Assembly (NCBI RefSeq): GCF_037893015.1
Contig: NC_133666.1
Location: 623,454,104-623,518,103 of the forward strand
Direction: 5' to 3'
From: Macrotis lagotis
Taxonomy: Eukaryota > Chordata > Mammalia > Peramelemorphia > Peramelidae
DNA: 64,000 nucleotides
Shown: positions 1 to 64,000 of the stretch, piece by piece
Layout: every line of letters begins with the position of its first letter
Numbering within the stretch: the first letter of the stretch is position 1
Made by a program: the position numbers and the translations under genes
The notes under the pieces: model-generated
Told to the model about the DNA's origin: nothing
The model's database searches: none
The model's input: the letters and a program-made list of their open reading frames with translations, nothing else

Positions 1-417
1 CAGGAGACTGTAGGCAAAGGGGAAATCCCTCCCCCCTCTATGTGACTGTAACAAGATAAGAGACTGGAAGCTGGGTACTGGAAAGGAGAAATTAGGAACT
101 GACATTTAACAATGAAACAAAAGGAATATTTCTTCTTTCTCTTCAAAAACAATTTAACAGTGTAAACTATTGCAAAATTTGTTTCTAATTATAGCATCAC
201 TATGTCCATAACTCCCTGGTAATAGTAGACCTTAAAATATACTATTTCAAAGCAGTGATCATTAAAACAATTTGGTACTGATTTTAAAAATATGAAAGTT
301 GTTCAATGGAACACATTAGGCAAATATGATCCAGAAGTAATTGAACATAACAGAGCAAAGAGTTTTTTTTAAAAAAACGCAATGAACCAAGGACTCTATT
401 AGAAGAAGGCCTCATTA
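1..417. other. unassigned noncoding sequence
   Basis: AT-rich sequence without a convincing ORF, splice signal or recognisable repeat. Confidence 0.4.
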
Positions 418-418
418 G

Positions 419-573
419 GGTGGCTAGGTGGCGCAGTGGATAAAGCACCCGCCCTGGAATCAGGTAGTACCTGGGTTCAAATCTGGTCTCAGACACTTAA
501 TAATTACCTAGCTGTATGACCTTGGGCAAGCCACTTAACCCCATTTACCTTGCAAAAACCTAAAAAAAAAAAA
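419..573 (+). mobile_element. tRNA-derived SINE (WSINE1-like)
   Basis: Near full length. It has the family head (GGTGGCTAGGTGGCGCAGTGG), the box B-like stretch GGGTTCAAAT, the body TTAATAATTACCTAGCTG and a TTGCAAAAACC tail before an A-run. About fifteen related copies occur in this window and define the family internally. The name is from memory of marsupial repeats. Confidence 0.85.
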
Positions 574-595
574 GGAGGCCTCATTATGTATACAT

Positions 596-851
596 GAAAT
601 GGAGGCATAATAGATAAGTGTGATGGACTTGGAATCAGGAAGACATGGACTCAAATTCTCCCTCAAACATTTTCTTGATATTTGGCCCTAGGTAGGTCAC
701 TTAACCTCTCTTAGTCTCAGGTTTTTTTAATTAATAAAATGAGGGAAATTATAACATTTACTCTATAGGGTTGCTGGGAGGATCAAATAAGATAAAATAT
801 GTGAAGTGCTTTGCAAACCTTTAAGAATTATTATTATTGTTGTTGTTGTTG

Positions 852-882
<31 letters not shown>

Positions 883-885
883 ATC
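596..885 (+). mobile_element. CORE-SINE (THER1/MIR-like) ending in (TTG/TTA)n
   Basis: It has a tRNA-like head (TTGGAATCAGGAAGACATGG), a core with AAAATGAGGGAAATTATAA, then GGATCAAATAAGATAAAATA and TGCTTTGCAAACC, and a terminal TTG/TTA microsatellite. This order is that of therian CORE-SINEs. Confidence 0.75.
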
Positions 886-1033
886 AAAGGTCAAGTCATA
901 AATCAGAGAACAATAGAGTTGCCTGACCCCATTCTCTTTTATCTCTGGAACTGAACTTTGTTTCTTTTGCCTCACCCACCACATCCAATTATAGTACTAT
1001 TCTTCCACCTTTTACTCCCTGCCTGCCCCCTCA

Positions 1034-1114
1034 ATTCCCAAGGACCCTCCTTCAGAAACAGAATTTAGATTTCTTTCTGTCAAGGACTCTGGCCAATACC
1101 ACTGTGTGAGGAGG
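1034..1114 (+). pseudogene. TCR/Ig V-like fragment, inverted relative to the TRM cluster
   Basis: One plus-strand frame gives a short V framework-3 end, FRFLSVKDSGQYHCVRR, then HRLASL and a stop. The residues DSGQYHCVRR are identical to the end of the Vmu-j exon at 11.9-12.2 kb, and the DNA matches it closely across that block. The rest of the V domain, a leader and a good RSS are not visible; CACAGAT follows directly but has no convincing nonamer at 12 or 23 bp. Orientation is opposite to the mu exons. I read it as a truncated relic of a mu V or Vmu-j duplicate. The match is short, so chance cannot be fully excluded. Confidence 0.5.
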
Positions 1115-1139
1115 CACAGATTGGCTAGTCTCTGAGGAA

Positions 1140-2345
1140 AGATAGATGTGACTATGAAGCCTAGCAAGCCTCCTCCATACACATGCACACACACTCATTC
1201 TTCTTTATAATCCTGGAAACTATGCTGTGTTCTGTGTGCCCATGTGTAATGTCTTCACTCCCTCTGAGCCTTGAACACCCCAGAGATGGTCTAGGACAGA
1301 TTTTTAAAAGACTTTAAAGAGTCAGGAGGACCTGAGTTCAAATTTGAACAAAGGAAAAAAGTGGGGGGAAAGGTTTAGTTTTTACATTATGAGAACAATT
1401 TGCTCTATATACAGTAATAAGTTCTAAGGTTTAGGTTGGAGCTGAGGGAAGAAACCTAGGGGTGAGTTGTTTGCCCCAGCTCTCCTAACTCTGAGCTCAA
1501 ACATATTCATTTGCCACACCTGGGCTGGGGCTGGGTAGGAACTGGGGGCAAGATAAAGGACAAGGAGTTAAGGTCTAATTAGAAGGACCTCAGTTCTCAC
1601 TGGCACCCAGTGGCACTGACTGGTTAGGGATTTCTACCTCAATGATCTCAAAATATGACTGGATTTGGACTGGCCCTTAATCTCGTGTGGTGAGTAAAAT
1701 TGTTCCACCTACAATAAAAAAGACTAAATCAGAGCTCTACACCAATGGCATTTTATTAAAAGGTCTATGGTTCGCTTAATGAAGTGGACCTCAGATCTTC
1801 CTCATGAACTGAGATGCCTTCTCCTTCTAAGACCCTGTTTTTAGAGTTTGACATTTTGACATTCAGGAACAACTATCTCAAATACACAATAAGTTGATAT
1901 ATGGCACATAGGCTAAAATAAGAAAATAAGAAAAACAATGTTAGCAGGGTCACGAGTTGGGCAAAGCAGGAAAGGTTTTTGCTGAGAAAGTAATCATAAG
2001 ATGGGTGGACTCCTTCCTAGGTTAGTCAGGAAGAGATGGAATGAACTATACAAGAACATATGGGTGGGGGGAACTTTCCATGTAGTTGAGTCACGTCCAC
2101 CACACTGGACTTGTTCACCAAGGCAAGGAAAAACAATGATGGAAGGCCTCTAAGTAGCTTCCTATGATTACATAAGTGATCTTGTCATCTGTAACTTATA
2201 CCTCCAGGACCAAATATACAGAAGTTATTATCATTACCTCATGGAATTATATCAGATTGATATAATACTTACTAGAATAAAAGTGGTCCAAATGAATTAT
2301 TTCCCTCATCCCCACCTTCAATCCACAAACAGACCTTTGTCTTTC
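1140..2345. other. unassigned noncoding sequence
   Basis: I see no ORF or clear repeat. A short possible leader-like exon (1655-1689, plus) reads MTGFGLALNLV and ends at GTGAGT, but no V exon follows it. Confidence 0.35.
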
Positions 2346-2349
2346 TTTT

Positions 2350-2506
2350 TTCTTTTTTCTTTTTAGTTTTTGCAAGGCAATTGGGTTAAGTGGCTTGCCC
2401 AAGGCCACACAGCTAGGTAAATATTAAGTGTCTGAGGTCAGATTTAAACTCAGATACTCCTGACTCCAGGGCCGGTGCTCTATCCATTGCGCCACCTAGC
2501 CACCCC
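2350..2506 (-). mobile_element. tRNA-derived SINE (WSINE1-like), minus strand
   Basis: Reverse complement of the family consensus. A T-rich tail and TTTTGCAAGGC start on the left, and the head (GCGCCACCTAGCCACCCC) lies on the right. Confidence 0.85.
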
Positions 2507-2739
2507 TGAGACCATTGTCTTTCTATGGGTCATTACAATCAAAATGCACAGAGGGCAGTCTTTCATGGGTGACACAAAACCAGAAGGAGGGAATTCCTTT
2601 ATAGAGGTATAAAGGTGATATTAGAGAAGAGGGAAAATGTGTACAACTTATAACATTCTGATTATATTCTTTTTTATTAAACAGTTACTCATTTATTATA
2701 TATATATATTCATATATGTATATATTTTTGTCTCTCATT

Positions 2740-4905
2740 ATTGAAGTTGACCAAAATGACATCACTATGTTTGAGACAATCTGTATACAACTGTGGCCAA
2801 TCAATTCCATATGAGCTCAGAATGCTCTACCACAGTTTTACTCTAAACTTATGTATGTCATGGTTCCTTTCAGCTACTTCAATTCTGCCCTTCACTGATG
2901 AGGACATGCCATGCTGGGCAGTCCTGCACCAGTGTCTCCCCTGCCACACAATTAATTCCAAAGTTCTTAAGAGAGATCTTCAGGGATTGCGGTCATTCTT
3001 CCTCTGACCCCCTTGTGAGCACTTGCCCCAATTGAATTCGCCATGGAATCGTCTTTTTGACAAGCATACTTCAGGCATTCTAACAACACATCCAATCCAC
3101 CATAGTTACACTCTGTAGTAATGTTGGAATGTAGCAGTTCAGCTCGAGAAAGGGCCTCAGTGTCTATTATCTTCTCCTGCCTGGTGATCTTGGCAATCTT
3201 TCTTTTTCAAAGAGGACCAATGACATCACAGGATTGGGTTCAGGATGCAATGTCTTCAACTGTGACTGATCAATGCAATAAAATTTGGAAGGTTCTATCA
3301 CAGATTAGGTACATGTAGTCCATTGGAACATTAGGATGGAAATTTTTCTGGATTTGCTCAGCTCACTTTTCCTTTGCGCTCTGCAATTATGCTTTGTTTA
3401 TGGAGTACAGCACCTTCTTTGATGCAGGCACAAAATGCTGGACAGTCCTGCATTTTCCATGTCTCATAATCAATATTAAAGTTCTTCAGGGAGATTTTAG
3501 AGTGCCCTTGTATTACTTTTTCTGACAATTCTCTATAAAATAGTTTTTTAGGTATTTCTGTCCTTTTCATTCAGCCTCTATGGTCAACTCACCAGGCTTG
3601 TGCTCCCTGCTCTAAATTTTGAATGATTAGCAGTTCAGTGCAAGAGAGGACCTCAGCTCCTTATCTTGGGAAGTGATCTCCAGAATCTTACTAAGACAAT
3701 TCAAATGGAAGCACCCTGGTTTTCTGGCATGGAACTGAGAGACTGCTCAGATTTCACAGTCATGCAACAATGAAGTCCGAATGATGGTTCTAGATTTTTA
3801 GTATATTAGACAGTCCAACAATATCTTTTCTTCCCACATTTTCCATCAGAATCTCCCAAACATTGAACTAGTTCTGTAATGCACAAATCAACCTCACATT
3901 CTGTTGGGCATACCTGGAAAGAATACTGCCAAGGTAAATGAAATTATCCATAGTATTCAAAATTTCCCCATTTACTATGACCAAAGATTCCATATATGAA
4001 TGAAGTGATGCTGGCTAATCTTCTTGATGTTAATTGTCAGTCCAAAATTAACAAATAGCAAAAAATCCATCTTACAACTCATTCTCAGAGATTGCACTGA
4101 GTACACCATTTTATTTGAACAAAAAGTTGGGCATCAATTCTCCCTCTTTGTTAGTCTTGACCTTTTCAAGTAAAATAAATAATCTACCATTACTGTGGCA
4201 GCTGACCTTGGGGGCTAACTTTCTCTTGCCATATAATCCAGAAGATTTCAGTCCACTTCCCTATCAGTAGTTGACCCCCTGCCATATAGATGTATGCTGG
4301 GATACAATCAACACCAGGCACTTTGCCACTTGAGATAAACCTGATGGCATTCAATACCTCTTGTTCAGTTGGAAGTTTTGATCGAGAGGGAATTTCAACA
4401 ATCTGAGGTTTATAGTATTTGTCTTCATATTTGGGAGATGATGGTCTGTTGAGAACATTACAAAAGTGTTCAATCCATCTCTCTAGGATCATGTCCTTAG
4501 CAGAGTAGCTCCATCAGTACTGAATAGTTGAGATGCTTAAAAGGTCTGTGGTTCATAAATTGTCCTCAGGGCACTATAGAAGCACTTTGGATTGTTGCTG
4601 TTGACATAAAATTAAATCTCATCTATCTTCTTGATTAGCCAGATTTGAACTTAGGTTCTCCTGACTCCAGGGCCAGTACTCTATCCACTGTACCACCTAG
4701 CTGCCCTAGCACCTTACTTTTTTGATAGAGTTAAAGGCTGCCTTCTTGGAGACATCCAATAGATTGCCAAATTCCAAAGCTCTTTCCATCCAGTGAAAAG
4801 ACAATCCAATTTCCTGGGTCACTTTGTACAGGATTGTGGCTATGGTTCCCAATGTATCTGGACATACTGCTTCATCACTCACCCAATCCCATAGGACTTC
4901 AAGGT
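2740..4905 (-). mobile_element. RTE-clade LINE fossil, antisense
   Basis: The minus-strand frame at 4190-4492 encodes a reverse-transcriptase N-terminal part: ILERWIEHFCNVLNRPS, then LPTEQEVLNAIRFISSGKVP, then a GVDCIP core and YMAGG. This resembles the RTE-type signature 'ILxRWxEHFxxLLNRPS...SSGKAPGxDxIPAEIYKAGG'. Sequence to the left fits the downstream ORF and 3' part, heavily decayed. A SINE fragment interrupts it near 4632-4706. The outer limits are approximate. Confidence 0.65.
4632..4706 (-). mobile_element. SINE head fragment in the RTE fossil
   Basis: Reverse complement of the tRNA-derived SINE head (CTCCTGACTCCAGGGCCAG to CCACCTAGCTGCCC). The 3' half is missing. Confidence 0.7.
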
Positions 4906-5257
4906 AGGTGAAATTTTAAGAAAGCAAAATAATAAAGTAGTTAAATAATAAAATAGAGGATGATAGGTGATAATCTTAATTTGGACATGAAATAGATTTA
5001 AGTGAGGCAGAATTAGTGTATTTGTGGTTCTAGCAACTAAACAAATGCCAGGTGTTTCCTCAGCATCACCTCTAGGAGGCAGGATCACCAAATTAATTTA
5101 TGCTATAAAAAAGAAAGACTCATTTGGAATTTCTACTAGTCATAATTCCACTATCACAAGTACTTATGGACACAAAGAATCTTTTCTCATTATTGTGCAG
5201 AAATCTTGCAGATTCCCAACTTCAATAATACGGGTGCTAATATCTTAGATTTCTACA

Positions 5258-5352
5258 GGGCTTCAAGGTTTGCAAAGCATTTTCACAACAATAAACTTTG
5301 ATTAATTCATACAGACATTATTATCCTTCTTTTACAGATGAGGAAAGCTCCT
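5258..5352 (-). mobile_element. MIR/CORE-SINE fragment
   Basis: It contains GGTTTGCAAAGCATTTTCAC and ACAGATGAGGAAAG, typical of MIR-type core and tail sequence read in reverse. Confidence 0.55.
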
Positions 5353-5489
5353 CTTATAAGCAGTCAGTTCCAGGTAAGCCTGAATTTATCCCAGATCTCT
5401 CTTCAGATGATTGTCACCAAAACCAATAGGCTCAATTAGTCTTTCTTTGTAGAATACTCTCAGATTTATATAACAAACCTTAATCTCTT

Positions 5490-6260
5490 TTTTTTAAAAT
5501 CAGTCTCCAGACATCATTAACATATCTGAAGTACATTTCTACCTGGATATCCAGAATGCATCTCAAACTCTTTACCTTCTCCCCAAACCTGTTCCTACTC
5601 CAAATTTCCCCTACTTCTTTTGAGGCCACAGTCATTCAAGTTTGTGACTTTTCCTTAACACTTCATGCTCTGAATAATTTCACCACCACATCTAATCACT
5701 TATCATATTTTGTCTGTTCTACTTCCCCAACATCTTTCACATCCATCACCATTCACAGAGTCACCCTTCTTATTTGAGGCTTCATAGCCTGGCCTCAAGA
5801 ATATTGCAAAAGCCACCTACTTGATCCCTTTCTTGCCAGTCTCTCCTGTAGACAATCAATTCTCACAGCTAACAAAATGGACCTTGTAAAATGTACATCT
5901 GACCTTCTCACTCAAGAGGCTCTAGTGGGACCCCATTTATCCAAGATACAAAACAAACTCCTCAGCTTAGCAATTAAAGTCTATCAAAATCAGATATTAT
6001 ATTTACTTCACCTCCCTCCATTCCAGATAAACTAGCTTGTTTCTATTCCCTAAAAGAACATTCTATCTCCTACCTCCATGTCTTTGTACAAATTGTTCTA
6101 GATTCCTTTTCTCCTCAACTCCTAGTCTCAGAGTTCTTTGTATTTTTCAAAGTTGATCTCTTAGGACAAATCTTTCAAATTCCACTATTTTTAGTATTTT
6201 TTTCCTTGCCTCATAAAATTTTTATCTATGGAGTCCTACCTACTCTATGTGACATTCTCT
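5490..6260 (+). mobile_element. L2-like LINE 3' region, old
   Basis: Pyrimidine-rich sequence (CTCAAACTCTTTACCTTCTC, TTCTATTCCC, CTCCTACCTCCATGTCTTTG) with the order of phrases typical of the L2 terminal region. No coding capacity remains. Confidence 0.5.
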
Positions 6261-6659
6261 AGTAAGCTTGAATAATTAAAATAGGGACTATTCTTTGTTA
6301 TTTTTTGTGCCCAGGATTTGGCTAGCTCAGGTTCAAGTACACATAGTTCCTATTTTTTTTTCAAAATGCAAGGGACTACTATCCTTCACAGGTTGATCCA
6401 TGAAGGGACAAAATGAACTGACAGCCACTAGTTCCTCCTGTTAGAGGGGGAATAAAGGAATGCCCTCTGGCCTCCTCTGAGCAGGGATCCTTTCTGATTG
6501 ATGAGCAGGCTTCTTCCTTTGTTAAGACTGCAGTTGTCCTCTACTAGACAGTTATCTAGGAAAAACAAGAAGAATAGGAGAAAAGCTAAGGGAGCTAAGA
6601 GTTTGATTTCTACAGATTTCTTTGATTCCTTTAAGACTTTGTACCAGAACAATATGGAG

Positions 6660-6662
6660 TGT

Positions 6663-6694
<32 letters not shown>
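6660..6694 (+). repeat. (TG)n microsatellite
   Basis: Uninterrupted GTGTGT run after TGGAGTGTGTGTGTTTG. Confidence 0.95.
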
Positions 6695-6695
<1 letters not shown>

Positions 6696-6905
6696 CTTTG
6701 GTGGTGATCTGTGTTTTTCTGCCTAAGTCAAACAAGGTCTAGAGTTAGTTGGGGGTAAAGTCATCAGTTGTGGTACAATGATGATATCCCTCTGGAAACA
6801 TTTAAAAAAGCAATGAGCAGTGGGAATCAGGATCCAGGAGAGAGATCAGGCTCAAGGATCATTCCCATTTCTGTAGCAGTTTAGAATCTTACAAAGTGCC
6901 TTCTA

Positions 6906-7052
6906 TGAGGCAGCTACATGGGGCAATGATTAGAGCACCAGCCCTGGAGTCAGGAGAACCTGAGTTCAAATCCAGCCCCAGACACTTAATACTTAGCTGT
7001 GTAACCTGGTTCAAGTCACTAAACTCCATTGTCTTGAAAAAACAAAAAAAAA
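6906..7052 (+). mobile_element. tRNA-derived SINE, diverged
   Basis: Family head and CCTGGAGTCAGGAGAACC, body ACTTAATACTTAGCTGTG, A-rich tail. It is more diverged than the copies at 29.0 or 43.6 kb. Confidence 0.7.
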
Positions 7053-7229
7053 TTATTAAGTAATAAAGCACCTCCTTCACAGTCACCCTGTGAATTAGGA
7101 AGTGTCAGTATAATGGATATTCAATTATTTTCAAGGCTATCATATGAAAGGACTTGTTCTTTTTTACCTCAGAGGAAAACTAGGTGATGACAAACAGAAA
7201 TTTGAGATTTGATAAGAGAAAATCCCCAA

Positions 7230-7360
7230 CAATTAAAACTATCAAAAACTAGAATTGGCCAGCCAGGTATCAGATTGTTCCTTACTGGAGGTCTTTAAGC
7301 AAAGACTGGATAATCATTTACTAGATGGGTCATAGGATTCTTTTACAGATATTGTTTCAA
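7230..7360 (+). mobile_element. CR1/L3-like LINE 3' fragment
   Basis: It contains TTACTGGAGGTCTTTAAGC, AAGACTGGATAATCATTTAC and CATAGGATTC, phrases I associate with CR1-type 3' ends in mammals. Assignment is tentative. Confidence 0.4.
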
Positions 7361-7504
7361 ATGAATATCCACTCAATTGTGGCCACTTTCTAGTTCTGAA
7401 AGTGATTCATTGAGGAAGCACGTTGATCTTTCCAGGGACATCAGGAGTCGGACAAGGGATAATGGTAAAGTACACTTTTCACCAGGTGATTCTCACACTG
7501 AGCA

Positions 7505-7727
7505 GGTACATGACCCAGTAATGGATCTGGAATTAGGAAGACCTGAGTTCAATCTGATCTCAGACATTTCCTAGCTCTATGACACTGGGGAAGTCTTTTT
7601 GCATCAATTTCAAAATATAGAAATAATAATAGCAACTATCTACAGGACTGCTGTGAGAAAAAAAGATGAGATATTTGAAAAGCAATTTGTAAATCTTAAA
7701 GGATTATTAATCATCATCATCATCATC
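7505..7727 (+). mobile_element. CORE-SINE (THER1/MIR-like) ending in (ATC)n
   Basis: Head GGAATTAGGAAGACCTGAG, middle ACTGCTGTGAGAAAAAAAGA, then AATTTGTAAATCTTAAAGG and a short ATC repeat at the 3' end. Confidence 0.65.
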
Positions 7728-7956
7728 ATTCCATTTGTTCACATGGTCTCCTTCTTGGTCCACATTCATATCCATGGTCAGATTACCATGAGCATGAGTT
7801 CATCCCCTTGTTGACCTCAAACAGAGCCTCCAATAGGAAAAAAAATCATGATTGGGGCAGGGAAGGGAAAGTATGGTTTCACAGTAGGCTAGGTATTCAC
7901 AGATACAATTGCCCTTGGACCACATTATGATACACAGAAGCAAGACAAGATTTGTT

Positions 7957-8676
7957 TTTATTGTAGGAATAAGGGGATGAGGAATGCTATATCATGGAGA
8001 ATACAGGACCAGGAATGAAGAGTTTGCAGTTAAAGGGAGATTGAATATAATTAGGATGATTATGGGTCCTTGAGGCCATTCTAGAGTTATCTTGAAGTTA
8101 TCCAGTGATCATTCCAAGAACATCAGAGAGATTCAGAATCCAAGTCATAGCTTCTTAGATATTTTCCATCAGGTTCTCCTGAAGAAGCAGAAGTTAAAAA
8201 TCAGAAGTTAGTAACTCAAATGCCAAATCCATTGCTCTATTCCTTAGCCTTTTCCTCAAGGAGAGGCAGTGAGATAAAAGGGATATTAAGAAGGCAGAGT
8301 TGGGACCAGAGTAAAGGGGAAACTGAAGTGAAACTGAGAGTGAAACGGTATCTAAGAAAAAGGGGAGAGACTTGAGCAAAGAGGAGGCTGAAAGGTAAAT
8401 GTGGCATAGTGACTGAGGAGGAAGCCATGGGAAAATTCTGACAGGTCAGAGAGGATTCTGGGAGAAATGAACAAAATGAACAGCAAGGAGATTTGGGGGG
8501 GGGGTCTTAAGAGACAGAGGAGAGTCTGAGAGGACAAATTAGAAATTCAGGAAAAGGGTGAGGCTGAGCTATGACAGGAAGTACTGAGGAAAAGCTGAAG
8601 GAATAGAAAGAAGATTGTGATTAATAGTCTGAGACAAACTAGGGGTGGAAAGATGAACCAAAGCTAGACATTTACT
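7957..8676 (-). other. probable 3' UTR and poly(A) signal of TRMC
   Basis: On the minus strand, AATAAA (7957-7962, read as TTTATT on plus) lies about 715 bases after the stop codon of the transmembrane exon, and a T/G-rich stretch follows it. No other good AATAAA precedes it in this interval. The extent of the UTR is inferred. Confidence 0.5.
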
Positions 8677-8789
8677 TCAGAAGATCAATGTCATGGTGGT
8701 GAAGAGGACATTGATGACCACAGTCTTCACAAATAGTAGTCTCAGACCCAGCACATTGAGGAATAGCATGTTCCCCTGCTCAGGTTCTA
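8677..8789 (-). CDS. TRMC: TCR mu constant region, transmembrane/cytoplasmic exon
   Basis: Last coding exon of the mu chain. A polypyrimidine tract ending TTCCCTGCAG precedes a phase-1 acceptor; with the G from the previous exon it starts VEPEQGN and runs 36 residues after the split codon to TGA. The core LGLRLLFVKTVVINVLF is a membrane helix with Arg and Lys five residues apart. The same pair occurs in the TCR delta tail (LGLRMLFAKTVAVNFLL), where such basic residues pair with acidic residues of CD3. Almost no cytoplasmic tail follows, as in other TCR chains, so signalling must go through CD3. It lies 1.87 kb downstream of the connecting-peptide exon, across an intron holding MIR, L2 and CR1 fossils. 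I see no break. Confidence 0.9.
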
Positions 8790-8869
8790 CTGCAGGGAAC
8801 AATGGTCAAGATCAAGGGGATTCGAGGGACCTACCCTAAGCAGTAGCAACATTTATCCTAGCCAACAAT

Positions 8870-9065
8870 TATGTAATGCTTCTAAGGTTTACAAAACAAC
8901 ATACCAAAAAATTTCATGAGACTTTCAACAAAATATAATATTAGTTCTTCAGTTATTCCTGTCATTTTATCAATGAGAAAACTAGCTCAGAATGTTTGAG
9001 TGACTTGCCCATTATCACATAGTTAATAGATATCGTGGATGAGATTCAAATTTAGATCTTCTGAC
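8870..9065 (-). mobile_element. MIR/CORE-SINE in the TRMC intron
   Basis: It reads TGCTTCTAAGGTTTACAAAA, then CCTGTCATTTTATCAATGAG and AGTGACTTGCCCATTATCAC, MIR-like phrases in antisense order. It ends where an L2-like fragment begins. Confidence 0.6.
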
Positions 9066-9870
9066 TCCTTTTAGGTATGTCCTAGGCATTCCAAACTGAG
9101 CATGACCAAAATGGAATTCATTACCTTTTACCACAAGCCTCCCTTTTCTCTATACTTCCCTATTTATTATAAGGAACCACCATCTTTCTACTGACCAATA
9201 TTCACAATCTTGGCATCATCCTTATTTCTTTCGTCTCCCTGATGGCATCTGTTAGGTCTTTTCAATTTTGTGTTTTTTTCCCTGTTCTATCCTTTCATAC
9301 AGCCACCCCCACACCAGTCCAGGATTCCATCATTTCTTACATAAACTGTGGCAACAGTCTCCCATTGACCATGTCATTTCGCAGCTCAAGAATCTTCAGT
9401 CGCTCCCTATTGACTTGAGGATAAATTGCAGTCGTTCACAATCTTAGTCTAATCTATTTTTTCCATGTTTGATGAACATTATTTCACCTTCATAATTCCA
9501 TGTTCCAACCCATCTGACCTATTTGCTATTCCCAAAATTTGCATTAAATCTCCCAGATTCTTTTCCCCATCTCCAGTTTGAAAGACATTCCATCTTTCCC
9601 TCCATTCTTAGAATTTCTATTTTCCTTCAAGGCCCAGCTCTTGTACCAGTTCAGGCAGGAACTCTTGCCTCATTAGCTTATTTATTGGTGTTCTTTCCCT
9701 CCTCAATTATCCTATATTTACTTATCTATTTGTATGGTTTTTTTCCTGCCATTCAGTGGAATATAAGTTCCTTGAGAGCAAGGACTGTCTTTCAGTTTTT
9801 CCACTGAATCTTAATGTCTTGTACAAAGTAAGTGATCAATAAATATTTGTTAGATCATATGAACTTGGTA
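9066..9870 (+). mobile_element. L2-like LINE 3' end in the TRMC intron
   Basis: Starts near TATGTCCTAGGCATTCC and ends with GTGGAATATAAGTTCCTTGA, GAGCAAGGACTGTCTTTC and AGTGATCAATAAATATTTGT, the characteristic L2 3' terminus. It lies in sense on plus, so antisense to the receptor gene. Confidence 0.75.
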
Positions 9871-10379
9871 CAAAATTTGAGGTGGAAGAATGAAAAATAA
9901 TTTGGATGACTGATGGCAAGTGAATGTAACAGTGATCGAAATAGTAATAGAATAATAGGAGAAATAAGTTAAAAGAAACTTTGAAGTAGATGTCAGCTAC
10001 AGCTGTGGAAATCAAGGGTAGAAAGAGGAGAGTAAAGGAGTAATCAGTATGAGGAATAATTATTAAGAATGAATGAATTATGGAGAAGTATGGAGGACTT
10101 AGTTCAATTTATGGAATATCGTATTTCCTGAGGCCTGGGTAACTTTATACACTTTAAATCTTGAATTATGACACACTCAGACCATAGAATATCACACACT
10201 GTATATCTGAAGAGATTGTCAAGTTATTTTTAATTCTTCCACCTCATTCAAATTTCATACCAAATTCTTTGTCAAAATAGGACACACAGTAGAATCACAG
10301 ATTCAAAGGATCATATATTCAGAGAACTTCACTTAGAAAGGACTTGAGTAGCTAACTGCTCCAAATTGGCATAGAAGAA
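9871..10379. other. unassigned intronic sequence of TRMC
   Basis: AT-rich, no ORF, no recognised repeat. Confidence 0.4.
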
Positions 10380-10600
10380 ATTGTCTCTAAAACATGCCCT
10401 TGCATTATCTCAACCATACTTTGCCAAAACAGCTTCAATGAAATGGTCCCATGGCCTCCTCAGACAGTCCATTGCACATTTGAACAGTCCTAAAAGTCAG
10501 AAACTTATTCCCTACATGATCAAAGCTAAATATTCCTCTTGGTAACCTCTAGGTTTTGTCAGTGTCTCCTTCTGGTCACTGTTTTATTTTTCTTTCCTAT
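10380..10600 (+). mobile_element. CR1/L3-like fragment in the TRMC intron
   Basis: It contains CAGACAGTCCATTGCACATT, CTAAAAGTCAGAAACTTATT and TTCTGGTCACTGTTTTATTT, in the order I recall for an ancient mammalian CR1-type repeat. A similar fragment occurs near 44.0-44.2 kb. Confidence 0.4.
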
Positions 10601-10658
10601 GAAGCTCTCAGTTTCAATTTTGTCAACTTTGCCTTTGCACTATGAATCTTTAACTTAC

Positions 10659-10727
10659 CTATAAGATCCTGTTCAGGGCAAAACTGTTTCTGCTTAGAGA
10701 CAATCCCAGAGTCTGTTCCAGTATAAT
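10659..10727 (-). CDS. TRMC: TCR mu constant region, connecting-peptide exon
   Basis: Short exon between the constant Ig domain and the membrane exon. Acceptor TTTCTGACTTCAG precedes it and donor GTAAGTTAAAG follows it. With the split codon shared with the C exon it reads DYTGTDSGIVSKQKQFCPEQ then DLI. The single cysteine (FCPE) sits where TCR chains carry the residue for the interchain disulfide, so this is the likely link to the partner chain. The exon is 69 bases, phase 1 at both ends, so it joins in frame to both neighbours. Its hydrophilic content and position match the hinge-like exon of delta chains. No break is visible. Confidence 0.88.
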   Translation of the reverse strand: MILEQTLGLSLSRNSFALNRIL

Positions 10728-11093
10728 CTGAAGTCAGAAACAAATTCTCAGACATAGCTCTGATCCTCAGTAAGCCCAGGATTGGCCTCCCTGATGCTCT
10801 TGATATCAAGAAGCACCTTCCCAGCCTAGGACCATGCCCTAATCCTAGCTGTCCTACTTCAATCTTGAACCACTTCCCCACAGGATTCCTATCTCCAGCA
10901 TTATGACCTCTTCTTAGGTCACTCCTTTCAAATACAGGTGGATATTCCAATTCCTGAATCCTTTTCCCCAACTTAAATCTTTACTCAACATCCAGGTATG
11001 CTTCACCCGAGACATAGCCTTGTACCTGTCTTTCAGTATATCTCTTCTCTATGTTTCTCCCAACAACCTCCATCACTCCGGGGCTAATCATAC

Positions 11094-11357
11094 CTGACTG
11101 GTGGGATACAAGTATCTTCTTCCCATGGTGATTCACTGAGCAGGTTACTGGATCATTCTCAGCAACCTTGCCAATCTGGACAGCACTGTAGGTACCATTG
11201 GGTATGAGAGCCAGCGAAACATTCTGGACTGAGATCAAAGTCCCAGAAGAGGCCAGGGACACATAGAGGTCCTTGGGGTAGAAATTCCTGATGAGGCAGG
11301 CCACAGTATTCTTACTTCTCACCAAAAACACACTGGGAGCTAGAGGAGCTTGAAATC
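11094..11357 (-). CDS. TRMC: TCR mu constant Ig domain exon (delta-like)
   Basis: C1-type Ig domain of 88 codons. Acceptor TTTGATTGCAG precedes it; the exon ends SHQS plus G before donor GTATGATTAG. It opens FQAPLAPSVFLV, carries the first cysteine in NTVACLIRNFYPKDLYVSL and the second in DPVTCSVNHHGKK, 52 residues apart. It strongly resembles the TCR delta constant domain (VACLVKEFYPKD..., SVTCSVQHDNK...). Two N-glycosylation sequons are visible (NVS, NGT). The domain lies 520 bp after the prejoined V exon and 366 bp before the connecting-peptide exon. A delta-like C directly behind a germline-joined V exon is the diagnostic layout of TCR mu and argues against TRD itself. The open frame extends past the donor on the left, but the splice site defines the end. 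Confidence 0.93.
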
Positions 11358-11877
11358 CTGCAATCAAATGATGGCTTCCTGTCCTCTATCTGGACCTAAC
11401 CCCGTATATAAGAAAGGCACATATAGGAACAGGATATAACTGTCAAAAACAAGCTTTACCCCAAATTTCCTGTATTCTTCTTAACATCAATTTGACTAAG
11501 TTTATGTGAGGAACACATCCATATGACCAAGTAACCATAAAAAACAAACCTTAGCCCCATTTCCTACCCTAAGCCCGAGCGTTGCCATTGGAATTGACAT
11601 GTCTTAGAATTTCATTGCTGAGGGTTTCAAGCCTCTGGGTCTTATTTTGATGTGATCCCCTCCCCCACATAGCCTTTTAATGACCTATCATAATCCATCC
11701 CTTATAATTATAGCTCAAAGTGGGAATGTTAACTGTACATGGTCGCAGAGTACACTATGACAGAGAAAGGGAATTGGGAGATGGGAAACCTCACTTCAAA
11801 ATTGGGCCCAATAGTGACTGACTATGTGACTTGAAGCCTTAGAATTTCCCTAGGATTAGAATAGTAAAGGCACTCAC

Positions 11878-12243
11878 CAGGCTCCATTGTTACAACTGTC
11901 CCAGGACCAAAGACCAACTGATCTGTGTCATCTCCATTGCCCACTCTCCTTACACAGTGATATTGGCCAGAATCTCTAAGGCCCAGACCCTCAATCTGTA
12001 AGGAAATTCTACTAACAGTTTCTTCCCTGGAGATGGTGATTCGGTCTTCAGTGGGATCTGCAGAAATGCTGTTGAGACTAGTCAACGACAGTGGGGCGTG
12101 ACCAGGAGTCCAACGATACCAACCAAGTTTACTTGTCTTGAACTCGAAACCAGATGTTTGACATCTGAGTTTCAGGGTCTTTCCAGTTTGGTGGGGGCCT
12201 CCCCCTGACTCCATCAACACTGTCTTTTCCACTGCCTTTTTCA
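11878..12243 (-). CDS. TRMVJ: germline-joined TCR mu V exon (Vmu-j)
   Basis: A whole V domain already fused to a J-like end in genomic DNA. Acceptor TGCTTCATTTAG precedes it; donor GTGAGTGCC follows ATGGAGCCTG. The 122-codon exon begins KKAVEKTVLMESGGG (IgHV-like), with Cys at about residue 28 (LKLRC), Trp at 42 (LGWYRWTPG), Cys at 97 (RDSGQYHCVRR), a fixed CDR3-like loop VGNGDDTDQL, then the J motif FGPGT and VVTMEP. There is no RSS inside it and no leader in front, so it is not rearranged. It is spliced in as the membrane-proximal V domain of a three-domain chain. Phase 1 at both ends fits the J upstream and the C downstream. The symbol is descriptive. The fixed loop probably does not bind diverse antigen (known for the family, not seen here). 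Confidence 0.92.
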
Positions 12244-12797
12244 CTAAATGAAGCAGACAGAAGTAGAGTAAGTAGGGGCAGTCCATCCATGCCTCCTCCT
12301 GGGTCATAGAGCTTTGATTCCCCTAAACTCCCTCACACCCCAACCCTAACTCATCTTCCCACCTTCATACCAAACATATGGAAGAATATGGGAGACAAAG
12401 TAGCAGGGGAGACCAAGATTATTTGTCAGATCCAGGGGATCTTAGGAATCAAGTTTGGTCTGGTTTCATAGGAATTGTCCCTGAGTCCAGAGGCAATCCA
12501 GATTAGAAAAGGTTCTAAGTGACAGAAGATTCCCAAGACTAGGGAGATAAGGGACCATGGATGTAAGAAGATTGACAGGATCAAAGATTTCTGGAATGGG
12601 AAAGAGAAAGTTAACTGAAAATACTATTGGCCACAGAAACTCACAACCACTACTCAGACCATAGGAAGAGTGGAACCAACAACCCAACCCAAAACTCCCC
12701 CATATCCCTGTAGCCCTCTTGGGATCCAATAAAGTAAGATCTTTCTGCCAAGCTTTCCCCATCTTTGCACACATTCCCCCAAAACATGAAAACTTAC

Positions 12798-12850
12798 ATG
12801 GCAACACGGTCAATTCTGTTCCAAGACCAAAATTTTCCCACTGAGCTACT
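12798..12850 (-). CDS. TRMJ: TCR mu J segment
   Basis: On the minus strand the segment reads VAQWENFGLGTELTVLP, with the J signature FGxGTxLTV, and ends CCAT before donor GTAAGTTTT. The leftover T joins the TG that opens the Vmu-j exon, giving a leucine codon, so the rearranged VDJ exon would splice in frame onto Vmu-j 554 bp downstream. A recombination signal with a 12-bp spacer lies directly on its 5' side. The other frames of this stretch look open but lack any J motif. Only one J is visible here. Confidence 0.9.
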
Positions 12851-12878
12851 CACAGTAACACAGGAAGGAACCTTAACC
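12851..12878 (-). promoter_or_regulatory. 12-RSS of the TCR mu J segment
   Basis: On the minus strand: nonamer GGTTAAGGT (6 of 9 to GGTTTTTGT), a 12-base spacer, heptamer TACTGTG (6 of 7 to CACTGTG), directly abutting the J coding end. A 12-RSS on J matches the 23-RSS on the 3' side of the D segments by the 12/23 rule. Confidence 0.8.
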
Positions 12879-12879
12879 C

Positions 12880-14235
12880 CTGATCTACAGAGAGTGGTCC
12901 TTAGGAAGGGTGGAGGAACATGAGGGTGACAGGAAGTGAGATGAGAGTCCCTGAGGTCAAGTCCATGAGAACTAATCAAGGTCGTGAAGTCCAGGAACAG
13001 TCTTCAAATAAGTGTGAAGATTTATTAATACTTAAGTCTGTAAAACTTAAAAATATACAGCTAGATTAAGTTCTCAGCAAGGCTACAATTAGGCTAAACA
13101 TTAGGGAAGGGCTTCATTTTTGCAGAGTCTCAAATCAGTCCTCCACATTACCTGTATGAGATTGATTGATCTATCCTTGAGCAAAGCCAGGTAATATAGG
13201 AGACTGCTTGAAAGGGAAAGTAACCTAGGATTCATTGGATGATCTGGCAGGCACTGTAAGCCATCTGGTGTGGTACCAATCCCAGAGAAGCTGGCAAGAG
13301 CCCTGGGGTGAATTCTCTTTTCTTTGTGAAGGGTAGAGCCACCCTGGAATGGGTTTGCCCCAGCAGAGGGGCCAACATCTTGAAATGCATAGTAGTTCTG
13401 GCAACATCTGGTGAAAACTAATAATGTGCATAAAAACTGAGCAGTATTGCACCAAAAAATGATAAGCTGATATTGTCCTAGACTTAAGGTTTTTGTCAAA
13501 TGAATCAGATTGTTGAGTATTTCATAATTCAAAAGAGGGAAGATTTGAGAGGAAATACCCTACTTAAGATTAGTTTAATGAGAGATAGGTTGCATTTTGA
13601 CAGTTGCATTCTGGTCTGACAGGGAAGACCACATTGATGATGAACCTATCAAGTGATAGGGTAGGACATATCTGAGTTGCCACAAATACATAGCAATGAT
13701 TTGTGCTTGCCTAGCATTGATGGTGTGCTAACATGCCTTGTTGATGTGGAAGAAACAAAACCATTTAAGATCAAGAGACTCTTGCAACAGCCAGATCATC
13801 ATCAATAGCCATGATTCTAATACAGCAGGCCCAGAAATAGTACTCTAGTGAGAAGTATGCCTTGAACAACATATTCCTCACTATAATATACATAATTGTG
13901 CAACTCATACCTCCAACCAATTGGGTAAATGGCATTGTCTTCTTTGATTCCTAAGAACAAATAATACTAACAGTCAAGAAGGCTTGGAGAATCTCAAGAA
14001 CCAGAGTTGTCCAGAGATGCTAAGTTAAATTTCTCTTCTGAACATGGCCATGGTAGGCAACTGTGAAAACACTAATTTATCAACGACTCAGGGGATGTTG
14101 GTTGTTGTATATTTGCACTGATACATCTCCCTGTGGAGTTTGGGAACATTTGAGTCAACTAATCCTCTCAAGGTGATTGGAAATATTTCAGACAACCACT
14201 AATAGTACCCTGATACCCCTGCAAAGATTCTGCAA
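12880..14235. other. unassigned sequence upstream of J
   Basis: A minus-strand open stretch (13101-13532) has no domain I recognise and no V-type cysteines or tryptophan in the right spacing. The rest has no ORF or clear repeat. No further RSS pair was found in it by eye. Confidence 0.4.
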
Positions 14236-14239
14236 ACCC

Positions 14240-15033
14240 TCATGGAGCATTTAGGAAAAGTTTTCCAGCTCCAAATCGATGAATTCCAGGTCATCAGAAG
14301 GTCACATGATGACATATTTCTCATCTGGTTGTTTTTTCTTCCTAAAATTTTTGTTGCCTTTTTTGTGATTTATGGATTTTTTTTAACATTCATATTTAAA
14401 ATCTTGAATTCCAAATTTTCTCTCTTGCTCCTATCCCTCTCCCATTCATTATGAAGACAAACAATATGATATAAGTTATGCATGCAAAATCAAGCAAAAC
14501 ATATTTCCATATGTTATGTTTTAAAAAGCTTAAAAAGTATGCTTCAATCAGCAGAATTCATCAGTTCTCTCTCTAGAGGTGGATAATATTTTTCATTATG
14601 GGTCCAGATTATTATCTTGATCAAAATAAGAAGGTATTTTAGAGCTGATCATCATTACAATATGGTGGTTACTGTTATAATGCTCTCCTGACTTTGCTCA
14701 CTCTTCTTGGTATCAGTCCATGTAAGTTTTCTCAGGTTTTTCCAAAATCAATCGTTCATCATTTCTTACAACATCCAGTAGTATTCTATTTCAATCATAT
14801 GCCACAATTTGTTCACCTGTGCCCAATTTTCAATTCTTTGCCAACACAAAAAAGTAATAAAATTATTTTTGTTTAGATAGGTATTTTTCATTTTAACTTG
14901 GCTCTTTGGGATACAGATATAATAGTAATATGTTTAAGACAGAGGGAATACTCAATTTTATAGCTCTTTGGGCATTGCTTCCAAACTGTTCTCTAGAATG
15001 ATTGGACAGATCACAATTCTATCAATAATGTGT
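14240..15033 (-). mobile_element. old L1, antisense, left part (3' UTR and ORF2 C-terminus)
   Basis: The right end reads CTCTTTGGGCATTGCTTCC and GATTGGACAGATCACAATTC, the complement of the ORF2 C-terminal region seen in sense at 21.9 kb. The element is interrupted here by a younger L1 and resumes at about 23656 (TGTATTGGGGTTCCCTATTT). Confidence 0.7.
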
Positions 15034-15404
15034 TGGCGAAAATATGACCACAAAGGATAATGATCATTGTTGGAAGGATTGTGGGAAATCTGGGACACTA
15101 TTACATTGTTGGTGGAGCTGTGAACTCATCCAACATTTCTGGAGAGTGATTTGGAACTACACCCAAAGGGCAACAAAAATATGCATACCCTTTGATCCAG
15201 CAATACTACTACTGGGTCTATACCCTGAAGAGATGATGAGAAAGGGTAAAAAAAACATTACTTGTACAAAAATATTCATAGCAGCCCTGTTTGTGGTGGC
15301 AAAGAATTGGAAATCAAGTAAATGTCCTTCAATTGGAGAATGGCTTAGCATACTGTGGCACAGTATGTCATGGAACACTATTGTTCTATTAGAAACCAGA
15401 AGGG
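15034..15404 (+). mobile_element. 5'-truncated L1, left part (ORF2 C-terminus)
   Basis: It encodes the L1 ORF2 C-terminal zinc-like motif: CWKDCGKSGTLLHCWWSCEL, then ICIPFDPA and LYPEE. It is split at 15404 by a second L1 and continues at 22686-23127 with its 3' UTR and A-tail. Flanks TAATGTGTTGG (left) and TAATGTATTGG (right) look like a target-site duplication with one mismatch. Confidence 0.8.
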
Positions 15405-16165
15405 GGACTTCCAGCCAAGATGGCAGAGTTCTAAAGTCTCCTGATCTTTCCCCATCTATCATATGAAACAAACCTCTTAAAAGAAATCCGACCCACAAAA
15501 CCCAGAAAGAAAAGCCATGAGAAAGAACATCAGGATCTGTCTCCCGCAGCAGCTTTGGCTGAATTCAGGCGGGTGAGTCTGGGCTCAGAGGGAGGATCAG
15601 CCTCGGATCAGCCAGATTAACAGCTGAATTGGAACTGGGAGTCTGAGGGCTGGAGAGCCGGACCTGATGGATCAGTGGTGGTGCTGGACGAAAGGGGCTT
15701 GTGTCCGCGGGGAAGCAGAGTCGCTGCTGTTGGTGGTGTCCCCCTGGAGCTTGGGGACCAGGCTGGGGGAAGAGTTCTAGTGCAGGAGAGCTGCAGACAC
15801 CATCCCTATGCTCCTCGGGTCTGAGAAACTCTGAGTGCACGCCTCCATTGCACAGAGGCCTCTTCTCAAACAAATGCGAACTACTTCTGCCTCAGGCCCA
15901 GGTGTGTGAGCAGAAGAAACAGCCCACCTAAGGAATGATCTCAGGCCAGGGTAAAGCCCACCATTGATTGAAGGCAAAAGAATTCAATAGCTTCAATTCC
16001 TCCCTTCAGGCAAAGGGAGAAGGCCTCTCAACCAAAGTCACAAACACTCCAGAGAGGGCAACCAGCAGCTCCTACTGGCCAGCCAGAAAAACTGCAATCA
16101 GTAAAGCTTTTAGCGATGCCAAGCCCAGGTGAAACACCCCCCCCCCAACTCAAGGTCTTAGCATA

Positions 16166-16905
16166 ATGAAAAAGGGTAAGCAGAAAGGTGGATCCCTAGA
16201 AAAATTCCTGGAAGGGAAAGACCCCAACTCAGAGAGACCTGGAACCTCTGAGGAGAATACAATCTGGTCTCCAGCACAGAAAGACTTCCTTGAAGAAATA
16301 AGGAAGGAGCTTAAAAATTTGGAGAGACAATTAATAACTTGCAACAAGAAAACAAAACCTTAGAAGGTACAATTGGACAAACACAAAAGGAGAATAAATC
16401 TCTCAGATCATCAATTGGACAATAACAAAATGAGAATAAACCTCTCAGATCATCAATTGTACCAATACAAAATGACAATAATTCTCTCAGATCCTCAAAT
16501 GAGCAAATGCAAAAAGAAATTAATTCTCTCAAAACCTCAATTGGTCAAATGGAAAGCTCTTTCAAAAGTAGAATTGACCAATTGGAAAAGGAGTTGCAAA
16601 AGCTTAATGAAGAAAACCCCACCCCCCAAAAAATAATGGAGTCTACAGAAACTAATGACTCCATGAGACAGTAAGAGTCAGTTAAACAAAATAAAAAAAT
16701 AGGAAAAATAGAAGCTAATGTAAAATACCTCATCAACAAAACCACTGACCTTGAGAATACATCAAGGAGGAACCTGAAAATTATAGGACTTCCTGAAAAC
16801 GTTGAAGAGAAAAAAAGCCTGGACTTAATATTACAGGATCTAGTGATAGAAAACTGCCCTGATATCATGGAATCGGAGGGCAAAGTAGTTATTGAAAGAG
16901 TACGT
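16166..16905 (+). pseudogene. L1 ORF1, 5' part
   Basis: It opens MKKGKQKGGSLEKFLEG, continues into a coiled coil made of 14-residue repeats, then reaches the start of the RNA-binding part (KYLINKTTDLEN, NLKIIGLPEN, ENCPDIMESEGK). In-frame stops are present, for example after NKKTKTL-type sequence near 16361 and at DSMRQ near 16672, so it is not coding. It ends abruptly near 16905 where HAL1-like 5' sequence begins. Confidence 0.75.
16371..16571 (+). repeat. 42-bp tandem repeat inside L1 ORF1
   Basis: Four 42-bp units start at 16371, 16413, 16455 and 16497, each beginning AATTGGACAA or a variant and ending TCTCTCAGATCATC or a variant; two shorter, more diverged units follow. Each full unit encodes 14 residues (IGQTQKENKSLRSS type), exactly two coiled-coil heptads. 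Confidence 0.85.
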
Positions 16906-17333
16906 CGTGAGAGAACAGTGGGGGACCTCTGCCAGAGCCAGCACGTGGAGCCCAGCCCTCAGGGCACACAACCAGCAGCTTGGTCTTTCAGCAGCCCAGA
17001 CCCAGAAACAGAAGCAGGTGGAGCCAGTAAGCAGGAGCCCCCAGGGCATGAGCCCATTGAGCTGAGGGAGGGGAGTGAAGAGAGAGAGACTGCCAAGCTC
17101 TGTCCTCTGCCCCTGGAACAGGACTCTGGGGCTCTGACCACATTCAGATCCTGATCCCAGTCTAGGCCCCCCCATAGAACAACAGGGCCCCCCACCTCGG
17201 CACCATGGCAGAGTGGGGCACTTATATTCATTCACAGATCAGGAGGGAGGACAGAGCCTCACACACTGAGATCCTTGTGGGAGTGTCCCAAAAGCTCAGG
17301 AAGCACCCGCAAAAACAGGCTTAGGCTGGGAAA

Positions 17334-18331
17334 ATGAACAAGCAAAGAAACAAGAGGAAGACCATTGAGAAATATTTTGCAAATGAGCCCAAGAAGGATC
17401 AAAATACTCAGTCTGAAGATGAGGAAGCACAAGCTCCTGCATCTAGAGACTCCAAGAAAAACGGAAATTGGGCTCAGGCTATGACAGAGCTCAAAAAAGA
17501 CTTTGAAAATCACATGAGGGAGTTGGAAGAAAAACTGGGAAAAGAAAGGAGAGAGATGCAGGAAAAACATGAAAATGAAGTCAGCAGCTTAGTCAAGGAA
17601 ATCGAAAAAAATTCTGAAGAAAATAGCATGCTAAAAACAGCTTAGGTCAAATGGATAAAACAGTTCAAAAAGTTATTGAGGAGAAGAATGCTTTAAAAAG
17701 AAAAATTTGCCAGATGGAAAAAGAGAAAAAAAAACTCTCTGAGGAGAACAAATCCTTCAGACAAAGAATAGAATTCAGGGAAATTGATGAATTTACCAGA
17801 AATCAGGAGTCAATACTTCAAAACCAAAAAAATGAAAAATTAGAAGAAAATGTGAAATATCTCATTGAAAAAACAACTGATATGGAAAACAGACTTAGGA
17901 AAGATAATTTAAAAATTATTGGAATACCTGAAAGTCATGATCAGGAAAAGAGCCTTGACATCATTTTCAAAGAATTACTACAGGAAAATTGCCCTGATAT
18001 TCTAGAAGCAGAGGGCAAAATAGAAATGGAGAGAATCCACCGATTCCCCCCAAGAAAGAGATCCCAAAAAACCAACCCCCAGGAATATTATAGCCAAGTT
18101 CCAGAACTCCCAAGTCAAAGAGAAAATATTACAAGCAGCCAGAAGGACACAGTTCAAATATCATGGAGCTGCAGTCAGGATCACACAGGACTTAGCAGCA
18201 ACTATATTGGAAGCTGTAGGGCTTGGAATACAATATACTGGAAGGCAAAAGAGCTTAGAATGCAGCCAAGAATGAATTACCCAGCAAGGCTGAATGTCTT
18301 CGTCCAGGGGAAAAAGATGGACTTTCAATGA
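17334..18331 (+). pseudogene. HAL1-like ORF1
   Basis: Two open pieces (17334-17645 and 17651-18331) cover an L1 ORF1-type protein: a basic N-terminus, a long coiled coil with K/E-rich heptads, then an RRM-like segment with NLKIIGIPES. A nonsense codon near 17643 separates the pieces, and the last third drifts out of the usual frame. L1 ORF1 proteins form trimers and bind RNA; this copy is unlikely to be functional. Confidence 0.7.
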
Positions 18332-18799
18332 ACCAGGGGAATTTCAAATGTTCCTTTTAGAATGGCCAGAGCTGAACAGAAGGTTTGATCTTCAGATATA
18401 GGACTAAGGTGAAGCATGGAGATTGGAGGGGAGGGGAGAAATATGAGGGACTTAATGAGGATGAACTGCATGTATAGAAAAATGATACTGATAATATTCA
18501 TATGAGCCATCTCAGTTAATAGAGCAGGCAGAGGGAGCTTTTGTAGTTGAAGCACAGGAGAAAGCTGAATTCAAAGATAAAATATGGTGTAAAAATGGAG
18601 TCAATAGGGAAAAAAAGGGAAATGGAATGGGAGAAAGAAAAAGGAGAGGAAGAATAGTCCAAGATATTTCACATAATAAGATTTTTCTTTATTACAATGA
18701 GCTATTGCAATGATATGGAAGGGGGGAGGCAAGGGGGAATGATCAGAGATGGCTAGGAGAGGAAACAGCAAATATACTCAATGGGGTATGGTCAGATAT

Positions 18800-19500
18800 A
18801 ACACATTTTCTTTTTTACTTCTTGCAAGGGGCTGGGATTGGAAGGCCTATCCAGGACTATGAGGCCAAGTGGATTCTGGGCCTAACAGGTGGTATGGGGG
18901 CTCAGGGCCTCTTGGCCCCAGGACCAGGGATCTGTCTGTTGAGCCAGTCAGCAACCCTACAGCAGAGTCAGAGTGAAAGGAGAGAGAAAATTTAGTACAT
19001 GGTAGTAGAGAAATAAGAAAAGAGGGAGTTGCAATCAGCAATGGCAACATTGGAAAAATATTGAAGTAACTTTTGCGATGGACTTATCATAAAGAATGTG
19101 ACCCACCCATGACAGAGTTGTTGGTGTTGGAACAAAGACTGAAGCACATTTTTTGTTATTATTATTTGGGGGAGAGTGCAGGGCAAGTGGGGCTGTTTGG
19201 CCTTCCTGGGGCCACATACCAGGGTGATCTTTGGGTGTCTGGGGCTGGATTCGGACCCATGTGCTCCTGGCTCAAGGGCCAATGCTCTGTCTACCAACAA
19301 ACCACCCCTACTATTATTACTATTTTATTTTATTTTGGGTCTTTTTTTTTCTTCTTTTTGGTTTTTGTAGGGCAGTGGGGATCAGGTGGCTTGCATGTCA
19401 CATGGCTGTGTGAATATTGGGTTTACGAGGCTGGATATGGACTTGCGCGCTCGTGGCTCCAGGGCTGGTGCATCGTCCATTGCGCCACCTGGCCATACCT
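18800..19500 (-). mobile_element. diverged antisense SINEs in the HAL1 3' UTR
   Basis: Three SINE-like antisense stretches: about 18810-18960 (weakest), 19150-19300 and 19360-19495. The last ends with CATTGCGCCACCTGGCCA, the complement of the SINE head. All are more diverged than other copies, with T/TTA-rich tracts between them. Confidence 0.55.
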
Positions 19501-19834
19501 ACAATTGTCACTATTATTTTTTTTATTTTAATTTTTTTTCTCTCCCCTTTACTTTTTTCACCTAAGCAAGTCTATCTATATTCATAGGGGGAGGGGTATT
19601 TTGTTTACTTGTAAACAAGAATATTTTATTAATGTAAAAAAATATTTGTACAAAATGAGAATAAAAAATAAATTAAAAAAAAAAGAAAAGAACTGATACA
19701 AAATGAAGTGAACAGAACCAGAAGAACTTTGTACACACTAACCACAACAACATTGGGTGATAGTCAACTATGATGGACTAGTTCATTTCAGTAGTATAAT
19801 GATCAAGCACAATTCTAAAAGACTCGTGATGGAA

Positions 19835-22240
19835 AATCTATCTATCTCAGAAAAAGAAATTCAACAAGCCATTATTGAACTCCATAAAAAAAAACTCTCC
19901 AGGACCTGATGGATTTACAAGTGAATTCTACCAAACATTCAAGGAACAATTGGTTCCAATTCTGTATAAACTGTTTGGAAAAATAGGGAAAGATGGAACT
20001 CTGCCTAACTCTTTCTATGAAACCAATATGGTACTGTTACCTAAACCAGGAAGAGTTAAAACAGAGAAAGAAAATTATAGACCTATTTCCCTGATGAATA
20101 TAGATGCAAAAATCCTAAATAAAATCTTAGCAAAATGACTACAACAAGTCATCACTAGGATAATACATTATGATCAAGTAGGATTTATTTCAGGAATGCA
20201 GGGTTGGTTCAATATTAGGAAAACTGTTAGTATACTCAATTATATCAACAACAAACCTATCACAAATCATATGATCATATCAATAGATGCTGTAAAAGCT
20301 TTTGACAAAACAGAGCATCCATTCCTACTAAAAACACTAGAGAGTGTAGGAATAAATGGACTGTTCCTTAAAATAATTAGCAGTATCTATCTGAAACCAT
20401 CAACAAGCATTATATTCAATGGGGAAAGGCTAGAGGCATTCCCAATAAGATCAGGGGTCAAACAAGGGTGCCCATTATCACCACTACTATTCAATATTGT
20501 ATTAGAAATGTTACCATCAACAATTAGAGAAGAAAAAGAAATTGAAGGAATTAGAATTGGGAAGAAGACACAAAACTCTCACTCTTTGCAGATGACATGA
20601 TGGTCTACCTAGAGAATCCCAAGAAATCATCTAAAAAACTACTGAAAACAATTAGCAATTTTAGCAAAGTTGCGTGTTATAAAATAAACCCCCACAAATC
20701 CTCAACTTTTCTATATATGTCTAGCAAGAAACAGCAGGAAGAGCTAGAAAGAGAAATCCCATTCAAAGTAACCTCAGACAGTATAAAATATTTGGGAGTC
20801 TATTTGCCAAGACAGACTCAGAATCTTTTTGAAAACAATTATAAAACACTTCTCACACAAATTAAATCAGATTTAAATAACTGGGCAAATATCAACTGCT
20901 CATGGATAGGTAGAGCTAATATAATAAAAATGACAATTCTACCAAAACTAAACTATCTGTTTAGTGTCCTACCAATGAAAATTCCAAGATATTACTTTAA
21001 AGAGTCAGAAAAAATTATAAGTAAATTCATATGGAGAAATAAAAAGTCAAGAATTGCCAGGAGCTTAATGAAAAAAAAGTGCAAGAGAAGGTGGCTTAAC
21101 CCTACCCGATCTAAAATTATATTATAAAGCATCAGTCATCAAAACTGTTTGGTATTGGCTAAGAAATAGAGTGGTGGACCAGTAGAATAGACTAGGTGTA
21201 AAAGCAAGAGAGTATTATAGTAATCTGCTGTTTGACAAACCCAAAGAGTCTAGCCATTGGGATTAAAAACTTCCTCTTTGATAAAAATTGCTGGATTAAT
21301 TGGAAGTTAGTATGGAAGAAACTTAGATTAGACCAACACCTCACACCCTTTTCCAAGATAAGATCCAAATGGTTACAGGACATAGACATAAAAAAACAAT
21401 ACTATAAGAAAATTAGAAGATCAAGGACTAGTTTACCTGTCAGATCTATGGAAAGGGGAACAGTTTATGACTAAGGAAGAGTTGGAGAACATCACCAAAA
21501 GTCAATTGATTTCGATTACATTAAATTAAAAAGCTTTTGCACACATAAAACCAATGTAAGCAAGAACAAAAGAAATGTAGTAAACTGGGAAACAGTCTTT
21601 ACAACTAATGATTCTGACAAAGGACTCATTTCTAAAATATGCAGAGAACTGAGTCATATTTTTAAAACAAAAAGCCATTCCCCAATTGACAAATGGTCAA
21701 AGGATATGCAAAGGTAATTCACAGATGAGGAGATCAAAGTAATCCATAGCCATATGAAAAAATGCCCTAAATCATTAATTATTAGAGAAATGCAAATTAA
21801 AGCTTCTCTGAGGTACTACCTCACACCTCTCAGATTGGCCAGTACGAGCAGGAAGGATAATGATCATTGTTGGAAGGGATGTGGGAAATCTGGGACACTA
21901 TTACACTGTTGGTGGATCTGTGAACTCATCCAACACTTCTGGAGAGCTATTTGGAACTGTGCCCAAAGGGCAACAAAAATGTGCATACCCTTTGACCCAG
22001 CAATACCACTACTGGGTCTATACCCTGAAGAGATGAGGAAAAAGGGTAAAAACATTACTTGTACAAAAATATTTATAGCAGCCCTGTTTGTGGTAGCAAA
22101 GAATTGGAAATCCAGTAAATGTCCTTCAATTGGGGAATGGCTTAGCAAACTGTGGTATATGTATGTCATGGAACACTATTGTTCTATTAGAAACCAGGAG
22201 GGACGGGATTTCAGGGAAACCTGGAGGGATTTGCATTAAC
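19835..22240 (+). pseudogene. L1 ORF2, RT domain to C-terminus
   Basis: It begins at [16 protein letters not shown] motifs follow in order: [63 protein letters not shown] and [12 protein letters not shown]. The C-terminal motif CWKGCGKSGTLLHCWWICEL lies near 21875. It is broken by frameshifts and stops near 20137, 20590, 21124 and 21520. The endonuclease domain is absent. The 19691-19834 stretch before it looks like an older L1 3' end. Confidence 0.85.
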
Positions 22241-22685
22241 TGATGCTGAGTGAGATGAGCAGAACCAGAGAAACACTGTACACCCTAACAGCAACATGGG
22301 AGTGATGTTCAACCTTGAAGGATTTGCTCATTCCATCAGTGCAACAATTGGGAACAATTTTGGGCTGTCTGCAAAGGAGAGTACCATCTGTATCCAGATA
22401 AGGAGCTGTGGAAGGACTATTCCCTTTAATTTAGAAAAAAAAAAACAGATATCTTATTTTCTGATCTTGTTACCTCTTAGACTTCTCTTCTCTTTAAGGA
22501 TAAGATTTCTCTCTCATCACACCCAATTTGGAACAAGGTACAACATTGGAAACAAAGTAAAGCCTGCAGAGTGCTTTCTGTGGGGGGGGGGGGGGGAAGC
22601 AAGATTGGGGGAAAATTGTAGAACCCAAATAATATCTTTAATAGAAATAAATTTAAAAGCTAAAAAAAAAAAGAAACCAGAAGGG

Positions 22686-23127
22686 ATGGGAGGGATTTGC
22701 ATGAACTGATGCTCAGTGAGATGAGCTGAACCAGAAAGACACTGTACACCCTAACAACAACATGGTGATGATGATCATCCTTGATGGGCAGTGCAACAAT
22801 CAGGGACAATTTGGGGCTGTCTACAATGGAGAATACCATCTGTATCCAGAGAAAGAACTGTGGACTTTGAACAAAGACCAAGGACTGTTACTTTTAATTT
22901 AGGGGGGGAAAATCTGATATCTTATTGTCTGATCTTGCTATCTCTTATACTTTATTTTTCTTCCTTAAGGATATGATTTCTCCTTTGTCGTATTCAACTT
23001 AGATTGATATATAACATGGAAACAATGTAAAGACTGGAAAATTGCCTTCTGTGGGGGGGGGGAGTAAAATTATGGGAAAAATTGTAAAACTCAAAATAAA
23101 TAAAATCTTTAAGTACAAAAAAAAAGT
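22686..23127 (+). mobile_element. 5'-truncated L1, right part (3' UTR)
   Basis: It continues the L1 cut at 15404: GGATTTGCATGAACTGATGC, GTGCAACAATCAGGGACAAT, a G-run near 23053, then AAATAAATAAAATC and an A-tail. Confidence 0.8.
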
Positions 23128-23137
23128 AATGTATTGG

Positions 23138-23467
23138 GGAGGGGCAGCTAGGTGGTGCAGTGGATAGAACACTGGCCCTGGGGACAGGAGGACCTGAGTT
23201 CAAAACTGGTCTCAAGGGGCAGCTAGGTGTCATAGTGGATAAAGCACCAGCTCTGGGTTCAAATCTGGTCTCAGACACTTAATAATTACCTAGCTGTGTG
23301 GCCTTGGGCAAGCCACTTAACCCCATTTCCCTTGAAAAAACCTTAAAAAAACTGGTCTCAAATACTTAATAATTACCTAACTGTATGACCTTGGGCAAAT
23401 CACTTAATCCCATTGCCTCGCAAAAAAACCAATAATAATAATAATGATGATGATGATGATAATAATG

Positions 23468-23500
<33 letters not shown>

Positions 23501-23655
23501 TATTAGGGGAAGGGCATCTTGGTGGTATGGTGTATAGAGCACAAGCTCTTGAGTCTCCTGACTTGAGTTCAAATCCAACCTCAGTCACTTGATACCAGTT
23601 GTGCTGTCTTGAGCAAGTCACTTAATACCATTGCCTCATAAAAAAACTTAACAAA
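23138..23655 (+). mobile_element. cluster of three SINEs, one nested in another
   Basis: An outer SINE (23138-23214 and 23361-about 23510) is split by an inner SINE (23215-23347) with target-site duplication AAAACTGGTCTCA at 23202-23214 and 23348-23360. The outer copy ends in an AAT/GAT microsatellite (about 23430-23503). A third, more diverged SINE follows at about 23511-23655. Confidence 0.85.
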
Positions 23656-24401
23656 AAAACAGTGTATTGGGGTTCCCTATTTCCATATTCCTTCCAGCAT
23701 TTGTCGTTTTCCTTTTATATTATGTTAGCAATCTTATAGGTATGAGGTGGTACGTCAGAGATATTTTAATTTTCATTTCTCTAACTGATAATGATTTGGA
23801 GCACTTTTATATGATTATAGATAACATTGATTTCTTCTTCTAAAACATACCTGTTTGTCTCTTCTGACTATTTAAAATTGAAGAATGGCTCTTTTTAATT
23901 CTTCTAATTTATTTTTCCAATTACATGGGAAGGTAGTTCTAAACAGTCACTTTTAGTAATGTTTTGAGTTTCACATTTTTCTCCTTCTCTTCTTTCCTCT
24001 TCTCCATGACAGAAAGCAATCTAAGTTATACATGTATAACTATGTTATATATCCATATTGATCATGTTGTGAAAAAAAGAATCAAATCAAAAAGAGAAAA
24101 ACCATAAGAAGAAAAAACCATAATACATAAAATAAATTTTAAAAATTGAAAATGGTAGTCTGTGGCTACATTCAGACTCCATAATTCCATTTCTGCATGT
24201 GGATGATATTTTCCATCACAAGTCCTTTAGAATTGTCTTTGATTATTATTCTGTTAAGATGAGCAAGTCCATCATAGTTGATCATCACACAATGTTGCTG
24301 TTAGTGTGTACAATATTCTTCTGGTTCTGCTCACTTCACTCAACATCAGTTCATGCAAGTCTTTTCAGGTTTTTCTGACATTCCATCCCTCATGATTTCT
24401 T

Positions 24402-24553
24402 TTTTTTTTTTTTTTTTGCAAGGCAAATGGGGTTAAGTGGCTTACCTAAGGCCACACAACTAGGTAATTATTAAGTGTCTCAGACTGGATTTGAACCCAG
24501 GTACTCCTGACTCCAAGGCCAGTGCTTTATCCACTACACCACCTAGCCGCAAC
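24402..24553 (-). mobile_element. SINE, minus strand, with TSD
   Basis: Antisense family copy with a T17-like tail, flanked by the exact 15-base duplication CCCTCATGATTTCTT (24387-24401 and 24554-24568). Confidence 0.9.
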
Positions 24554-24948
24554 CCCTCATGATTTCTTACAGAACAATAGTGCCCCATTACATTCATAAA
24601 CCACAATTTGTTCCCCAAATGATGGGCATCCCTTCAATTTCCAATTATTTGCCACTACAAGAAGAGCTTCTATAAATATTTTTTGTGCATGTAGGTTTTT
24701 CACCCTTTTTGTGATCTCTTTATGATGCAGATCCAGTAGTGATATTGCTGGATTAAAGGGTATGAACAATTTTATTGCCCTTTGGGCATAGTTCTAAATT
24801 GCTCTCCAGAAAGGTTGGATCAGTTCACAACTCCACCAACAATGCATTAGTGTCTCAGTTTTCCCTCATACCTTCCAGCAGTGATCATTTTCAATTTTTG
24901 TCATATTGGTCATCTTATAGGTATAAGATTATACCTCAGAGTTGTTCT

Positions 24949-25094
24949 TTTTTTTTTCCCAAGGCAAATGGGGTTAAGTGGGTTGCCCAAGGCCACACAG
25001 CTAGGTATTTATTAAGTGTCTGGGGCCAGATTTGAACTCAGGTACTCCTGACTCCAGGGCTGGTGCTCTATCCACTGTGCCACCTAGCTTCCCC
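24949..25094 (-). mobile_element. SINE, minus strand, with TSD
   Basis: Antisense family copy flanked by CAGAGTTGTTCT (24937-24948) and CAGAATTGTTCT (25095-25106). Confidence 0.88.
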
Positions 25095-27399
25095 CAGAAT
25101 TGTTCTAATTTTCATTTCCCTAATCAATAATGATTTAGAGTATTTTCATATGACTATAGATAGTTTTAATTTCTTCAACTAGGAACTACCACTTCATATC
25201 CTTTAACCATTTATCAATTGGGGAATGACTTGGTAATGGCTCCTATTTTTATAAATTTGTCTCAATTCCCCATATAGTTAAGAAATTAGGTCTTTATCAA
25301 AGAAATCACTGTAAAATTTTTTGATATTTTTTCTGTCTATGGTACATTTTCAAAAAAAATGTAATATGATAATTTCTTTTAATAAGGTCAACTTTTGCTT
25401 TTGTTTTTTTCTGAGAACATGATTATCACTGCTGTCTTTTTTACCTCAGTTAAAGCATAACAGATTCTGCTCCAGTTCCTATTTTTACTTCATATGTATC
25501 TCTTTGATTCAAGTATCTTTCTTATAAATATTATATTGAATTATGGTTTCTAATCCATTCTGCTACTTCCATTTTATGACTGCGTTTATCCTAGTTTTAT
25601 TTACAGGTATGATTGCTGTGTATTTTCTTCTATTAATCCTTCCTCTCTCTCTCTCTTTTCACTCTGTTCCTTCTCCAAAGTCCCTTTTGTTTCTGCCCTT
25701 AACAACCTATCTTAATCCAACCTCCCTTTTATCACCTTCAATTTCTTTTATGCCCCTCTCTTGTTGTTTTCTTGTTGGATAAGACAAATTTCTATATCCA
25801 TGTAAGTATGCATGTATATTCTTCCCTCAATGAAGCAATTTCAATGATAGTGAGGTTTATTTGCCCACCACCCTTCTTTATTTTCCATCCATTGTAAAAA
25901 CTCTTCTTTATATGAAGATAGGTTTACCAGTTCTTTCTCTCCTTTTCCTCTTATCTCAATGCATTCTCTTTTTCTTTTACTTTCACTTTTTTTATATATC
26001 ATCCCAAAATAATCAATTCCTTCCTGTGTTTTCTGTCTATATAGAATCCTTATTACTAACCTAATAATAATAAAGTTCTTAGGAGTTACATGTTACATTT
26101 CCCACAGAGGAATATAAACAATTTAACCTTATAATTCTTTTTGATTTCTTTTTCATAAAAAACTTTTTATGCTTCTCTTGACTCTTGTGTTTGAATGTCA
26201 GATTTTCTATCAAACTCTGGTCTTTTTACCAAAAATATTTAAAAGATCTCCTTTTAACTAAATATCTATTTTCAACCTGAAAGATTTTCTTCAGTTTGCT
26301 GAGTAAGTTATTCTTGGTTTTAATCCTAGCTATTTATCATATTATAAATACTTTTAATCCTTTAACATGAAACTTGCTGAATTATATATGATCTTGACTC
26401 TGGTTCCATGATATTTGAATAACTTCTTTCTAGCTGCATGCAAAATTTTTTCCTTGATCTAGGAAGACTAGAATTTGACTGTAATATTCCTGGGAGTTCT
26501 CATTTTGGAATTTCTTTCAGGAAGGGGTTCTTTTCATTTCTATTGAACCATCTGAATCTAAGATATTTTGGAAGTTTTCCTTTAAATTTTTTTGGAAAAA
26601 AAATAAGATGTCTAGGCTGTTTCTTTGATCATGCCTTTCACATAATCTAATATTTTTAAATTCTCTCTCCTATATATTTTCTCACATTCCAATAGATATT
26701 TCATACTTTCTTCTATTTTTCCATTATTTCCATTATTTTATTGTCTTTGAGGTCTCAGTAAGTCATTAACCTCCACTTGCCCATTTATAACTTTTTAGAA
26801 ATTTTCTTCAGTAAAATTTTGTACCTCGTTTTACTCTTAGCCTATTCTACTCTTTTTGTTCTTTTCTTCACTGAATTTTGTACATCCTGTGCCATTTGGA
26901 TAATTCTGGTTTTTTAGGTGTTACTTTCTTCAGTGTTTTTGATGCTTCTTTTATCAAACTATTTATAGTTTTTTCATAATTTTCTTGTGTCACTCTCATT
27001 TCTTCCCCAATTTTTCTTTGACCATTCTTAACTCTTTCTTTTCTTCCTTCGAGAATTCCTATAGGACTTGGGTCCTAGTTGCATTTTTCTCTAAGGCATT
27101 AATTAAAGTTTTTTTTTTCACATTGTTGTCTTCTATGTTTGGGTCTTGATTTTCCCCTGCCACCATCTTAGCTTTTTTATAATCACTTTCTTCTGTTATT
27201 GCTGATTTCCTCATTTTTCCAGACTATTTCTTGACTTTGAACTTTATGGTATTAAAATTAGATTCTATTCATCTTGGGGTAAGGCAGCATTGTTTCAAAA
27301 CTCAGGCTTTTTCAGTGCTGTTATTTCAGAAGTAATTCTGGGAGTCTGAAAGTTATTGATACTTCCATGATGATGTTAACCTGGGAGAGGTATGGTCAT

Positions 27400-27935
27400 A
27401 GAATGGCTTAGCAAACTGTGGTATATGTATGTCATGGAATACTATTGTTCTATTAGAAATCAGGAGGGATGGGATTTCAGGGAAACCTGGTGGGATTTGC
27501 ATGAACTGATGCTGAGTGAGATGAGCAGAACCAGAAAAACACTGTACACCCTAACAGCAACATGGGAGTGATGTTCAACCTTGAAGGACTTGCTCATTCC
27601 ATCAGTGCAACAATTGGGAACAATTTTGGGCTGTCTGCAAAGGAGAGTGCCATCTGTATCCAGATAAGGAGCTGTGGAGTTTGAACAAAGTACAAGGACT
27701 ATTCCCTTTAATTTAGGAAAAAACAGATATCTTATTGTCTGATCTTGTTACCTCTTAGATTTCTCTTCTCTTCTTTAAGGATATGATTTCTCTCTCATCA
27801 CACCCAATTTGGATCAATGTACAACATGTAAACAAAGTAAACTGACAAAGTGCTTTCCATGGCGGGGGGAAGCAAGATTGGGGGGAAAATTGTAAAACTT
27901 AAATAATATCTTTAATATAAATAAATTAAAAAAAA
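27400..27935 (+). mobile_element. 5'-truncated L1 3' end
   Basis: It starts in the last ORF2 codons (GAATGGCTTAGCAAACTGTG), carries the full 3' UTR (GTGCAACAATTGGGAACAAT, GGCGGGGGGAAGC) and ends AATAAATTAAAAAAAATAAG. Very close to the copy ending the window. Confidence 0.85.
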
Positions 27936-27949
27936 TAAGTGTATATTGG

Positions 27950-28235
27950 GCTTTTGAAATTGTCCAAAATTAAAATTCATGGAGAATCTTATTTTCTTTG
28001 TTTTGAAAATAGAAGTGTATTTGGAAGAAGAGGTAAATAAGTAGCTTATTTATTATCTGTTATTTAATAAGAAGAAATTATATATGCAAATGTAACACTG
28101 GCATGGGTAAAAAGGGTACATTGGGCTTCTGAAATTGTCATATGTATAAGACTAAATTCATGGAGAATCTTATTTTCTTTGTTTTGAAAATAGAAGTGTA
28201 TTTGGAAGAAGAGATAAATAAGCTTACAAAGCACA
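27950..28235 (+). repeat. local direct duplication (about 105 bp, twice)
   Basis: The blocks at about 27942-28045 and 28110-28225 both run GGGCTT(T/C)TGAAATTGTC to TTCATGGAGAATCTTATTTT to TATTTGGAAGAAGAG(G/A)TAAATAAG. They are nearly identical and in the same orientation. Confidence 0.85.
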
Positions 28236-28779
28236 AATTTAGAAGAAGTTTGTGTGTAAAAAATAATTATAAGGTTAGTTTTAAAAGAACCTGTTGTTTT
28301 GTTTTGCTTTAAGAGAATGAGATGTCAGCATGAAAAACCTTATGTTTCATGTAGGTTAAGAATTTATTGTTTAAATTTTAAAGAAGTAAAATCACACATA
28401 TCTTCTCCTGCGTTAAATGTAGATTCAGAAGGACAGTGTATAAGAGATTGGGAGGTGTATCTTAAGCGCAAAAGATACCTTTTCCCATAATGTTGAATAA
28501 ATGTGAGGCACTTTGGAAAATGATTAGGAAATTTAAAATTATGTAACCCTAATTGATGACTTATCAATGAGTAAGATGTTGAAAAGTTATGTGATACAGT
28601 TTTATCAGTATAAGTTACTTTACTGTCATGATGCCAAAGCCTGGATAGTAGGATTTAGGGGATGGAAGTATTTTTATACCAGAAGCACTGGGAAGAAAAT
28701 GGGTACAGAATAAGGAGGAGATCTTAGCCCCTCAATTTCTAAATCCCATCCCCCCCCAACCATCACCAGGTCCCATCTG
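28236..28779. other. unassigned noncoding sequence
   Basis: AT-rich, a few short ORFs without recognisable content. Confidence 0.4.
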
Positions 28780-29011
28780 TTCCCCCCAGGAAGATTCCTT
28801 CGCTGAATAAAAAGGGGAGAAGAAGGCAGCAGGAGGATGGAGGAGAACTGGCAGAAAATTCTTATCCCAGAAACAATAGAAAGAGAGATAGTAAAGCAGC
28901 TGCACAAAACCACCAGCAGCAGGTTTTAAGTATCTCTTGGTTTTAGTTGACACATTTTCAGAATGGGTAGAAGCCAAAGTAACAGCCTTGGAAGCAGTTA
29001 AAAAAATTCTG

Positions 29012-29157
29012 AGGGGTGGCTAGGTGGCATAGTGGATAAAGCACTGGCCTTGGAGTCAGGAGTACCTGGGTTCAAATCCGGTCTCAGACACTTAATAATT
29101 ACCTAACTGTGTGGCCTTGGGCAAGCCACTTAACCCCATTTGCCTTGCAAAAACTAA
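29012..29157 (+). mobile_element. SINE inside the retroviral remnant
   Basis: Full-length copy with target-site duplication AAAAAAATTCTGA (28999-29011 and 29158-29170). Little diverged, so younger than its host element. Confidence 0.9.
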
Positions 29158-30269
29158 AAAAAAATTCTGAATGAGCTCCTCCCTGATTTGGTCTCCTGCT
29201 AGAAATCAGGCCAGACAATGGCCCTGTCTTTACAGCTAAAATCTCTCAAGGAATACTCCAGATGCTGGGGGAAACTTGACTGCTTTTGAATATTTACAAA
29301 GTAACCCTATTTAATGTATTCTGATGACAGGAACACTCAAAGGAGATATATGTGATATATGTGTAGGGAAGGGGCTAATTGATTGTGACACCCCCCAATT
29401 TAGATTGTCAAGTGGATTCACTTGGAAATCTAATTAGGTAAAACAACTATTTTAGATCATGGGACTTTTAATTAATTTTCTTTTTTATATCAGATACTAG
29501 GATGGTTAGCAAAAGGAAATGCTACTGGGTAAATGTCATGTTCTTGCAGTCAAGGAAGCCAAGATGTCAGGTGACAGGGATGCGCAGGCAAAGGGGCACC
29601 TTTTCAGTATGGCCTGAGGTTCGACCCTTTTGACTTGATTTCCGCAAAATGACATTTGGATAATGTCTCACCTGGAACAATAAATCTGGCCTAAGACATT
29701 CGACTATCCATGATCTCTGCCTGGACACTGATATTCAATACTCATATCAATAAGAGAATTTTCTTTTGATGTCATGAATTTTTACAACTACTAAGAAAAC
29801 CAGAAAATCAATTTTAGGTGAATTGGATCTAATAGCTAGAGATAGGTTAGGTGTGTTAGGAGTGAGGTTCTGACACCTGCTAACAGCTACATGTTAAGAT
29901 AGGAATTAAGTTTCTTAATTTTTATTTAGAAGGAGTATTTAGGTAAGAAGAAGTGGAAATTCTTAGGATAATTACAGTCTTAAAGCCTTGTTTAAAGAAA
30001 GAAATGTGAATCAGATAAGTATATCAGAAAAAAAAGAAAATCTGTGGTATATTTGGGAATATTTTTGAAAAAATTCATTTTGGTTAAGGATGTTTGAGCC
30101 ATTATTGTAATAAGAGCAAAGGCCAAAATTGTTTTACTTTTTAACCATATGCTGGGTACTTTTTGAATGAAGATGATTGTTGAATGTATATGTTACAAGC
30201 TTAAGTCAGTATGATAATTCTCATTGGAAACTTGCTCATATAGTAAAACTCTAATGAAAGTTCATTGTG

Positions 30270-30437
30270 GGGGCAGCTAGGTGGCACAGTAGATAGAGCA
30301 CCGGTCCTGGAGTCAGGAGTACCTGAGTTCAAATTCGGCCTCAGACACTTAATAATTACCTAGCTGTGTGGCCTTGGGCAAGTCACTTAACCACATTTGC
30401 CTTGCAAAAAAAACCTAAAAAAAAAAGAAAGAAAAAG
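30270..30437 (+). mobile_element. SINE with TSD
   Basis: Full-length copy flanked by the exact duplication GAAAGTTCATTGTG (30256-30269 and 30438-30451). Confidence 0.9.
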
Positions 30438-30840
30438 GAAAGTTCATTGTGTTAAAGTGAAGTATGATCATCAATATGGCAATAAGACAAAATGTAAATT
30501 GTAGTAAGCTCCAAAATCTCATTGTCTTGTGATGAAAACGTGTGTTTTGATATGAGTAAAATGTTAAACAGTTTCTTTACCAGAAGACAAAGTCTCAGCT
30601 AGTCACCTGATCTGGAGAGGAGTTTTTGGAACAGATTCAGAAGATGCAGAAGGACATCCAATGTCTCCAGGAGAGAAGAGAAGAGAGGAGAGAGACTGGA
30701 CCAGTTCATCTCTACCATTTCTTGCCTGTGTATACATTGTGCAGCCAAGGGATCTGTTTTTGTAACCTCCCCTTGATTTTGTAAATGTGACACCCCTATT
30801 TATACCCTTCTCCTTATGAAGAGGAAAGGAGGGAGATTAT

Positions 30841-31640
30841 TTGGTGGCATGATTATATCCTACATGAGTCTATATATCCTATCTAAGGAGAGTCTTATCT
30901 CTGATTTAGCTGGACTGTACAACTTAAAGAGATAGGTGGACTGAGACTCATGTGAGATGTAATGATGGTACCTGGATCCCTTGTAAAGATGCTTGTTGTA
31001 CATGCTTCCCCAGGTTATGAAGATGATTACTCAAGGGTTTGAGTTATTTTGAAAAAAGTGGGTAATGAAGTAAAATATTAATATTTGCATAACCCCTGTG
31101 TAAAGGGGGTCCTTGACACTTTTCTGGGCCCCAAGAAACTCTTCAGTAATACAAATTTGGCTAGGTGCCTTTGGGTCTGAGAACATTCTGACAGGACCCA
31201 AATGGTTGACCCTGGTGAGATATATCATATATTTGTCTGAGATTCTCAAAATGCTCTAGTTAACCTGATCCCTTTGCTCTGTCTTCAAATTCCTGATTCC
31301 TCTCAAGACTGCCTCCCCTTCCCCAGATGTAGTAGGAACCATAAGATATTAAATTCTACTTGCTCTAAGCCTGTGGGAGACCTGAAAGTATGTGACTTTC
31401 TCTATATGTTTGCATATATTTGTAATTATCTGACGAACAGGGAAATTTATCTAACTGCCATCTCTGCTGTTGTATTCTGCTTGCTCACAATAACACCCCC
31501 CCCTCAAAATACTATAAAAACTTAGTTCTCTGGACACTCAGTGCCATGTGATTTGAGATGAACTCCACATAGCCATTGGAAATAAAACTGTACTCCCCAA
31601 AATTCATAGCTTGGTCTCCCACTTGCTTCTTAGGGTGCAA
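30841..31640 (+). mobile_element. probable LTR
   Basis: After a purine-rich tract, sequence with a TATA-like ACTATAAAAACTTAG near 31510, AATAAAACTG near 31581 and an end near GGTGCAACA. This order suits a U3-R-U5 layout. No matching 5' LTR was found in the window. Fossil. Confidence 0.5.
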
Positions 31641-31961
31641 CAAAAGGTGTTTCTTGTAAACAACATATTGTAGGATCCTGGTTTTTAATCCATTCTGTTA
31701 TCTTCTTCTGTTTTTATGGAACAGTTCATCCCATTCACATTTATAGTTAAGATTACCAATTCTATATTTCCCCATTTATATTTTTCTCTTTCCTTTCCTC
31801 TTATTCCTCCTCACCAGAGTTTTATTCCCTTTCCCCTTTAACTTTTCTTTTAAAATTTAACTTTCATTTTATTTTCACTTATATCTTTGCCTTCCTTTTT
31901 ATCAGTCCCTTCTTCCCTTATCTTTCCCTTCCACAGACCCCCCCACCTTTCCCTGTAGAGT

Positions 31962-33165
31962 AGGATAGATGTTTTTTTAATTGTATTTACTTAGAAGCAT
32001 TCAGAATGTCAACAAAACAGCTGCAACTTTTTTTTTTGTTTTTGCAATTACAGAGTGGTATTCAGTTAACAGAACAACAATTATTTCATATACTGCATCA
32101 AAGACAACTGAAGATAAAAATGAACTACATCCCCATATATAACTAATTTATGCTGTGCACCAAGAAGAACCTGCTTTAAATGTCCATGCCAATTTACAGC
32201 CCCCATACTGTACCAGGCAAGGTTAGTGGCTATTGAAAATACCACTAAAGGACAGGGCTATCTAAAGACACATTCGGTGGTGTGTTAACTATACAAAAAA
32301 AGACACTGTACAGTTTAAAAACAAATCTTATACAGCCTTACATTTCATTTTTTTTCTTTAAAAGGAGTAAGTTGTGTACAGGGGGGGGTTAAATGCTTTA
32401 TAGACAAGAAAAAAACTGCTCTAGAACCAACTTATTCATTGTCATCATCTTCTTCATCTTCCTCCTCTTCCTTCTTTTTCTTGCTCTTCTCAGCCTTGAC
32501 AACTCCTCCCTTTTTACCCACATCAGGTTTTCCTTTAGCTCGGTATGCAGCAATATCCTTTTCGTATTTTTTCTTCAGCTTAGCTTCCTTCTTTTCATAA
32601 GGTTGCTTGTCATCTGCAGCAGTATTATTCCACATTTCTCCCAATTTTTTCACCACATCTCCAATGGAAAGACCAGGATGCTCCCCTTTGATTTTTGGAC
32701 GATAGTCAGAACAGAATAAGAAAAATGCCGAAGGAGGCCTCTTGGGTGTATTGGGATCCTTGAACTTTTTTTTTGTTTCTCCTTTAGGTGGTATGTAGGT
32801 TTTCATTTCTCTCATAACGAACCTTATCAGCTTTTGCCATGTCCTCAAATTTTCCTTTCTCTTTAGCAGACATTGTCTTCCACCTTTCTGAGTATTTTTT
32901 AGAAAATTCTGAGAAGTTCACAAAAGCATCTGGGTGCTTCTTCTTGTGCTCCTCTCGGCAGGTTTGCACAAAAAAGGCATATGAAGACATTTTCCCTCTT
33001 GGCTTCTTAGGATCACCTTTGCCCATTTTGTATTACTTTCCCTCAGCGCTGCACAAAGTAGTCCAGTGCCCGTCTGGCTCTCGCTTGCCCTGGCGCTGTC
33101 TCTATGGAGCTCAATGTACTGCAATGGCTGTGAGAGCGCGAGCCAGACGCAGGATAGATGTTTTT
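31962..33165 (-). pseudogene. HMGB1P: HMGB1 processed pseudogene (retrocopy with UTRs)
   Basis: Intronless copy of HMGB1 mRNA. The coding part is 32432-33026: [20 protein letters not shown] starts box [21 protein letters not shown]-type sequence begins box B, and an acidic tail follows. The parent gene encodes a chromatin-bending protein of about 215 residues with a 30-residue acidic tail; here the tail is only about 12 residues ([12 protein letters not shown]). A 2-base loss near 32805 (GAGAGAAATG for GAGAGAGAAATG) shifts the frame between the boxes. The 3' UTR runs left to about 31977, and 5' UTR sequence lies right of the ATG. Exact duplication AGGATAGATGTTTTT at 31962-31976 and 33151-33165 proves L1-type retroposition. 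Host element: antisense L1. Confidence 0.95.
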
Positions 33166-33289
33166 AACCCAAGTGGGAATATATCTCATTCCCTCTCTAG
33201 GCCAAATCTATGGAACAGAATTTATTCAGTGTTCACACCCTTTCTTCTTTCCCTCTGAAATTATAAATCTCTGGACTTCTTCACCTGGT

Positions 33290-33870
33290 GCTATTTATCA
33301 AGTACTATTAATCAGGTATCATAAATCACAGCTTCATTAATTGATTGCTTGATAAATTCAAAGTATTATTAATGTACCATCACAGATTGATTTATTGTAT
33401 AATAAGCAATGTTGCTTCAAAGTCACTAAGTACTGTCTCATTAGAAGTACACTATAAATTATACTCATTTTGTACCTTACCCCCCCTCAAGTACCCTCCA
33501 AGGACACATAATCCTCATAAGCCAAAGTATCATCCAAAACCAAATCATTTCATGAACTATTTGTACTCCTCCCCCTCCAGCATACCTTCTCCCACATTCC
33601 CCCCCCCGACCACCACCACTCAGGGTACTTAACTCTTTGTTAAGTAAAGTATGGATTAAGTCCAACCCTGATTTAATTAACTGTAAGAAAGTCAAAGCTC
33701 TAAGTGATGGGACCTTCTGAAGGTCTCACTTAAGAATTTTACAATTGATTAAAATTATGGGAGACAAGGACTCAGGACCACCCAGTTTATGATGCCCTCA
33801 ACAGAGAAAGTACTAAACTTTGTGAGCAGAGCAGAGTATTAAAGTAGATCAAATGTGACTGAGACACTTA
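33290..33870. other. unassigned insert within antisense L1
   Basis: It does not match L1 sequence seen elsewhere in the window and has no ORF of note. It contains C-rich runs near 33480 and 33600. Confidence 0.35.
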
Positions 33871-35724
33871 AGTTTAAACACTCTTGCTTTTCATCAGGGT
33901 TTTTGGCCTCAAATATGGTGATGTCATCTTGGACTTCTTCAATGGAGAGACAATACTCAAACATACCCATATCTTCTAAGTCCAATCTCTTCAATTATAT
34001 TCAACCCTGTATTTATCCTAAGAGAAATACAAGTCTCAAGAGTTATAAGTATTATATCTTCCCTTTTAGGGCTGCATACAGTTTGATGGTCTTGACTAAC
34101 GTTTGTTTTTCTTTGTTTTGTTTTTTCCTTCCCCTTTCCATTTATCTTTTTACTCATCTCTTGAGTTGTGTATTTGGCAACTGAATTCTCTGTTCACTTC
34201 TAATCTTTTGGCCAGGATGTTGGAAATCCTGTGTTTTGTTGAACATTCATCATTTCCCCCGACAATATATGCTGAATTTTTCTTGGTAGTAAATTCTTGT
34301 TTGTAATTCCAAGTCTTTTGTCCTTCAATATATGGTATTCCAGATCCTTTCCTCCTTCAGTATTGAGGCTGCTATGTCCTGTGTGAGTCTGATTGTGTTT
34401 CTTTTGTAATTAAATTGCTTCCATTTGTTGCCTGTAGCACTTTTTCCCTTTATTTGAGAATTCTGGAATTTGGCTATAACAGCCTTTGGAGTTTTTATCC
34501 TGGGGTCTCTTTCTGGAGAGATTCTGTGTATTCTTTCAAAGACTATATTGTCTTCTTGTTCTAGCATATTTGGACAGTTTTCCCTGAAAATTTCCTACAA
34601 GATGTTTCCCAGGTTCTTTTTTTTTTGACCTAGGCTTTCTGGTAATCTGATGATTTGTAAATTATGTCTTCTGGATCTATTTTCCAGGTTGTTTGTTTTT
34701 TTCCTAAAAGGTACCTAACATTTTCTTCAATTTTTTTTTGTTTGATGAAATCTTGTACTCTTGTAGATTTGTTGGTTTCTATTTATTCAATTCTAATTTT
34801 TAGGGTTTTATTTTCTTCAATTAACTTTTGTGTTTCCTTTTCTAATTGTCCATTTTTACTTTCAATGGATTTGATTTCTTTGGTCAATTTTTCATAATTT
34901 TCATGATGACTCTCATTTCTTTTTTCCATTTTTTTCCTTCTTCCTCTGTTTTTGGTTTTTAAATTCTTTTTAAGCTTTTCTATGAGCTTTTGGATTTGAG
35001 ATCAAATCAAAGATTTTTTTGAGACTTCTCCTGTGAACAATTTTTCACTGATTTCTTCATCTAACATGGCATTATTATCATCTTTATCTGCAAAGTAGTT
35101 TTCTATAGTGAGCATTCTTTTAGCAATTTTGCTGTCATCTTTGTTGTTTTAACTCTGCTCCTGGGGTATAGGAAGTATAGAGCCAAGCTTTTTATGCTGG
35201 GGCTGGTGTCTGATCCCTGATATGTCACTGGTCAAGATGTTACCTATGCAGTCTAGGCCTTGCCTTTGCAGAGATTTATTTTCTCCTTTATGTCCAGGTT
35301 CTATCTATGCAATGGTTTGCTCCCAATCCAGTCCCATCTTTTGCCCCAATGTTCCCAAGGTTCAGACTTTGGGGATGGTTTGCTATCTAGCTGGTTTGCT
35401 ATCTAGCTTTTGGGACCTATGCTGTTGTCAAGTTATTGGGGCCTTGACTGCAAGTGTGGCTTAAAATCTCCCACTGACTTTTCCTCTCTTCTGCCTCCCT
35501 TGGCTTTACTTCCCTTTTCCCCCCAAAGAGACAGAACTTTAGTGAAGATTCTACATGATGTCTACCAATGAAAACTTCTTTGGATCTTCTCTTTTTCTTG
35601 GTGAGATCTGTAACTTTAATGTCAGTACAGAGGCTTCATTTATCTTTGGTAGGGAAAAGCTCCAGGAGCATTTTAGCTTCACATTTCCATCTTGGATCCA
35701 CCCTGGAAATTCCCTTGCACTATA

Positions 35725-35977
35725 TTTTAAAATGAAAAATTGGAAGGTGAAGAAAACTTAATGAGAAACTCCACTTGTTTGGGGGTTATATGACTAGAAA
35801 GGATGTGATAGAGAAGAAAATTTTAAAATTATTTTGCTCTCTAATTAGTAATTATTGATAACCAATTTTTTTCCTGTGCTAATAAATAGAAAAGAACCCT
35901 CTGCAGTAAATATACCCCTTGTTGGAAGGCAGCCATAATTAATCCTATTCAGACCCAAAGTTCCACCTTTACATGGT
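35725..35977. other. unassigned sequence before D1
   Basis: Low-copy-looking AT-rich DNA without an ORF or repeat I recognise. Confidence 0.4.
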
Positions 35978-36053
35978 AGTTTTTGTAGTATGAACTTCAG
36001 GGGATGCATCACTGTGTTTCCCGATCACTTTGATTCAGGCCTCAACCAAAACC
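35978..36053 (-). other. TRMD: TCR mu D segment 1 with 12- and 23-RSS
   Basis: In minus-strand order: nonamer GGTTTTGGT (8 of 9), a 12-base spacer, heptamer CAAAGTG, D coding ATCGGGAAA (36017-36025), heptamer CACAGTG, a 23-base spacer, nonamer ACAAAAACT (8 of 9). A 5' 12-RSS with a 3' 23-RSS is the arrangement of D segments in TCR beta and delta. It allows joining to the 12-RSS of J and to a further D. The 5' heptamer is the weakest element (5 of 7). Same orientation as J and C, 23 kb upstream of J. No promoter was identified. Confidence 0.82.
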
Positions 36054-36239
36054 TTTCTCCTCCCAACATCTTCTGCTCTCACCCCACTAACCTTAATGTC
36101 CTAGGTGGAGTTTTTTGGATCTTTGATCTTAGGGGAAAAGAGGAAGCAGCTGCCATTCTTTGATGTTGAGAGGACACCTGTGTCACACAGAACAAGCTAT
36201 CATCCTGAGAATCTAGATCCCACTACAAAATAACAAGTG

Positions 36240-36620
36240 GCTTCTAAGTATTAGAATTTAATTGTACATTTCTTCATCTTGCTCTTTTCTATTCAAACCA
36301 CAACCATTCTAATTCAGGCAGGCACTGATCATATTTTTCCTGAACTTTTGCAAAGATCTCCTAAATGATCTCCTGTAGCCATCCTTTCTTCTCTCTGAAA
36401 CATACTCTAAAGAGCTGACAAATTGTTATTGCTAAAGTTCTGGCCAGTTCCTACTCTGAAAGTTTCATACAGTTCCCTCTATGATAAAATAAAAATTCCT
36501 GTTTGAAGTTTAAACTTCTTCACAATCTTTCCAGAATTATTGATGATGTAAGAATTTTTCAGTGTTCCAATCAAATTATCCTTCTTGTTCCTGTACATAC
36601 ATAATGTTTCATTTCAAAGC
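36240..36620 (+). mobile_element. L2-like LINE fragment
   Basis: Phrases TTCAGGCAGGCACTGATCAT, AAAGATCTCCTAAATGATCT, CAGTTCCCTCTATGATAAAA and TTCTTCACAATCTTTCCAGA fit the L2 terminal region. Confidence 0.5.
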
Positions 36621-36639
36621 CTTTTGCTTTCTTATCTTG

Positions 36640-36900
36640 AACAGAATGAAGTGAACAGAACCCAGAAAAGAGTTTATATAAGTAGTAACATGGAAATCAT
36701 GTAAACTTTGAAAGAATTCAAAGCTTTAATGAAGTGTTCAATCAGGACTCTAAAAGACTGAAGTGAATATAGCCTCTTTTGTGGCAGAGAGAAAGTTGAC
36801 TACAAAAAAATGTAAAGAAGCATATATTTGATGTCATAGTGGATATGTTGATTTGTTTTGTTTACCATATTTATTGATTATAAGGGAAGACTATTTGGGG
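36640..36900 (+). mobile_element. old L1 3' UTR fragment
   Basis: GAATGAAGTGAACAGAACCC and GACTCTAAAAGACTGAAGTG resemble the L1 3' region at 19.70-19.83 kb. Confidence 0.5.
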
Positions 36901-37394
36901 AAGGGTTGATGGCCAATGAGAATGATGCAAAAGAAGAAAATACCATCAATAAAACTTTTAAAACAATACATACAAGAGAGTCTTTTTTCTGGAAGGAAGT
37001 GGAACCATTTTTCTTATTTTTCATTGTTTCTAACCTGTTTCTCTCCTATATAATTTTCATTCCACCTTATTAGAAGTTAACCTATAATAGAAATGATTTC
37101 CAGTCATTTCAGTATGCCATAAAGAGATCAGTATCCTATGTTTGGTGCACTCCTGGATTTGAAGGGAACTCTGAAAAAAGTGAGGTATTGAGACAGAATA
37201 TTCAGTTCAGGAAGAACACAACTATTATCTGTTATGTTCATAAGCACCTTGATGTCATATTGTTCCTTCTGTTGCTAAGGAAAAATGAAGGAAATAAAGT
37301 ATGTAAGCTAGGAGAAAAAAAGGAAAAACAAATTCCATAAGTCATCAGGAAAAGCTCCTTTAAACACAAAAGTCATTTGAATAATACTAGACCT

Positions 37395-37512
37395 AGAGTA
37401 GCTGGTGGCCCTATGGATAGAATCTTGAGTCTGAAATATGGAAGACTCCCCTTCTTCAATTCAAATATGGACTCAGAAACTTACTAGTTATGTGACCTCT
37501 AGGCAACACAAA
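37395..37512 (+). mobile_element. degraded tRNA-derived SINE
   Basis: GAGTAGCTGGTGGCCCTATG, TCAATTCAAATATGGACTCA and ACTAGTTATGTGACCTCTAG follow the SINE order with many changes. Confidence 0.5.
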
Positions 37513-37539
37513 ATAAAATGGAGGGGATGGTTAAAAATT

Positions 37540-39360
37540 ACTATGCATCTAATGAATCCAAAAAAAAGGAGAATTTGCCATCATGCTACCAAAACAAAAC
37601 ATTCCAAAAAATAAACAAGAAATACTATACTTAAAGGAACATATAAATACTCCAAATGGCTTAGCATCCATTTTCACAAAGGAAATATTATTTGAACTTT
37701 AAGAAAACATATATAATAGCACAATAATATCCCTCTATCAATTTTGGATTCATCTAACAAAAAGAAGCAAAAATGGAAACAGAATTAAACAAATTTCTAG
37801 ACAAACTAGACTTCAAAGACAATGTTTTTTTAAATAGTGTTAACCATAAATTTCCTTTGGCTAAAATGACGCAACTCAGTTAGTTTTATAAATGAAGTTT
37901 AATTCTCTAGGATCTTACCAAAACCCATGGGTGGATGGAATCCTTACCAATGTCAACATTGATAAAACATTTTGGGGTCATTTTCTATGAATTGAACAAA
38001 AAAATTAAACTCTTGGTGACCAACCAATGAGATTTCACATAGATGACATAGTTTTACAATATAATTCTCTCAAATCTTATAATATTTACTTAAAATTCCT
38101 TTTGACAAGAATTCTAATGTTTACAAATAACAATAGGATTATCTCTCTGCTCATTCAGGATGTCTCTTATCTCAAAGTTGATCAAGAACTAACATTGAGG
38201 ATAATCAGATAGTATTGAAACAAGGTGTAGTCAACATTGTAGAAGACAGATCTTACATAGCAGACTGATATTTTATAGCCATTAGTAAAAAGTTAAGAGA
38301 CTAACTTCTGATCAAAAATATATAGATCAAGAAATATTAATTCCATCTTAAAGAATATCAGATTAGACAATAGGAAAACAAAATAATAAATAGATTTCTC
38401 TGCACCACCTGTAACCTTTATAAAAACTGATCATGTATTAGGGTACAGAAATGTTGAAAATGAATGTAAAAATTAAGAAACAATCCATACATCCTTCTAG
38501 ACATGATGCAATAGGAATTTGTTCAAGGACCACAAACAAAAGATATAGACCCAAATGGAGACTTAACAATAAAATCTTAAATAATGAGTGGGTTAAAGAA
38601 CAAATAATAGAAACAAAGATAACTAATAACTAAATAAAAGAATTAAAATGTAGATACAAAATTTAAGATTTTTGGAATATAGCTAGAACTATCCTCAAGG
38701 GGGAAAACCATTAACAAAATGGAAAAATAAAGGATTAATAAACTGAATATGAATTTTAAAGACTAAAACCCCAACAAATAAGTAACTCTTAAAATAAACA
38801 CAAAAGAGAAGATATGAGAGAGGAAATAAATAAACTGGAAACAAAACTCACATAGAAATGATAAGAGAACTAAAAGCTGGTTCTTTGAAAAGCCAAAATG
38901 AGAAAACACTTATCTAATCAGATTTAAAGAACAAAATCAAATCAATAAAATAGCAAATGAGTGAGGGAGAGATCTTAACAAAGTCAAAAGAAATAAGAAA
39001 AAATAATTAGAATATGCTAGGCACCATTATCTGCAAATAAAACTAAGAACATAAAAATTATAAAAATTCATAAATATTAAGTACTCAAACTACCAGAAGA
39101 CTATCTAGTCTTTATTAAATAAACCAACCTCAAAAAATGAAACAATTATAGCTACAAAGGAATTACTGAAGAAAAATCTTTTGTTCCTAATGAAGACACA
39201 AGAAAAATTTATCAATCTCTGATAGAATTGTTAATATCCATACCTTACAATTTATTCTCAAAATTGGAAAAAAGAAAGCAGCTTACCAGAACTTATGAAA
39301 AAATATAGTCTAATACCTAAATCAGGGAACATTAAAAACATTGAAAGGACAATATCAGGA
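37540..39360 (+). mobile_element. old L1 ORF2 fragment
   Basis: A frame at 38451-38633 ends WRLNNKILNNEWVKEQI, like the L1 ORF2 phrase WKLNNxLLNxxWV. Farther on, GCTGGTTCTTTGAAAAGCC and AATAGCAAATGAGTGAGGGA follow the usual ORF2 order toward the RT domain. Many stops. The part before 38400 is less certain. Confidence 0.55.
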
Positions 39361-39959
39361 ACTCCAACCCCAGGATCACCCATGAGCACTGGAATTCACT
39401 AGATTCTTCCAACAATCTTCACCTTTCCCATTATCCTTTTTACTTCATGTTTCATTCTTCTGTATACCAGGAGTCAGCACGGGTTGATAGATGGCAGATC
39501 CTGAAGTTGGTATCTGGAAGTCCAGAGAATTCCAAGGATGGTTGGGATAAAGAGGGAGTCATAAAATGAACACCCTCTTTCCTAGGAAGAATCATGAATG
39601 GGCAGCCCCTCTTTACTCTATATCCATCCCACCTCCCTGTTCATGGGATTATAATCTCTAACTAGAAGAATCAGTGAAAGTTCCACATCTAGTCAACACA
39701 ATTTCAGATTCCATGCCTGAACAAAATTGTTTTGAACATGCTAAGTTTGAGATGTATGTGGGATATTGAAGAAAAGATGTTCAACTAGTGATGTGGAACT
39801 AGGGTTTGAGAAAACTCTGTGTCTGTGAAACCTCCCAGAATTAGAAATATAGTTGAAATAACTCTAATATCTGCATTTTTTTAGTTCAAGTTTGATATTA
39901 AGATGAAGTAAGATGCTTATAAAATACTAGATAATTGAAAAAAGGCCTGAACTTAAGGC
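39361..39959. other. unassigned noncoding sequence
   Basis: No ORF or recognised repeat. Confidence 0.4.
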
Positions 39960-40145
39960 ATTGATTGTTCTTCATTTTCAAATGAATGATATCTTGACTT
40001 ATTTATGAACTAGATTTCAGTGAGACAGAGTTGCATAAACTAGTCTCACACTCTTCCAGAATCATCAAAGTCCAGTGGCAAGTAAAAGTCAGGATGATTT
40101 GTGATAGCCTGGGATGGAGTGGATGACCTTGGCATCTTCAGTGTA
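39960..40145 (-). mobile_element. RTE/Mar1-type SINE tail, antisense, diverged
   Basis: TTGTTCTTCATTTTCAAATG, GTCTCACACTCTTCCAGAAT, AAAGTCCAGTGGCAAG and CAGGATGATTTGTGATAGCC mirror, in reverse, the RTE-derived tail seen in sense at 55.5-55.7 kb. Confidence 0.5.
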
Positions 40146-40439
40146 TAACCACACTCTAATTGTTCCATAGTACCTACTTCAACCACTTCATGGCTATTGA
40201 AACAAATTATTCTCAACTCAAGAACATTCTATTTCCAGTCTAACAATCAAATCCTTTTTATAACACATACAGTAAATCATCCCTTGGGATTCTCTTAACA
40301 GACCTCTAGCAATATGGTGGATTACCTGTCTACTCCTGAATGTGAATCCTTGATCCACTGACTTGATTCTGAGGAAAACTCTTTCCTGCTCTCAAGTGAT
40401 CAGAACAAGAGATTTGTTTTTAAAAGATTTTATTGATGG

Positions 40440-43175
40440 GGTGGAACCAAGATGGCAGCATTTCCCGAGAACTCCAACCCCCCAAACCTCAAAAAAATGA
40501 ACAAAGGATGGCTCTAGACAGAATATAGAGGGGCAGAACCCACAGAAAGATTGAGTGATACATTTTCCCAGTCCAAGACAACTTACAAGTTCCGCAGGAA
40601 AGGTGTGTTTCAATAGGACTGAGGACTGGAAAATATGGTGCTGCACAGCCCAGCGCAGCCCAGTCCAGAGCAGACCAGTCCAGCTCAGCCCAGAAATCAC
40701 TGCCAACAGCTTGAAGGGGCAGGGATAGAATTCTGCTGCACCTGGTGAGTGTAGAGTGAGGAGCACAGCCACAGAATCTGCAGCAAGAATTGGGAAAAAG
40801 CAGCCTGCACCTACAGAGACAGTAAGGGAAGTCTGCAGAAATTTCTCTGTTCTCCAGGGGTAGGACTCTCCTGTTTGCCTACACTCAGATATTGCAGTTT
40901 GGGCTTCCATATCAAGCTAGATCCATCCTTATAGCCCTAGGGCAAAGGGGAGGACTGTGGTCTTCTACATATCAAAGCACAAACTAGAGAGCATAAGATC
41001 TTGGAGAAATAAAGGTCCCAGTGGGGTATCCCCCCCCCAAAAAAAAGAAACCCAACCCTAAAGCCTTGGAAGTGCTGTGAATTAGTCTTGGGCTGAGGAA
41101 ATGAGTAAACAACAGAAAAAGAAGAATCTGACCATAGATAATTACATTAGTCCCATGGAAGATCAAAATACATACTCAGATGATGACAAAATCAAAGCTT
41201 CTGTATCCAAAACCTCCAAGAGAAATAGAAAATAGGCTCAGACTATGGATGTGCTCAAAAAAAGACTTTGAAAAGCAATTAAGGGAGGTGGAGGAAAAAT
41301 TGAGAGGAGAAATGAGAGCAATGCAGAAAAATCATGGAAACCAAATCAAAAGCTTGGTGAAAGATATACAAAAAAATACTGAAGAAAATAAAGTTAAAAA
41401 ACAAGTTTAGACCTAATGCAAAAAGCAAAACAAAAGGCAAATGAAGTGAAGAATGCCTTAAAGAGCAGAATTGGCCAGCTGGAAAAGGAGATTAAAAAAA
41501 GCTCTCTGAAGAAAATAACTCCTTCAAATGCAAAATGGAACTAAAGGAAGCTGATGACTTTGCAAGAAAGCAGGAAAAAATAAAACTCTGCCAAAAAAAA
41601 TTAGAAGAAAATGTGAAATATTTCACTGGAAAAACACCCAACCTCAAAAACTGATCCAGAAGAAATAATTTAAAAATTATTGAGCTATCTGAAAGCCACA
41701 ATCAGGAGCAGAGCCTAGACTTCATTTTTCAAGAAATAATACAACAAAATTGCCCTGAGATCCTAGAAGCGAAGGGTAAAATAGAAATCAAGAGAATTCA
41801 CCAGTCACCTCCTAAAAGAAATCCCAAAAGAAAAACTTCCAAGAATATTCTACCCAAATTCCAAAACTCCCAAATCAACGAGAAAATTCTAAAAGCTGCC
41901 AGAAACAAGCAATTCAACTACTGAGGCTCCATAGTCAGGATTACACAGGATCTAGCAGCATCTACATTAAGGGCTCATAGGGATTGGAATATGATATTCT
42001 GGAAGTCAAAAGATCTTGGTTTACAACCAAGAATCAACTACCCAGCAAAACTGAACAATCTCTTTCAAGGGAAAAGATGGACTTTCAATGAAACAGGGGA
42101 CTTTCAAATTTTCCTATTGAGACGACCAGAGCTAAACAAAAAGTTTGATCTCCAAGTACAGGACTCTAGTGAACCATAGAGGGAGTGGAAGAGAGGGACT
42201 AACTATGAGAAACTTGATGATGTTGAACTGTTTGTATTCCTGCACAGGAAGAAGATATTGATAACTCATATGAACTTTCTCATTTATAAGAGCTATTAGA
42301 AGGAGCATATATATAGACAGAACATAAGAAGGACCAGAATATAATGATATATATGGTAAATGGATGGAGTGAATGGGTGATGGAGGAAAGTACTGGGAGG
42401 AAGGAAAAGGAGATGAAGAAGAAGCTGAGAGATTTCACATAAGAGTCAAGAAAAAACTTTTTCGCTGGAGTGGAGGGGGGAGAAGGCAAGGGGGAATGAG
42501 TGAACCTTCATTCTCATTGGAAATGGATCAGGGAGGAAATGACATACACACTTAATAGGGTGAGGAAATCTATCTTGCCCTGGAGAAGGATAGGAGGAAA
42601 GGGACAGGATGAGGGGGAATGGGGGGAGGGAAAGGGGGAATAGGTGATAGAAGAGAGGGAAAATCAAGGGGGAGGGTCTCAGATTCAACACACTTTTAGA
42701 CAGGGCCAGGATGAAAGGAGAGAGAGAGAGAGAATAGAATAAATGAGAGTGAGGAGAAATAGAGTGGAGGTACAGCTAGCAATAGCAACTGTGGGGAAAA
42801 ATATTGAAGCAACTTCTCTGGTGGACTTATGATAAAGAAAGCAATTCACCCCAGAGACAGAGCCATTGGAATATGAACACAGACTGAAATACATTTTTTT
42901 CTCTCTTTCTCTCTGTTCTTGAGGTTTCCCATCTTCTGGGTGGGGGGGCAGGAGGGGGTTTATGTTTATTCTTATGTTTGCTCTTTTAACATTCAATTTA
43001 CATCATTGTAAGGCATGGAAACAATGTAGTGACTGCCAGACAGCCTTCTGGGGGGGGCGGGAAGGGAGGAGGGGAAAAATTGTAGAATTCAGAGCCTTAC
43101 AAAAAATGATGGGTACATATTACTATTGTATATAATTGGAAAACAAATAAAATGTTAAAAGTAAAAAAAAAAAAG
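40440..43175 (+). mobile_element. HAL1-like element, full length, with TSD
   Basis: Exact 17-base target-site duplication AAAGATTTTATTGATGG (40423-40439 and 43176-43192). It begins GGTGGAACCAAGATGGCAGC, has about 660 bases of 5' UTR, ORF1 from 41101 (MSKQQKKKNLTIDNYI) to about 42177, and about 1 kb of G-rich 3' UTR ending AAATAAAATG and an A-tail. The whole 2.74-kb unit between the duplications has ORF1 but no ORF2, so it is a complete ORF1-only insertion, presumably mobilised by L1 ORF2 in trans. Confidence 0.85.
41101..42177 (+). pseudogene. HAL1-like ORF1, broken
   Basis: N-terminus MSKQQKKKNLTIDNYI, a coiled coil (KKDFEKQLREVEEKLRGEMR), then RNA-binding region phrases NLKIIELSES and ENCPE-like sequence near 41755 and a C-terminus near QPRINYPAKLNNLFQGKRW. 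Several stops and frameshifts break it (for example near 41235, 41408 and 41655), so it is noncoding. Confidence 0.75.
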
Positions 43176-43192
43176 AAAGATTTTATTGATGG

Positions 43193-43558
43193 ATAGAAAG
43201 AATGACCAAGTCAAGAGCATTCTATTCAGTTTGTCCATGATCTTTCCTGATGATTCTCAGGTAGTCAGCAGTGGGGGAAAACCTCACCCTGAGCTTTCCT
43301 TAATGCTACCAATTCCAGTATGTGACACTGACCTCTCAACTTTTTCTAACCATTCTGGGTCCAAAGAATATGATCTGATAGTCAGAAGGGCCAGAAATCT
43401 TTAAATATTCTAGATGATATAAAATAAAAGGGGGGGAAATGCCTTTCAATGGATTTTACAGATGAGGAAGAGGAAAGATAACCTCAAAGTAGCCATCAAT
43501 GGAAAGAATTACCGGTGATACCATAGATATATTAACAAAGTCAAAAGAAGTGACTTGG
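43193..43558. other. unassigned noncoding sequence
   Basis: Contains a short open stretch (43186-43404) with no recognisable domain. Confidence 0.4.
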
Positions 43559-43711
43559 TGGGGCGGCTAGTTGGCATAGTGGATAAAGCACCGGCCTTGG
43601 AGTCAGGAGTACCTGGGTTCAAATCCGGTCTCAGACACTTAATAATTACCTAGCTGTGTGACCTTGGGGCAAGCCACTTAACCCCATTTGCCTTGCAAAA
43701 ACCTAAAAAAA
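43559..43711 (+). mobile_element. SINE with TSD
   Basis: Near-consensus copy. The flanks AGAAGTGACTTGG and AGAAGTTGACTTGG differ by one base insertion. Confidence 0.9.
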
Positions 43712-43969
43712 GAAGAAGTTGACTTGGGGGCAATGGAGGGGAGAGACAATGAGTTTAGCTTTGGATAGGATTATTAGTATGATGGAAGGAAGAGGATGGG
43801 TCTGAGATCAGATCCATAAGATAAGAGATCAGAAGCAGGAAAATACATTGGGAGATGACTAGAATGATGCAAGTGTTTAGCTTTGAGTGCCTGTGTTATA
43901 AGGTAGGAATGTCACTGGAGAGGAAAGGACAGATGTTAGTAAGGTGTTAAAAATCGAATTAATGAACTC

Positions 43970-44220
43970 AAAACTAAGCAGGAATCTCCTTTACAACATT
44001 TGTCACTGAGTGGTCCTCCAGCCTTCACTTGGAGGGATAAAGAATCACTTCCACAGGGTAACTCATTCAATTTCAGGATATCTCTGATGCTTTAGACATT
44101 TTCCTTACAATGAGTCAAAACATACCCATCTGAAACTTCTATCCAGTTTTGCCTCCTGGAACTACGAGCCTCTTCCCCATAACAATATTTCAACTACTTA
44201 AAAAAGTTTAATCTCCTCAC
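43970..44220 (+). mobile_element. CR1/L3-like fragment
   Basis: GTCACTGAGTGGTCCTCCAG, ACAGGGTAACTCATTCAATT, ACATTTTCCTTACAATGAGT and GAAACTTCTATCCAGTTTTG match the same ancient repeat as 10.38-10.60 kb. Confidence 0.4.
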
Positions 44221-44525
44221 ATAGTTGGAACTTGGAGTAGCTTGTCCAAAAGATGAGTGGGGGAAGGAAAGAACTAGGAAGCCTTCAATGAATTAGCCAA
44301 AGTAAGGCCTGATACTGGCCTGTTCTACTCTACAAGAGCTTTGTCTTACTGCAGACCTGCTTCAAGGCCCCCATTTATCATCTATAACACTGTCCCCTCC
44401 ATTCTAGCCCAATTGCTCTAGTGCCAAAGAGTCTTAAGTCCAAGCCTAGTCAGGTTTCATGTCTTCATAACTATCAGTCCCAAGTGTCCCTACCACTTCT
44501 CCCCATCCCCATCAGCTGACTGGCT

Positions 44526-44607
44526 TGTTTTTGTCCCAAGTGTCTCTGAAGTCATATCACTGTGCTTTCCCTGAATTGACACAGTGACACAGGGCCCACC
44601 CTAAACT
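44526..44607 (-). other. TRMD: TCR mu D segment 2 with 12- and 23-RSS
   Basis: In minus-strand order: nonamer AGTTTAGGG (5 of 9), a 12-base spacer, perfect heptamer CACTGTG, D coding TCAATTCAGGGAAAG (44565-44579), perfect heptamer CACAGTG, a 23-base spacer, nonamer ACAAAAACA (8 of 9). Both heptamers are consensus and both spacers have exact length. It shares the GGGAAA core with D1 and lies 8.5 kb further upstream in the same orientation. The 5' nonamer is weak, which may lower its use as a partner for V. Confidence 0.85.
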
Positions 44608-44609
44608 CT

Positions 44610-45240
44610 GAGAGCAATGGGGCCCTAACAAGACTACAGAGGATTCACAAACCTCACCAAAGCATGCCAAACATTTAAAGATGCACAGGTTCTTATAGTG
44701 AATTTACAAGCCAAGCATAGGAGATATGGAGCTACAAAGAGAATATACAGATTCTGAGCAAGGATACACAGAAGTGTGCAAGGAATGCAGAAGTTCTAGG
44801 TAAAATGCTTCCTAGAGTGAGGTGAAGTACTGATAAGGCAGAGCTCTTGACAATATATGTAGTTTCCTCATAGAGGACACAAAGTTAGATTCTGAAAATG
44901 ATGCCCAAGTCCTTGATGGAAAATACAGAAGACTTAAGGAGAGTGCCCAAGATCTGCTGAGAATGTGCGTGAAATTCCAGGGAATGCATGCCCCTGTCTA
45001 AAGAATGCCCAGGTTTCACAGAAGAGACAAATAAGACAATGTACTTAAAGAGGTTGCAAAGGTTAATAAAGGATGTTAAAGTTATTTCAGAGAATACATA
45101 GGAACAGCAAAAAATGGTGCAGTATTCAGGGTCTTTTAGAAGATGGATGAGCCTCTTACAAAGGTTGCATAGATTCTTTCAGGGGATATAAAGACTCAAC
45201 AGAAGATTCACCTGTTCTTTCAATGCAGGTACATGTTACT
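44610..45240. repeat. possible degenerate tandem repeat (about 30-35 bp)
   Basis: Recurring phrases such as ATGCCCAAGTCC, GTGCCCAAGATC, ATGCCCCTGTC, AATGCCCAGGTTTCACAG, GGTTGCAAAGG and AGGTTGCATAG, spaced irregularly. No ORF. Confidence 0.35.
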
Positions 45241-45615
45241 GGTCCCCAAATTCCTTGTCATTTTCAAGTGTTGTAAGGTAGCATAGTGATCACTGGTTTT
45301 TATCTAATTTTAAATAGCTCCAGCTGAAAGCTATGAGGAGGGTTTATTTTTGTTTATTTTCTCTCCTCTGAATTTTCATATTAGAGTACACCTTGCGGGG
45401 AGGATAGTTTATCTACCACTATCAGACCTCAACCCCTCTACAAAAATAACAAAAGCAACTTAAAGTTGGAACACTTGGCAGCGAGATGCACTCAGTGAGA
45501 GGGGGGATTTCTTCTACCTGTTTTTTCTGTAAACTTTTCTGAGAGCAGGGCAAAGACTGGCCATTGTAATGACAGACACCTGTCTTTGGTTTATCTCATG
45601 GGTAATCCTGAGTTT
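45241..45615. other. unassigned noncoding sequence
   Basis: No ORF or recognised repeat. Confidence 0.4.
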
Positions 45616-45628
45616 AAGAGTTCATAGA

Positions 45629-46126
45629 AAGACTATTGTTCTATTAGAAACCAGGAGGGACAGGAATTCAGGGAAGCCTGGAGGGATTTGCATGAACTGA
45701 TGCTGAGTGAGATGAGCAGAACCAGAAAAATACTGTACACACTAACAGCAACATGGGGATGATGAACAGCCTTGATGGACTCGCTCATTCCATCAGTGCA
45801 ACAATCAGGGACAATTTTGGGCTGTCTGTAATGGAGAATACCATCTGTATCCAGATAAAGAACCATGGAGTTTGAACAAAGTTCAAGGAATATTTCCTTT
45901 TAGAAAAAAACTGATATCTTATACTCTGATCTTGTTATCTGTTATACTTTTTGTTTCTTCCTTAAGGATATGATTTCTCTCTCATCACACTCAATTTGGA
46001 TCAATCTACAACATGGAAACAATGTAAAGACTGACAAATTGCTTTCTGGGGGGGGGGGAAGGAAGTAAGACTGGGGGGAAAATTGTAAAACTAAAAATAA
46101 ATAAAATCTTTAATTTGGGAAAAAAA
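45629..46126 (+). mobile_element. 5'-truncated L1 3' end with TSD
   Basis: Starts at ATTGTTCTATTAGAAACCAG region of ORF2, carries the 3' UTR with a G-run near 46048 and an A-tail. Exact duplication AAGAGTTCATAGA at 45616-45628 and 46127-46139. Confidence 0.9.
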
Positions 46127-46139
46127 AAGAGTTCATAGA

Positions 46140-46458
46140 GTTCTAAGGTTTTCTGAGTTCTAAGAAATGAAAACCCAAGGGGAGATTGTCTTAACAACAC
46201 ACTTTTCAGAGAAAGACAAAGAGACCTGAAAACTGGATTACCCTGAAGGTGATAGATTAAAGCTATGTTACCTAGGATTCAGGAGCTTTGGACCTTGCCA
46301 ATACTCTATAATTTTATGACAGCTGCTAATTTGGTGTGGGTCTGAAATAAATAGGTAGTATGAGATATTTGTAAAGTATCCTTACTTCAAGAAAAGCTAT
46401 TTGAGCTAATGAGCTATTTGAGTGTTTATGTTTCTTGTATTTGTTCATGTTTACTGTG
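46140..46458. other. unassigned noncoding sequence
   Basis: No ORF or recognised repeat. Confidence 0.4.
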
Positions 46459-46473
46459 AGTCCTTTATATCTT

Positions 46474-46620
46474 TTTTTTGCAGTTTTTGCAAGGCAGTGG
46501 GGTTAAGTGACTTGCCCAAGGTCACATAGGTAATTATTAAGTGTCTAAGGTCCAATTTGAACTCTGGTCCTCCTGACTCCAGGGCTGGTGCTCTATCCAC
46601 TTTGCCACCTAGCTTCCCCA
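46474..46620 (-). mobile_element. SINE, minus strand, with TSD
   Basis: Antisense copy flanked by the exact duplication AGTCCTTTATATCTT (46459-46473 and 46621-46635). Confidence 0.9.
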
Positions 46621-46659
46621 AGTCCTTTATATCTTAATAAAAAATTGTCCTTATAATTT

Positions 46660-47330
46660 GTAAATTCTTTAAGGAAAAATATGAATAAACAAAAATGATG
46701 ACTCTAAATCGCTAATAATAAGAAAAATACAAATTAAGACAAATCTGAGATTTTATCACAAACCCAACAAATTAGCAAAGCTATTTAAAGAGTAAAATAA
46801 TTAGTATTGGATGGGCTTAAGGAAGAATAGATTCTAAAACACTGTTGATGGAGCTGTGAATTTGACTAACCTTACTTAGAAAATGATCTGGAATTGTAAG
46901 AGATGTCATTAAACTCTTTAAAACCTTAACTTGTAAGATGTTCTGTTGGGCAGATATCCTAAGAAGCACTAAAATAGAAATAAAGATGCCCTATTTACCA
47001 AAATACTTGTAGCAGCATATTTTTGTGGAAGCAAAACAAAAACCCCACAAAAACAAAATTTAGAAACCAAATGGCTGCAAAATTGTGGTATGTAATAGCA
47101 AATTATTATTGTGTTGCCAATATGACATATGAGGGATTCAGAGAAAAATGAAAATACATGTATTTTCGTAAAGAACTGCTGTAGCATGAAGTAAACAGAA
47201 ATGAGAAAGCATTGTATATACAATAACTATAATAATTTAAATGAAAAAATACTAAAAATGAAGCTAAGCACAATGCAATTATAATGACCAATCCTGGCTG
47301 TGGAGAACATATGAGGAATATACCTCCATC
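46660..47330 (+). mobile_element. old L1 3' fragment (ORF2 end and 3' UTR)
   Basis: ACTGTTGATGGAGCTGTGAA and CTTGTAGCAGCATATTTTTG correspond to ORF2 C-terminal codons (LLxELxN, LVAAYF), followed by a diverged 3' UTR. Confidence 0.6.
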
Positions 47331-47395
47331 CTCTCTGAATAGAACTGAATAATGTTGTCATCACTTTTAGATGTAGTCATCATGTCAGGTGGTTT

Positions 47396-47425
47396 TTGTT
47401 GTTGTTGTTGTTGTTGTTGTTGTTG
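47396..47425 (+). repeat. (TTG)n microsatellite
   Basis: About ten TTG units after GGTTTT. Confidence 0.95.
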
Positions 47426-47639
47426 CAAAGGAAGGTTCCTGGTTTGAGGAGGAGAAGCAGAAGTGCAATTAGAAATTCTTATGATATAAAAATAAGATCA
47501 TCAATAAAACTTAGGTTGAGAGATAAATGCATACAAAATGATGAATGAGAATGCTTCCTTGTTTCTTCTAGCAAATTGCTTCCACAATCATCCCCTCTTG
47601 TTCTAATTTTAAATCTCTATCAACTAGCTCCTCTCTGAG

Positions 47640-50600
47640 ACCCACATATCATTATTCAAAGAAAAATTCTCTAGACTGCACTCATTTTAACGTTATCTTG
47701 GTATACAGTGCGAGATGTTGGTCTATACCAATATTTTTCAAGTTTTCCATCAGTTTTTGTCAAATAGTGGGTTCTTTTGCCAAAAGCTGGATCTTTGAAT
47801 TTATCAAACATTTGGTTATCATCATCATTTTGTCTTATGTACATAATTTTTTCTTCTGATCCACCACTCTATTTCTTAAACAGTATCAGATAGTATTCAT
47901 GATTACTGCTTTATAATATAAATTGAGATCTGGTATTGCTAGGTCACTTTCTTTAGTATTTTTTCCATAAATTTCTTGACCCTTTTTCTTCTTCCAGATG
48001 ATTTTTTTATTTTAACTAGCTTTATCAAAAATTGGTATAGCACTTAATAAGTAAATTAGACTAGGCAGAATTGTCATTTTTATTATATTGTCTCAGCTTT
48101 TCCATAAGCAATTGATATTTTTCCAATTGTTTATATCTGACTTAAATGCTATGAATTTGTGTCCATGTAGTTCATGAGTTTGTCTTGACAGATATTCTTT
48201 TAAGGAGTTTATGCTGTCTACATATTTTAAGTGGCATTTTTCTATCTCTTGCTGTTGGACTTTGTTGGTCATATAAAGAAATGTTCATGTTTTATGTGGG
48301 TTTATCTTAAATTCTACAACTTTTCTAAAGTTGTTAATTATTTCAAATCATTTTTTAGTTGATTAGAGAATCTAAGTAGACTATTATAACATTTTCAAAG
48401 AGTGATAGTTTTGTTTCCTCACAGTCTATTCTAATTCTAATTCATGTTGTTATAAATGAATGAAAGAAAAACCTGCTAGAGTGAGAGAAAATTATACATT
48501 TTATTCACAAATCCTGCAAGATATGGATATGTCACTGGTGTGAGGCACAAGGTGGTATTCAAACATTAGGTAATTTATCATCTTCAGAAACTCTTTCCCC
48601 TCCCTCTTGGATGTTTATAGGCTCTCAGAATTTGAGTTACAATCCAAGAATCCATCCTATGACATGCCCCTAATATGATCCCCCCATATCATACAATGTA
48701 TGATATGCTGATGAACCCCAATTGTCACAGGGATTAATGTGGATTAATATTCAATGACCTAATTGTACAAACTCAGTTGCATTAGGTCAAGATCTCTAAG
48801 TCACTCTCGACAGGTTGAGAACTGGTCTTGGGTATACCATTCCTAGAATGGGATTAGAAAAACTCTCCTAGTTTTTGTGATTGGCTGGGCCATTCCCCCC
48901 TTTGTAATGGATTCCCTAGGGGCCCCCTCCACACCCTGTGAAGACCAACATCCCACATTCCTCACAGTGTTTTCCTAATATTGAACTGTCCTTGCCTACC
49001 TGATATAAATCCTACCTGATAAGTGTATTATCCTAGTAATAACTTTTTGTATTCTTTTTGCTAAAATTTTATTTAAGATTTTTGCATCAATGTTCATTAG
49101 AGAGATTGTTCTATAATTTTTTCTGCTTTAACTCTTCCTGGTTTGTGTATCAGCACCATATTGGCATCATAAAAGGAAATTGGCAGAACTATTATTTTTC
49201 AAATAGTTTATATAGAATTGGAATTAATTGTTCCTTAAAAAATTTGGTAGAATTCATTTGTAAATCCATTTGGACCTGGAGCCTTTTTCTTAGGGAGTTT
49301 ATTGATGGCTTCTACAATTTCTTTTTTTCTGAAATAGGATTACTTAAGTATTTTATTTCCTCTTCTGTTGATCTGGGTAGCTTGTATTTTTGTAAATTTT
49401 CATTTGTTTCATTCAGGATGTCAAATATATTGGGCATACATGTCTTAAATTTCTTCTTCATTGGTGGTGAGTTCACCCTTTTAATTTTTGATACTGGTAA
49501 TTTAGTATTCTTCTATCTTTTTTATCAGATCAGCTAAAGGTTTAGCTATTTCATTGGGATTTTTTCATAAAATTAAGTCAGTGTTATTTGTCAGATCAAT
49601 GATTTTCTTGCATTGTTTTCTTAATCTCTCATTTATTTTTCAGGATTTCCAATTTGATACTCAATTAGATATTTTTTTATTTTCCTAGGGTTTTTTTATT
49701 TGCATGTTTTTTTGATTTGATGTTTTTTCCCAGTTCTTGATGTAAGAATTTAGAGAAATAAATTTTCCCCTAAGAACTGGTTTTACTGCATCCCATAAAT
49801 TATGGTATGTTGTCTCATTGATTTCATTTAGTTTACTGAAATTATTGTTTCTTTGATTTGTTCTTTGACCCACTTATTCTTTAGAATTAGACTATTTAAT
49901 TTCCAATTAGTTATATTCTGTCTTTCCACTTCCCTGTGTTGAATGTAATTTTTATTGCATTGTGATCCAAAAAGAATACATTTAATATTTCTACCTTTCT
50001 ACATTTGATTTTGAGGGTTTTTTCAACCTTGTTACATCATCAAGTTTTGTGAGATGCCATATGCTGAGAAAAGCTATATTCCTTTCCCCAAAGACCTGTC
50101 ATATCTAAATTTTCCCCAACTATCTGTCATATCTAACTTTTCTAATATTCTTCTCACCTCCTTAGTTTCTTTCTTGTTTATTTTCTAGTTGAATTTATTG
50201 TGTTCTGAGAGGGAACAGTTGAGGTCACTTATAGTTTTGTTTATTTTTTCCTGTAACTCACTTAGCTTCTCCTTTAAAAATATGGATGCTATGCCACTTG
50301 GAGCATTTATGTTTAGTATAGGTATCGATTCATTGTCTATCGTACCTTTGGGCAAGATATGATTTTCTTATTTATTTGTTTTAATTAGATCTATTTTTGT
50401 TTTTATTTTGTCTGAGATCAGGATTGCTACCCCTGGTTTTTTTTTCACTTCAGCTGAAGCAAAATAGATTCTGCTCCAACCCCTTACCTTTATCTCTAAA
50501 TGTCTCTTTATTACAAGTGTGTTTCTTGTAAAGAGCATATTGTAGGATTTTTAATCCATTCTTTTATGTACTTTCATTTTATGGGAGAGGTCATTCCATT

Positions 50601-50940
50601 CACATTCACTGTTATCATTACTACCAGTGTATTTCCCTCCACTTTATTTTGTCCTGCTTGCCCTTTCTTTCTTTTCACTTTCCCTCCTCACAAGTATTTT
50701 GCTTCTTTATGCCATCTCCCCTGATATGCCCTCCTTTCTGTGAGAGCCCTCCCCCCCCCCCATTTATTTAATCTCCTCCCCTCTTACTTCCCAATTGGGT
50801 CGAATACATTTCTAAATTCAACTGATTGTGTATATCATTCCTTCTTTGAGCCACTACTGATGAGAGTTAGGTTCAAGCAATGTCCATTGCCCACTCTCCC
50901 AACTTCCCCTCCACTTTAATATGTCTTTCATATCTCTTCA
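47640..50940 (-). mobile_element. old antisense L1 ORF2, split by an LTR-like insert
   Basis: Antisense RT and upstream regions: TGGTCTATACCAATATTTTTC, AGATCTGGTATTGCTAGGTC, then from about 49000 GTTTTCCTAATATTGAACTG, TAAATCCATTTGGACCTGGA and TTGTATTTTTGTAAATTTTC, and the endonuclease region (GTTTCTTGTAAAGAGCATAT) near 50520. The plus-strand open stretch at 49058-49537 is the complement of ORF2, not a gene. Confidence 0.75.
48459..48966 (-). mobile_element. probable solo LTR, minus strand
   Basis: About 0.5 kb of non-L1 sequence splits the antisense L1. Bounded by TG and CA, with TTTATT near 48497 that reads AATAAA on the minus strand. No internal retroviral part. Fossil; the boundaries are approximate and no clean target-site duplication was resolved. 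Confidence 0.45.
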
Positions 50941-50941
50941 T

Positions 50942-51150
50942 GTGAAATAATTTACTATGTGCTAGATACTCTACCAAGTGAATTACAATGATTGTAATTT
51001 GATCCTCACAACAACCCTGGGAAGTAAGTACTATTATTATTCCAATATTACAGTGGAGATAACTAAGTTAAACAGGGATTAAGTGATTCATTCCTTACTC
51101 CTAGTAAGTTTATGAGGTCAGATTTGAAATAAGGTCTTCATTACTCCAAA
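50942..51150 (-). mobile_element. MIR/CORE-SINE
   Basis: TACTATGTGCTAGATACTCT, TTTGATCCTCACAACAACCC, TGGGAAGTAAGTACTATTAT and ACAGTGGAGATAACTAAG are a classic MIR read in reverse. Confidence 0.75.
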
Positions 51151-51432
51151 TCTTAGTTTAAATTTAGTTTAAAAAAGCCAAGGTCATCCACTACATTCTG
51201 GACCACAGTAATTCAAAACAAGTATTGTTGCTAATTACTGCCATTTCCTCCATGTTCTTGCTCTCTTTCTCCTCCTCTTTTTCTTTCATTTTTCTTCCCC
51301 TTCTTCCTCTTTTATCTCATATGATCTTTCTATCCACATGGGAAGTCATACCCTTATGTGTGAGTGCTCTGTCCAAAGGAATATAATATAATCATTCACA
51401 TTTTGTAAGATATCTTGTTTTTTGGGGTGTTG

Positions 51433-51893
51433 AGTATAATAATTATTATAAATTTTTACAATTATTCCTGGTCAAGGTCAATTTTTCTTAGCTATTGTGA
51501 GGAATGGAATGTGTCCTCCTTAGTCTTTGAAAGTAAGACTTGTCCTACTCTCCTTAGTCCAGAGAAAAACTGTGTCCTTCATAATTTGAAAGGAGTGCTT
51601 GCCTTGCTCTCCTGGTACTTAAAAAAAAAGTTACCTCCCTCAGGCACAACAGCACTGTAGAAGGATGGTAAGATTTTTTCTACTTTTGTTATGTATATTC
51701 TGTTCCCCTTCCCTTGTTACTTGCTAAGTTTTCTGATCTCCCTCAGATTGTGGTGGTCATTACTAGAATGATTTCTGCCTTTATATGAATGGTAAATCCC
51801 ATATAATAAAATTTCATGTCTAATCCTTTTTTTTGTTATATCATTTTAATGTTATGTTTTAAGGTTCTTATTAGTTTAGGATTCATATTAAAT
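51433..51893 (+). mobile_element. 5' LTR of the retroviral fossil
   Basis: Aligns with 59461-59912 over its whole length, with shared phrases AGCTATTGTGAGGAATGG, CTGTAGAAGGATGGTAAG-type sequence and GAGGTGGTCATTACTAGA-type sequence. AATAAAATTT lies near 51810. Confidence 0.7.
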
Positions 51894-52621
51894 GAACTGT
51901 TACTTGGATCTGGACAAATGATTTGAAAGAAAACAGACTTTTGTTCCTGGCAATACCACAAGAGGAAACCAGAACAGATTTTGAGTCTGACACAGTGGTC
52001 TTGTCTGAAGTAAGGGGTTTCTTTTTTTGTTTTGTTTTTTTACTTTTCAAACTCAACTGCTCTAATTTGCACTGTTGTTTTCTTTGAACCTCTCTGGGAG
52101 GTTACCTTTAGTTTGGGGAATTTTCACAGGTTGGTGAGAATTGTTTTGGTTTTAAGTGGCCTGGTGGATGCTGGGGATTTATTCCTAGATCTAATCATGA
52201 TATTTCTCTGGTGAAGTGACCTAGTGGTTAGATCTCTGGTATCTTTTTTTTTGGAATTTGTACAAGGAATAACATACAAGGAATTTGTCTAGTATTCCTG
52301 TCGTATGTCCAGTGTCTATATTACATTTTTTTTGTTTAATGTCTTATTTTATCTTCTGCTGTTTTGGTTTTGTATATAGTTATTTCTGTTTAATTGTTTG
52401 TTTTATCTGATCATGGGACAATCTAAATCTAGGATTAGAGATCCAGGAGAAAGGACAGCTGCTTTCCAAAAGTTTAAGCAATATGACTCTAATGATCATG
52501 CATTTTGTAAGTATTGGTGTGAACAAACAAGCCTAAATTATACTGGAGCAGATGAGAATCATTAGGAAGACCTAAATCAAACTATCTTAAAATAAAATTA
52601 ATTTTAAAAAAAACTAATGAA

Positions 52622-52785
52622 ACTGGGGCACAGTGGAAAGGGCCCTGGAGTCAGGAGTACCTGAATTCAAATTAGGCCTCAGACATTTAATAATTACCTA
52701 GCTGTGTGGCCTTGGGCAAGCCACTTAACCCCATTTGCCTTGCAAAACCTAAAAACAAAACAAAACAGAAAAAAAAAACCATATG
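52622..52785 (+). mobile_element. SINE inside the gag-like region
   Basis: Family body with a slightly rearranged head (ACTGGGGCACAGTGGAAAGG) and an A/CAAAA-rich tail. Confidence 0.8.
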
Positions 52786-54249
52786 AAACTTCTAATAAGG
52801 AATGGGAATGTTTCCATCACTGGTTAGTGAGATGCTCCAAAGAGAGCACATAGCTGAAATTGAGATTTCTTCTCCTCAATCACCCCTCCCCCTGAGAAGT
52901 TAACTCTTTCTCCAAACCTTTCACTTGCATCTGCTTATCCAGTCTCCATTTCAGTCCCTCCCCCTCCCAAGCTATTGATAACTTCAAAACTCACTCTTCT
53001 TCCTGCTCTAAAAGCTCCAGTTCATCTTCCTTTTTCAGCTTCTGTTCCTTTTCCTTATTTACTGCTTTCTTTGCCTCCTAAAGATTCTGGTTTGAGGGAT
53101 CCATCCCTTCTGCAAATCTGGCTCACAATCTAAATCCATTGTTATATGCTCCCTCCCATGCTACCCTCCCCTGTCCTAAGGAAACCTCTGCATCTCTTTC
53201 TCCTCCTGCTGCAGAAAGTCTCATCACTCACTCTTCCTTCTTCTTTTCCTTCTCTTCCTCTCTTTCATCTTTTTTCTTTTCTTGTTCTAATTTTCCTCAC
53301 TCATTCTTTTTCTTTGCCTTATTCTAATCCCCCTTTTCTCATTCTTTTATTTCCTTTTATCCTTAGCCCAGTAGCATTTCTTCTTCTCTTGGCTCCCCAA
53401 TTCCTTCTCTTTGTTTCATCTCCTCATCCCATAAATGGTAATCCCTCCATTACCTCCTCTCCTTGTCCCTCAATTTCTTCTCCTTCCTCTATAGCTTCAT
53501 TTCCTTCTCTCTTTACTTCTTGTGTTCCTAACTCATCTCTTCCTTATTTTTCTATTCAGTCTTACCCTAATATCTACTATCATATTTTCTCTCATGCCTA
53601 GCCTTCCATCACCTCTTCTTTCCCTCTTTTTAATCCAATTGTTCCATCTCTCTATCCTTACCTTCAATTCCCTCTTATTACAGAAGATCCTGTTTCTAAT
53701 GAGATTACCCCCATCTCCAGAATAGACTTCAAATTCAGACCCTGTTGGGATATTTTCTTTTAAAGTAGTAAACAGACTCTGCCCTCAGACCATTCCAACT
53801 ACAGATGGAGAAGGACAGGCTACACCTGATATTAAACTTTATACTGTCCCATGGTATAAATTCAAGCCATGGAACAGAGGTGAATTTCAGATTAAAAAAA
53901 AAAGATTTCCCTGACAAGATCCAATAGATTTTAGTGATCAATTTAAAGTTTCTCTGCAATTCTATCACCCTGGTATCACAGACATTTCCCAGTCAACCCT
54001 AGCTTTAGTTAGAAAGTGCAAAGTCAAGAACTGGTTCAAACAAACAAAAATACAAGTCACTTTTGAGAAGTTTCAGGAGACCAACTGGGCAGTTTATGCA
54101 GATCACTATATAGATGCAAGAGCCCAAGGGGATACTTTATTTTAGGGGTTTTTTTAAATCATTTAACAAAGGTTTTGGATGCAAATTCTGATTTAAAGCA
54201 TGATTAGGAAGGAGGAGGACAGATTCCATTTCTCTCTTCCTTTACTAAC

Positions 54250-54678
54250 TGTTGAGTCCGGAGGAGGGAACTCAGGCCAACATCAATATGATGCATAAAC
54301 TGGTTCGTTTATTGATCACAGGATACTTACTTTTATACTCTACATTTACGTAACCAATTACATAAGCGTTTTAGCAAGCATTTTTTTCACATGCATACCT
54401 TGTGTATGTCTTAGGTGATTGTTTTGAGAACCAAACAGTGTTTTGATAAACAGAGTGAAGATTGTTTTGAGAACCAAACAGTGATTTGATAAACAAAGTG
54501 CAGAAGGTAATTATCTCAGAATGCGCTATCTATCTGAGCCTGGGAATACACCTCGTTAGCTCAGACATGCAGCTACTCCCTTATCTATGCTCTGAAGTAC
54601 ATCTTTCTCCTTAAAGCACATAACTATTTCTGTGTTAACCCTTCATAGCTCTTAGCCTGGAATACATATGACACAACA
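54250..54678 (-). mobile_element. solo LTR, minus strand, 6-bp duplication
   Basis: Starts TGTTGAGTCCGG, ends GACACAACA, and carries TTTATT near 54311 (AATAAA on minus). Flanks ACTAAC and GCTAAC form a 6-base duplication with one mismatch, a length usual for class II retroviruses. It lies within the gag-like region of another element. Fossil. Confidence 0.65.
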
Positions 54679-55325
54679 GCTAACAATCTTCAACCATCTC
54701 AGTCATGAAATATTAAATTATCCAGCCTTTCAGAATGGCAAACTAAACATCCTCAGTTCATGGTTGATCTTGTTGCTCAGTTAGCTCAGACCTTAGAAGT
54801 TCAGTTCCTCCAGGAGAAAAGGGAATTGAGAGCAAAGAGAAATAAGGTGCATACTATTCAGTTCAACATTTAATAGCTCCTATCCAAAATCTAACTGTTA
54901 TCAGAAGCCAGTCTGAGAAACCAGTAACAAGGATTTACTATTATTGCAAAGAACCAGGCTATTGGGAGAAACTGTGCAAAATTATGGAGAACAAGAAAAA
55001 CAGAAATTAAAAAGTCCTTCCCCACAGCCTCTATGAGCTTTGAAAATTTCTTCTTTCTGTTACTCTTCAACAGGACTATTTTCAGCTATTGTCCTGCTGG
55101 CTCTCCTGTGATACCCAACTCTCACACCCTGTTATTTCCCATTCCTTCTTCTGCAACTTAGGCACTGTGGTTGGTCTATGCCGAGTCTATTCTTCCATTC
55201 CTGTTCATCCCAGTAGTCAATACCTTTTTGCTTTTACATAGGAAAAATAGCATTTACATGGACAGTCTTGTTTTTAAACTGATCAATTCAATTCTGAAAC
55301 TTTGTTCTAAAAAAACCTGGCTGCA

Positions 55326-55326
<1 letters not shown>

Positions 55327-55375
<49 letters not shown>
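55327..55375 (+). repeat. (CT)n microsatellite
   Basis: About twenty CT units between GCTCG and CTTTCTCTC. Confidence 0.95.
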
Positions 55376-55392
55376 ATTATCTCTCTCCTTAG

Positions 55393-55690
55393 GGCAACTA
55401 GGAAGAGAAGTGGATAGAGCACTGGCCTTTGAGTCAGGAAGAGTAGAGTTCCAGCCTCACACATATGCCACTTATGAGCTGTGTGACCTTAGGCAAGTCA
55501 TTTAATCCTGATTGCCTTTCATTCAAGGACATCTCCAGTCATCTTGATTCTTTTCTATCCACTGTACCTAGATGGCTCTGGAGGAGAATATCAGGTTGAT
55601 GACTTAGCATTGCACCCCCTCACTCATGTGCTTGTCATGGTATCACCTCCCTGATGTCCTGTTCATCTTTAGAAATGAAGGACAGACATT
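55393..55690 (+). mobile_element. Mar1-like SINE (tRNA head with RTE-derived tail)
   Basis: tRNA-type head (GGATAGAGCACTGGCCTTTG) joined to AAGGACATCTCCAGTCATCT, AGATGGCTCTGGAGGAGAAT, TCACCTCCCTGATGTCCTGT and AATGAAGGACAGAC, the RTE-derived tail of marsupial Mar1-type SINEs. Confidence 0.75.
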
Positions 55691-55699
55691 ATAATATCT

Positions 55700-56060
55700 C
55701 TCCTTATCTCATTTACATTGGAGATTTTCTCTCCTAAATTCCTCAACTCTTTCTCTAAATCTAAAAAGATAACACAGGCTAGCTGCTATTCTGAATTGAA
55801 AGCTTGTTCAAAAAATTAGACAGAGATATTTATGTTTAATTAGGTATGTTTTGAAGGTTAAACATTAAGAATTATTTTATGTTGTAAAATCTAAACTGTT
55901 CTGTTGATCTTAAAGGTTTATTGTGGATATTTAGAATTTGAATACAAATTATATGAAACTTAAAATATATTTTTGAATATGTATTTTAAATCTTTAAATA
56001 AATGTCTTGAAGCAACTAGGTGACTCTATGGATAGAGCACTGGCCCTGCAGTCAGGATAT
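55700..56060. other. unassigned sequence with a short SINE head
   Basis: AT-rich DNA; a SINE head fragment lies at about 56010-56057 (GGATAGAGCACTGGCCCTGC). Confidence 0.45.
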
Positions 56061-56128
56061 GCAAAGGACCAATAGAATTGGAAACTTTAGGAGTCCTGGG
56101 ATATGGTGTGGCTGCTTATTCTTCTAGT

Positions 56129-56699
56129 GAGAGTGTGGGGAGACCCACATTTATATTACTGGCAAAGAAAGCAGAGCAAAGAGACACATCATAAAAGAAT
56201 GGGGGGGTGAGGGAATAAGTGCGCACTGAAGGGTGACCCATGCTTTGGGGGTGTTCAGCAGGAATAGCATAGTAACAAGGAGTTGGTGAAGAGACAAGTG
56301 TCCTCTAGGTTTAAAATCCATTGCTCTTTTTGCCAAGGTAAAGAGCTTGCCCTGGAGTGCTGCGGGGAGGTTGGGGGAATCATCTTTTCCCCATCAATCC
56401 TCTATGTCTTGGGTTTCATCTACTGTTGTTTAGAGACATTCTTTGTATTCCTTTGGTCAGGCCTGCTACAGAGCTAGGTGATCTGGAAGCCGGAGGGGGG
56501 CAGGGAGCCGCAGGTCCGAACAGATGGTTGGGAATCTACGATCAAGGAGGAAGAGAAGACGGCAAGGACCAAGGCTAGGGCTTGCAATGCTGTCTGTTGC
56601 ACAGACTGGATGTGGTGGCTCCTGTGAGCGAATAAAACGGATCCATTTCTGTAGATTACATAGCCCAAGTGCTTTCTGTTTGCATTTGTAAAGGCTACA
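56129..56699 (+). mobile_element. possible LTR
   Basis: GC-rich block with GCGAATAAAACGG at 56629-56640 and an end near GGCTACA, like an LTR R-U5. No partner was found. Weak call. Fossil. Confidence 0.35.
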
Positions 56700-56799
56700 T
56701 AAGCCTGTGGAAGGGGGGGGGGGACAAGAGGAGGAGCATGCTAACATGGAGTGCTGAAATCCCCTTGAGGAGAGGGGAGGGGCAGGTAATGGTTATCAA

Positions 56800-57967
56800 T
56801 AGACCCTGCAAAGATCTCTCATCTGACAGGCATCTGTGAAGTCATTAGCTGCTGCTGAGGGGGTAGGGGAAGCATCTTGATGTTTCGGGGGAGGCTGGAT
56901 CCAGCCTTCTTCCCCAGGCAACTCAGGGTAAAGACGAGGAGGCTTTGGGGTGGGGGTTGTCTGGCGGAAAATCCGGGGAGGGCTTAGGAGGAGGGGGGCA
57001 AATGGATTTCTCATCAGTTTGAGTGCCCTCATCGCACACCTCAGTTAGGTGGCATGGGCTCTCTGCTCTGGCCTTTTCTGCATCTAAAGCTGCCTGTAAA
57101 ATATCTTGAGGCTTTTCCTCTCTCCCTGAAAGGCAGGCATGTATTGTAGTGACTATAGGATAGAAGGGCAGTGGGGAAGAAAAGTCACCACGAACCTCAG
57201 CTCTTCAGGCAAGTGTCAAAACATGCCCCCCAAACATCAGGATCCAGGATGTGGCCAGCTTCAATCTAGGGGGCCAAAAAAGAAAAAAAAACCGCCTGGA
57301 GTGTTATCTTACGTTCTTTTTCAAAGCATTTCAGGCAACAGGAACTTAGGAGTTGATTAAAAACCCGTACTTGGGTATCTTGGGAAGAAGGGGGCAGATT
57401 CCCCATTAGGATAAGGGACTACAGGGGGCTCTAAAAGCCGTGGGGCTGCTAGGGCAAGGGGACCATCAAGAGACCAACCTATATGGGGCACTTACCTTAG
57501 CCAGCAAGGATGAGTGCGATTCTGAAGCGTCCTTCAGAATTGGCAGATCCCAGATTTCAGCACCATTTGTTATGGCTTGCTTCAACTTGGGACCCACAGT
57601 GGTTCCTGGAGGGGAGCTGAGAATAAGGAGTCAAGCCACTACTGCCTTATGCCTCTAGCTCAATTTTATTACTGCTTAGCTATTACATATATACTGTTAG
57701 GTCTTCCAGGGTAGAACAGAGAAAATGAGATAATTGGGGGGAATGCACAAACGGTGTGTACAGGCAGCACCTTGCATTACAGGATAAGGGGGTACATTAG
57801 AGGGGAGGTGGTAAAACACAGCTGTGTCTAGTGCCCTTGGTCTGTGGGGCAGAATGTCCAACTCCCAAGCACTCCAGGGTGGCGTGCCAGCTCCTGAGAC
57901 TGTCCAGGTGGCAGTTTACTTGGAAATGATTTGTGTCATGGCTGTTAGAATAGCCTGTGTACCCACA
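56800..57967 (-). mobile_element. class II (betaretrovirus/IAP-like) fossil: LTR, PBS, gag part
   Basis: On the minus strand: an LTR (57967 down to 57568, TG...CA, AATAAA at about 57670), two bases, a primer-binding site (57565-57547, TGGTGCTGAAATCTGGGAT) close to the complement of tRNA-Phe, a leader, then a Pro-rich gag-like part near 56800-57030 (RLYPELPGEEGWIQPPPK). Only the front of the element is here. It lies inside the other retroviral fossil, in opposite orientation. Broken. Confidence 0.6.
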
Positions 57968-57969
57968 CC

Positions 57970-58260
57970 CCCTTAAGTTCCTCCTTGTCTTGGTGGACAC
58001 CTTTACCCTCCTGGGTGGAGGCATGGCCTTGTAAAACTGAAAGAGCTCAGGAAGTCTCCAAAGTCCTTTTGAAGGAAATAATTCCATGTTTTGGCCTGCC
58101 CTACTCTTTGCAGAGTCATAATGGCCCAGTTTTTGTCTCTCAAATAACTCAGGGAGTAGCTAGAGTCTTGAACATCACAAACTTTCTTCATTCAGCTTGG
58201 CATCCCCAAGCATCAGGAAAGGTAGAAAAGATGAATGGAACTCTCACACACCTTAGCTAA
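57970..58260 (+). mobile_element. integrase-like part of the retroviral fossil
   Basis: Phrases FLLVLVDTF, CFGLPYSLQSHNGPVF, ARVLNITNFLHSAWHPQ and SGKVEKMN follow the order of a gammaretroviral integrase catalytic core. It abuts the class II LTR at 57967. Broken fossil. Confidence 0.75.
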
Positions 58261-59460
58261 GCTATGCCAAGAGACCCAAATGAGGCTAGATAACTCTTCT
58301 TCCAATAGGATTGTTGAGAGTTTGTATTGCTCCATGGGAAAATATTGAGTGGGATAAAGTCTGAGATTTCTTCAGTAAAATATTATAGATTGAATTTGAT
58401 TAACTATGTGCCCCTCCTCCCTTGACAAAGCAAATTTCTGGGATATTGGTGAAGAGTCAATTGACCTCACCTTATCTGTTGATGTCCAGAGAATCATTCA
58501 ATTCCTAGGGCTAAAGAGATAATCTGGTTTCGATTTGAATTTTATGCTCTTTTCCCTAGGGTAGTTTTTGGGTTTAGATTGTAAAACCACATTCCTCATT
58601 AACATTAACGAGGGTGGGTCAGTGGCATGGTAGTGATGGGATCAGTTGGAGACAAACTTGTAAATCTTTTGTTCGCATTGTAAAGGGAATCTTCCTTTAT
58701 CATCTAATTCAGGCCACACCTGAAGGCCTGACCTTCAACTTGGATTGCATTGTTTTTCTGGGGCAGCCAGGGAGCACAGGCCCTGGAAGACTACCCAAAA
58801 GAGAGCCCTCCCCAAAAGGCAAAATCTCCAATGAGGGACTTGGGTCATTCCCAGGTCACCACCCCCTCCCATGGGCTCTGAGAGAGAATTTAAGGAGAAG
58901 GAGGGAGGACCTCTAGTCTCTTGGACCTTCCAGTCTCCTGCTGAACCCTGGCTGTTTGACCTGGACAATTCAATCAGCAATCCACATGGTTTTCTCTTAA
59001 AACTCTTTCTAACTTTTCTATCCCTTTCTTAATATGCTATAACTTCCTTTAGTAAATCTCTATTTTCTTTCCAAAACCTGCATTCCAGAGTCTGAGTCAT
59101 GATTCTTCATGGGCAGAACTGAACCTAAGAAACAAATCAGCACTTACAACATGAATCCAAAATAAAGAAGAAATGGACCAGAAGTTTGTATTATTTACTT
59201 TCTCCCTCTTGGATTTCTTGATTATACATGTTCTTCAATCAAAGGGAACTTTCTCCTTTTGATTTTTGTTACAAGTCCTTGACTTTGTAAATGCATCATC
59301 CATCCTTATGCCCCCCAAAAGATCTTATGTTTGTTCCCTGATCATTCTTCTAGCAACCATAGGTCTCCTTTCCATCTACATGCCCCTCATGTTTTTTTTT
59401 TCTTTAATTGTTCTATAGTTGACATAATGACATCTTTGATGGAAATGGGGGAAATTTCAA
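58261..59460 (+). mobile_element. 3' region of the retroviral fossil, unassigned
   Basis: No env or other gene is recognisable. A purine-rich tract (ATGGAAATGGGGGAAA, about 59439-59454) directly precedes the 3' LTR, as a polypurine tract would. The block near 58560-59150 could be yet another LTR. Confidence 0.4.
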
Positions 59461-59912
59461 AGTATAATAATTACTAAGAGTTTTTACAACTATTGCTGGT
59501 CATAGGTCAATTTTTCCTAGCTATTGTGAGGAATGGCTTTGACTTAGAAAGGAAGACTTATCCTGCCCTTCTTAGTCCAGTGAACAATTGTTTCCTTTAT
59601 GATTTGAAAGGAGTTATTTGCCCTGCCCTCCTAGTACTTAAACTCAAAAGAAATAGATATTACTTCCCTCAGGCAAAATAGCATTGTAGAAGGATGGTAA
59701 GGCTTTGTCCACTCTTATTATATTTTCTGTTCTCCTCCCTTTGTTGCTGTATAAGTTTTCTAATTTCCCTCGATTTGAGGTGGTCATTACTAGATGGTTC
59801 ACCTATAGGTAAATGGTAAATCCTAGAGAATTAAACATCTTGTGTTATCCATTTTTTTTACTATATTATTTTAATCCTGTTTTAAGGTCCTTATACTTTT
59901 AGGGTTCATAGG
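59461..59912 (+). mobile_element. 3' LTR of the retroviral fossil
   Basis: Matches the 51433-51893 repeat in the same orientation. Confidence 0.7.
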
Positions 59913-59914
59913 GA

Positions 59915-61244
59915 ATAATTTTTTTAATGTCCTTATTTATTTCATATTTTTTAAAGAATGTTGGGACAATTAACTCTTTGTCTTATACAGTTTTAGTTTA
60001 TCATTTCTTCAAATATAGCTCCAAAAAAACCCAGGATTTGAAAATGTCCCTTGGGGTTCAAATGGGGTTATTTGACTAACTAAACCTTTAAATTCAAATC
60101 ATTCTGGCTTTTACTGAATGGTCTACAATAGATCCCAGCCCAAATCTCCCCACTTTGCTCTGAGTGAATGTAAATAGCAATTGCTTTCTCTTGGAGATGA
60201 TTCTTTTGTGATGACAAACTAGACCATCTTTTGTCTCAATTCTTACATAGACTTTAAATATTTAATTGTTGTTGCTTTAGGCAAACTGAGACCTGTGCGA
60301 AGACCTTAGTTTAAAAATACTAAGGTCATCACCAGTCATCTTGACTTTTTTCATGCTACGTGAAGATATGATGGAGGAACTGGCAATGGTTAGTATGGAA
60401 CACAAAAGTCAAAGCTTACAACTGATAGCTATCTTCTAATATTTGTAGTATTGTCACATAGAAAGGGAAAATGCCCTGGTTCTACTTTATGAAAGGAAAG
60501 ACTTCCAAACAACTGAAGTTATCCAAGAGAAAAATGGGTCATATCGAGAAATAGAGGACTCTCTTCAAGTAAAGACTGTGTGACCATTTGTTTGGTATGT
60601 TACAGGCAGAATTTCCTTCTCATAAAGAGCATGGAGCAGATGGCTTCCAAGCATTCTTGATGCTGATTCCTTAAGAAGAACAAGTAGGTTCTTATAATTG
60701 TTGTCCTGAGTTCAGTATTCCTCTGTGAGGAATCATTACTTGACCCAGGAATGCAGGTATAAAAAGAAAATTAGAGATTTATTAAAAAGGAAGTTACAGC
60801 ACAAATGAAAGTAATAGAGAAATTAAGAAGAAATTAGAAAAGCCACATGGATTGCTAATTAATTTTGACAAGTCAGCTGCCAGGTTAAGCAGAAATCTGC
60901 AAGATAGTGTCAGAGAGAGAGAGAGAGAGGGAAAGAGGGACTATACTTGCGAATTGCCCAAATACTACATTGGAGAGTTTCCCTTTTTGAGAGGGGTAGG
61001 GAATCTACAGATTCTGATCTAGGTATTGTCGATTATTGTTTCAGTGACTTACCAATGAGAAGATGGCCAAGAATAGACTGGCAGTCAAGAAAGAGTGTTT
61101 AAACAGAGTGAAATATTTACAAAATTTTCTTTCCAATGAATTTCATTTTCCCTGTGCCCATGGTTCTCTGCATCATAATGAGAGGACAAGCTCCTTAGTA
61201 AGAATATGCCTAAGTGTACTACAGGGATTACTGAGGTGTTGTTT
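59915..61244. other. unassigned noncoding sequence before D3
   Basis: No gene seen. A (GA)n run lies near 60915-60930. A diverged Mar1-type tail may lie near 60320-60420. Confidence 0.4.
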
Positions 61245-61328
61245 TTTTTTTATAATGAATCCCTATGAGAACAGATCACAGTGTGACTCCCACTGACTGG
61301 CACAGTGATTCATGGCTTACTCCAAACC
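61245..61328 (-). other. TRMD: TCR mu D segment 3 with 12- and 23-RSS
   Basis: In minus-strand order: nonamer GGTTTGGAG (5 of 9), a 12-base spacer, perfect heptamer CACTGTG, D coding CCAGTCAGTGGGAGTCA (61284-61300), heptamer CACTGTG (6 of 7 to CACAGTG), a 23-base spacer, nonamer ATAAAAAAA (6 of 9). The flank resembles D2 in both heptamers and in the 12-spacer, so the two look like duplicates. Weakest of the three because of its nonamers, and it may be a decaying segment. Same orientation as J and C. Confidence 0.62.
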
Positions 61329-61329
61329 A

Positions 61330-61855
61330 CCTCTTTTATCCCCCTAGAAACCCTAAAGAATTCTGGTTGCCACAGCTTAAGACTGGGATCTACAGGTGTG
61401 TGTATCAAAATTTAGGCTTTCCGGGAAGCCGTTGCCTTTTCTGTTGATCATTTTATCACTTTCCAGAAAATTACTTAAAGTTTCTGATACTAAAGACACT
61501 AAAAGGACTCAGGGTAACCCAGGCATGATGGCTAAAGGACGTCCTATTGCACAGAATGTCTAATCCTAAATACTGCTTGAGTCTATAAGCTTCTGACACC
61601 TCCCCAGATTTCATCCCTAAAAACTGTAATGTCAATATTCTCCTCCCTCAGTACATCAGATAAAAACATCAGAGACCAGAATCATTCTTCCCTCTATCCT
61701 CATCTGAGCAAAATATTTTTTACCTTTTCCCTAGAATAGGATTATCTACCACCTTTCATTAGAAACCTTCAGGGATAAGTATTTCTCTTTTTCCCAAGAG
61801 TTAAAATCCCAAATTACAGATTTCTTAACTGGATGTACTTGGGAAGTCATAAAAT
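61330..61855. other. unassigned noncoding sequence
   Basis: No V segment, ORF with a domain, or repeat recognised. Confidence 0.4.
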
Positions 61856-61859
61856 CTTT

Positions 61860-62010
61860 TATTTTTTAGGTTTTTGTAGGGCAAATGGGGTTAAGTGACT
61901 TGCCCAAGGTCCACAGCTAGGTAACTATTAAGTGTCTGAGGCAAGATTTGGACTCAGGTACTCCTGACTCCAGGGCCAGTGCTCTATCCAATACGCCACC
62001 TAGCTGCCCC
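61860..62010 (-). mobile_element. SINE, minus strand
   Basis: Antisense family copy; the flanks CATAAAATCTT and CATAAAAATCTT look like its target-site duplication. Confidence 0.88.
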
Positions 62011-62014
62011 CATA

Positions 62015-62594
62015 AAAATCTTAGTAGAAGGGAATTTAAGTATTGTCTAAGGCTGATACTCATTAATTCTATATTTCTGTTCAAAATTTGGTCTCTTAAA
62101 ATCTAATAGTTATAAATCTGAATGTTGTCTCAGAGTATAAAAAATGTCAATGTGCTATGTCAAGACTTGTCTCCTTCATCTAAAATGTTGGCTTGGCCTA
62201 TTTCAGTGCTACCTGTTCAGTTCAGTGATAGCACCAATAAATTCCTTTAACTAGAACAACAAACCACAAGATAAGAGACATCTTGGATGAAGAGAGAGCA
62301 GTCCTATGGCTTTAAGATTCCTCTCTAGCCGAAGTAGAATTCTTATCAATAGGAATTTGAAGCAAATATTATAAGTTATGAGAGGATCATATTGTAGAAC
62401 TATCATCTACGTGAAATCTCATTGGTTACTGATTGTTTTATGAATCTTTGTTCTTTCTGTATAAAATACGCCCCCAAATATTGTGTCAGGATTGGCATTT
62501 TTAAGGATGATGTCCATCCATGGGTTATTGGTAAGATCTTAGAGTATAAAACTTCATTTATAAAACCTAATTTTGTTATTTCATTTTTTAGCCT
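62015..62594. other. unassigned noncoding sequence
   Basis: No ORF with recognisable content and no repeat seen. Confidence 0.4.
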
Positions 62595-62610
62595 AAGAAA
62601 ATTATGGTTA

Positions 62611-63958
62611 TCACACCTTTTACCAAGATAAGATCCAAATGGTTACAGGACATAGACATAAAAAACAATACTATAAGCAAATTAGAAGATCAAGGACTAG
62701 TCTACCCTGTCAGATCTATGGAAAGGGGAACAGTTTATGACTAAGGAAGAGTTGGAGAACATCACCAAAAACCAATTAGATGATTTTGATTACATTAAAT
62801 TAAAAAGCTTTTGCACAGATAAAACCAATGTAATCAAGATCAAAAGAAATGTAGTAAATTGGGAAACAATCTTTACAATTAATGATACTGACAAAGGACT
62901 CATTTCTAAAATATACAGAGAACTGAGTCATATTTTTAAAACAAAAAGCCATTCCCCAATTGACAAATGGTCAAAGGATATGCAAAGGCAATTTACAGAT
63001 GAGGAGATCAAAGCAATCCATAGCCATATGAAAAAATGCTCTAAATCATTAATTATTAGAGAAATGCAAATTAAAGCTTCTCTGAGGTACCACTTCACAC
63101 CTCTCAGATTGGCCAGTATGACCAGGAAGGATAATGATCATTGTTGGAAGGGATGTGGGAAATCTGGGACACTATTACACTGTTGGTGGAGCTGTGAACA
63201 CTTCCAACCCTTCTGGAGAAGCTATTTGGAACTATGCCCAAAGGGAAACAAAAATGTGCATACCCTTTGACCCAGAAATACCACTACTGGGTCTATACCC
63301 TGAAGAGATGAGGAAAAAGGGTAAAAACATTACTTGTACAAAAATATTTATAGCAGCCCTGTTTGTGGTGGCAAATTGGAAATCAAGTAAATGTCCTTCA
63401 ATTGGGGAATGGCTTAGCAAACTGTGGTATATGTATGTCATGGAACACTATTGTTCTATTAGAAACCAGGAGGGACGGGATTTCATAGAAACCTGGAGGG
63501 ATTTGCATGAACTGATGCTGAGTGAGATGAGCAGAATCAGAAAAACACTGTACACCCTAACAGCAACATGGGAGTGATGTTCAACCTTGAAGGACTCGCT
63601 CATTCCATCAGTGAAACAATTGGGAACAATTTTGGGCTGTCTGCAAAGGAGAGTGCCATCTATATCCAGATAAGGAGCTGTGGAGTTTGAACAAAGTACA
63701 AGGACTATTCCCTTTAATTTAGGGAAAAAAAACAGATATCTTATTGTCTGATATTGTTACCTCTGAGAATTCTGTTCTCTTTAAGGATATGATTTCTCTC
63801 TCATCACACCCAATTTGGATCAAGGTGCAACATGGAAACAAAGTAAAGACTGACAGAGTGCTATCTGTGGGGTGGGGGTGGGGGGAGGGAAGCAAGATTG
63901 AGGGAAAATTGTAAAACTCAAATAATATCTTTAATAAAAATAAATTTAAAAAAAAGAA
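62611..63958 (+). mobile_element. 5'-truncated L1 with exact TSD, young-looking
   Basis: It begins TCACACCTTTTACCAAGATA within ORF2, encodes the ORF2 C-terminus (62737-63270 and 63134-63577: CWKGCGKSGTLLHCWWSCEH, CIPFDPEIPLLGLYPEE) and ends with the 3' UTR and A-tail. Exact 16-base duplication AAGAAAATTATGGTTA (62595-62610 and 63959-63974). A frameshift near 63220 splits the frame. Very similar to 21.3-22.66 kb. Confidence 0.93.
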
Positions 63959-64000
63959 AAGAAAATTATGGTTAACTACATAAGCTTTAAGAGCCTTTCC

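Follow-up and report, generated by a model that had tools for sequence, protein, structure and literature searches.

On the minus strand of the window, as the whole stretch of 64,000 nucleotides of Macrotis lagotis analysed here is called, lie the parts of a T-cell receptor mu (TRM) gene cluster (Table 1). An earlier note on this DNA had claimed D, J, fused V-J (Vj), C, connecting peptide (CP) and transmembrane (TM) parts, in that order on one strand, and all were found so placed. The outer limits given there fall on recognizable features: 8677 is the stop of the TM exon, a TGA codon directly after the tail, and 61328 is the far end of the 5' RSS of the first D. The spliced J-Vj-C-CP-TM exons form a single open frame with no internal stop, and the Vj, C, CP and TM exons are bounded by GT/AG splice sites. 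A scan of the window against Rfam returned 0 families at the gathering score.

Table 1. Features of the TRM cluster in window coordinates.
Feature	Position	Strand	Remarks
AATAAA, possible poly(A) signal (tentative)	7957..7962	-	about 0.7 kb after the stop codon
TRMC exon 3, transmembrane and short tail	8677..8789	-	ends in LGLRLLFVKTVVINVLFTTMTLIF, then stop (included); Arg and Lys
TRMC exon 2, connecting peptide with Cys (KQFCPEQDLI)	10659..10727	-	also in bandicoot P0001
TRMC exon 1, C1-set Ig domain	11094..11357	-	Pfam C1-set 3.4e-9
TRMVj, germline-joined V(D)J exon	11878..12231	-	Pfam V-set 8.9e-10; open
Former leader of single-V form, MDGLPLLTLLLSASFS..	12232..12290	-	pyrimidine-rich; reaches Vj splice acceptor
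TRMJ, (V)AQWENFGLGTELTVLP	12798..12850	-	donor GTAAGT
12-RSS of TRMJ	12851..12878	-	heptamer 6/7, nonamer 6/9
TRMD, third in window, closest to J, ATCGGGAAA	36017..36025	-	12-RSS 36026-36053, 23-RSS 35978-36016
TRMD, second in window, TCAATTCAGGGAAAG	44565..44579	-	12-RSS 44580-44607, 23-RSS 44526-44564
TRMD, first in window, CCAGTCAGTGGGAGTCA	61284..61300	-	12-RSS 61301-61328, 23-RSS 61245-61283

Rearranging segments

Each D in the window has its 12-RSS on the 5' side and its 23-RSS on the 3' side. When at least 11 of 16 consensus matches were demanded of each RSS, three 12/23-RSS pairs were found on the minus strand, with none on the plus strand and none in the control of 40 Markov-1 random sequences. 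At a threshold of 10 the strands gave 6 and 0 pairs, against a random mean of 0.175 (maximum 2). Past the right edge of the window, at a distance of 6.9 kb, comes a fourth D-like segment. The V is found farther out, 19.3 kb past that edge at window coordinates 83290-83987, and is open. The earlier note had placed V segments with 23-RSS in this direction; the V is there, with its RSS and a leader as well, but it is the one V found for the cluster and not one of several. A V with a 23-RSS, Ds with 12/23-RSS and a J with a 12-RSS thus precede the Vj exon; of these, only the V and the outlying D-like segment are not in the window. The heptamers of the J, the V and the outermost D are imperfect. 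Three unpaired RSS-like sites also occur in the right flank, at 68557, 71807 and 76082.

The J segment carries the motif FGLG, not FGPG; the counterpart of this J in the opossum chain 7k0z reads ..EQWENFGPGTELTVLP. As placed by the splice sites of the window, the J/Vj junction reads ..TVLPLEKT, and the reading in opossum P0013 is identical.

Germline-joined and constant exons

When the Vj exon was compared with PDB chains, the top matches were the TCR mu entries 7k0x, 7k0z and 7l15 (186-220 bits per chain), followed by a multi-nanobody fusion whose 127 bits are spread over three matching stretches. The C exon likewise matched opossum TCR mu best (121-123 bits), with TCR delta chains next in rank (64 bits at most). 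A better match to TRD or TRA than to TRM, named in the earlier note as the outcome that would tell against it, was not found among the PDB chains, and the tree agrees with the TRM assignment. Aligned to opossum P0013, 88 of 119 positions of Vj, 59 of 86 of C and 70 of 103 of V are identical. The best protein match, with 83% identity over the full Vj-C-CP-TM, is P0001 of the northern brown bandicoot, Isoodon macrourus, a record named TCR delta chain. Its Vj is identical at 99 of 116 positions, and the TM exon aligns with it as well.

It is extremely improbable that these exons belong to a conventional TRD/TRA locus or are an IGH fragment. The C domain is indeed delta-like to the extent that TCR delta chains are its next-best PDB matches, but at 64 bits versus 123 for TCR mu. 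V-mu does resemble IGHV, and 28 of 41 matches to an opossum V-mu query fall at C1:438.2-439.7 Mb with 34-48% identity and are probably IGHV; these, however, sit on a different record. PMC7615758 describes a germline-joined Vj exon between J and C in no TCR other than marsupial TRM, and the window sequence takes its place among marsupial TRM proteins in the tree. Membership in TRD/TRA was examined as a candidate and rejected: among PDB chains C is not closest to TRDC or TRAC, and a Vj exon is present. The exons therefore almost certainly belong to one complete, intact-looking TRM cluster of Macrotis lagotis, class-III-like where class numbers are assigned by order and tree and not against opossum DNA.

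Only marsupials and monotremes have TCR mu. As a type the gene is already known, and the greater bilby genome paper reportedly names TCR mu; the bilby cluster adds a further copy to a known kind. Three features appear to be new: the location of the locus on the record bearing POU3F4, the four D-like segments and the out-of-frame single-V leaders.

Tandem clusters and their relatives

A search of the bilby's own genome found seven tandem TRM clusters, five with an intact Vj and two with a broken one, and five V. The window cluster is fifth of the seven in 5' to 3' order. The earlier note was right to call it one cluster of the locus; the label "translocon" is wrong, because the window holds one of seven tandem clusters. 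The clusters fall into three clades, of which that containing c2 is supported at 94/85 only. For the four intact clusters besides that of the window, the C exons were taken from the Vj loci. One clade, supported at 100/100, unites the window, c7 and Isoodon; it is nested in marsupial TRM, and its inner branching is not resolved. Cluster c7 is a duplicate about 150 kb from the window cluster; V and Vj are open in both copies, and identities are 92.1% for V, 91.5% for Vj, 87% for CP and 91% over 35 aa for TM. All four D-like segments recur in c7 with both RSSs each, the D letters differing and the RSSs kept, in a scan whose first step was laxer (CA versus CAC) and which had no random control of its own. 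A TM exon was found only in the window and c7 by regex; tblastn gave the same result and added a CP in c3 (72% over 18 aa). Within the stretches fetched, neither CP nor TM was found in c1 and c2, and no TM in c3.

Many of these characteristics are shared with other marsupials. According to PMC2275272 and PMC7615758, opossum (Monodelphis domestica) TRM also consists of tandem V-D-J-Vj-C clusters in three clades, with class II and III alternating and a MOG paralogue 3'; Tasmanian devil TRM has the same segments, three classes and MOG 3' (PMC7615758). In the bilby, 13 MOG-like exons lie 3' of the locus, at C9:622.31-622.89 Mb, and MOG genes 3' of TRM are published for both opossum and devil in those two papers. 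The comparison suggests that the opossum alternation of class II and III also exists in an Australian marsupial, rebuilt by tandem duplication of about 150 kb.

The numbers differ. The opossum has six complete and two partial clusters, three D segments in class III and a locus on chromosome 3q, whereas the bilby locus, with the counts given above, is on the record bearing POU3F4. The devil has nine clusters on chromosome 1, in the order I II I II III III III III III, and three of the nine are partial (PMC7615758). Bandicoots appear, according to PMC2275272, to have only two clusters versus seven in the bilby. Outside the marsupials, platypus TRM has two V domains and the TRM C in common, but the second V is not germline-joined and there is no MOG synteny (PMC7615758). 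Shark NAR-TCR, too, is a TCR of three domains in which an additional V lies outermost; its origin is independent (PMC2275272, PMC7615758).

Predicted product and chromosomal setting

In the proposed mechanism, RAG would join the single V to J through at least one of the Ds, of which there are up to four, and this joining would form the outer V domain, which varies from clone to clone. Splicing would then link J to the germline-joined Vj, followed by C, CP and TM. The resulting two-V chain would be expected to pair with TCR gamma, with the invariant Vj as structural partner, the CP cysteine forming a disulfide and the TM Arg/Lys serving CD3 assembly. Segments, RSSs, splice sites, open frames, homology, synteny and the duplicate cluster were observed directly; recombination, expression, gamma pairing and CD3 assembly of this cluster are predictions. 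The bandicoot protein record joins Vj-C-CP-TM, and the opossum structure construct (P0013) joins V-D-J-Vj-C.

A single-V chain (leader-Vj-C) could be made with no rearrangement, and such a form is seen in bandicoot P0001 and six others among the 28 marsupial proteins found. That it is the main product here is unlikely. In P0001 the leader is in frame with Vj, whereas the corresponding bilby ATG, at 12290 in the window, is out of frame, as it is in c7 and c3, that is, in all three bilby clusters of the window's class. A substitute in-frame ATG 4 bases downstream (MDCPYLLYFCLLHLVKKA) yields an altered leader with two Lys past the hydrophobic stretch. It is also quite improbable that the cluster is a relic, intact-looking only through youth and no longer rearranged or expressed. 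The FGLG motif and 6/7 heptamer of J would fit such decay, as would the broken Vj copies in two neighbouring clusters and the exons missing from c1, c2 and c3 in the stretches fetched. However, every exon of the window cluster is open, as is the V with its leader; V and Vj are open in both copies at their present divergence, and the RSSs are preserved although the D letters diverge from c7. A two-V chain from a rearranging cluster is the preferred reading.

The record carrying the locus (C9) bears POU3F4 and also Ig-lambda constant genes. POU3F4 was taken as the X marker because the AR N-terminal family (PF02166) gave no match in the bilby genome nor in 14 controls and so was uninformative. 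This record is probably the compound (fused) X chromosome, and placement of the bilby TRM locus on the X, an unexpected setting, is very likely. A more tentative and rather doubtful proposal is that the locus, together with the Ig-lambda constant genes, lies in the autosome-derived arm of the compound X that pairs with Y2, with diverging X and Y2 haplotypes, the single-V form having been lost through leader frameshifts. If so, males would carry X-linked and Y2-linked TRM haplotypes able to drift apart, and the antigen-receptor repertoire would be partly sex-linked.

The TRM locus makes the third mammalian T-cell lineage, one lost in placental mammals, and to the TRM maps of marsupials such as opossum and devil a peramelemorph one is now added. 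Provided that the leader lesions are real, the bilby is a test of the importance of the single-V form. If the record is the compound X, the bilby would provide a natural test of what follows when an antigen-receptor locus joins a sex chromosome.

Parts and identity of the window cluster

Read 5' to 3', the minus strand carries D, D, D, J, a germline-joined V exon (Vj), C, a connecting-peptide exon (CP) and a transmembrane exon (TM). One frame without internal stop runs across J-Vj-C-CP-TM, with TGA directly after, and all four junctions are phase 1. The D segments are flanked by recombination signal sequences (RSSs). At a threshold of 11, three D RSS pairs were found on the minus strand and none on the two controls, the plus strand and 40 random Markov-1 sequences; at a threshold of 10, the counts were six, zero and a random mean of 0.175 (maximum 2). 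The minus-strand reading, the RSS tests and the open joined frame confirm what the earlier note had observed, T-cell receptor mu (TRM) parts on that strand in that order; its interpretation is supported, with two corrections. Of the V segments with a 23-RSS that it had expected to the right of the window, one was found there together with its leader (Table; positions above 64,000 lie beyond the right edge).

Identity as TCR mu was examined at the protein level. Vj is a Pfam V-set and C a C1-set domain. In the PDB, Vj scores highest with three opossum TCR mu chains (7k0x, 7k0z and 7l15, 186-220 bits), followed by a multi-nanobody fusion at 127 bits. The same three lead for C at 121-123 bits, as against 64 bits for the TCR delta chain that comes next, so that among PDB chains C is not closer to TRD. 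Identity to P0013, an opossum structure construct, is 88/119 for Vj, 59/86 for C and 70/103 for V. The top match among the 28 proteins found is a bandicoot (Isoodon macrourus) record named 'T-cell receptor delta chain', with 83% identity along the full joined chain, presumably the published bandicoot cDNA. It spans the Vj/C, C/CP and CP/TM joins predicted in the window, to an identical end.

Beyond the right edge there is also a fourth D-like segment; three further RSS-like sites in that flank are all unpaired. All four D-like segments, each with both RSSs, are present in c7, the last of seven bilby clusters numbered 5' to 3' (the window cluster is c5). They occupy four of the seven c7 pieces searched, and no further RSS pairs were seen in those seven. 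V(D)J recombination follows the 12/23 rule, under which V, with its 23-RSS, could join a D (12/23), Ds could join one another, and a D could join J, with its 12-RSS. Opossum class III clusters are described with three Ds (PMC2275272), in contrast to the four D-like segments here. Vj is invariant, and its reported partner is a V-gamma that hardly varies (PMC7615758); the CP cysteine and TM Arg/Lys would fit a CD3-associated heterodimer.

The window holds several other elements (Table). The HMGB-like retrocopy is broken, since it is split over two overlapping frames.

Coordinates of TRM features and other elements (window positions unless prefixed C9, the contig carrying the window)
Feature	Position	Strand	Remark
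D	61284-61300	-	RSS scan and paired-RSS test
D	44565-44579	-	RSS scan and paired-RSS test
D	36017-36025	-	RSS scan and paired-RSS test
Fourth D-like segment	70914-70929		12-RSS 14/16; 23-RSS 12/16, heptamer CACAACA
V exon	83329-83638		
V leader	83918-83987		
23-RSS of V	83290-83328		
Former single-V leader	12232-12290	-	out of frame with Vj
c7 homologues of the four D-like segments	C9:623356722-736, 623348358-374, 623335767-782, 623329650-658		
c1; c2; c3	C9:623.80; 623.76; 623.70 Mb		
c4, broken Vj	C9:623558784-623559091 (623.559 Mb)		class-II-like; upstream of an intact cluster
c5 (window)	C9:623.466 Mb		
c6, broken Vj	C9:623407371-623407690 (623.407 Mb)		class-II-like; upstream of an intact cluster
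c7	C9:623.316 Mb		
MOG-like exons, 13	C9:622.31-622.89 Mb		3' side of TRM; two with stops
MOG-like exon, single	C9:623617171 (623.617 Mb)		inside TRM locus
HMGB-like retrocopy	32432-33032	-	Pfam HMG_box in both frames
Reverse-transcriptase fragment	20139-20600	+	L1-type by look
Open frame	62701-63270	+	no Pfam match; similar to frame at 21475-21717
Possible endogenous-retrovirus remnant	about 56-59 kb		located between two Ds; a single weak match to integrase, under the cut-off

Tandem clusters of the locus

The genome searched comprised 3.6556 Gb in 607 contigs, with the window at C9:623454104-623518103. Nine of 41 matches to an opossum V-mu query fell in the TRM region (five V segments and four Vj copies), where Vj is present in five intact and two broken copies; c4 and c6 are known from the broken copies only. 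These two are 87% alike and closest to c2 (72% over about 344 bases). Vj DNA identity is 91.5% between the window and c7 (92.1% for V), 76.3% for c3 with either, and at most 71.1% for the remaining seven pairs. A protein tree of 31 rows (five bilby rows and 26 drawn from the 28 proteins, all but P0027 and P0028) places c1 (support 100/98), c2 (94/85) and {c3, window, c7} (100/100) in three separate clades, each with other marsupials. Isoodon groups with the window and c7 in a single clade (100/100) that has no internal resolution.

From order and tree, rather than from opossum DNA, the classes are read as I-II-III-II*-III-II*-III, the same alternation that has been described for clusters 1-7 of the opossum (PMC2275272, PMC7615758). 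A unit of about 150 kb, a broken II plus a complete III, was duplicated. The term 'translocon' in the earlier note is therefore wrong; the locus consists of seven tandem clusters. TCR mu was identified in the greater bilby genome paper (PMC11239497); no published map of the bilby locus was found in the open-access literature searched or in that paper's sections on reproductive and immune genes and on chromosomes.

A human MOG Ig exon found its best match at C5:10.02 Mb (87%), on another contig; 14 of 81 matches lie near TRM on C9 (45-59% identity). MOG also flanks the opossum and devil loci on the 3' side (PMC7615758, PMC2275272). One paralogue is named at opossum TRM (PMC2275272); near bilby TRM there are fourteen MOG-like exons.

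The single-V leader

The single-V form is a leader-Vj-C chain that needs no rearrangement. A 16-residue leader stands immediately before Vj in seven of the 28 proteins (bandicoot, wombat twice, possum, glider, koala and devil), most of those compared being gene predictions by appearance. In bilby, the distance from leader ATG to Vj frame point is 58 bases in the window, 46 in c7 and 49 in c3, all three being one base out of frame. The window and c7 offsets are equal once a 12-base insert in the window leader is discounted, which makes an assembly error unlikely. Two candidate splice acceptors, each of them in frame, are present in the window copy, which also retains an in-frame ATG 4 bases further on. 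Judged from these leader frames, bilby has probably lost the single-V form. A lost start is not unique to it, since in four further proteins, all dasyurid (P0010, P0011, P0024 and P0027), the leader stretch is in frame with Vj, inside longer frames, with Ile replacing Met.

Chromosomal setting

POU3F4 is X-linked in marsupials. The human sequence matched C9 at 52.83 Mb (86% over residues 1-160, 92% over 152-344); the second-best match, on C5, covered residues 167-346 only. With this one X marker placed, C9 (704.7 Mb) is probably the bilby compound X, carrying two antigen-receptor loci: TRM at 623 Mb (623.3-623.84 Mb) and, at 698.2 Mb, a set of constant genes. The latter are called Ig-lambda-like from the sequence of one of them, L001: almost all of its best PDB matches carry antibody light-chain names, although the highest-scoring chain of all bears the label IgA1 heavy chain. 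About 84 Mb of the compound X is reported as ancestral X (PMC11965985). If C9 is that chromosome, TRM and the 698.2-Mb constant genes would lie in the added arm, probably in the part that pairs with Y2.
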